Positions 1 to 31,196 of a DNA stretch of 31,196 nucleotides are shown piece by piece. How positions within the stretch are numbered: position 1 is the stretch's first letter; each line of letters opens with the position of its first letter. A program made the translations under genes and the position numbers. This DNA comes from a virus. A model generated the notes under the pieces. It saw only the letters and a list, made by a program, of their open reading frames with translations, ran no database searches and had not been told where the DNA came from. The stretch spans positions 1 through 31,196 of IMG/VR virus record IMGVR_UViG_3300047409_000164, one strand, 5' to 3'.

Positions 1-137
1 GTCGCGCGGTCCCCCCATCCTTCGCCAGCCCCAGAGTACCCCAGCGGCATTGTGCTGTCGCTGTCGTCGCTGCCCGTCCGGTCTGCCCCAGACGTCCGGT
101 CGGTCCAAAGGACACCCACAAGCCCCGTCTCATGCTC

Positions 138-731
138 TCACCGCCGCCTTGTCTTCATCGCATGAGCGATGGCGAGCGGCAGGGTCCGGTTCATCTCCCT
201 TGCCATCGAGGCCGTGAAGTCCTCATAGAACGGCACGCGCTTCGGTATCTTGGTCGTCGGCTTCAGGGCGTACAGGAGCTTCAGTCTGCCCTTGCTGTCC
301 TTGGAGTACAGCATGCCGTTGCGCTTCACGGCGACCTTGAGGTTGCGTGGCCGAAGGCGTGACGGCACACCACGAGACGTGCGCTTGATGTTGCTGACCG
401 GCACGGCGAGGTTGCCACCGCCTTTGGGCGTTCGCGTGCCGCCCTTGGCCTGCATCTGCAAGTTACCGCGATTGAGTTTGTCGTATATCTCAACAGACAG
501 CATCGACTTGGTTGCTCTCGCTTCTTTGGTCGTCAGCGAGGCGGCGATGAAGGATGGGTTGCGTGCGGTGACGTGGGTTGGCCACGTTGTCTTGATCAAC
601 AGGTTGCGGGTGACGTCGGCTGATCTGTTCAGGGCCAGCGCGCATGCATACGGTATCTGGCTCTCCGCTGCCTCGTTGAGGCTGAGTGCCGCCTTGCTCA
701 ACTCCGCATAATCGAATTCGATCTTGAACAT
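138..731 (-). CDS. putative phage structural (minor tail/joining-like) protein
   Basis: A 197-aa protein. I chose the internal ATG at 731 over the longer frame because GGAG lies 7 bases before it and the upstream frame reads through a structured leader. The protein is basic, with a Gly/Lys-rich middle (GGTRTPKGGG region) and a C-terminus that ends in a run of arginines after an FYEDF segment. That overall look resembles small phage head-tail or minor tail proteins, but I do not recognise a named family, so the role is an inference. It is the last gene of the leftward block in this window. The 137 bases downstream show no gene. Confidence 0.5.
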   Translation of the reverse strand: MFKIEFDYAELSKAALSLNEAAESQIPYACALALNRSADVTRNLLIKTTWPTHVTARNPSFIAASLTTKEARATKSMLSVEIYDKLNRGNLQMQAKGGTRTPKGGGNLAVPVSNIKRTSRGVPSRLRPRNLKVAVKRNGMLYSKDSKGRLKLLYALKPTTKIPKRVPFYEDFTASMAREMNRTLPLAIAHAMKTRRR

Positions 732-751
732 GGGCCACTCCGAAAGGGTGT

Positions 752-828
752 GAGGCGCGTGCTGAACACCACGAGGGTTCGACCTATGACGAACCGCTGG
801 GAGCCTTGCGAGCCGTACCAGACGCCTC
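752..828 (-). other. structured leader ahead of the 138-731 gene
   Basis: The gap between two minus-strand genes contains an outer inverted repeat GAGGCG (752-757) with CGCCTC (823-828). An inner perfect 6-bp stem, GGTTCG (776-781) with CGAACC (790-795), has an 8-nt loop. The RNA would form a branched structure just upstream of the ribosome binding site at 731. No T-loop or anticodon arm is present, so it is not a tRNA. The role is unknown. Confidence 0.35.
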
Positions 829-837
829 TGGGTTATT

Positions 838-1074
838 TCACTGACCTCCAGCCCACTCATACAACAGGCGAGCGAAGTCCTCGCGCGTCTCCAGTCTGTT
901 CAGCTTGATGGCGGCGAGTTGTTCTCCGACATGCATCAGGTCGCCATAGCTCATCTGCAATACCGCGTTCGACACCTCGCGCCGGTTGTTGATATCGACC
1001 CACGCCGCGCCTTCGTCATGGGTGAAAACCGGGTTCGCACTCTTGGCCGTGATCGCCTTACTTCGCTTCGCCAT
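838..1074 (-). CDS. small hypothetical phage protein
   Basis: A 78-aa protein starting at the ATG at 1074 (MAKRSKAITAK). The longer frame runs back through a hairpin region and is not preferred. It has a basic N-terminus followed by a mixed helical region rich in Leu and Glu, with no Cys motif and no membrane segment. I do not recognise the family. It follows the two-hairpin leader at 1103-1197. Confidence 0.55.
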   Translation of the reverse strand: MAKRSKAITAKSANPVFTHDEGAAWVDINNRREVSNAVLQMSYGDLMHVGEQLAAIKLNRLETREDFARLLYEWAGGQ

Positions 1075-1102
1075 GTTAATAATCCCGCCTTGGTTTGAGG
1101 GA

Positions 1103-1197
1103 AGGGGCGACGACACCCGTTCCGTACCGCCGCCCCTCTCAATCGGCGCATCCTATCGCGGAGCAAGCCGCAACGCTGATAGGTGTCACGCCGATTG
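1103..1197 (-). ncRNA. two tandem, strongly structured hairpins between genes
   Basis: The first element is a nested rod. Outer arms CAATCGGCG (1140-1148) and CGCCGATTG (1189-1197) are perfect over 9 bp. Inside them CCTATC (1152-1157) pairs with GATAGG (1178-1183), and GCGG (1158-1161) pairs with CCGC (1168-1171) around a 6-nt loop. The second element has 7-bp arms, AGGGGCG (1103-1109) and CGCCCCT (1131-1137). Both lie in the leader of the 838-1074 gene, with no U-tract behind them. This fits a cis-acting RNA, a processing site or a structured small RNA better than a simple intrinsic terminator. Function is inferred only. Confidence 0.45.
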
Positions 1198-1205
1198 GAT
1201 GCCGA

Positions 1206-1415
1206 CTATTGCATCTGATCCGTTCGCCTGTCCATGAACATCAGCGGCAGCGACTGCACCCGCTCCAGCGTTCCAAGCACGGCCTGCATCCGCTGCATCT
1301 GATAATCGGCGAGCGACTGACGGAGCTTGCCGTTGGCGACCAGCCGGGCATAGACCCGTTCGCGCTGCGCCAATTCGCGCTTCACCTCGTCAATCTGTTC
1401 TCTGATGCTGATCAT
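1206..1415 (-). CDS. small coiled-coil protein
   Basis: A 69-aa protein, almost entirely charged helix (Glu, Arg, Gln) with Leu/Val spacing typical of a coiled coil. Its ATG at 1415 overlaps the stop of the upstream gene in an ATGA, so it is probably translationally coupled to it. I do not recognise the family. It is the third of three consecutive small coiled-coil genes, which may be related by duplication or may act together. Confidence 0.6.
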   Translation of the reverse strand: MISIREQIDEVKRELAQRERVYARLVANGKLRQSLADYQMQRMQAVLGTLERVQSLPLMFMDRRTDQMQ

Positions 1416-1693
1416 TCGTTCGGCTCCAGCACGGTGCGGGCAAGATCGAATGCATCGGGATGCCCTTCCAATATTTCACGCACCACCGCTTCCAGCGCCT
1501 CGATGCGGGCTTGCGCCTGCTCAACCTTTGCTGCCGCCTGCTTGAAAAGGTCCATGCGCTCGATGGCGATTGAGCGTAGGCGTTTAAGATCAACTTCCAT
1601 CGTGGCGATATACTCCACTTGCTCAAGCCCTCGCGTAACTGCCCGATCAAGCCTCGCTTGCAGCTTGTCGATATAGAATTGGTTGTCGGTCAT
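1412..1693 (-). CDS. small coiled-coil protein
   Basis: A 93-aa protein. I take the ATG at 1693 as the start because it is preceded by GGAGGGCAAGCA, a variant of the start box seen before other genes here, and overlaps the upstream stop in an ATGA. It is a long charged helix: residues about 8-75 carry regular hydrophobic spacing, including ARIEALEAVVREILEGHPD. The same RIEALE core occurs in the next gene upstream (1690-1884), which suggests the two are paralogues. Function is unknown. Confidence 0.65.
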   Translation of the reverse strand: MTDNQFYIDKLQARLDRAVTRGLEQVEYIATMEVDLKRLRSIAIERMDLFKQAAAKVEQAQARIEALEAVVREILEGHPDAFDLARTVLEPNE

Positions 1694-1884
1694 TGCTTGC
1701 CCTCCAGAAGTTCGCGGCAGATGCATTCGACGCCGTATGGGTCGGGCGTGCGCATGATTTCCCGCACTCCCTTTTCCAACTCCCTGATGCGGGCGACGTG
1801 CCTGTGACAGTCCTGTTCCAGCGCCTCGATGCGGGCTTCCAGCGTGCGCACGTTCGCGCCCTCGTGCCATCTTTCTTCGCTCAT
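1690..1884 (-). CDS. small coiled-coil protein, paralogue of its neighbour
   Basis: A 64-aa protein from the ATG at 1884, which has a G-rich Shine-Dalgarno region just upstream. A central coiled coil (RTLEARIEALEQDCHRH) is followed by RELEKGVREIMRTPDPYG. It ends with a short Cys pair (VECICRELLEG). The ARIEALE and VREI-x-x-x-PD elements are shared with the 1412-1693 product. Both ends overlap neighbours by an ATGA-type junction. No family recognised. Confidence 0.6.
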   Translation of the reverse strand: MSEERWHEGANVRTLEARIEALEQDCHRHVARIRELEKGVREIMRTPDPYGVECICRELLEGKQ

Positions 1885-2147
1885 AGCCGCCCCTTCGCCC
1901 CTCCCTTGCACGCCAATCTTGCGGAGCGTGGATCATCGACACGCCCTGCCGTGCTGATCGCAACAGTCAGGCCGCACTGATCGCACTCGATGGCATAATA
2001 GCCGATGCGCTTCGCCGGATAAGGCAGCGCGATTTGGCAGGAGCGTTCTGCACCGCGCGACATATCGAGGTCGATGCCGTTCGGATAGTCGGGGTTCGGT
2101 GGGTTCTTCGGCTCTGCGCCACCATCAACCCATTGGACCTTGTGCAT
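1881..2147 (-). CDS. small hypothetical protein with CxxC
   Basis: An 88-aa protein. The start is either the ATG at 2147 or an adjacent GTG at 2150; GGGGA lies 5-8 bases upstream and fits either. It contains an ECDQCG motif (about residues 54-59) in an otherwise beta-rich sequence (IALPYPAKRIGYYAIECDQCG), compatible with one metal-binding knuckle. It looks like a conserved phage/rhizobial small protein, but I cannot name a family. The start overlaps the upstream stop as TGATG. Confidence 0.6.
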   Translation of the reverse strand: MHKVQWVDGGAEPKNPPNPDYPNGIDLDMSRGAERSCQIALPYPAKRIGYYAIECDQCGLTVAISTAGRVDDPRSARLACKGGAKGRL

Positions 2148-2440
2148 CACCGTTTCCCCGTCAGCACTTCGGACACGCGCCCGCCGTTGCGCAGACCGAC
2201 CTTGATCCCGATATCGTGCATCGTCAGGCGACGATCTTTTGCCATCGCGTGGATTTGCTCCTGCATGTCGTTGGTGATTGTCACCTTACGCGCATTGGCT
2301 CTGCGCACCGGAGACTTCCGCACCATCATCTTGACCGCTTGCTTGGTCAGCGCGTCCGCCTCACGTTGCAGTGCGGTAGCCTCTGCCCGTTTCAACTGCG
2401 CTTCGGCGAGTAGCCGCCGCGCTCCTACGATATCACTCAT
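2147..2440 (-). CDS. putative helix-turn-helix DNA-binding protein
   Basis: A 97-aa protein. The start is set at the ATG at 2440 because it follows the recurrent start box GGAGCAAGCA. An in-frame ATG at 2452 is the alternative. The N-terminal half is an alanine-rich amphipathic helix. The C-terminal 40 residues (MAKDRRLTMHDIGIKVG, then NGGRVSEVLTGKR) look like a helix-turn-helix in which the GRVSEVL segment would be the recognition helix. It sits next to a divergent plus-strand gene and its promoter candidate, so it could regulate locally. That role is inference. Confidence 0.55.
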   Translation of the reverse strand: MSDIVGARRLLAEAQLKRAEATALQREADALTKQAVKMMVRKSPVRRANARKVTITNDMQEQIHAMAKDRRLTMHDIGIKVGLRNGGRVSEVLTGKR

Positions 2441-2475
2441 TGCTTGCTCCATTGCGTTGCCTTCCAGAATTGTGC

Positions 2476-2521
2476 CGCGCGGAACCGAAGGTGCCGCGAA
2501 GGGTTGATGATCGCGCGGAAC
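2476..2521. repeat. direct repeat CGCGCGGAAC, two copies
   Basis: CGCGCGGAAC occurs at 2476-2485 and 2512-2521 in the 109-bp gap between the divergent genes at 2440 and 2550. The first copy supplies the GGAAC of the promoter candidate. The second lies near the expected transcript start and could be a protein-binding site. Confidence 0.4.
2481..2505 (+). promoter_or_regulatory. EcfG-like (general stress response) promoter candidate
   Basis: GGAAC at 2481-2485, then 16 bases, then GGTT at 2502-2505. The alphaproteobacterial EcfG sigma factor uses GGAAC, 16-17 bases, CGTT, so the -35 is exact and the -10 matches 3 of 4. The predicted start lies about 35-40 bases before the 50-aa plus-strand gene at 2550. 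The match is short and could be chance, but its position and orientation are right. Confidence 0.4.
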
Positions 2522-2549
2522 TGCGCGCGAATTCCATATGGAGATTGAA

Positions 2550-2702
2550 ATGTCGAACCCACAACAGAAGCAGGCGACTGAACAACTGAAGCAAGCCTTC
2601 GCCAAGATCGAACAGGCGAAGTCCAATCCCCAACAGCTTGATCAGGCGATCCGCGATGCCAAGGCGAAGCTGGACGAAGTCTGCAAGGACGATCAGGACT
2701 AA
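2550..2702 (+). CDS. 50-aa hydrophilic protein, isolated plus-strand cargo gene
   Basis: A 50-aa protein on the opposite strand to all its neighbours. ATG at 2550 follows GGAG (2540-2543) at 6 bases; an in-frame ATG at 2538 is a weaker alternative. It is Gln/Lys/Ala-rich and predicted wholly helical, with SNPQQ occurring twice (near residues 2 and 26), which suggests two similar helical halves. One Cys lies near the end. It has its own promoter candidate upstream and a strong hairpin downstream (2715-2743), the usual layout of a phage moron. Function is unknown. The small-stress-protein idea is inference from the promoter. Confidence 0.6.
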   Translation: MSNPQQKQATEQLKQAFAKIEQAKSNPQQLDQAIRDAKAKLDEVCKDDQD

Positions 2703-2714
2703 ATCCCCCACGGG

Positions 2715-2743
2715 GGCCGGTGGCGTAGGTCACGCCATCGGCC
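2715..2743. terminator. bidirectional terminator-like hairpin, 12-bp stem
   Basis: Arms GGCCGGTGGCGT (2715-2726) and ACGCCATCGGCC (2732-2743) pair over 12 bp with one G-T wobble and a 5-nt loop. It lies between the convergent ends of the 50-aa gene (stop at 2702) and the helicase gene (stop at 2730), overlapping the last helicase codons. There is no clean U-tract on either side, so it may need Rho or act as a barrier. Confidence 0.55.
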
Positions 2744-4244
2744 TTCCGTGATTTGCTTTCGATTTTGCCCATGCGATCTGCCGCGACTTGATCCAGCCCC
2801 TTGTGTCGTCGGAAATTCTACTCGCTGGCATCACGCCCGCAATCCGATTGTCAGGCCACACCTTCAGCCGCTCGCGGTACTGGTTCGCTGCCCAGCCCGC
2901 CTTGTACCCGCGCATTGCAGCATATGCTTTCAACTCCGCGAGGAACGCCGCCTTGTCGAGCATGTCCAGCTTGGACTGCGCAGGCTCTTTCGGCTTCGGC
3001 TTCAATTCACGAAGCTCTCCAGCGTCGGCCTTCACCTTGTTGATCACCTCTGCCTTGAACCCGCACGCTGGACAGAGCGACAGCTTGGGCGGCTTCATGT
3101 AGGCGCACTTCGGGCATTCCTTCGGCAGCGCGATGGCCTCGATCCTGTTTTCGTGCATCGGCGTCTTGCCATCGTGCAAGCCCACATAGCTGTCATCAAT
3201 ATCGGTGACGAAGCCCAGCCGCGTGTGGTTGTCGCTGTGATCGAGGATCAGACAGTCGTCCTTGCCGTCTGCCGTGCGCAGACCGCGACCGACGATCTGG
3301 ACGAACAGCATGTCCGACTTTGTTGGGCGGCACATGCTGATGCAGCGGACATCCCAGTCAATGCCGACCGTCAACGTGCCGACGTTGCACACCACCTTGA
3401 TGTGCCCGCTGTGGAAGTCGCGCTTGATATGTCTGCGCTCCGCATCCTTGGTGAACGCATCCTGATATCCGCACGCCACGCCCTTCGCTTGGAATTGCGC
3501 TTGCAGATGTTTCGCGTGCGCACGATCCACCGCGTAGCACAATGTCGGTCGATCTTCGCCCAGCGCGAGCCAAGTATCCACGGCGTCGGCGACCAGCTTG
3601 CTCTCGCTCATCTTCGCCGACAGTTCGCCTTCGTGGTAGTCGCCAGCGACCGTCTTGATGCCCGACAGATCAGGATGCGACGGCGCATAGACCTTGAACG
3701 GCGACAGCGTGCCCAGATCGATCATGCCTTGGATGGTGCCCGCCTTGTGGAAGTGGTCGTACCAAGAACCAAGACCGCGCGTCCAAGGCGTTGCGCTCAA
3801 GCCGATGAACGGGATGTTCGCCCACTCTGGCATCTTGTCGCCGCTCAACCAGCGCTCATAGAACTTAAACCACTTGTGGCACTCATCGATGATGACGAAG
3901 TCCGCCTTCGGCAGTATCGCGCGCTTCATCAGCGTTTGAATTGATGCGACTTGGATTGGTCGGCTCCAGTCGGTCATCGGGTGATCAGCTTGGATAGCGC
4001 CCACCTCGTAAATGCCTTGGCTGGCGAACATCTCGATGGTCTGATCCACCAGACCGATCTGGGGTACTGTGAACAACACTTTTTTGTTGCGCTGCCTTGC
4101 GCTCTCGACCAGCGCCGCCGACAGCACGGTTTTTCCGTAGCCGGTTGGTGCCTGCATGCAGATGCGGCGCTTCTTATCGGCGACCGCATCGCGCAGCGCC
4201 TCGATGGCGTCCTTCTGATCGTTCCGCAACTCTCTAACTGTCAT
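2730..4244 (-). CDS. superfamily 2 DEAD/DEAH-type helicase with C-terminal zinc motif
   Basis: A 504-aa ATP-dependent helicase of the type III restriction/SSL2-like superfamily 2, likely acting at the phage replication fork or in recombination. Visible motifs: Walker A APTGYGKT (32-39), Walker B variant DECH (120-123), SAT (150-152) and motif VI QIVGRGLR (316-323). A CxxC pair at 377-380 and another at 391-394 form a zinc knuckle after the helicase core, and the remaining 100 residues are basic. It follows the primase and a 43-aa gene in one tightly overlapping unit, so helicase and primase are probably co-produced. The start at 4244 lies inside the end of the 43-aa gene. Confidence 0.9.
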   Translation of the reverse strand: MTVRELRNDQKDAIEALRDAVADKKRRICMQAPTGYGKTVLSAALVESARQRNKKVLFTVPQIGLVDQTIEMFASQGIYEVGAIQADHPMTDWSRPIQVASIQTLMKRAILPKADFVIIDECHKWFKFYERWLSGDKMPEWANIPFIGLSATPWTRGLGSWYDHFHKAGTIQGMIDLGTLSPFKVYAPSHPDLSGIKTVAGDYHEGELSAKMSESKLVADAVDTWLALGEDRPTLCYAVDRAHAKHLQAQFQAKGVACGYQDAFTKDAERRHIKRDFHSGHIKVVCNVGTLTVGIDWDVRCISMCRPTKSDMLFVQIVGRGLRTADGKDDCLILDHSDNHTRLGFVTDIDDSYVGLHDGKTPMHENRIEAIALPKECPKCAYMKPPKLSLCPACGFKAEVINKVKADAGELRELKPKPKEPAQSKLDMLDKAAFLAELKAYAAMRGYKAGWAANQYRERLKVWPDNRIAGVMPASRISDDTRGWIKSRQIAWAKSKANHGRPMA

Positions 4245-4365
4245 AGCCCAGCACCCTTTTCATTTCGCGGACGACAGCGCGATAGGCTTTGATTTCCTCT
4301 TCCAGTCGCTCGATCTTTTTCTTCGCCTCGATCAACTCAAGTTTTATCGCATCTCGCTTGCTCAC
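4234..4365 (-). CDS. 43-aa coiled-coil protein between primase and helicase
   Basis: A GTG-started 43-aa protein. The GTG at 4365 overlaps the primase TGA as GTGA and is preceded by GAGGGGAAATT. The sequence is a single charged helix ([18 protein letters not shown]) with heptad spacing, ending in KRVLGYDS. The gene overlaps the helicase start by 11 bases. The tight coupling on both sides supports a real gene, perhaps a primase-helicase accessory. That role is speculative. Confidence 0.55.
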
Positions 4366-5294
4366 AATTTCCCCTCTCGCAATGGATCATTGAAATCGCC
4401 GTGCTTCGTCGGCGTCAGCACATCGATGCGCCTCGCTGTCCTGTCGCGATGCGCTTCGAAGACCAGCCGCTTGGCCAGTGCATAGGCCGCAGCCTGCCCC
4501 GTGTAGCTCGCATCGTTGTCGGCGAATATCGTGATCGATAGCACGCCGGTCGGCGGCGACCATTGCTCCAGCATCACGGACGACGTCGTCGCCCACACCG
4601 GCATGCCGAACATGAGTGACGCCGACAGCGCGGTCTCGATGCCCTCCGCAATTCCCATTTCAGGCGCGACAGGTCCAAGACGAATAGCGCCACCCTTCGG
4701 CAGATCGCCCGGCATGAACATGCGATTGGGCTGCACGTCCGCCTTGCGCCCGTCCTTCGTCAGATACGTCCGATGGATTTGCTTCGGTTTGCCGTCCGCG
4801 TCGCACATGCGGGCGATCATCGCCGGATGCGCAGTCGCTGTGGGGAAGTGCGGCAGATGCGTGCTGCGCAGAGCCGCGCTGCCAATCGTGATGCCGCGCG
4901 CCTTCAGGTACAGGTCAACCGGGTCGCCATCTGTCAGCGTGCTTGCCGCCATCCACATCCTGTTCAACTCTGCGCTGGATGTGCCCGCCTTCAGCTTGAT
5001 CACCTTCGCTGTCGCCTTCGGCAGATTGCCGATGATCTTGTCTACCTCGTCGGCGGCTTTCTTGAAGTCCCAACCGTGATACGTCTGGAGAAACTTGAAG
5101 CCCTTGCCGCTGCCGCACTGCGAACAGAAAAAATCCCCGTCGCCTTGCTTGTCATCGAACCGGAAGCGATCCGTGCCGCCGCAGAACGGACAGGGCTGAT
5201 GCTTGCCGTTGAGAAAGCCGGTGGGGACGCCCAGCGCCGGGAGGATTTCGCGCCAACGTCCATGCGCTGCGGTGATCGTGTTTTTCTCGATCAT
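4362..5294 (-). CDS. phage primase with N-terminal zinc ribbon and Toprim domain
   Basis: A 310-aa DNA primase that would make RNA primers for replication. The zinc-binding domain has CPFC (35-38) and CSQC (57-60). The Toprim core shows IAEGIETA (215-222) as the catalytic Glu motif and FADND (257-261) as the Asp motif. I start it at the ATG at 5294 (MIEKN), which overlaps the stop of the 48-aa gene in an ATGA. A 49-residue longer GTG start at 5441 is open but runs through that gene in another frame. It resembles the P4 alpha/Toprim primases without the helicase part, which is supplied separately by the 2730-4244 gene. Confidence 0.88.
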
Positions 5295-5437
5295 GAATTC
5301 CACCATCGTTGCAGCCGGATCATCGCGAACGCCGTTGCTCGCATCGCGCGGATCACCAGCACCAGAAGGATCACGCTGAAGGCGTAGAATAACAGCCAGA
5401 GCATTTTGAGCGTGCTTAGTGGTGATGGAATGCGCAT
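5291..5437 (-). CDS. 48-aa single-pass membrane protein
   Basis: The ATG at 5437 directly follows the TGA of the upstream gene, and the stop overlaps the primase ATG (TCATGA junction). After about 13 residues there is one clear membrane segment ([19 protein letters not shown]), followed by a basic tail. A GGGAG lies 9 bases upstream. The fit to both neighbours' boundaries is the main evidence, because the same DNA is also open in the primase frame. Function unknown; a small phage membrane protein in the replication unit. Confidence 0.5.
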
Positions 5438-5632
5438 TCACAGGTTCTCCCGCGCCACATCGAAGTTGATGCAGACGGCGGTCCCCGATGGATCATCGAG
5501 ATTGTCGGTGATCGCTGGCCACACCGTCACTGGCGGTCTGCCCCTGAAATACAGCGTGATCGTTCCGCTCGCCGTGCGCGCCATCGTGATCTGATCATCG
5601 TGGTACAGTTCGCCGGTTTTTAATTTCGCCAC
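5438..5632 (-). CDS. small hypothetical protein, first gene of primase unit
   Basis: A 64-aa protein starting at a GTG (5632) with a strong AGGAGAGAGG Shine-Dalgarno 1-5 bases upstream. It is beta-rich ([19 protein letters not shown]) with an acidic stretch. It shares a short LYF-x-G pattern with the 9202-9414 product, which may be a distant relative. It is the first gene after the large non-coding gap and so opens the primase-helicase transcript. Confidence 0.55.
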
Positions 5633-5931
5633 GCCTCTCTCCTATTACTCAGACTGTATTCTTTTCTAATTACCTCTTCTTGGTCCTGTGGTTGCCCGAA
5701 CTCCCCCTTACCCCCTCACTGACGCTCTGTGCGCCGGTCAGCCGTTCGCGATCCGGCGAGGTGCCGGTCGGTTCCGAACGAACGAGGGTGGGGGAATTCG
5801 GATCGCCCGCGCGGACGTCCCTAGACCAGCACAAGCACCGTTTTTGCCACGCGATGCAATCTGGTCAGGGCAAAGCCCTCACTCCTGCAACGTGCGATCT
5901 GGAACCAATTGTATGCGGTGGGGCTTGATGA

Positions 5932-5961
5932 TAAACGCAAGTCACGGTAGATTTGCGTTTA
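5932..5961. promoter_or_regulatory. operator-like inverted repeat TAAACGCAA/TTGCGTTTA
   Basis: TAAACGCAA (5932-5940) and TTGCGTTTA (5953-5961) are a perfect 9-bp inverted repeat with a 12-nt spacer. The centre-to-centre distance is two helical turns, as expected for a dimeric repressor site. It could equally be a hairpin. The phage XRE or YdaS-like proteins are candidate binders. Confidence 0.4.
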
Positions 5962-5995
5962 AGAGCGAGCCTTGCACTAACAAGGTTTTCGATCA

Positions 5996-6030
5996 GAAGG
6001 GCGGATGGCTTTGACGAGCCGCCGCCCTTC
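5996..6030 (+). terminator. intrinsic terminator-like hairpin
   Basis: Arms GAAGGGCGG (5996-6004) and CCGCCCTTC (6022-6030) form 9 bp, with an inner stem GGCT (6007-6010)/AGCC (6017-6020). It is followed by GCCTTTTC on the plus strand. The orientation would end rightward transcription, yet no plus-strand gene lies upstream within the gap. It may end a small RNA or guard the region. Confidence 0.45.
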
Positions 6031-6177
6031 GCCTTTTCAAACTGCGCTGCGTCGGCCCGATTTGGCAAGACGGTCTGTCATCACTTTTTTCGAAATATTT
6101 CCCTTGCACCGCTAATAGCCGTGTCGCCCGTGCTGTACCCACCAGATGTTGATTTCGGTGCCTGTGAATAGCGGGGA

Positions 6178-6708
6178 TCACCGCCGTGCGCGGAACAGCG
6201 GCGTCTGCCGCACCGCAACATCAGGACGCAGATAGCCGCACTGGTAACTCCAGAGCGCGCAGGCGTCGGCCTCGTCTGTCGTCTCGACCATCCAGCCCAG
6301 ATCGCGGCATTGCTGCACCGTCTGCGGCTTGGCGATGCTGGATTTCATGTTGCTGCCAATGAAGTGCGCACGGACTTGCGCCACCGTGGCTTCGCGAAGC
6401 TCCACGCGATTGTAGCACCACTCTTCCAGATGCTCCGCGAGACCCATCAGCACCTTGATGGTGTTGATGTTGGTTTTGCCGTGCATCACCATCGGCAGCG
6501 CAGGACTTTCGAAGACGACCAGATTGGTCTTGTGCGCAGACAGGAACAGATCGAGCCACAATCGAAATGCGCGATAAGCCGCAGCGCGCGGCTCACCAGT
6601 CTTGACGAAGCGAAGATGTCCGAAGGTCGGCACAGTGCCGGGTTTGCCAAACGCCCATCCCGTCACGCTCGCAAGATCGAGCGCCAGCACGCTGCCCGTA
6701 AAACTCAT
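6178..6708 (-). CDS. RuvC-like Holliday junction resolvase
   Basis: A 176-aa nuclease of the RNase H-like fold, expected to cut branched DNA during recombination or before packaging. The N-terminal strand VLALDLASVTGWAFG carries the first Asp (D11). E67 lies in VVFESPA, and the C-terminal acidic pair is in TDEADACAL (D145, D148). This spacing matches phage and bacterial RuvC-type enzymes. The start at 6708 has GGAT upstream and follows directly on the stop of a tiny membrane ORF (TGA then ATG). It sits with helicase, primase and recombination genes, consistent with DNA processing. Confidence 0.85.
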   Translation of the reverse strand: MSFTGSVLALDLASVTGWAFGKPGTVPTFGHLRFVKTGEPRAAAYRAFRLWLDLFLSAHKTNLVVFESPALPMVMHGKTNINTIKVLMGLAEHLEEWCYNRVELREATVAQVRAHFIGSNMKSSIAKPQTVQQCRDLGWMVETTDEADACALWSYQCGYLRPDVAVRQTPLFRARR

Positions 6709-6798
6709 TCAATATCCAATCATCCATATGAACCAGTATCCGGCAGCGAAGGCGGCGAACCCGATCATCAGATGCAGCCGCCATCGCCTTGTCGTCAT
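6709..6798 (-). CDS. tiny membrane protein, 29 aa
   Basis: MTTRRW is followed by a hydrophobic helix (LHLMIGFAAFAAGYWFIWM) and ends IGY. ATG at 6798 overlaps the stop of the next tiny ORF in an ATGA; an in-frame ATG at 6810 is an alternative. The stop abuts the RuvC start. A basic N-terminus before one membrane helix predicts a cytoplasmic N-terminus. Support comes from the junctions and the clear membrane segment. Function unknown. Confidence 0.4.
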   Translation of the reverse strand: MTTRRWRLHLMIGFAAFAAGYWFIWMIGY

Positions 6799-6893
6799 CG
6801 ATTGTTCCATTCGTCCACCGCCCACGCGACCAACCATCCAACGATGATGCCAGCGACACATGCCAGCACCATTATTGGAACCCAATCAGGCAA
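6795..6893 (-). CDS. tiny membrane protein, about 32 aa
   Basis: One hydrophobic helix (VLACVAGIIVGWLVAWAV) followed by DEWNNR. The start may be the TTG at 6893, which would overlap the end of the PEP-CTERM gene, or the ATG at 6872. Neither has a convincing Shine-Dalgarno, so translation may depend on coupling. It overlaps the next ORF by ATGA. Plausible as a pair of small membrane peptides, but weakly supported. Confidence 0.3.
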   Translation of the reverse strand: MPDWVPIMVLACVAGIIVGWLVAWAVDEWNNR

Positions 6894-7599
6894 GCCTGAA
6901 TGCCGCCCCGCCTTCACGGCGGCGCTTGCGCATCGAAAGTGCGCCGACGCCAAGGAAGCCCGCAATCATCATTGCCCACGTCGATGCTTCAGGCACCGCC
7001 GCAGTCGGAATTGGAGTGGCGTCAATTCTGAAATGTTCAAAATCGTTGATCATGCCACCGACCTTGAGGAACAGATCAATGTCGGTGATGACCTCGCCGT
7101 TTGCGACGGAGAAATCAAAACCGTTCTGCTGGTTGCCGTTACCAAGATCGTAACCGCCGCCACCAAGCCCTGCGACATTTCCTGCAAGGCCGGTGAAGTT
7201 GAACGTCTCAGCCGTGCCGTCTGCCTTCACAGCCGACACGCGGAAGAACACGTCGCCAGTGCCCTTGAGCGAGAAAATATCCCGCGTGGTGCCAAGCTGG
7301 ATCGTGTTGGTGCTGTCGAAGACAGTGATATCCAGATCGCGCGTGTTGACGATCTTGATGTCCTGTCCGTTGGCCGCGCCAGAAAATCCAGTGGTGTTCG
7401 ACACGTCGAAAAATCTCACCACCTCGTTGTTCTGACCATTGAGATGACCAAGGATCAGGCGAGAGTTGAGCGGATCAATGCCGGTGAAAACGACATTGTT
7501 GCCGGTGCCGCCAAGCCCCGTAGTGTCGAGCAAAACATCGGCGCTGGCAGGCACGGACAATGCGACCAGCGCAGTGCAGGCTAAAAGAAACTTCCTCAT
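6886..7599 (-). CDS. secreted PEP-CTERM sorting-domain protein
   Basis: A 237-aa exported protein. Residues 1-20 are a signal peptide (MRKFLLACTALVALS...ASA, cleavage after 20). The mature part is Gly/Asn-rich and beta-strand-like. The end has the full PEP-CTERM signal: VPEASTW (202-208), a hydrophobic helix to about 222, then a basic RKRRR cluster. In known systems this signal is processed by exosortase (EpsH/XrtA type), usually in exopolysaccharide-producing bacteria. The phage would rely on a host exosortase. GAGGAG lies 8 bases before the ATG at 7599. Hairpins at 7636-7656 separate it from the gene upstream, so it may be its own unit. It looks like host-derived cargo that alters the cell surface; that role is inference. 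Confidence 0.85.
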   Translation of the reverse strand: MRKFLLACTALVALSVPASADVLLDTTGLGGTGNNVVFTGIDPLNSRLILGHLNGQNNEVVRFFDVSNTTGFSGAANGQDIKIVNTRDLDITVFDSTNTIQLGTTRDIFSLKGTGDVFFRVSAVKADGTAETFNFTGLAGNVAGLGGGGYDLGNGNQQNGFDFSVANGEVITDIDLFLKVGGMINDFEHFRIDATPIPTAAVPEASTWAMMIAGFLGVGALSMRKRRREGGAAFRLA

Positions 7600-7635
7600 C
7601 TTCTATTCTCCTCAAGGTGCAGTGTCGCACCGCAT

Positions 7636-7656
7636 AGCGCAGCGGAGTTCTGCGCT
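7636..7656 (-). terminator. hairpin between the 269-aa gene and the PEP-CTERM gene
   Basis: AGCGCAG (7636-7642) and CTGCGCT (7650-7656) form a perfect 7-bp stem with a 7-nt loop. A smaller stem GGTGC/GCACC lies next to it towards 7617. There is no U-tract. It could end or attenuate transcription from the upstream gene before the PEP-CTERM gene. Confidence 0.4.
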
Positions 7657-7666
7657 GGTCGTTGCG

Positions 7667-8476
7667 TCACTCTGGAAATTCGTAATCGTGAACCATCAAC
7701 CACGTCTTGAGGCCGCGCCGTAGAATTTCCTGCATCGTAATCTTATGATCGAACGCGGCTTGGCGCATCACCGAATGCACCTCGTCCTTGATCAGAAAAA
7801 CCACTTGCTTCATCTTCGCACGGTCCTTGCGCTCCAACGTGACGCCGACTTCCTTCATGGCCGTGTCCGCTGCACCAGCAAGCTCCGTGTAGTGGCGATG
7901 CTGGAGCGCTTTCGCTTCAGCCTCGTCGCGCAACCTTTTCTGTGTCGCCTTCTCCGCTGCGATCTCCTCCGGTGTCGGCTTTCTGTTGGCCCTTTCCTTC
8001 GCAGCCGCCTCATAATGTTCGCGCGACTTCTTCATCGCTTCGATGTTGGACGCTGTGTGATGCATCAGGTCTGGGATGCTGCCGCTCAGTTGGTACTTGA
8101 ACGCACTCTCAAAGTCCTCGTCGGTCAGGACGGACAGCCGCAGGATTTCTATGATGCGACTGTCACTGATTTCCTTCATAGCAGGGTCATCGAATGCCTT
8201 GCGGATCACGAATATCTTTGCGCTCTGGGTTTCGCACTTGGAGACATCGACCGCCTTGAACAGCTTGCCCATCTGACGCCATGCGCGCAGCCGCACTTCG
8301 TTGAACATCTGGACGGTCTTGTCGTCTTTGATTTGCTTATAGTAGGCGGCGAACGCCACCGACTTGTCTGCGATGTCCTTGCACTCATCGATGCGGTGAC
8401 ACGCGGTGATCGCCGTGCGCATTTTGTTGTAGACCACGAGATGCTTGTCGGCTCTGGAGACGGTGAGGGTGTTCAT
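7667..8476 (-). CDS. hypothetical 269-aa phage protein
   Basis: I do not recognise the family. Residues 1-75 are helical, with a conserved-looking segment (IDECKDIADKSVAFAAYYKQ) and an Arg/Trp patch (RLRAWRQMGKL). The middle 145-200 is highly charged and likely coiled coil (EEIAAEKATQKRLRDEAEAK). The C-terminus (ITMQEILRRGLKTWLMVHDY) resembles a short ribbon-helix-helix-like or amphipathic module. It overlaps the upstream nuclease-like gene by ATGA. The composition suggests a nucleic-acid-associated or regulatory protein; that is inference. Confidence 0.65.
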   Translation of the reverse strand: MNTLTVSRADKHLVVYNKMRTAITACHRIDECKDIADKSVAFAAYYKQIKDDKTVQMFNEVRLRAWRQMGKLFKAVDVSKCETQSAKIFVIRKAFDDPAMKEISDSRIIEILRLSVLTDEDFESAFKYQLSGSIPDLMHHTASNIEAMKKSREHYEAAAKERANRKPTPEEIAAEKATQKRLRDEAEAKALQHRHYTELAGAADTAMKEVGVTLERKDRAKMKQVVFLIKDEVHSVMRQAAFDHKITMQEILRRGLKTWLMVHDYEFPE

Positions 8477-8964
8477 TCTGCAATCCTAACGAAGCGCGCT
8501 TGCTCTTTCGGGCACATGAGCGATGGATTGCTTGCTGCGGTTCTCTTGGTGGTGTCCTCTATGTGGGAGACGGTCCACTGATCGCGCAGCTTGCCGTCCA
8601 TCACCGCCGCGTATTTCAAATCCTTCGAAACATTGACGTACCAATCCGGTGGTTCGAATGTTTTGTTGGCGTGATCGGCAATGATAGTTGGGAATGGAAA
8701 GTCGGCGCAGGATGTGAACGTCAGGGTGCGCCCCTTGATTTCGAAGCGCCGCCAGCGATCCTCTCCCGGCTTGCGAGCAAGCAAGTCCTCACCGTCGCTG
8801 TACACGCCCTTTTCTCCGACGCGCGTCCGCATCTTCACTTCGGTGACAATCGTTTCGTAACCCTTGCGCTTTAGATACGCCTCAAAGGCCAGAACCGCCT
8901 TCAACGATCCGGCGACCGCCGCCCTGAAGCGGCGATCCTCAACCTGTTCCTGTTCCGGCGTCAT
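8473..8964 (-). CDS. putative PD-(D/E)XK-like nuclease or DNA-binding protein
   Basis: A 163-aa protein from the ATG at 8964; the longer frame runs through the basic 58-aa gene. Residues 31-48 contain a strand pair (GYETIVTEVKMRTRV), 55-62 an acidic YSDGEDLL, and 72-79 the strand RRFEIKGR. The order acidic residue, then E-x-K at 75-77, is what the PD-(D/E)XK fold requires, so a restriction-like nuclease is possible. A later FPFPTIIADH segment is conserved-looking. The call is from motif spacing only. It overlaps both neighbours by ATGA junctions. Confidence 0.5.
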   Translation of the reverse strand: MTPEQEQVEDRRFRAAVAGSLKAVLAFEAYLKRKGYETIVTEVKMRTRVGEKGVYSDGEDLLARKPGEDRWRRFEIKGRTLTFTSCADFPFPTIIADHANKTFEPPDWYVNVSKDLKYAAVMDGKLRDQWTVSHIEDTTKRTAASNPSLMCPKEQARFVRIAE

Positions 8965-9137
8965 TTTCCACGCCCTCCGCGCTTGCCCGCCTTCATGTTC
9001 GTCAGCTTGCCGCCGACTGCCTTGGCCTTGACCTTGGTCAGCGCAGCCCTGTCGATCAGTTGCTTGTTTTCCTTCACGCGGTTTTCGCGCCACTCTCTCA
9101 ACTGCGCCTCGCGCGGTCCCATTTTCTTTTCCGACAT
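8961..9137 (-). CDS. 58-aa highly basic protein
   Basis: ATG at 9137 follows GAGGAGCAAGCA, a perfect example of the recurrent start box, and the stop overlaps the next start (AAATGAC). The sequence is Lys/Arg-rich throughout (KKMGPREAQLREWRENR, then KVKAKAVGGK and KAGKRGGRGK), with a Gly-rich basic tail typical of nucleic-acid binding. No family recognised. Confidence 0.6.
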   Translation of the reverse strand: MSEKKMGPREAQLREWRENRVKENKQLIDRAALTKVKAKAVGGKLTNMKAGKRGGRGK

Positions 9138-9201
9138 TGCTTGCTCCTCTTGGTTTCGTAGGGTGCTGAAAAAATCCCGCGACGTCTGAACGGCGCGGCC
9201 T

Positions 9202-9414
9202 TCAATTCATTGCGAGATAATAATCCACCAGCGGATGCGGGCCGTAATATTCGGTCATGTCCAACGCCATCTCGCGCGTCAGCAACAGACCTTTGCTGTA
9301 GCCCTTGAAATAGAGAACGATGCGCGGCGCACCGCCAACTCTCTCCATCTCAACGGCGGAAATCTCGACCAACATCGGGTCGGTGATGTCTTCTGGCTTC
9401 AGGTAGCTCGCCAT
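9202..9414 (-). CDS. small hypothetical protein
   Basis: A 70-aa protein with AGGAG seven bases before the ATG at 9414. The sequence is acidic and beta/alpha mixed (DITDPMLVEISAVEMERVGG, then RIVLYFKGYSKGLLL), and looks like a small folded domain. A short LYFKG element recalls the 5438-5632 product. It overlaps the 3' end of the upstream gene by 65 bases. Function unknown. Confidence 0.6.
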   Translation of the reverse strand: MASYLKPEDITDPMLVEISAVEMERVGGAPRIVLYFKGYSKGLLLTREMALDMTEYYGPHPLVDYYLAMN

Positions 9415-9598
9415 CGTCCCATCTCCTGTAATATTCGACCAACCATCGGTCGATGTCGTCCTGCGAGAAGCGGTATCGATCCATGCCAGCCCAGAATTGT
9501 TCTTTGTTAATCTGGTCGAGGCCGTAGCGTTTCAACAGATCGTTCAGATATTCGAACTTGGTCGGTCGCTTCGCCGTCTTTACAGGACGTTTCGTCAT
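9350..9598 (-). CDS. small hypothetical protein with long 3' overlap
   Basis: An 82-aa protein from the ATG at 9598, which overlaps the upstream stop in an ATGA. Residues 1-62 look folded: a basic N-terminus (KRPVKTAKRPTKFEYL), then two helices with Tyr/Trp (FWAGMDRYRFSQDDIDRWL). The last 20 residues are Arg/His-rich and lie inside the next gene in another frame, so the overlapping tail may be a recent extension. No family recognised. Confidence 0.55.
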   Translation of the reverse strand: MTKRPVKTAKRPTKFEYLNDLLKRYGLDQINKEQFWAGMDRYRFSQDDIDRWLVEYYRRWDDGELPEARRHHRPDVGRDFRR

Positions 9599-9870
9599 TG
9601 CTTCATCTTCAATTGCTTGAGCGTCAGGCGGCACACGCGCTCCGCATCGCTGAAACGCTGCCACGGTCCACCGTCGATCAGATGGGCTGGCTGTTTGCCG
9701 AATGGCGTCATGTCTGCGCCGACATTCTTCCAACTCGCCATGTAGCCAGACCACTCTGGATCATCGACCTCTTCCTCCAGCGAGATGACGAACGAATAGT
9801 TGCCGCTGCGCGCCGCCCATAGCTTCTGCCCATGAAGGACGCTTGGCATTGGTTCGAAGCGCAGCGACAT
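9595..9870 (-). CDS. hypothetical protein, 91 aa
   Basis: ATG at 9870, only three bases after the upstream gene's stop region. The sequence is aromatic and acidic, probably beta-rich in residues 10-50 (KLWAARSGNYSFVISLEEE), and ends in a helix (DAERVCRLTLKQLKMKQ). No catalytic motif is seen. It belongs to the chain of small genes following the gcrA- and gapR-like pair. Confidence 0.55.
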   Translation of the reverse strand: MSLRFEPMPSVLHGQKLWAARSGNYSFVISLEEEVDDPEWSGYMASWKNVGADMTPFGKQPAHLIDGGPWQRFSDAERVCRLTLKQLKMKQ

Positions 9871-9872
9871 GA

Positions 9873-10328
9873 CTACGCCGCGCCCAACTGGTGGACGTTG
9901 CTTTCGTCCGCAGGCGGGATCACGTCTTCCAAGTCGGCCTGCGCTTCCTTCTTCGCCGCCTTCGTCTTCGGCTCTTTCGGCAGCGGCGGCAGATCGGAGA
10001 ACAGTGCAAGCTGCGCCTTGTCGCCGTGCGCCTTGACGACCTTGTGGAGTATCTTGCGGTTCTCCGCTTCCAGTTCAGTGATCGCGCCGGTCAGCTTCGC
10101 CTGAAGCTGTTCGATCTTGACTTGGAGCTTCATCACCTTCTGCGGAATACCCTGCGCTGCGGCACGCTCATACACCGCCGCGATCAATTCGCGCTGGCGG
10201 CGCGCGGCATTCATGTACTTGCCACGCGCGCTGTCGATCTGTTCGTTTGCTTCGCCGACATCCTTGAGGATGCCGTTGATGAACTTCGGAGTTACTTCCA
10301 CGTCCTGTTGTTTTGCTGCTTTAGCCAT
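9873..10328 (-). CDS. GapR-like (DUF2312-type) coiled-coil protein
   Basis: A 151-aa protein. The central part (28-105) matches the layout of GapR, the alphaproteobacterial chromosome-structuring protein that binds overtwisted AT-rich DNA: a helical hairpin with VYERAAAQG at 52-60, close to GapR's VYAEAKGNG, then K-V-x-K and a long second helix ending KAHGD. The C-terminus is a Lys/Ala-rich acidic tail absent from host GapR (about 90 aa). It overlaps the gcrA-like gene by 8 bases, so the two are co-translated. GAGGAAG precedes the start. The family call is by eye and needs a profile search. Expected role: binding phage or host DNA topology. Confidence 0.55.
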   Translation of the reverse strand: MAKAAKQQDVEVTPKFINGILKDVGEANEQIDSARGKYMNAARRQRELIAAVYERAAAQGIPQKVMKLQVKIEQLQAKLTGAITELEAENRKILHKVVKAHGDKAQLALFSDLPPLPKEPKTKAAKKEAQADLEDVIPPADESNVHQLGAA

Positions 10329-10785
10329 GTGACTTCCTCAATGCTGCCGGTTGGAGGTTGTTGTACAGGCGATGATGCGTCGGGCAGTACGGCGAGCCTG
10401 TAGCGGAGCGAGTGCGACCGCAGCACATGCGCAGTCCATCCGTGCCGATCTTGTCGAGGATGGCCTTGCAGCCAGCTTCGGTGTTGTCGAGATAGTTGAC
10501 GCCGTCCGCTGGCTCTTCGCGGACGACAATTTCGGTTTCGAAATCCTGTTGCTTGCTCGCGATGTTCATAGGCGTGCCCCTTGCCCTTGGCCGTGGTGAA
10601 ATCTTCCGTACTGGTTCGGTCCTGACGAACGACTGGTCTTTCGCCAGCCGCCACTTGCGTCCGCTGATCGCGTTGCGCGAGAAAGTGTAACCGGCTGTCG
10701 CCATGTCGCGAGCCACCGTCGTCAGAGTGCCGCCAGCTTCCCACAGTTTTCGGAGCATCGCATCGGCTTCGTCTGTCCAGTCCAT
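10321..10785 (-). CDS. gcrA: GcrA-like cell-cycle regulator
   Basis: A 154-aa protein related to GcrA, which in alphaproteobacteria binds sigma70 RNA polymerase and activates promoters carrying CcrM-methylated GANTC. The N-terminus MDWTDEADAMLRKLWEAGG fits the family's WT-x-E start, and the DNA-binding helix-turn-helix follows (residues 10-48, SRNAISGRKWRLA). The C-terminus has the family's CCGRTR...SPYCPTHH cluster (121-138). The middle is acidic linker. Length is close to host GcrA (about 170 aa). GAGGCGG lies just before the ATG at 10785. It probably redirects host transcription or the cell cycle. The surrounding genome has no GANTC. Confidence 0.82.
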   Translation of the reverse strand: MDWTDEADAMLRKLWEAGGTLTTVARDMATAGYTFSRNAISGRKWRLAKDQSFVRTEPVRKISPRPRARGTPMNIASKQQDFETEIVVREEPADGVNYLDNTEAGCKAILDKIGTDGLRMCCGRTRSATGSPYCPTHHRLYNNLQPAALRKSHG

Positions 10786-10794
10786 CCCGCCGCC

Positions 10795-10992
10795 TCATTC
10801 GAAAATGTCCGGTCTGATCTTTTTCGGCGGCATCTTCAGAATTTTGGCAACAACCCTGACCCAATGCGGCGGCACACGCTTCCACTGATAGACCGCCTGC
10901 CGGGTGATGTTGCAGGCTCTGGCTATCCGCGCGGGCAATCCGCGCGTGGTAAGGATCAGTTCGCAAATCTCGTCTGGCCTCGTCGCCGCCAT
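10795..10992 (-). CDS. YdaS/Cro-like helix-turn-helix regulator
   Basis: A 65-aa protein (start at the ATG at 10992; the frame is open back to 11079 but that part overlaps the control region and looks non-coding). The sequence RIARACNITRQAVYQWKRV is a clear helix-turn-helix of the YdaS/Cro type, and the rest (WVRVVAKILKMPPKKIRPDIF) is the usual C-terminal half. It is the first gene of the leftward block and faces the rightward block across 219 bases, the usual place for a Cro- or CII-like switch protein. The start has only a weak AAGG, so its exact position is uncertain. Confidence 0.75.
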   Translation of the reverse strand: MAATRPDEICELILTTRGLPARIARACNITRQAVYQWKRVPPHWVRVVAKILKMPPKKIRPDIFE

Positions 10993-11027
10993 CACCTTGA
11001 AAAACCACCGCATCTGGTTGGAAAATC

Positions 11028-11054
11028 CAGCCGCGACCATAGCAATAGCGGCTG
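11028..11054. promoter_or_regulatory. operator-like inverted repeat CAGCCGC/GCGGCTG
   Basis: CAGCCGC (11028-11034) and GCGGCTG (11048-11054) form a perfect 7-bp inverted repeat with a 13-base spacer in the middle of the divergent control region. It is a candidate binding site for the adjacent YdaS-like protein or the phage XRE protein. Confidence 0.35.
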
Positions 11055-11110
11055 TGGAAAGTAAAGGCGTCATTGCCAATGGGGACCAAATCAGTGTACA
11101 ACCGGAGAGT

Positions 11111-11187
11111 TGAGCAAATCACCGGCACGGGTCGCCGCTGATGGTTTGCTCAGGGCGCGGGCATCCGGTTTTCTGTCGCCCGCGCCC
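11111..11187 (+). promoter_or_regulatory. two tandem leader hairpins, candidate attenuator
   Basis: Hairpin 1 has arms TGAGCAAA (11111-11118) and TTTGCTCA (11145-11152). The stem continues inward through TCA/TGA and CGGC/GCCG to a 7-nt loop, about 15 bp with one mismatch and a 3-nt bulge. Hairpin 2 has perfect 10-bp arms GGGCGCGGGC (11153-11162) and GCCCGCGCCC (11178-11187) and a 15-nt loop, followed by GTCATTTT. The hairpins abut each other and end 24 bases before the DUF3102 start. They could attenuate or regulate the rightward transcript, or be processed. Confidence 0.5.
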
Positions 11188-11211
11188 GTCATTTTCAGAA
11201 CGGAGCAAGCA

Positions 11212-11877
11212 ATGTTGATGAAGACAACCACCAAGCTGGACGAACACGCCGCCGCGATACGAACCCTTGGCAAGCAAACGGTCGCGAGCATCATCGAAAT
11301 CGGGAAGCATCTGATCGCCGCGAAAAAGATCGCTGGACACGGCGGTTGGACACCGTGGCTGAAGCACGAATTCAATTGGTCTGCGAAGACGGCGCAGAAT
11401 TTTATGCGCGTTGCAGACGGCAAAAACGTAACCGTTACGAGTTTAGATTTGCCGGTGAAGAGCATGTACCTCCTGACTGCGCCGAAGACATCGCAGGCAG
11501 CGCGCGATGCCGTGGTGGAGAAGACCAAGACCACGAAGCTGAAGCACAAGGACGTGGCGAAGATCGTGAAGGACGCCAAGCCGACGAAGGCGCTGAAGGT
11601 GCCGGTCAAGCCCAAAGCGAAGTCAGCCAAAATAATAAAGCTGCCGCCAGTCTCGCTGAACCAGCAAGTCAATCAATGCACGCGCGAGCTTGGCGGCTTT
11701 CTCGATGACTGGATTGCAAGCACCGAAAAATTCTGGACGGAGAACCACACCGATCTGAATGAAGAGGGCCAGTCCGCCCTCATTCACTTCACGATATTGA
11801 GCGCTGATCGTCTCACGCGGTTGGCACAAGCGCTCGATAGCAACACTCAAACCGCAGGAGCAAGCATCAATGGCTAA
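11212..11877 (+). CDS. DUF3102-like protein, first gene of the rightward block
   Basis: A 221-aa protein. I start it at the ATG at 11212, which directly follows the box GGAGCAAGCA; the open frame upstream runs through the leader hairpins. Residues 20-70 (GKQTVASIIEIGKHLIAAKK, then HGGWTPWL and FNWSAKTAQNFMRVAD) match the DUF3102 pattern found in phage and plasmid proteins, where the last part resembles a helix-turn-helix. The middle 100-150 is Lys-rich and disordered, and the end is helical. It is probably a DNA-binding accessory factor. The stop overlaps the next start by 8 bases. Confidence 0.75.
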   Translation: MLMKTTTKLDEHAAAIRTLGKQTVASIIEIGKHLIAAKKIAGHGGWTPWLKHEFNWSAKTAQNFMRVADGKNVTVTSLDLPVKSMYLLTAPKTSQAARDAVVEKTKTTKLKHKDVAKIVKDAKPTKALKVPVKPKAKSAKIIKLPPVSLNQQVNQCTRELGGFLDDWIASTEKFWTENHTDLNEEGQSALIHFTILSADRLTRLAQALDSNTQTAGASING

Positions 11878-12403
11878 AAAAAGAACCTTCACTGACCCGG
11901 CAACGGGTATCGTCTATCCGTTGTTCGAAGCTGAAGTGGATTACACCTGTGCGGTCTACAAGACCGACAGGCGCAAGGCCGTCATCGGCGATCCGGCAGC
12001 GTGCATCATCAGCCTTGGCTTGAAGCACAATCCGGATGTGATCGTGGCGCACATCGGCGGCGGCAAGGATGCCTTTGTCACGTTCAAGGGCAAGGGTCGG
12101 TTCAAGGCCCACACCAAGCACTATGTTGTCCTCGCCAAAGCCGCCAAGGTGCGCGATACGTTCGACACCAAAGGCGCACCGGCAACGCAGCACATCACGC
12201 TGTCGGCCCCGACTGCCGGTCGCACGCTAGATGCTCGCGAACGTATGAACAAGCGCCGCCGCGCTGAAATCAAGAACGGCTCTCCGGTAAAGAAACGCGC
12301 CACGCCAAACCGCCCGCGCATCACGCGCATCGGTGCAGTCAACAGACCGACTGCGATCATTTCCAATGGCGCGGTTTCGATGCCGATGCTGGAAGACGCA
12401 TAA
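11870..12403 (+). CDS. conserved hypothetical phage protein
   Basis: A 177-aa protein preceded by AGGAGCAAGCATCA. Residues 1-105 look folded and beta-rich (GIVYPLFEAEVDYTCAVYKT, IGDPAACIISLGLKHNPDV), and the rest is basic and probably disordered (RMNKRRRAEIKNGSPVKKRA). No catalytic motif recognised. It lies in the recombination block before a strong hairpin and the exonuclease gene. Confidence 0.6.
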   Translation: MAKKRTFTDPATGIVYPLFEAEVDYTCAVYKTDRRKAVIGDPAACIISLGLKHNPDVIVAHIGGGKDAFVTFKGKGRFKAHTKHYVVLAKAAKVRDTFDTKGAPATQHITLSAPTAGRTLDARERMNKRRRAEIKNGSPVKKRATPNRPRITRIGAVNRPTAIISNGAVSMPMLEDA

Positions 12404-12408
12404 CATTC

Positions 12409-12443
12409 CCCGCCGCGCGACAATCTACAAATCGCGCGGCGGG
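12409..12443 (+). terminator. perfect 12-bp GC-rich hairpin before the exonuclease gene
   Basis: CCCGCCGCGCGA (12409-12420) and TCGCGCGGCGGG (12432-12443) pair perfectly over 12 bp with an 11-nt loop, between a stop codon (12403) and the next start (12479). No U-tract follows. It may reduce read-through to the recombination genes, or protect or process the mRNA. Confidence 0.5.
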
Positions 12444-12478
12444 ACACCCATCGGAAATTCACAGAGAGCAAAAGCCCA

Positions 12479-13420
12479 ATGAACGTCACGAAATGGAACG
12501 GCAAGCCCATCACGAAGCCGGGCTGGTACTCAGGCATCCCCATCGAGCGCTACCACTCCAAGGGCATGTGCGATGGCCCGGCAGTGTCGTCATCCGATCT
12601 GCGGATGTGCTGGAGCAAGTCGCCTGCGCATATGTACGCGCGCTGGGCAGAGAACCCTGAACGCGAAGAGCGTGAGCCGTCGCGCAACATGATCTTGGGA
12701 TCAGCGGCGCATCATCTGTTCCTTGGTGAAGACGGCTTCAATCTGAAATTCATTCAACAGAAGCTGACCTATCGCGACAAGGTCACGGCGGAAGAGAAGC
12801 CGTGGAATAACAACGCCGCCGTTTGCAAGGCGTGGAACGATGCGCAGACGAAGCTGGGATTGACCATCGTCAAGCCGGAAGAATTCAAAGCCATCGTGAA
12901 GATGGCAGAGAGCCTTGCGGTCGATCCGATGGTGATGAACGGCATCCTGAATGGTCGCGTGGAATGTTCTGGATTTTTCAAGGACGTGCCGACCGGCCTG
13001 TGGGTCAAGGTCAGGCCCGACGTGATCCCGATTGGCAGCGGCGACTATGTGGACCTGAAGACCGCTGCCGACGTGACGACCGTGGCGCTGCAATCATCGA
13101 TCAGATCATACGGCTACCACATGCAAGGCGCGCTGGTGATGGACGCTGCGGCGGTGCTGTCTCCAGAAGTGGAGAAGAAACAATTCGTGTTGCTCTTCAT
13201 CGAGACAGCCAATCCATACTGCGCTCGCGCCGTGCCGCTGGAAGAAAAAGACCTCGTGCGCGGCCTCGATCAGAACGCGGCGATGATGAAGTGGGTCGCG
13301 GAGTGCATCGAGACGAAGCGCTGGCCGGGACCGGGCGGCGAAGACGAAGGCCGTCCGCTTGGACTTGGCAACGATGAGCGCGCCCGCATTGATGAACGCC
13401 TGAAGAGGGGAGGACGGTGA
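12479..13420 (+). CDS. RecE/PDDEXK-type exonuclease
   Basis: A 313-aa protein of the PD-(D/E)XK superfamily, like RecE/exodeoxyribonuclease VIII and phage exonucleases paired with RecT. Catalytic pattern: H79 in SAAHHLF after the WAENP region, E162 (VECSG), D181 (VRPDVI), then D192-L-K194 (YVDLKTAAD), followed by the helix with Q and Y (SYGYHMQGAL). It would resect dsDNA ends to give 3' strands for the RecT annealase encoded two genes downstream. The C-terminus is basic. The next start overlaps its stop (GTGATG). Confidence 0.88.
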   Translation: MNVTKWNGKPITKPGWYSGIPIERYHSKGMCDGPAVSSSDLRMCWSKSPAHMYARWAENPEREEREPSRNMILGSAAHHLFLGEDGFNLKFIQQKLTYRDKVTAEEKPWNNNAAVCKAWNDAQTKLGLTIVKPEEFKAIVKMAESLAVDPMVMNGILNGRVECSGFFKDVPTGLWVKVRPDVIPIGSGDYVDLKTAADVTTVALQSSIRSYGYHMQGALVMDAAAVLSPEVEKKQFVLLFIETANPYCARAVPLEEKDLVRGLDQNAAMMKWVAECIETKRWPGPGGEDEGRPLGLGNDERARIDERLKRGGR

Positions 13421-13803
13421 TGGTCAGACCAAAGGTCACGGAATTCGATCAGTATGTCGGCGAGCGCATTCGCGAGGCGCGGCTGGACATCAAGATGTCG
13501 CAGAAAGATTTGGGCGAGTTGATCGGCGTGTCGTTCCAGCAAATCCAGAAGTATGAGACCGGAGCCAATCGCGTCAGTGGTGCGCGGTTTGAATTGCTGG
13601 TGACTGCACTGCGTCGGCCACTCACCTACTTTTTCCCGAACGGCACCGACGTGCGCTCAACCGCTGATCCAATCATGAGCCAATTCATTTCCAGCAAGCG
13701 CGGTCTGGAGATGGCGAAGAAATTCCCGCGTCTGGGCAATGCAGCGCAAGGCGTGGTGATGAAAGTGGTCGATGAATTCTTATCGAAGGAACATGCCCAA
13801 TGA
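13420..13803 (+). CDS. XRE-family helix-turn-helix regulator
   Basis: A 127-aa protein. ATG at 13420 overlaps the exonuclease stop, with GGGGAGG upstream; a GTG three bases earlier is equally possible. Residues 12-70 match rhizobial XRE regulators: YVGERIREARLDIKMSQKD, then LGVSFQQIQKYE-like helix-turn-helix (27-50). The rest is a helical dimerisation tail. It sits between recE-like and recT-like genes, an unusual place for a repressor, and so may be autoregulated with the recombination genes. Confidence 0.85.
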   Translation: MVRPKVTEFDQYVGERIREARLDIKMSQKDLGELIGVSFQQIQKYETGANRVSGARFELLVTALRRPLTYFFPNGTDVRSTADPIMSQFISSKRGLEMAKKFPRLGNAAQGVVMKVVDEFLSKEHAQ

Positions 13804-14828
13804 TTGACGTGACCGAAATCGAAAAGCGCGTGGACCGCGCGGTGACTGCCGCGATCCCCATGAGTGCCAACATGGGCGGCATCGAGCTTACCCAATACAT
13901 CCACATGATGGAGTTGGCGAAGACGATGGCGACGTGTCGCGCTGCGATCCCGGCGTGGCTGCGTGCATCAGTCGGCGACTGTCTTTCAATCTGGCAGCGC
14001 GCCGCGCGGTGGGGACTTGATCCGTATTTCGTCGCGGAGAAATCCTACATGATGACGAACCGGCAGACCGGCGAGACGCGCATCGCCTTTGAAAGCCAGT
14101 TGATCCACGCCGTCATCGAGAGCCTTGCACCGCTGAAGGGCAGACTGCGCCACGAGATAAAGGGCGAGGGTGACGAACGCTATTGCGAAGTGTGGGGCAC
14201 GTTCAAGGGCGAGGACGCGCCGCATCGGTTCAAGAGCGAGACGCTTGGCAAGCGCGTGAAGGACATCGGCAAGAGCGAGAAGGGATATTTTCGAGGCTCG
14301 CCGCTGTGGCTTCAGAAGCCCGAAGTCCAACTGTTCTATGATGCGTCACGCGATTGGGCGCGCATCAATTGCCCTGACGTTCTCGCTGGCGTCTACACGC
14401 GCGATGAACTGACCGACCACGAACCAGTGGACGTGACACCAGCACCCTCGACGCTGGCAGAGAGATTGCGTGCTGCGAAAGATCAGCACGCAGGAGACCG
14501 TGGCTTCGATGCCGACCACATCAAGAATGAGGTGGCGAAGAACGGAAGCACGGTGATCGACGGCAGCGCCAATTCCGACGCGGCCAATGTGGAGACGGGT
14601 AATGAGCCTGACAATGAGCGTGACATGGACCAACGGATCAGCGGCGGTCCAGATCGAGGCGGGGACGCTGACGACCAAGGCGGAAGTGAAGGCGCTGGCG
14701 ATGGAGCTTCGGAAGGTGGAGAAGCTGTTGCCGGATCGCCTGCGCCGCACGGCGAAGAAAGCGACCAAGTCGAAATCTTCCCGCCCGACCGCAAGCCCGA
14801 AGCGCAAAGCAAAAAGCGCAAGCGCTGA
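13800..14828 (+). CDS. recT: RecT-family single-strand annealing recombinase
   Basis: A 342-aa protein. The core (about 1-210) is RecT-like: a DCLSIWQRAARWGLDPY segment, VAEKSYMM, and the typical SPLWLQKPEVQLFYDASRDW block. It would anneal complementary strands produced by the upstream exonuclease. The tail from about 265 on is Gly/Asp/Glu-rich (QRISGGPDRGGDADDQGG) and lies over the embedded ORF 14602-14859. Its codon use there is worse (lower GC3) than in the embedded frame, so this tail is probably a non-conserved overprinted extension. Start ATGA overlap at 13800. Confidence 0.88.
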   Translation: MIDVTEIEKRVDRAVTAAIPMSANMGGIELTQYIHMMELAKTMATCRAAIPAWLRASVGDCLSIWQRAARWGLDPYFVAEKSYMMTNRQTGETRIAFESQLIHAVIESLAPLKGRLRHEIKGEGDERYCEVWGTFKGEDAPHRFKSETLGKRVKDIGKSEKGYFRGSPLWLQKPEVQLFYDASRDWARINCPDVLAGVYTRDELTDHEPVDVTPAPSTLAERLRAAKDQHAGDRGFDADHIKNEVAKNGSTVIDGSANSDAANVETGNEPDNERDMDQRISGGPDRGGDADDQGGSEGAGDGASEGGEAVAGSPAPHGEESDQVEIFPPDRKPEAQSKKRKR

Positions 14829-14859
14829 TGCTGCGGCAACGTCGGCCCCGGCAGAGTGA
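14602..14859 (+). CDS. 85-aa protein embedded in another frame of the recT tail
   Basis: The ATG at 14602 has GGAG exactly 7 bases upstream, and the frame has markedly higher GC3 than the recT frame it overlaps (14602-14828). The protein starts with strands (MSVTWTNGSAAVQIEAG), then a helix (KAEVKALAMELRKVEKLLP), and ends in a basic Lys/Ala/Ser tail. It overlaps the next gene by 32 bases. No family recognised. The evidence favours a real gene, with recT reading over it. Confidence 0.6.
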   Translation: MSLTMSVTWTNGSAAVQIEAGTLTTKAEVKALAMELRKVEKLLPDRLRRTAKKATKSKSSRPTASPKRKAKSASADAAATSAPAE

Positions 14860-15142
14860 TCTGAAATACCTGAAGTGGCTCCGCACGCAACCATGCGCGT
14901 GCGGATGCCATCAGGCTCCACCATGTGATGCGGCGCATCTGCGCTCGCGCTCGCTGAAGTACGACAAGGAGAGTGGCTACGGGAAACCGGATGACAGGTG
15001 GGCGATGCCCTTGAAGCACGCGCATCACATGGACCAGCACAATCACAACGAACTTGAGTGGTGGAAGGCGCGCGGCATTGCCGATCCGTTCGCTCTCGCA
15101 ATTGAATACTATCGGCGCTTTCAACAGGAGCAAGACCAATGA
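14828..15142 (+). CDS. HNH-like endonuclease (DUF968-type layout)
   Basis: A 104-aa protein whose start overlaps the recT stop (TGATG). Cys/His pattern: CACGCH (23-28), a His after DAAHLRS (about 37), then PLKHAHHMDQHNH (61-73) with Asn/His spacing. This is the layout of small phage HNH proteins in recombination or late-control regions. Alternatively it is an HNH-like DNA-binding protein lacking activity. It fits the recombination block. Confidence 0.65.
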   Translation: MLRQRRPRQSDLKYLKWLRTQPCACGCHQAPPCDAAHLRSRSLKYDKESGYGKPDDRWAMPLKHAHHMDQHNHNELEWWKARGIADPFALAIEYYRRFQQEQDQ

Positions 15143-15540
15143 CAGAAGCAACCATCAGGACACTACCGCGAACCGGCGACGGCGTTCGCCATCCGGTCGC
15201 ACAGCTTGACCAACTGGAGCGCGAGCTACGGCACAGCGCGCCTGCGGTTCGCGAGACCGCCATTGAAGACCTTGGCCGGATGTCTGCCGACGCCGTGCTT
15301 GCACAGTACGAAAGCGCTGCGCGGGAATTCGAAGTGATGGGCGAAGAGGTCAAGGACCGGATCGAGAAGTTGAGAGCTTCGCTGGAGGAAGCCGACGCCA
15401 GCATGAAGTTGCTGACCGAAGCCGCCAAGGCGATCCGCGACAAGGGCAAGCTGGCTCATGCGCAGATCGAAGAGATGAGCAACGTGGCCAAGGTGATCCA
15501 AGGTCTGCACGCCGACGTGATGAAAAAGATCACCGGATGA
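15139..15540 (+). CDS. coiled-coil phage protein
   Basis: A 133-aa protein with an ATGA start overlap and the box AGGAGCAAGACCA. From residue 25 on it is an almost continuous charged helix with heptads (REFEVMGEEVKDRIEKLRAS, then LLTEAAKAIRDKGKLAHAQI), predicting a coiled coil. No family recognised. Confidence 0.6.
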   Translation: MTEATIRTLPRTGDGVRHPVAQLDQLERELRHSAPAVRETAIEDLGRMSADAVLAQYESAAREFEVMGEEVKDRIEKLRASLEEADASMKLLTEAAKAIRDKGKLAHAQIEEMSNVAKVIQGLHADVMKKITG

Positions 15541-15932
15541 AACTGACGCTGCACGTCATCCTTGGCGGCGCAGCGTTGCTCGCGCTGGTGATCACGCTCG
15601 CATTCGCGCGCCAGTCACCAGCGCCAGTCGCAGTCGCATCACCGCCTGCCGAACAGGAGCCTCTGAAAAAACAAGACAGGGTTCCGGTGCGCGTCGTCGC
15701 CATCGAAGCACTCAAGAAGGCAATGAGCGAACCGAAGTTGGTGCCGACCGAAACGATCCGCGCCGAACCACCACCCACCATTATCCCGCCGATTGTCCAA
15801 GTGCAGGAAGACGAGCCTGCGCCGAAGCGACGGCGGGTCAAGGCAGCGACGGTCAAGCGCAGCACCGACATCTGCCAGCGGCACGGCATGCGCAAAGTCC
15901 AGTACGGCAAGCGATGGAGGTGCAGACGATGA
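15537..15932 (+). CDS. membrane-anchored basic protein
   Basis: A 131-aa protein whose ATGA start overlaps the previous stop. Residues 5-24 form a membrane helix (LHVILGGAALLALVITLAFA), probably a signal anchor. A Pro/Glu-rich stalk (SPAPVAVASPPAEQEP onwards) follows, ending in a strongly basic tail with an ICQRHG...YGKRWRCRR pattern. It may reach through the envelope. Role unknown. Confidence 0.6.
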   Translation: MKLTLHVILGGAALLALVITLAFARQSPAPVAVASPPAEQEPLKKQDRVPVRVVAIEALKKAMSEPKLVPTETIRAEPPPTIIPPIVQVQEDEPAPKRRRVKAATVKRSTDICQRHGMRKVQYGKRWRCRR

Positions 15933-16744
15933 AGGACGACCTCAAATCTACGCGCGACCGCCTGATGCGAGGCGCGTCCAAGTGGGTTCCGTCGATCTTT
16001 GATAGTCCAACGCCATTGCTGCCGGTCAACCCACCCAAGAAGGAGAAGCCTGTGGCCTACACCCACTTCGAACCCTGCACGATTAAGGTCGGCGATTTTC
16101 CGAAGCGCGCAGCGAAAGCGAAATGCGGTCGATGCAGCAACACGGATACGCTGCCGATCAACACCGCGAGAAGCCACGGCAACGATGACGACGTGGTGGA
16201 GAAGATGGTCAGCGACAAGTTCGAAAAAATCGGATGGTTGATTGGAAGGACGCCAGCACAGGACAGATGCCCTTCGTGCTTCGCGGCAATCAGGGCATCG
16301 AGAAAGAGGAAGGACGCCATGAAGAACAGCACGAGCGAACCCGCGACTGTGGAAGTGAGCAACAAGATCGTCCAGATGCCGCAACTCAACGTGCCGCCGC
16401 AGGAAACCAAGCGGCCTACGCGCGACGAGCGCCGCATCATCTATGAAAAACTCCGCGACGTGTACGTCAATGAGACTGTCGGTTATATGGCAGGCTGGAG
16501 CGACAAGAAGGTCGGCGATGATCTGGGAGTGCCGTGGGCGTGGGTCAGCGCCCAGCGGGAAGAACACTTCGGACCAGACATTGACGAGGCCAAGGTTTCG
16601 CTGATCAATGAGGCCAAGGCGGTTCTGATCGAAATGAACGCCGCGAGGATCAGCGCCAATCCAATCGTCGCTCTCCTGCACGAGGTGAACAAGCGCGCCG
16701 AAGCCATCGAGCAACATCTGAGGGAGTTGACCAGTGCCAACTGA
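15929..16744 (+). CDS. hypothetical protein with zinc knuckle and HTH-like region
   Basis: A 271-aa protein. I start it at the ATG at 15929 with GGAGG 8 bases upstream; the ATG at 15914 is the alternative. A pair of CxxC knuckles (KCGRCSN and DRCPSCF) marks a zinc domain in the first half. The second half (RPTRDERRIIYEKLRDVY, then GWSDKKVGDDLGVPWAWVS) reads like a helix-turn-helix and is followed by a helical C-terminus. It is likely a DNA- or RNA-binding regulatory protein. No family name is assigned. Confidence 0.6.
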   Translation: MKDDLKSTRDRLMRGASKWVPSIFDSPTPLLPVNPPKKEKPVAYTHFEPCTIKVGDFPKRAAKAKCGRCSNTDTLPINTARSHGNDDDVVEKMVSDKFEKIGWLIGRTPAQDRCPSCFAAIRASRKRKDAMKNSTSEPATVEVSNKIVQMPQLNVPPQETKRPTRDERRIIYEKLRDVYVNETVGYMAGWSDKKVGDDLGVPWAWVSAQREEHFGPDIDEAKVSLINEAKAVLIEMNAARISANPIVALLHEVNKRAEAIEQHLRELTSAN

Positions 16745-16940
16745 TCGCACGTTCACCAATCCGGACTACGGCAAGGAAGTTCGCGTCGAGGTCATGGACA
16801 ACGAGGTCGCGCTGGTGTTCGTCGCGGAGAGCAACGCCAAGGCCGACGCTCTCGCCGACAACATCCTTGGTCAGTTGAAACGGGGATCAATCAACATCAC
16901 GATGATGGGCTATCCGACAGGGATAACCAAACTCCGGTGA
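16734..16940 (+). CDS. small hypothetical protein
   Basis: A 68-aa protein starting at a GTG with GAGGGAG about 6 bases upstream, overlapping the end of the previous gene. It is mixed alpha/beta (YGKEVRVEVMDNEVALVFVA) with a helix (NAKADALADNILGQL). No family recognised. Confidence 0.55.
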   Translation: MPTDRTFTNPDYGKEVRVEVMDNEVALVFVAESNAKADALADNILGQLKRGSINITMMGYPTGITKLR

Positions 16941-17200
16941 ACATCATCTCCACCATCTGCCCGCACTGTGACGCGGAGTATCACGCGCCCACCTACTTCG
17001 TGGCGGCACCGCCTGACGCGGTTCCACATGACGGTGACGCGGTGCTTTGCGTGATGTGCGGGGAGTGGTGCATCTATGACGACGAAGAGAGCGGCGGGCT
17101 TCGTGCGCCGAACAAGCACGAGGCCCGCAGCCTGAACGACGACGAACGGTCCCGGTACATCCGGCAGGCGTGGCACGATTTCACCGCCACGCGGAATTGA
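16937..17200 (+). CDS. small zinc-ribbon protein
   Basis: An 87-aa protein with a GTG start that overlaps the previous stop (GTGA). CPHC (near residue 8) and CVMCGEWC (near 38) make two metal-binding knuckles in a rubredoxin/zinc-ribbon-like fold. An acidic segment and a basic helix (NDDERSRYIRQAWHD) follow. Such proteins are common at the ends of phage early blocks. Role unknown. Confidence 0.6.
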   Translation: MNIISTICPHCDAEYHAPTYFVAAPPDAVPHDGDAVLCVMCGEWCIYDDEESGGLRAPNKHEARSLNDDERSRYIRQAWHDFTATRN

Positions 17201-17236
17201 AATTGCCTGAATGATTTCCAGCACTTACCGTTCTGC

Positions 17237-17515
17237 ATGATCCTCATCTGCGAAGCCTGCCACCGCCGCTGGAAGCTGCCGCATCGAGCGCAGCGCCGGG
17301 CGACGTGCCCGAAATGCCACACCCGGCGAGCATCATCTGGGCAACGACGTGGGTGGATGATCAGAAAAATGGCCAGCGCGGCCCGTACAGAGGTTTTGCC
17401 CGCTGGCCGCCCTCCGACATGGTCAGAGCTTCAGGCGCTCATGGACGAGGCGGACGCCGCCAGCGCGCGGGCACTCAAGGCGTTAGCACCCTTTACAGAT
17501 CGACGGCGGACCTGA
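17237..17515 (+). CDS. small zinc-ribbon protein, last of the rightward block
   Basis: A 92-aa protein. CEAC (5-8) and CPKC (24-27) form a compact zinc ribbon. The remainder is Arg-rich with a C-terminal helix (WSELQALMDEADAASARAL). The start at 17237 has no strong Shine-Dalgarno, so confidence is moderate. It is followed by the convergent hairpin. Confidence 0.5.
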   Translation: MILICEACHRRWKLPHRAQRRATCPKCHTRRASSGQRRGWMIRKMASAARTEVLPAGRPPTWSELQALMDEADAASARALKALAPFTDRRRT

Positions 17516-17520
17516 CGGGT

Positions 17521-17552
17521 ACGGCGGCAGCGGCGGGACTTCCGACCGCCGT
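17521..17552. terminator. convergent GC-rich hairpin between early and late blocks
   Basis: CGGCGG (17531-17536) pairs with CCGCCG (17546-17551) around a 9-nt loop. An alternative 7-bp stem uses ACGGCGG (17521-17527) with CCGCCGT (17546-17552). It lies between the ends of the rightward and leftward blocks. No U-tract. Probably a bidirectional terminator. Confidence 0.45.
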
Positions 17553-17723
17553 TCAGCGAAAGGGCACCAGCCCGAACACCGACAGGATGCCGACGATCAC
17601 CAGCACGGCGATGATGATCATCAGCCCCTTGCCAAGGAAGCCCTCCTCGACGTTCACATTCATCCAGAACTTGATGACGAACGCGATCAGGATCAGGACG
17701 GCGGCGGCGACAAGAAAATACAT
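17553..17723 (-). CDS. holin-like two-TM protein
   Basis: A 56-aa protein with two membrane helices: residues 1-20 (MYFLVAAAVLILIAFVIKFW) and 33-52 (GKGLMIIIAVLVIVGIL), joined by an acidic loop. Its ATG at 17723 lies 2 bases after the endolysin stop. The location and topology fit a small holin that would release the endolysin, but other small phage membrane roles are possible. Confidence 0.6.
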   Translation of the reverse strand: MYFLVAAAVLILIAFVIKFWMNVNVEEGFLGKGLMIIIAVLVIVGILSVFGLVPFR

Positions 17724-17725
17724 GG

Positions 17726-18292
17726 TCACTCTCCCTCTGGCTTATCGACCGCCTGCGGCATCGGATGATTGAACGGCTTGATCACCGCATCCGGTTTGCC
17801 GTCGTAATTCTCATCCGGAATATTCTGGTACAGCAACGCCTCGCTCGCGCGCCGCCGCGTCAACCCGGCCAACACTTTCCCGTTTGCTTTATTCCACTTC
17901 GGGAATTCCTTCACCGCGCCAGCGTGATCGCCAGCGTTGACCTTCTTTAAGAGCGTGCTGCCCTTCAGCGCACCGCTCCCGCAATTATAGGCGAAGCTCA
18001 CCAACGCATCGAACTGCCACGGGTGCAGCAACACCTTCACCATCTTCCGCACCTCGCTGGTGAACTGAAGCATGTCCTTGCGCGCGATGTCGTTGCATTG
18101 CTGCATCGTCCAGACGGTGTCGGGCGAAATCTTGTGGCCGTGTTCTGATGTCGTCCCCCATCCACAGGTCCACACTCCAGCGGGGCATTTATATGCCTTA
18201 TATTTATCTTCCTTGCCGACGCGCTTCATGCAGCTTTCGAAATGCTTAATCAGGTTGACGCCTGCCTGTGTCAGTTCGCGATCCTCGTTCAT
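17726..18292 (-). CDS. GH24 endolysin (lysozyme-like muramidase)
   Basis: A 188-aa phage lysozyme that cuts the glycan backbone of peptidoglycan. The catalytic Glu is E19 (LIKHFESC). The T4 Asp position is Cys36 (YKCPAGVWT), followed by Thr42 (VWTCGWGTT), giving the E-C-T form of the triad seen in some GH24 endolysins. An insert of about 10 residues separates E19 and C36. The later FAYNCGSGALKGSTLLKK and TRRRASEALLY blocks are typical. There is no N-terminal signal or SAR segment, so it needs a holin; a two-TM candidate is the next gene. AGGAG lies upstream of the start. Confidence 0.9.
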   Translation of the reverse strand: MNEDRELTQAGVNLIKHFESCMKRVGKEDKYKAYKCPAGVWTCGWGTTSEHGHKISPDTVWTMQQCNDIARKDMLQFTSEVRKMVKVLLHPWQFDALVSFAYNCGSGALKGSTLLKKVNAGDHAGAVKEFPKWNKANGKVLAGLTRRRASEALLYQNIPDENYDGKPDAVIKPFNHPMPQAVDKPEGE

Positions 18293-18304
18293 TCGGGTTC
18301 TCCT

Positions 18305-18388
18305 TCAGATGAAGCTCTCCACTATTTTTGCGATGGCGATGATGACGCAAGCCCACAATGCCACCGCCACCAGCCTGTCGCGTGTCAC
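18305..18388 (-). CDS. 27-aa membrane peptide in the lysis cassette
   Basis: A GTG-started peptide whose start overlaps the previous stop (GTGA). MTRDR is followed by one membrane helix (LVAVALWACVIIAIAKIV) and ends ESFI. It is the smallest of three consecutive membrane proteins before the endolysin. It could be a holin regulator or part of the holin set; speculative. Confidence 0.4.
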   Translation of the reverse strand: MTRDRLVAVALWACVIIAIAKIVESFI

Positions 18389-18615
18389 GTCTTCGGTCCT
18401 TGCTTGCAGTCGCGAATGTCCTTGACCATCTGCGCGATCAGATCGGTCTGGTTCTTGTTGCGCTCTGCGGCGTTGCTCGCGACCTCGCCCAGCACATAGG
18501 CGGCGAAGGCGAGGAAGCCGATGTTGACCACCAGCAACGCGATGGCCAGCGGAACCGACCGCATCGCCTCGACCGTTGTGCTTGCGACCTTGCCGACCTG
18601 TTCTGGAATAGTCAT
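18385..18615 (-). CDS. single-TM protein, possible lysis accessory
   Basis: A 76-aa protein. An amphipathic N-terminus is followed by one membrane helix (21-43, VPLAIALLVVNIGFLAFAA) and a charged tail (NKNQTDLIAQMVKDIRDCK). The topology fits an inner-membrane lysis accessory such as an i-spanin or holin-like protein. It is coupled to its neighbours by ATGA junctions. Confidence 0.55.
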   Translation of the reverse strand: MTIPEQVGKVASTTVEAMRSVPLAIALLVVNIGFLAFAAYVLGEVASNAAERNKNQTDLIAQMVKDIRDCKQGPKT

Positions 18616-18929
18616 CGCGGCTCCGTCTTCTGCGGTGAGATGTGAAGCTCGCGCGTCATCACATCCACAATGCGCTCGATGCTGCGTTCGTTTTTTTCGA
18701 TGTCCTGTTGCAGTTTGGCGATGTTCAATTTCATCTCCTCCATTCTCAGGACAGTGTACTCAGCGCCGCGTGTCTCCATCGTGTGGACGCGGACTTCCAG
18801 CTTCGTCATGTACGCGAGGAAGCTCGCGCCGCTCGCGCCGATGACGAGCAACTGACCCAGCAGAAAGACGATCAGCGTCGTCTGGTGTTCGCTCAACCAG
18901 CTTTTGACCCGGTCGTTCACGTCGGCCAC
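18612..18929 (-). CDS. TM plus coiled-coil protein in the lysis cassette
   Basis: A 105-aa protein. One membrane helix (17-40, TTLIVFLLGQLLVIGASGAS) is followed by a long coiled coil (VHTMETRGAEYTVLRMEEMK, then KLQQDIEKNERSIERIVD). The GTG start at 18929 has a G-rich leader. A periplasmic coiled coil anchored in the inner membrane resembles an i-spanin, but no lipoprotein partner is seen. Confidence 0.6.
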   Translation of the reverse strand: MADVNDRVKSWLSEHQTTLIVFLLGQLLVIGASGASFLAYMTKLEVRVHTMETRGAEYTVLRMEEMKLNIAKLQQDIEKNERSIERIVDVMTRELHISPQKTEPR

Positions 18930-19017
18930 CCATCGGCCCGCCTCTGATTATCCGCGCAATCCGCCGCGCGGCTTCAACCATTATACGCCTGCGTTGCTCG
19001 CACGTCCTGCACGTCAC
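18760..19017 (-). CDS. small basic protein with N-terminal CxxC, heavily overlapping
   Basis: GTG at 19017 overlaps the fibre stop. The N-terminus MTCRTCEQRRRIMVEAARR has a CxxC and a basic helix, as in many small phage cassette ORFs. The part from about residue 31 on lies in another frame over the 18612-18929 gene and is Arg/Asp-rich low complexity. The first 30 residues look genuine; the tail may be a run-on frame. Confidence 0.4.
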   Translation of the reverse strand: MTCRTCEQRRRIMVEAARRIARIIRGGPMGGRRERPGQKLVERTPDDADRLSAGSVARHRRERRELPRVHDEAGSPRPHDGDTRR

Positions 19018-20672
19018 GCTGCCGCTGCCTCCAATTGTTCGACGCGCGCCTTTAATTCCTTCACCGCATTCAACAGCGCATAGATCAACGGCGTGGTGTC
19101 CAGTTCATGAATGTCGGGCACTTCCACGCCGTCGATAAACCCTGCGCGCTTCGTCACCATCTCAGGCATCACCTGATCGACATCCTGCGCGATCAGGCCG
19201 ACGAACGGCTTTGCTGCGACCGCCACGTCATGGTGATGGCTGTTCTCGTAAGGCGCTGTCGTCGGTGCCTTGCGCTGCGGTTCGGGGATTTCCTTGCCCT
19301 CGGGATCGAACTTCTTCGGCAGCGGCTTCCATGCCGGTGGCTCTGGCGTCTCGTTGGCCTTGAAGGTGTAGATCATCGGGTTGAGCTTGGCGATGTCATC
19401 GAGGCCGCGCTTGTATTCCGCCTCGACGTTCTTGGTGCGCGCATCTGAAATATCAATCCACGATCCGCCACCGGGACAATAGCCGCGCGCACTGACGACA
19501 AGATTGCCGTCCGGTGTCCAGCGGTTGTTGATGTTGACCATGTAGATGCCGCCGTTCGGCCAGAACAGGTTTGAGCAAACCACCTGTCCGGTCTCGCGCG
19601 GGATTTGGATCGGCGCGTCCCACAGATTGCCGCCGCCGTCGCAGCGATACAGCATGAAGTCGCTGCCGACATTGTAGCTGGTCTCGTTATTCCAGTTGCC
19701 CAAGCACATGATCCAGCGCGAGGAGTTGCCCGTCGCGCCTGTGATGGTGTTCGCTGCGCCTGCCGCGCCCTTCTTCAGGGCTAAAGCGCAGTCGGCCACG
19801 CCGGGAGTTGTTACGTTTATGCCGCCGCCTGACGGGCAGTTCAGCGTGATGTAGCCGTTGAAGATCGCCTCGCCGTTGAGACGCTTGATCAGAAGCGGAT
19901 TGCCCAGATAACCGCCAGCGTCTCCAAAGCGAAGGAAGGCGAGATCGGAGCCAGCGTTGCCGCCGCTCTCCGCAGTCTCGTCGCCAATCTTGATGGCCCA
20001 GCGCGGGTTTGCGCCGCTGTTGCCGTATATCTGGTTGGCTTGACCGCTGCCGGTCTTCTGCATCGAGAACGAGGCGTAGGCTTCGCCTTTAATTAAAAGA
20101 TTACGAAGCGTGGTCTGGCCGGTCGAGCGCCTGATGTGCAGCGGAGCGTACAGACCATTCACACCGGCGTCCTCGTAGGCGGTGATGGCGAAGTCCGATC
20201 CGACGTTGCCGCCCGTCTCCGGCGATCCTTCGCCCATCCGTATCAGCCAGCGCGTCTTGTTGTTGAAGGCCCCGTAGATGTCGGTGCCGTAGCCCACATG
20301 CGTGGTGTTGAGCGACAGCACGCCATAGTCGCCGCTGGCGGTGAAGCCGGTGGAAACGCGCACGCCACCGCCATTGATGACCAGATCGGCAGTCATAGTG
20401 TCGCCAGCGCGATTGACCTTGGCGTTGTTCAGGTTGGCGTCACCCGCATCGACATAATCCTTGCGCACCGCGTTGCCTGCTACTGGCGCAGGCACGGACG
20501 GAAGGACGAGTTGGCCCGTCATCGTGTCGCCTGCCTTGGCAACGAACGCGGAGTTGGTCCCGCTGGTCTGGATTTCCCACGCGCCGGATGCAGAGCGGAA
20601 AATATAATCAGGTCCACCCGCTGGGCTGTACTGCTGCCCGTCGATGGGGCTGTTGGGAAAATCGAATGCCAT
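19014..20672 (-). CDS. tail fibre/spike with C-terminal S74 chaperone domain
   Basis: A 552-aa receptor-binding protein. It begins with an attachment-like sequence (MAFDFPNSPIDGQQYSP). The middle has three related repeats at about 141-190, 224-272 and 319-366, each RW-x-I...N-x-GSD...PL-x-I-x-R-x-TG. The C-terminus is a peptidase S74 intramolecular chaperone with S409-D410 in SDARTKN as the self-cleavage site, then the IAQDVDQVMPEM and coiled-coil (LKARVEQLEAA) blocks. The chaperone trimerises the fibre and is then removed. AGGAG precedes the ATG at 20672. It follows two short fibre-like genes. Confidence 0.88.
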   Translation of the reverse strand: MAFDFPNSPIDGQQYSPAGGPDYIFRSASGAWEIQTSGTNSAFVAKAGDTMTGQLVLPSVPAPVAGNAVRKDYVDAGDANLNNAKVNRAGDTMTADLVINGGGVRVSTGFTASGDYGVLSLNTTHVGYGTDIYGAFNNKTRWLIRMGEGSPETGGNVGSDFAITAYEDAGVNGLYAPLHIRRSTGQTTLRNLLIKGEAYASFSMQKTGSGQANQIYGNSGANPRWAIKIGDETAESGGNAGSDLAFLRFGDAGGYLGNPLLIKRLNGEAIFNGYITLNCPSGGGINVTTPGVADCALALKKGAAGAANTITGATGNSSRWIMCLGNWNNETSYNVGSDFMLYRCDGGGNLWDAPIQIPRETGQVVCSNLFWPNGGIYMVNINNRWTPDGNLVVSARGYCPGGGSWIDISDARTKNVEAEYKRGLDDIAKLNPMIYTFKANETPEPPAWKPLPKKFDPEGKEIPEPQRKAPTTAPYENSHHHDVAVAAKPFVGLIAQDVDQVMPEMVTKRAGFIDGVEVPDIHELDTTPLIYALLNAVKELKARVEQLEAAAA

Positions 20673-20680
20673 GTCGTCTC

Positions 20681-21136
20681 CTACTTATTCACTTCAGCGC
20701 CGCCGATCTGAACCCACTGCGCAGAATTCACGTCCACGATCCAGATCAGCAGCTTGCCTGCGTTGCTCTTCCACCAAAGCTGACCGTTGAGCGGCGAGGC
20801 GGGGGCCGTGTCCGACACCGTCGCCAATGCCGGTCCCGCACTGACCGATGCTATCGCCGCCTTGACGAAGCCCGTTGTGGCAATCGAAGTGTCGCTGTCG
20901 CTGGTCGCGGGCGTCGGCGCTTTCGGATCGCCCGTGAATGTCGGCGAGTTGATCGGCGCGAACGTGCCGGGACCGGCTATCGGCAGCACGGTCGTCGCCT
21001 GCCCTGCATTGTTGCCCTTGCCATAGTACAGCGTGTCGTCTTTTTCGTTGTAGGCAATCTCCGCTGCCGCAAGCGAAGACGGCGCGCCCGCCAAGCCCGC
21101 TGCGTCACGTCGCTTGATGCGCAGCGTGTCGGCCAT
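20681..21136 (-). CDS. short tail-fibre-related protein
   Basis: A 151-aa protein starting MADTLRIKRR, the same ten residues as the next gene upstream, then AEIAYNEKDDTLYYGKG. This N-terminal module is shared by both, so the pair probably arose by duplication or modular exchange. The C-terminus (LNGQLWWKSNAGKLLIWIVD) is a small beta domain also hinted at in the collagen-like fibre gene. Likely a fibre attachment or decorating part. Confidence 0.65.
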   Translation of the reverse strand: MADTLRIKRRDAAGLAGAPSSLAAAEIAYNEKDDTLYYGKGNNAGQATTVLPIAGPGTFAPINSPTFTGDPKAPTPATSDSDTSIATTGFVKAAIASVSAGPALATVSDTAPASPLNGQLWWKSNAGKLLIWIVDVNSAQWVQIGGAEVNK

Positions 21137-21138
21137 CC

Positions 21139-22359
21139 TTAGAACGTCCCGCAATCGAATGTGACGCCGTCAATTGTCCCGCCTGTGATCGCCACCGCGT
21201 TCGCGTTCTGCAACGCCATCGAACCAAGCCCGGCGATGTCCGCGTTCGGGATCGTCGCCACCGTAGCGAATGGATTGGTGCCGTTGGCCTTGAGATACCC
21301 GGCAGGGAACGTCGCGGCCCCTGACCCGCCGTACACAACGCCCACGATGTTGCCGTTCCATGCTCCAGTCGTAATCGCGCCGACTGTGACGATGCTCGAT
21401 TGACCAGCATAGTTCGCGGCAATGTCGATGCTGTCGGCGGCGACCGTGATCCTGTTGGCGGTCCCACCAACGTCAACCTGATTGCCGGTCTTCAGAAGAC
21501 CAGCGCCAGCGACAAGCTGACCGGCACCGGAGAATTGCGTCCATGTGATCGACGTGGTGCCCAGCGTGCCACCGGGGTCGATGGTGCAGAGCCATCCGCT
21601 GTCGGCGTTGATCGTGCCCTTCTCGATGAACGTGAAGGCGGCGACCAGTTCGTTCCAAGTGTCGGCTTCGGCGGGTCGCGTCCACACGCCGACCTGAACG
21701 ATATAGATGCCGTTGGTCGAGGGGACCGACTGATCCTTGACCAGCACCCTGTCACCAACGACAGCGGCGAAACCATCAACCGTCTGCGGACCATTCAGCG
21801 TCAGGTTGGCCGTGCTTGCGTACAGACATGACGCCTTCGGATCGATGCCCTGCGCGATGCTGTCAACGTAAGCCTTGGTCGCCGCGTCCTGCGCAGCGCT
21901 TGGATCGAGAAGCCCGGTGATGCGCTTGCTGTTCCACGCCACATCGATGTTCGGCGGCAGGAATTGATCGAGCCGGTTCGCCAGCACATAGGCGGTCGTC
22001 GCCAGCTTGGTCGTATTGTCACCGTTCGCTGGTGTCGTTGCCGTGGTCGGCACGCCCGTGAACGCAGGCGAGTTGATCGGCGCGCGTGTTGTGTCGGTCG
22101 GGTGGACGTGATCGCCCTTCGAATGCGTCGAGGATGTACCAGCCGCCGCAACGCCGTCCATCAACGGCAGCGCTGCCGATCCCAGCCCCTGACCGCCAAT
22201 CGGAATGACGGTCGTTGCCGTGCCGCCTGCGCCGCCCGTCCCCTTTCCATAATAGAGCGTGTCATCGACCTCGTTGAACGCAAGCTCCGCGTTCGCAAGT
22301 CCCGCAGGCGCGCCCGGTGCGCCGCCTGTTCTGCGCTTGATCCTGAGTGTGTCGGCCAT
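21139..22359 (-). CDS. tail fibre protein with shared N-terminal module
   Basis: A 406-aa fibre. The N-terminus MADTLRIKRRTGGAPGAP is followed by NAELAFNEVDDTLYYGKG, matching the 20681-21136 product. The middle has repeated Ala/Thr/Gly-rich segments and the C-terminus is a beta-rich domain (GVVYGGSGAATFPAGYL). AYVDSIAQGIDPK-type motifs are typical of phage fibre shafts. It lies in a tightly packed fibre cluster. Confidence 0.8.
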   Translation of the reverse strand: MADTLRIKRRTGGAPGAPAGLANAELAFNEVDDTLYYGKGTGGAGGTATTVIPIGGQGLGSAALPLMDGVAAAGTSSTHSKGDHVHPTDTTRAPINSPAFTGVPTTATTPANGDNTTKLATTAYVLANRLDQFLPPNIDVAWNSKRITGLLDPSAAQDAATKAYVDSIAQGIDPKASCLYASTANLTLNGPQTVDGFAAVVGDRVLVKDQSVPSTNGIYIVQVGVWTRPAEADTWNELVAAFTFIEKGTINADSGWLCTIDPGGTLGTTSITWTQFSGAGQLVAGAGLLKTGNQVDVGGTANRITVAADSIDIAANYAGQSSIVTVGAITTGAWNGNIVGVVYGGSGAATFPAGYLKANGTNPFATVATIPNADIAGLGSMALQNANAVAITGGTIDGVTFDCGTF

Positions 22360-23036
22360 CAGAAATTCCCTCCGTCAACAATGTCGCCTGATGCCATCAG
22401 GACTTGACGCCACGCTGCTGATTGTCGTCCGTAGGCGATCCCGTCCAGTGGCGCTTCTGGAATGCCGCCTGTCCCCGCCGTCGCCGTCGAGGCGATGGTC
22501 AGCTTGTTGGATGCGTCGTCATAGACCAGCGTGATGTTGCTGCCAGCGACGAGCAATTGCGCCACGCGATCATCGACGGCTTCCGGAAGGCCGGGCGTCA
22601 GCGCATCAATCTGCGCATCGAAGACCGTGTTCTGCTGAACCCATTGGTTCGACGATGGATCGGCATAATAGAGATAGGTGTTTCCCGAATTGCTGTCCCA
22701 CCACATCATGCCGTGCGTCGGGTTCGTCGGTGCCTCGTCGCCGATATAGATCGCGGTGCCGGGAATTCCCTGTATGCCCTGATCGCCCTTGTCGCCCTTG
22801 TCGCCCTTCGGTCCTCGCTGACCCGGTGGCCCCGTCTCTCCCTGCGGCCCCGGTGGACCGACGTCTCCGACATAGATGGTTTCAACATCGTCCGGTGACT
22901 GCACAACAATAGCGAGGTCGGCTTCCTGCGGCACGAGGACGACAGTGACCTCCTCGCCGCCGACAATAACGACGTCGTCGCCCGTCTCAGGGATTATGAC
23001 GACTTCGGTTTCAACCTCGACCTCGACAATGTTCAC
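22359..23036 (-). CDS. fibre protein with collagen-like repeat
   Basis: A 225-aa protein with a GTG start overlapping the previous stop (GTGA). Residues 60-93 are eleven Gly-X-Y triplets (GPPGPQGETGPPGQRG, then GDKGDKGDQGIQG), a collagen-like stalk that would trimerise. A short globular segment (GMMWWDSNSGNTYLYYADP) follows. The acidic N-terminal 55 residues would attach to the tail. Such collagen stretches occur in phage fibres. Confidence 0.8.
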   Translation of the reverse strand: MNIVEVEVETEVVIIPETGDDVVIVGGEEVTVVLVPQEADLAIVVQSPDDVETIYVGDVGPPGPQGETGPPGQRGPKGDKGDKGDQGIQGIPGTAIYIGDEAPTNPTHGMMWWDSNSGNTYLYYADPSSNQWVQQNTVFDAQIDALTPGLPEAVDDRVAQLLVAGSNITLVYDDASNKLTIASTATAGTGGIPEAPLDGIAYGRQSAAWRQVLMASGDIVDGGNF

Positions 23037-23377
23037 CTCGACGCCCCCGGATTATTCGTGAACGTGCCGTTCCAGATGCTGCGCTTGCCACCGTTGAGCG
23101 TCATGACGTTGGAGTGATCGAAGTCTCCGATGCCAAGCCGCTCCAGTCTCTCCTGCGTGATCAGGATCGAGAACATGCCGTTGACCGGATCGGTCAGCTT
23201 GATTTCTCCGGTGTCGGTGCCAAGCCGCAGTTGCGCCGCCTCGTCGGCAGCATGACGACGCAACATCATCACCATCGACGCTCCCGTGATGTTGATGGGA
23301 ACGTCGCTGATGGTCTTGTACTGAAAGACCCGATTGAAATCGGCGTCGTTCGCCACAGTGATGTTTACAACGGTCAT
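23033..23377 (-). CDS. small tail/baseplate-associated protein
   Basis: A 114-aa protein, beta-rich (VVNITVANDADFNRVFQYK), resembling small baseplate or fibre-connecting proteins (BppU N-terminal-like). It overlaps the collagen-like fibre gene by GTGA. The match is by shape only. Confidence 0.5.
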   Translation of the reverse strand: MTVVNITVANDADFNRVFQYKTISDVPINITGASMVMMLRRHAADEAAQLRLGTDTGEIKLTDPVNGMFSILITQERLERLGIGDFDHSNVMTLNGGKRSIWNGTFTNNPGASR

Positions 23378-23381
23378 GACG

Positions 23382-23987
23382 TCAGCCCTTCTTCAAATCC
23401 TTTTCCTTGGCGGCGAACGCAGCATCGACCTCCTTGCGGTTTCTGATGACGTGAGCACCGATGCGAGACAGCACGCTTGCCGAAATCGTGAAGCCATCGT
23501 TGATGTGTTCCAGCAAGTCGGTGGCCAGTTGCCGCATCCCTGCCGCATCGAGTTGATGGACGTTGCCATCGGCATCATGGAATGCCGTCGCCGCTTCCTC
23601 GTTTTCTTTTTGCAGGATGTACAGGCCCATGATGCGCGTCTGCGAATGCGCGTCGGTCTTCACCGGAAAGCCAGCGCTGCTGACCATGCCGCCCTGTTCT
23701 CTCTGGCGGCGTTTGAAGCCGACATAGTCGCGCAGCCCTGCGAACAGATTGTAGGGCTTCAGATACTCCTGAAGCGTCTTGTCGGTCTGCGAGCCGTCGA
23801 GTGCGCGAGGCCAAGACTTCGCCACGTTGCCGTCAGCGAACCAAGCCGCGTAGTCTGGATCGGTCGAGTTGACAATCTCCTGCTTGGCGCTGCTGTAGAC
23901 GCGGCCATCGTCCGCGAGCCAATAATAATCATAGACGTTGAAGACCCGCATGCCGGTGACTTTTAGCGCATGTTCGAATTCAGCCAC
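23382..23987 (-). CDS. DUF4376-like fibre-associated protein
   Basis: A 201-aa protein. I choose the GTG at 23987 because AGGAGG lies 5 bases upstream; the ATG at 24017 is further from a Shine-Dalgarno. Residues 1-60 contain YDYYWLADDGRVYSS, and the C-terminal half (TDAHSQTRIMGLYILQKEN, then DLLEHINDGFTISASVLSR) has the DUF4376 look of tail-fibre assembly or chaperone proteins. It sits between fibre genes. It overlaps the previous gene's stop by 8 bases. Confidence 0.65.
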   Translation of the reverse strand: MAEFEHALKVTGMRVFNVYDYYWLADDGRVYSSAKQEIVNSTDPDYAAWFADGNVAKSWPRALDGSQTDKTLQEYLKPYNLFAGLRDYVGFKRRQREQGGMVSSAGFPVKTDAHSQTRIMGLYILQKENEEAATAFHDADGNVHQLDAAGMRQLATDLLEHINDGFTISASVLSRIGAHVIRNRKEVDAAFAAKEKDLKKG

Positions 23988-25278
23988 ATTGACCTCCTGT
24001 GCTTTCCTCTCCGACAACAGTGCCGGGGAAATAGTTCTTGCCTTGACCAGTGTTGATGACGCCGTTCATGTAGGCGGCATATTTCTTGCCGGTCACGTTG
24101 GCGTAGCCGGTGATCGTCGGCGCGTAGCTTGCGTCGATGACGGAGTTTTCCATCGAGATGGCCCAATAGCCGATACTCAACGGGGCAAGGATACTCAGTA
24201 TCTGCCCGCCAAGATGGATGAAGCCGTTCTGGAACGACATCATGTGCTGCGGTGCGTTGCCGCTGACGCGGAGGAAAGCGTCGGGGATGCCGTTCTGCGG
24301 TCCCGCCAAGATCAGGGTCGATGTCGATTGCACGCTGATATGGCTGTCATAGCAGGGACCGAAGTCCATATTCCAGACACCAAGGATCGCACCGCCGAAC
24401 AGGCGAACGCCGTTGCCCATGTGCGGAGCCACGCCGCGACCGGATGACTGCACCTTGAAGCCGCAGATGTTCCAGCCGGGAGCCGAAACGAAGATCGCCT
24501 CGCCAGCGGTGGCGCTGATCACCACGTTGCCGGGGTTGGCGAGGTTGCCGGTGATCTGCACGCCACCAGAACCGTTCAGCGCTCCGCAGGAGAACGGCGG
24601 ATAGGTGCCGTCCGCGCAATAGACCATGATGTAATAGCCATTCATGTTCCATGACTGAGCGGCGGTGATGGCGCGCTGGACTGTGCGGAACGGACCATGC
24701 GACGTGCCCGCAATCACCGTGGCACTGGTGCCGTCATAGAGCGTGTCGTTGCCAAGAAAGGCATCGCAGTAATAATTCTTCGGCGCAGTCATGATAGCGC
24801 CGATGGAGCCGGTGCCCTGAAGCTGAAGATGGTCGCCGTCATCGACAAGCATCACCACTTCGCCTGCCGCCAACTCGCCGCCCTTCAGCGCCACGCCGTC
24901 GCGCGTGACAAGCTCACGCGGCGGAAGGTTGTTGATGCTGAGTGTCGCCGACCCGGTGTTCGGGTTGATGATCTCCACGTTCCAATGCTGGCCTGCCTTG
25001 TAGGCTGTGATCGGCGGATCGGCGTTGATCAGGTAGACGTTGGGGATGCCGAAATCGACATAGTAATTCAGCTTGCCGCTCTGCACGCCGCTCGCCAGTT
25101 GGAATAGATCGCCGTTATCCGGCACCATCCCTGTCTTGCTGATGAGATGCACAATCTCGCGCTGCGGATATTCGATGGACGCGGCAGGCGGGATCGATCC
25201 CATCGTGCCGGTTTCGGGATTGCCGTTCGTGTAGACGGCATCTTCGTCGGTGTTGCCGAATGGTGCGTTGTATTTCAC
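23980..25278 (-). CDS. tail fibre/spike with beta-helix-like region
   Basis: A 432-aa protein. GTG at 25278 with AGGAGGG upstream. After an N-terminal attachment region (1-60), it is rich in Gly, Asn and hydrophobic residues in repeating short strands from about 180 (GPFRTVQRAITAAQSWN, then GGVQITGNLANPGNVVIS), typical of right-handed beta-helix spikes that bind or degrade surface polysaccharide. No catalytic site can be assigned by eye. Confidence 0.75.
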   Translation of the reverse strand: MKYNAPFGNTDEDAVYTNGNPETGTMGSIPPAASIEYPQREIVHLISKTGMVPDNGDLFQLASGVQSGKLNYYVDFGIPNVYLINADPPITAYKAGQHWNVEIINPNTGSATLSINNLPPRELVTRDGVALKGGELAAGEVVMLVDDGDHLQLQGTGSIGAIMTAPKNYYCDAFLGNDTLYDGTSATVIAGTSHGPFRTVQRAITAAQSWNMNGYYIMVYCADGTYPPFSCGALNGSGGVQITGNLANPGNVVISATAGEAIFVSAPGWNICGFKVQSSGRGVAPHMGNGVRLFGGAILGVWNMDFGPCYDSHISVQSTSTLILAGPQNGIPDAFLRVSGNAPQHMMSFQNGFIHLGGQILSILAPLSIGYWAISMENSVIDASYAPTITGYANVTGKKYAAYMNGVINTGQGKNYFPGTVVGEESTGGQCG

Positions 25279-25291
25279 TTAACCCTCCTGT

Positions 25292-26185
25292 TCATGGCGT
25301 TCCTGCGATCCAGATGTGACAGTGCGGATCGACGCCGCAGTGATGTTCACCGACCCTGAACCACTCATAATTTTCCGCAGGCATCGACAGCCCTTCGTAA
25401 TTGAAGATGATGACGGTGTGCGCGGGCTTCCAACGATTGAGCAAGCATTCCAGATCGTCGGCGAGGCCGATGCGCAGATGAGGATCAACGCCGGTCTGGC
25501 TCGCGCCGCAACGAAACCAAGTCAGCGAAGCCTGATCGACATAGACGGTCCAGTAATAGCGGTTCGCCAGCGGACCAAGCCCGTAGTTCGGCCAGCCTGA
25601 TAGCTCGCCTTCGATCACCGGCCCGTCGCCGCGCGCGTTCATGATGGGCTGTCCCCACTGATTGCGCATCAGCGGATCAGGCGCGCCTGCTGCACCGTAC
25701 TGGCGACAATCGCCGCAGCCATCCATCGCAACGAAGAACGGGCGATACTCCTTGATGGTGATGTGGTAGCCAAGCTCCTTGGCGACATCGATGAAGAACT
25801 GCCGCGACTGCGCACCCTCGATGGTCATGCGCCGCACCAGCGCCGCCTGCCGTTCTGCGACACTCTGCGGCGCGTCATAGCAAGGATCAGGCAGTCCCCA
25901 ATTGCGCTCCCAATCGGTCAGCAATCCCGACGTCTTGTCCTGTTGCGGCAGCGTGGCACGCGGATCGCTCTCGCGCTCCAGCAGCAATGACGCCAGCGCT
26001 TCGAAGTCTCCCCAGATGCGCGTCAGTCCCTTGATGACGCGGGTAAGCGCACTCTCCTCGCCGCGCGGCCACGCCTGTCCCTGCGGCACCAGCGCTTGCA
26101 GGGCAACCGCATAGTCCTCGCCGGTTCGCGTGACGTGGCGATCAGGCGGCGGCGGCTCTGCCCAGAAGTGCAGTGGATCAGCCAT
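25292..26185 (-). CDS. Mu gp48-like (YmfQ/DUF2313) tail protein
   Basis: A 297-aa baseplate-proximal tail protein. The N-terminus (EDYAVALQALVPQGQAWPRG), then DFEALASLLLERESDPRA and LLTDWERNWGLPDP, matches the DUF2313 family that follows baseplate J in Mu-like phages. The C-terminal half is Cys/His/Trp-rich (CGDCRQYG, EHHCGVDPHCH), an unusual repeated pattern that may bind metal. It overlaps gp47 by 8 bases. Confidence 0.85.
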   Translation of the reverse strand: MADPLHFWAEPPPPDRHVTRTGEDYAVALQALVPQGQAWPRGEESALTRVIKGLTRIWGDFEALASLLLERESDPRATLPQQDKTSGLLTDWERNWGLPDPCYDAPQSVAERQAALVRRMTIEGAQSRQFFIDVAKELGYHITIKEYRPFFVAMDGCGDCRQYGAAGAPDPLMRNQWGQPIMNARGDGPVIEGELSGWPNYGLGPLANRYYWTVYVDQASLTWFRCGASQTGVDPHLRIGLADDLECLLNRWKPAHTVIIFNYEGLSMPAENYEWFRVGEHHCGVDPHCHIWIAGTP

Positions 26186-27251
26186 AGAGAACGGTTCCTA
26201 AGCACGGCATGTAGCCGGGATCGGGCATCACTGTTGTTTCGTAATCGAGTTCGTGCGTCTCCTCGCCGACTGCCTGACTGATCGCCTCGTCCACCCATGA
26301 GCGATACCAAGTCTGTCCCGGCTTCGCGCGCCTGAACTCCAAATCCTTGATCGACTGTTCGATGCGTCCGCGCACGCTCGCATCATCGGTGGTGAGGTTG
26401 CGGATCGTGATGTCATAGAAGAACAGGATCGGTGCCATCACGAAGCAGTCGTACACCGTGACCGGGCGCATCTTGTCGATGTAGTCGCGCACTTCATCCA
26501 GATCGTCCTGTTGCGGCAGGCCGTGATTGTCTGGGTACAGATCGTCCATCAGGAAGCGGATGGTCATGGTGCCGGGTCCGATTTCCTGCGCAGCCCATGC
26601 GCGCGTCACACCGGGGACCGACAGCGCCCATGTGACGTAGTTCTCCTGCGTGCCGCCCATCGGCGGGTTCTGGATGCGCTGAAGGATGCGCTCGCGAAGC
26701 TGATCGTCGGTCTCCTGATTGACGCCGCCCGTCATGTCTCCGAACAGGATTGCGTTGTCCACACCAGCGACCGGCTGCACCAGCGCGATGCTCATGCCGT
26801 CAGGAAGATTGCCGACCGCTCCCGGCGTCAGCGCCACCGCCTCAGACGAGCCAAGCCCATCCGATCCGATGGTCGCCTGCGTCACGGTCTGATATTGCAC
26901 GCCGTTGGTGCCGGTCATCAGCGCACCGACCGGGATCACCACGCCAGCGGTCCCTTCCCACTGCACCGCGCCGTGGGCGTAGGTCGCGGCCTTGCGCCCC
27001 TTGGAGCCGTCAGCGTTGGACAACCAGATCACGCCGTGCCGATCCAGCCACTCCGTCTCTGCGGTGTCGGGCATAAGCTGCTTCGACAACCAGTCCACAT
27101 AGAGCATGGTGAGATGCGCCAGCCCGGCCATGCTGTCGCTCATGATGCGCAGCACGCTGTTGGGGATCATCGCCTTCGCGCCCAACTGCGACAGCACATA
27201 ATCGCGCGTCAGGCGGCGCGTCTCTTTCAGCGTCGGCGTGATCCAAGGCAT
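26178..27251 (-). CDS. baseplate J-like protein (Mu gp47)
   Basis: A 357-aa baseplate wedge component. The N-terminal SVLRIMSDSMAGLAHLTML and WLDRHGVIWLSNADGSK blocks and the later QETDDQLRERILQRIQNPP and GTQENYVTWALSVPGVTRAW are the family signature. It joins the central hub to the sheath side during tail assembly. Adjacent genes are gp46- and gp48-like, as in Mu. Confidence 0.92.
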   Translation of the reverse strand: MPWITPTLKETRRLTRDYVLSQLGAKAMIPNSVLRIMSDSMAGLAHLTMLYVDWLSKQLMPDTAETEWLDRHGVIWLSNADGSKGRKAATYAHGAVQWEGTAGVVIPVGALMTGTNGVQYQTVTQATIGSDGLGSSEAVALTPGAVGNLPDGMSIALVQPVAGVDNAILFGDMTGGVNQETDDQLRERILQRIQNPPMGGTQENYVTWALSVPGVTRAWAAQEIGPGTMTIRFLMDDLYPDNHGLPQQDDLDEVRDYIDKMRPVTVYDCFVMAPILFFYDITIRNLTTDDASVRGRIEQSIKDLEFRRAKPGQTWYRSWVDEAISQAVGEETHELDYETTVMPDPGYMPCLGTVLYG

Positions 27252-27757
27252 CAGCCTTCTCCCAATTCCTGCCAGAGGTCGGCATACCGAAGCTCGATTG
27301 CGGGATCAGGTCCGCGATAGATCGTCACCGCAACGTCGATGCGGTCGAGCGCAACCTTCTTCGCGACGACCTCGATGCGCGATGCAATGCGGTGCGTGAG
27401 GAACGGAGCCATCGCCTCGCGCGTCCATGCGTCGGCGCGCGTCAGCGTGGAGCCACCGTTCGCACTCGCTCCCGTTATCTTCGCGCGACGCAACAGCCAA
27501 AGCAGGCAACCGACCGGCCAGCCTTCCCATAGCTCCTGCGCGTCAACGTCTCCCCACCATCCGCCACGGTCTGTGCTGTCGGGATCGGGAAGCTCCTGAT
27601 CCGGTGGCGCGAGCGCGTTGGTGCCCAGCGCGACGATGACCGCCGACTGAAGATCGAACCCGTCTTCAATCAGGTTCATGTCGTTCATCAGCCAGTCGAG
27701 TTGCACCGCATAGGCGGGGAAGTCGAGTTGCTGATGGAAGCGGACATCACCCTTCAC
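27251..27757 (-). CDS. Mu gp46-like baseplate protein
   Basis: A 168-aa protein with a GTG start (27757) overlapping the previous stop. The sequence (DGFDLQSAVIVALGTNALAP, GGWWGDVDAQELWEG, GSTLTRADAWTREAMAP) is the gp46 family signature, with a GGWWGD motif. It is a lysozyme-free wedge protein placed between spike and baseplate J genes. Confidence 0.9.
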   Translation of the reverse strand: MKGDVRFHQQLDFPAYAVQLDWLMNDMNLIEDGFDLQSAVIVALGTNALAPPDQELPDPDSTDRGGWWGDVDAQELWEGWPVGCLLWLLRRAKITGASANGGSTLTRADAWTREAMAPFLTHRIASRIEVVAKKVALDRIDVAVTIYRGPDPAIELRYADLWQELGEG

Positions 27758-28758
27758 CGGCTTGCCTCCAGTTCCTCGATGCGCGCTTCCAACTCTGCGA
27801 TGCGCGCCTCAAGCGGACGCATGTCCAGCGACGTCGGCGGTCCCGGCTTCGGAGCCTTGACCAGCACCGCGCCTGCACCGCTGGTCTCCGTGGTCATGCC
27901 CTTGCCGCCGTTGACGCCGTAGACCGGATGATCCGCACCCTCGCTGCCCAGATGGATTTCACCGATGAAGACCCACTTGCCGCCCTCGTAATAACCGACG
28001 ACCTTGCCGCCGCTGTTGAACTCGATGCGCTTCTTGGAAATCTTCATCTCATTGTTGACGCTGTCGCCTTCGTGCTTGTAGTCCTCGTGGTTGGGCGCGC
28101 TGGCCTTCTCCGCGCGTTCGTCCGGTGACGCGCGCTCGTAATCCCATCCAGCATCGATCCACGTCTGAATGTTCTTCTCCGGTGTGCCGCCCTTCTCGCG
28201 GTCTTGCTTTTTCTTTTCGACGTGACGCACCGAAACGAAGCGCTCCTTTTTCTCGCTCTTGCCGGTCTCGCGGCCTTCAGCATCGCGCAGCATCTTGCCG
28301 CCCGGCGCTTGTCCCTCGCCGTCGTCGTCCAGCGACATGATGAAGGTCGCGGCGTTGCGGATCAGCGTGCCCTGTCCCTGATGGTCGTACTGGAAACTTT
28401 CGCCGGGCTTCATGCCCATCGGGCGGTGCCTGCGATCATCGACACCGATCACCACGGGATGATTGCGCTGCCCGCCAAGAAAGACCGCGATGCCCTCCGC
28501 AGCCTTGCCCTTGATGTTGGCCATGTCGCCGCCACCACCACCGCCGCCACCACCGCCGCCCTTGTCGTCGTCGCGCGGCATCGGCACCATCGACATGCCG
28601 AAGTTCTGCATCCGCTCAACGATCTTGCGGCCTTCCTTCGCCATCCCGTCGAACGACATTTCCTGCATCATCGGATTGTCGTTGCCCTTGTTCAGCGTCA
28701 GCCGAACAATCTGATGCATCGCCCGCCCCGACATCTCGCTTAGACTGTTCCGGTTCAT
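27754..28758 (-). CDS. Mu gp45-like baseplate spike
   Basis: A 334-aa membrane-piercing spike. I start it at the ATG at 28758, in an ATGA overlap with gp44; the longer frame is a shadow of gp44. An N-terminal OB-like region with GRAMHQIVRLTLN is split by eleven consecutive glycines (67-77), followed by GIAVFLGGQRNHPVVIGV and the family's GESFQYDHQGQGTLIR block. The middle is charged (RFVSVRHVEKKKQDREKGG) and the C-terminus ends in a coiled coil (ARIAELEARIEELEASR). It is expected to trimerise. Confidence 0.85.
   Translation of the reverse strand: MNRNSLSEMSGRAMHQIVRLTLNKGNDNPMMQEMSFDGMAKEGRKIVERMQNFGMSMVPMPRDDDKGGGGGGGGGGGDMANIKGKAAEGIAVFLGGQRNHPVVIGVDDRRHRPMGMKPGESFQYDHQGQGTLIRNAATFIMSLDDDGEGQAPGGKMLRDAEGRETGKSEKKERFVSVRHVEKKKQDREKGGTPEKNIQTWIDAGWDYERASPDERAEKASAPNHEDYKHEGDSVNNEMKISKKRIEFNSGGKVVGYYEGGKWVFIGEIHLGSEGADHPVYGVNGGKGMTTETSGAGAVLVKAPKPGPPTSLDMRPLEARIAELEARIEELEASR
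28528..28560 (-). repeat. GGN-rich tract coding for eleven glycines
   Basis: Eleven consecutive Gly codons (GGC and GGT mixed) lie in the spike gene. The tract reads as GCC and ACC triplets on the plus strand. Length change by slippage in threes would keep the frame and alter only the linker. Confidence 0.7.
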
Positions 28759-30038
28759 CGACCTCTCCTGTTCGATGGCGGCGTTGCCGGTGGCGTTGTC
28801 GCAGCCGCCTTGTCCGCCTCTGCTTTCGCCTTCGCCTCTGCAATCTTCTTTGCGCGGAATGCCAGCGCATCGCTGCGATAGTTGAACATGCCGTTCATGT
28901 GGATCGGCATCACCATCTTCAGCGTCGTTGTGGTTCCGCCGCCGTCCGACTGTTCGTAGGTGCAGCCCGCGCAGCCCATCACCTCGTCGTAAAGGATCAG
29001 CGACGGTGACGTGATCGCGTAGTATTCGCCAGCGCGCCATATCTGGTCGGACACGTTGGCGTCCTTGAACCAGCCCTGCACGGTCACTTGCGCTTCGATG
29101 TAGCTGCCTTCGGTGAAAACCTTTTCCATCTGCGCGCGGCGCTGGATGCCGTGCATCTTGTCGGCAACGTCGGCCACGATGACCAGATGGCGATTGCGCG
29201 AGGACGAACCACTCTCCTCCGCGACTTGCTTGTTCTCGCTCTCGCCGTTGGCGGCGTTGCTGCCCTTGTTCTGACCGACAGCGAAAATCTTTTTGTAGAC
29301 CATCGGATCACGCGCGACGGCATTGGCGCGCAGGATGTTGATGCCCTCGACCAACCACCCGCGTGTCGTCGCCGGATGCTCACCGATCAGCAACAGCCCA
29401 CCGTTCGCCTCTGAGCCAATCAGGATGTCGCGATGCTTGGCGTAGCGTTCGATGGCTTGGATCGGCGTCTCGCCCGGCTGGATTTGAATGTTCTCAAACG
29501 GCGTGCCGTCCACAGCACCGCGCTCGTGTATCTGGATGCCAAGGTGCATCGAGATGTCCTTGGCGAGTTGCGTGACCGACTTGCCGTCATGGCCGTCCAG
29601 CTTGTCGAGGGGCACCGACGAATTGACCAGATCGGACGTGTCGCCGCAGCCGATCAACCGGACGCCGTGCTGACCCTTGTCGTAACCGACATGGCGCTCC
29701 GTGATGTAGCCGAATACGGCAGGCGCGCCGCCAAGATAGACGCGCACAACATCGCCGGGCACGAACTGCGAACCGCTGACGCTCAGAGGCACCTCGACCT
29801 CTTCGCTGCATTCAAACTGGAATGTTGGGAATGCCTCGGTCCATTTCTGTTCGACGCGCACCGTGGTCCAGTTCGCGAAATACTGACCGCGCACTTCAAG
29901 GATCGCCAGTTCCTTTGAGACAGGAAGGCGCTCATAGACCGGCTCGCCGTTCTCCTCTCTCGGTGTCGCGGGCTTGTTGATCTGAACGCGCGGCGCTTCG
30001 ATCGTGATTTCGGGAAGCTCGATCACATCATCTGGCAT
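28755..30038 (-). CDS. Mu gp44-like tail hub protein
   Basis: A 427-aa baseplate hub (late control D family). Blocks LAILEVRGQYFANWTTVRV, VPGDVVRVYLGGAPAVFGYI, VRLIGCGDTSDLVNSSV and LLLIGEHPATTRGW fit the gp44/gpD hub fold. The C-terminus has a CAGC motif and an Ala/Lys-rich tail. It forms the ring from which the spike projects. Overlaps gp45 by ATGA. Confidence 0.9.
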   Translation of the reverse strand: MPDDVIELPEITIEAPRVQINKPATPREENGEPVYERLPVSKELAILEVRGQYFANWTTVRVEQKWTEAFPTFQFECSEEVEVPLSVSGSQFVPGDVVRVYLGGAPAVFGYITERHVGYDKGQHGVRLIGCGDTSDLVNSSVPLDKLDGHDGKSVTQLAKDISMHLGIQIHERGAVDGTPFENIQIQPGETPIQAIERYAKHRDILIGSEANGGLLLIGEHPATTRGWLVEGINILRANAVARDPMVYKKIFAVGQNKGSNAANGESENKQVAEESGSSSRNRHLVIVADVADKMHGIQRRAQMEKVFTEGSYIEAQVTVQGWFKDANVSDQIWRAGEYYAITSPSLILYDEVMGCAGCTYEQSDGGGTTTTLKMVMPIHMNGMFNYRSDALAFRAKKIAEAKAKAEADKAAATTPPATPPSNRRGR

Positions 30039-30040
30039 TG

Positions 30041-30709
30041 CTACACCGCCAACATCTTGCCCTCACGGGGCATGAAGGCCGGATGCACCACATGATTTTC
30101 GCTGATCAGTTCAGCGTGGCGGCGCGGGTCGGCATAGGCGCGCTGTGCCATGCGCAGCGACGGCATCGTTACCTGATAGGTGTAACTGATGACGCGCGGA
30201 AGCTGTCGCCCGCGATCCGCAAGATGCGCCGTCACCGAACCGTGCAGATTGATAATCGCCCTGTAGGTCGCTGCATTCAGATCGTCGGCGGCAACCTCTG
30301 CCGTTTCACTGAACGCGGCGTTCATGGACGTTGCGATCTGATCGACCTCCTCGCGCGAGCGGAACTGCATGTAGGCGATGATGCGCGCTTCCATCGCCAG
30401 CGTGAGCCGAACGATTGCAAGCGTTGTCTCCACTGCGGGAAGGCTCACGGGCGCTTCCTTCAGCGCCGCCTTGCGCACGCGGTCCATCGTCACCAGCGTG
30501 GCCGAACAATGCCGCGCCAGATCAACGCAGACGTTGAAGGCAAAGCAGAACGTCGGAAGATCGGTCATGTTGCGATCAGCGATCATCATGCCGACCGCTC
30601 TGCGCAGTGCGGTGCCGACCGTGCCTGTTGGCTTGACCGCAGCCGACAGCACCACCGGCCCGATGCGCTGGACGATCCCCAAGACTTCGTTGGCTTCGTC
30701 GCCGGTCAT
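30041..30709 (-). CDS. C-terminal half of gp43-like DNA circularisation protein, as a separate ORF
   Basis: A 222-aa protein whose end (TMPSLRMAQRAYADPRRHAE, then NHVVHPAFMP) corresponds to the C-terminus of Mu gp43/gpN-like proteins, with Asn-His-Pro spacing. The N-terminal part is helical. It starts in an ATGA overlap with the next ORF, which carries the N-terminal domain, so the usual single protein is made from two ORFs. It is a tail-completion or baseplate protein in spite of the historical name. Confidence 0.7.
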   Translation of the reverse strand: MTGDEANEVLGIVQRIGPVVLSAAVKPTGTVGTALRRAVGMMIADRNMTDLPTFCFAFNVCVDLARHCSATLVTMDRVRKAALKEAPVSLPAVETTLAIVRLTLAMEARIIAYMQFRSREEVDQIATSMNAAFSETAEVAADDLNAATYRAIINLHGSVTAHLADRGRQLPRVISYTYQVTMPSLRMAQRAYADPRRHAELISENHVVHPAFMPREGKMLAV

Positions 30710-31196
30710 GAGATGATCCCCACGCCAAGGTTCGACTGAAACGCAAAGTTGCCATGCCCAAGGTTCTGCTTGATCGCGGAGTTGAGATTGGCGGCGCGGT
30801 CCCCGGCGTCGGCGCTTCTGTGGACCAGCGCGTAGCCCAGCATTCGTTCCACGCCCTTGTCCGTCAGATGTCCCGGTGGACCGATCAATTGATCCTCAAG
30901 CGCGAAGGCCTTGTCCTCGATCTGGCCCGAAGTTGAAATCTGTTGGCGATACTGCGGGTCGCCGTACTCGATGAAGTCCATCTCGACCGAACAGAAGCCG
31001 CCCTTCTCGCGGCTCTCGGTGACGGTGTAGGCCATCACCATTACCTTGATGTCTTCCATCATGTACGGCAGCGGCAATCGCAGTTGACCGGGACCATCTT
31101 TCTCCAGCGCGTCGATCAATCTGTTCTTCTGATCCCAATACTTCGGCCCGATCAGATAAGCCTGCACGAGAAACCGCTTTGCCTTGCGGCCCATGT
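30706..31196 (-). CDS. N-terminal domain of gp43-like DNA circularisation protein (partial, runs off the window)
   Basis: At least 162 codons; the true start lies beyond the right edge, because the last visible codons read on without a stop and the family has about 30 residues more at the front. The LGxxYWDQKNRLIDALEKDG-like stretch and the ESREKGGFCSVEMDFIE block fit the DNA_circ_N domain. It is coupled by ATGA to the ORF with the C-terminal half. Confidence 0.75.
   Translation of the reverse strand, partial: MGRKAKRFLVQAYLIGPKYWDQKNRLIDALEKDGPGQLRLPLPYMMEDIKVMVMAYTVTESREKGGFCSVEMDFIEYGDPQYRQQISTSGQIEDKAFALEDQLIGPPGHLTDKGVERMLGYALVHRSADAGDRAANLNSAIKQNLGHGNFAFQSNLGVGIIS

Follow-up and report, generated by a model that had tools for sequence, protein, structure and literature searches.

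The window analysed here, meaning the whole stretch of 31,196 bp, is a 31-kb viral record and part of the genome of a contractile-tailed, baseplate-bearing soil phage. Its minus strand encodes a DNA helicase (positions 2730 to 4244; phrog_16, E = 9e-80), a DNA primase (4362 to 5441; phrog_510, E = 1e-79), a RuvC-like Holliday junction resolvase (6178 to 6708; phrog_159, E = 4e-12), a GcrA homologue (10321 to 10785), a phage lysozyme (17726 to 18292; PF00959, E = 3e-41) and a baseplate wedge protein (26178 to 27251; phrog_6, E = 3e-67). On the plus strand, there are genes for an exonuclease VIII-like protein (12479 to 13420; phrog_412, E = 2e-59), an HTH_3 transcriptional regulator (13417 to 13803; PF01381, E = 2e-11) and a RecT-like annealing protein (13800 to 14828; phrog_561, E = 3e-42). 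Tail-fibre and baseplate genes are also encoded. The first 25 kb of the window had no match in a nucleotide search against phage records, and an Rfam scan gave none.

The baseplate wedge protein was used as the query for relatives and for a phylogenetic tree, and related proteins were found in 80 viral loci. In named genomes, the top match, at 72% identity, came from a prophage in Bradyrhizobium sp. BRP22; six further Bradyrhizobium matches (50 to 52%) ranked next, ahead of Methylobacterium (48%). Because the best matches lie in Bradyrhizobium prophages, we infer from these prophage relatives that the host is Bradyrhizobium or its close kin. No PF00589 integrase was found in the records of the window's clade (clade A: the window, L002 to L009 and L066), which may be incomplete, and the phage is thus probably lytic. 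This agrees with the report that extreme site avoidance occurs mainly in non-temperate dsDNA phages, for orthodox type II sites (PMC6286503). Searches of the clade for N6/N4 (PF01555) and Dam-family (PF05869) methylases gave no match, and self-methylation by an enzyme of these families was rejected.

A program count of GAATC, GACTC, GAGTC and GATTC gave zero for each in the window, confirming the absence of GANTC reported in the first-pass annotation. By base composition, 112.6 sites would be expected; a maximal-order Markov model gave 78.7. To preserve the encoded proteins, synonymous codons were shuffled 300 times among 31 genes of the window (23.3 kb). Under this null, 51.6 ± 5.7 sites were expected within genes, with a minimum of 35 in any shuffle, and none was observed. 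TCNGA, GTNAC and CANTG, which have the same composition as GANTC, occurred at normal levels under the codon-preserving null, and GANTC was the only palindrome with four fixed bases at zero among those shown in the scan of the window. Asp/Glu-Ser pairs were retained, and the ratio of AGY to TCN serine codons in them was 33:0, compared with 135:231 elsewhere (p = 5e-14). On the basis of the zero count against both the Markov and the codon-preserving nulls and the exclusive use of AGY for serine after Asp or Glu, it is apparent that the absence of GANTC is real and selected, as the earlier reading had proposed, and that the sites were purged largely by synonymous substitution.

The absence is shared by the relatives of the window. 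GANTC was zero in each of the nine other clade-A loci. Among larger relatives, the observed and expected numbers were 1 and 139 in G001 (59.6 kb), which aligns with most of the window, 1 and 63 in G002 (24.2 kb), and 0 and 40 in G006. The sole sites of G001 and G002 (L087:8911 and L088:528) are both intergenic and located upstream of the primase gene, at differing positions. The homologous intergenic region of the window (5442 to 6177), which is well conserved with G002 and has no GANTC, could be an origin or a regulatory region. A dedicated, conserved GcrA promoter at these residual sites was rejected because the region is common to the genomes, whereas the position is not, and the window has no site there.

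A second group of relatives (L011 to L015, L020 to L026 and others) showed a different state, in which GAWTC was absent except for one site in one locus and GASTC was near expectation. In the whole record G011, the observed and expected numbers were 5 and 69 for GAWTC and 51 and 55 for GASTC. The corresponding values in related prophages were 0/20 and 7/20 (L126, Bradyrhizobium), 0/20 and 15/23 (L127, Bradyrhizobium), and 0/17 and 8/20 (L133, Methylobacterium). On the baseplate tree, whose loci include many near-copies and are not independent, a minimum of six changes was needed to explain the GAWTC-only label, compared with two for the full-zero label. An artefact of a single metagenome library is unlikely, since zeros were found in contigs of many metagenomes as well as in L338C and P106B, which are genomes of isolates. 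CcrM methylates all GANTC sites, whatever the central base, and the loss of GAWTC only is thus a poor fit to a CcrM- or GcrA-based cause. The GAWTC-only state fits better with the specificity of a PfeI/TfiI-type endonuclease; PfeI is specific to GAWTC (PMC6700114, PMC7556043).

The first-pass annotation had also stated that there was no general loss of such sequences, citing the frequent occurrence of GATC. GATC is indeed kept (276 sites), but the general statement did not hold. CCWGG was absent from the window, against 62 expected, while CCSGG was normal (53 observed, 49 expected). This CCWGG gap beside normal CCSGG, missing from that annotation, was likewise seen in G002 (0/51) and G006 (0/36). 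Ten palindromic hexamers were at zero across positions 1 to 31196, with 9 to 17 expected of each: ACCGGT, GCCGGC, CCGCGG, GGCGCC, AAGCTT, CTGCAG, CGGCCG, GTCGAC, GGATCC and ACGCGT. Hexamers that had almost disappeared from the window comprised 9 of the 21 testable palindromic ones and 6 of 1,069 non-palindromic ones (p = 2e-13). When four clade-A records were pooled (131 kb), 22 of 45 testable palindromic hexamers fell below 0.15 of expectation, compared with 5 of 1,777 non-palindromic hexamers (p = 7e-34). In this pool, the observed and expected numbers were 0/67 for ACCGGT, 0/44 for CCCGGG, 0/37 for GGATCC, 0/30 for GGGCCC, 2/104 for CGATCG, 4/86 for GCCGGC and 1/60 for CGGCCG. None of 46 palindromic hexamers fell below 0.15 of expectation in Bradyrhizobium DNA; there, GANTC and CCWGG stood at 0.68 and 0.91 of expectation in 200 kb of sampled stretches, so the loss is not shared by host DNA.

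Close relatives differed in the words that were purged, namely CACGAC, ATTTG, CCGAG and GGCC. CACGAC was missing from the window only (0/16) and ATTTG from G001 only (0/45), and CCGAG was strongly depleted only in the window (4/57) and G002 (4/36). GAGCCC was absent from the pooled clade-A records (0/41). The asymmetric words lost in individual lineages (CACGAC, ATTTG, CCGAG and GAGCCC) may be targets of type IIS or type III enzymes. The loss of many words, some of them lineage-specific, is what would be expected of phages that encounter numerous restriction systems.

The GcrA-like protein named in the earlier annotation is borne out. The 154-residue product has an N-terminal HTH and a C-terminal GcrA-type region, and matched PF07750 (E = 2.7e-13; 51 bits against a curated cut-off of 26.9) over profile positions 1 to 144 of 155 and the Caulobacter GcrA structure 7ye1 over positions 1 to 148 (E = 9e-6). 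In the alignment, its HTH carries a 4-residue insertion relative to Caulobacter GcrA, and its DNA specificity may differ from that of the latter. Bradyrhizobium genomes G028 to G030 have four to five GcrA-family matches each, some on contigs with related prophages. GcrA is also encoded by phiCbK-like phages (PMC3556154). The co-occurrence of GcrA and GANTC loss within clade A is uninformative because these records form one lineage. Across the GcrA-encoding phages examined, GANTC ranged from 0 to 1.09 of expectation, being near 1 in L096 to L102 and 0.61 in phiCbK, and the Rhizobium phages L338C and P106B, which lack GcrA, have no GANTC. Loss of the site does not track phage GcrA, and GcrA as its driver was rejected. 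Most likely, the phage gcrA gene serves host control independently and has nothing to do with the lost sites.

Other alphaproteobacterial phages were surveyed as a convenience sample of accessions, several of them sampled in part. The observed and expected numbers of GANTC were 0/201 and 0/145 in the whole genomes of L338C and P106B, 4/165 in RHph_X2_24, 9/81 in Lo5R7ANS and 1/62 in HTVC011P; GANTC was much less depleted in phiM12, phiN3, DSS3phi2, phiCbK and CcrColossus. CCWGG was absent from MD18 (0/108), DSS3phi2 (0/69) and 7-7-1 (0/47), and its purging was at least as common as that of GANTC in this sample. L338C and P106B, by contrast, both retain CCWGG. P106B (KF977490) also lacks CCCAG (0/42) and shows strong depletion of 11 asymmetric hexamers. 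The Bradyrhizobium phages PRSA-1, -2 and -26 were resistant to each of 16 restriction enzymes, HinfI among them, when these were applied one at a time, and absent sites or DNA modification were suspected by the authors (PMC5176342). Broad site loss as in the window would fit as an explanation for part of this list.

A CcrM-like methylase was strongly matched in 117 of 120 genomes of the host family, as a single copy in all but one, which had two matches on two small contigs. None of the 120 genomes showed a HinfI-type restriction-modification (R-M) pair whose methylase was an additional CcrM-like one. The proteins flanking a few host N6/N4 methylases other than CcrM showed no NCBIfam or PADLOC nuclease match, and in the inferred hosts these neighbours yielded no enzyme that would cut GANTC or GAWTC. 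Some GANTC methylases are not related to CcrM (PMC5537653), and an R-M pair containing one is possible.

We consider multi-site restriction avoidance by a Bradyrhizobium-group phage with a probably lytic lifestyle to be the best explanation, with a probability of about 0.85. Type II restriction endonucleases in the host population would have driven the purging: a genome free of a site could not be cut there, each new site would be selected against, and complete removal would confer full protection. Among the targets would be GANTC, or GAWTC and GASTC separately, probably cut by an enzyme resembling HinfI or PfeI/TfiI. The sites fall far below a composition- and codon-aware null, and their loss is concentrated in enzyme-like palindromes and lacking in host DNA, all of which supports the restriction avoidance that the first-pass annotation had offered as one of two causes. 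Its other suggestion, that the phage is kept invisible to the CcrM/GcrA machinery, found no such support. According to that suggestion, GANTC is avoided so that CcrM cannot methylate and host or phage GcrA cannot bind the phage DNA, which would prevent misregulated transcription or titration of GcrA, while phage GcrA steers host promoters. The clade does encode GcrA, the inferred hosts encode CcrM, and GANTC purging recurs in several unrelated phages whose hosts carry CcrM. However, GANTC is not the only site lost; CCWGG, a motif unconnected with CcrM, is purged to the same degree, as are many hexamers, and it is this joint loss of restriction-type sites that favours restriction avoidance. Together with the GAWTC-only states, the normal GANTC of L096 to L102, the moderate value of phiCbK and the empty genomes of the GcrA-negative L338C and P106B, these observations make evasion of CcrM and GcrA quite improbable.

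Against multi-site restriction avoidance stand the lack of a nuclease match beside the host methylases examined, the single CcrM-like methylase of nearly all host-family genomes, and the recurrence of GANTC purging in several alphaproteobacterial phage lineages, which might point to a cause peculiar to hosts with CcrM. One such possibility, which we regard as unlikely but deserving of some weight, is that lone GANTC- or GAWTC-cutting nucleases occur in Alphaproteobacteria. In place of a methylase of their own, the essential CcrM would shield the chromosome, in effect completing a distributed restriction system; phage DNA outrunning CcrM would be cut, and lytic phages would purge GANTC or only GAWTC. 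The near-universal and almost always single CcrM of the host family is consistent with this, as is the recurrent purging of GANTC or GAWTC in unrelated alphaproteobacterial phages, pelagiphages included (PMC9516812). On the other hand, no such nuclease was seen among the methylase neighbours described above, an ordinary R-M pair may be at work in view of the CcrM-unrelated GANTC methylases, and the purging of CCWGG, which is at least as widespread, needs no CcrM. Chance, base composition or mutational bias has a negligible probability. Low counts of CTAG and certain other words occur in many genomes of the window's group, but zero against 79 sites (Markov) and against 52 ± 6 (codon-preserving null) already refutes this account, and neither the normal words of the same composition nor the only mildly reduced GANTC of Bradyrhizobium DNA accords with it.

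Under multi-site restriction avoidance, a striking sequence gap would be explained without the cell cycle, and GANTC loss alone is no evidence for CcrM evasion. The split between GAWTC-only and full GANTC loss and the recurrent loss of CCWGG would constitute a fingerprint of the restriction enzymes that rhizobial phages may meet in soil. Two predictions follow: undescribed nucleases for GANTC or GAWTC should circulate in Rhizobiales that carry CcrM, and phage DNA should not be reliably protected by CcrM.

Site avoidance itself is known, and phages whose hosts carry CcrM have already been described as depleted in GANTC, namely the pelagiphages, together with NP1, a GANTC-poor prophage of Pelagibacter (PMC9516812). 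As far as the literature searched shows, with most subscription papers lying outside it and earlier single-phage reports (for example, on P106B) being possible, three features are new: the full lack of GANTC in phages of the Bradyrhizobium group and of Rhizobium, the state in which GAWTC alone is missing, and the combined disappearance of CCWGG and many hexamers. The window resembles the non-temperate dsDNA phages of PMC6286503 in having lost orthodox type II sites completely or almost completely, in the apparent absence of an integrase and in the milder loss in temperate relatives. It differs from them in that many sites are purged together and in the split between GAWTC-only and full GANTC loss among close relatives. 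The pelagiphages and NP1 share with it a clade-wise loss of GANTC in phages of CcrM-bearing Alphaproteobacteria, although these phages and their hosts are unrelated to those studied here. In two of these pelagiphages, GATC, CCWGG and other sites are purged as well, suggesting that their GANTC loss has the same general cause. The phiCbK-like Caulobacter phages encode GcrA as the window does, whereas phiCbK retains GANTC. Finally, phiLM21, a phage with its own GANTC methylase (PMC5537653), resembles the window in having a trait centred on the CcrM site, but phiLM21 modifies these sites, whereas the clade of the window lacks them.
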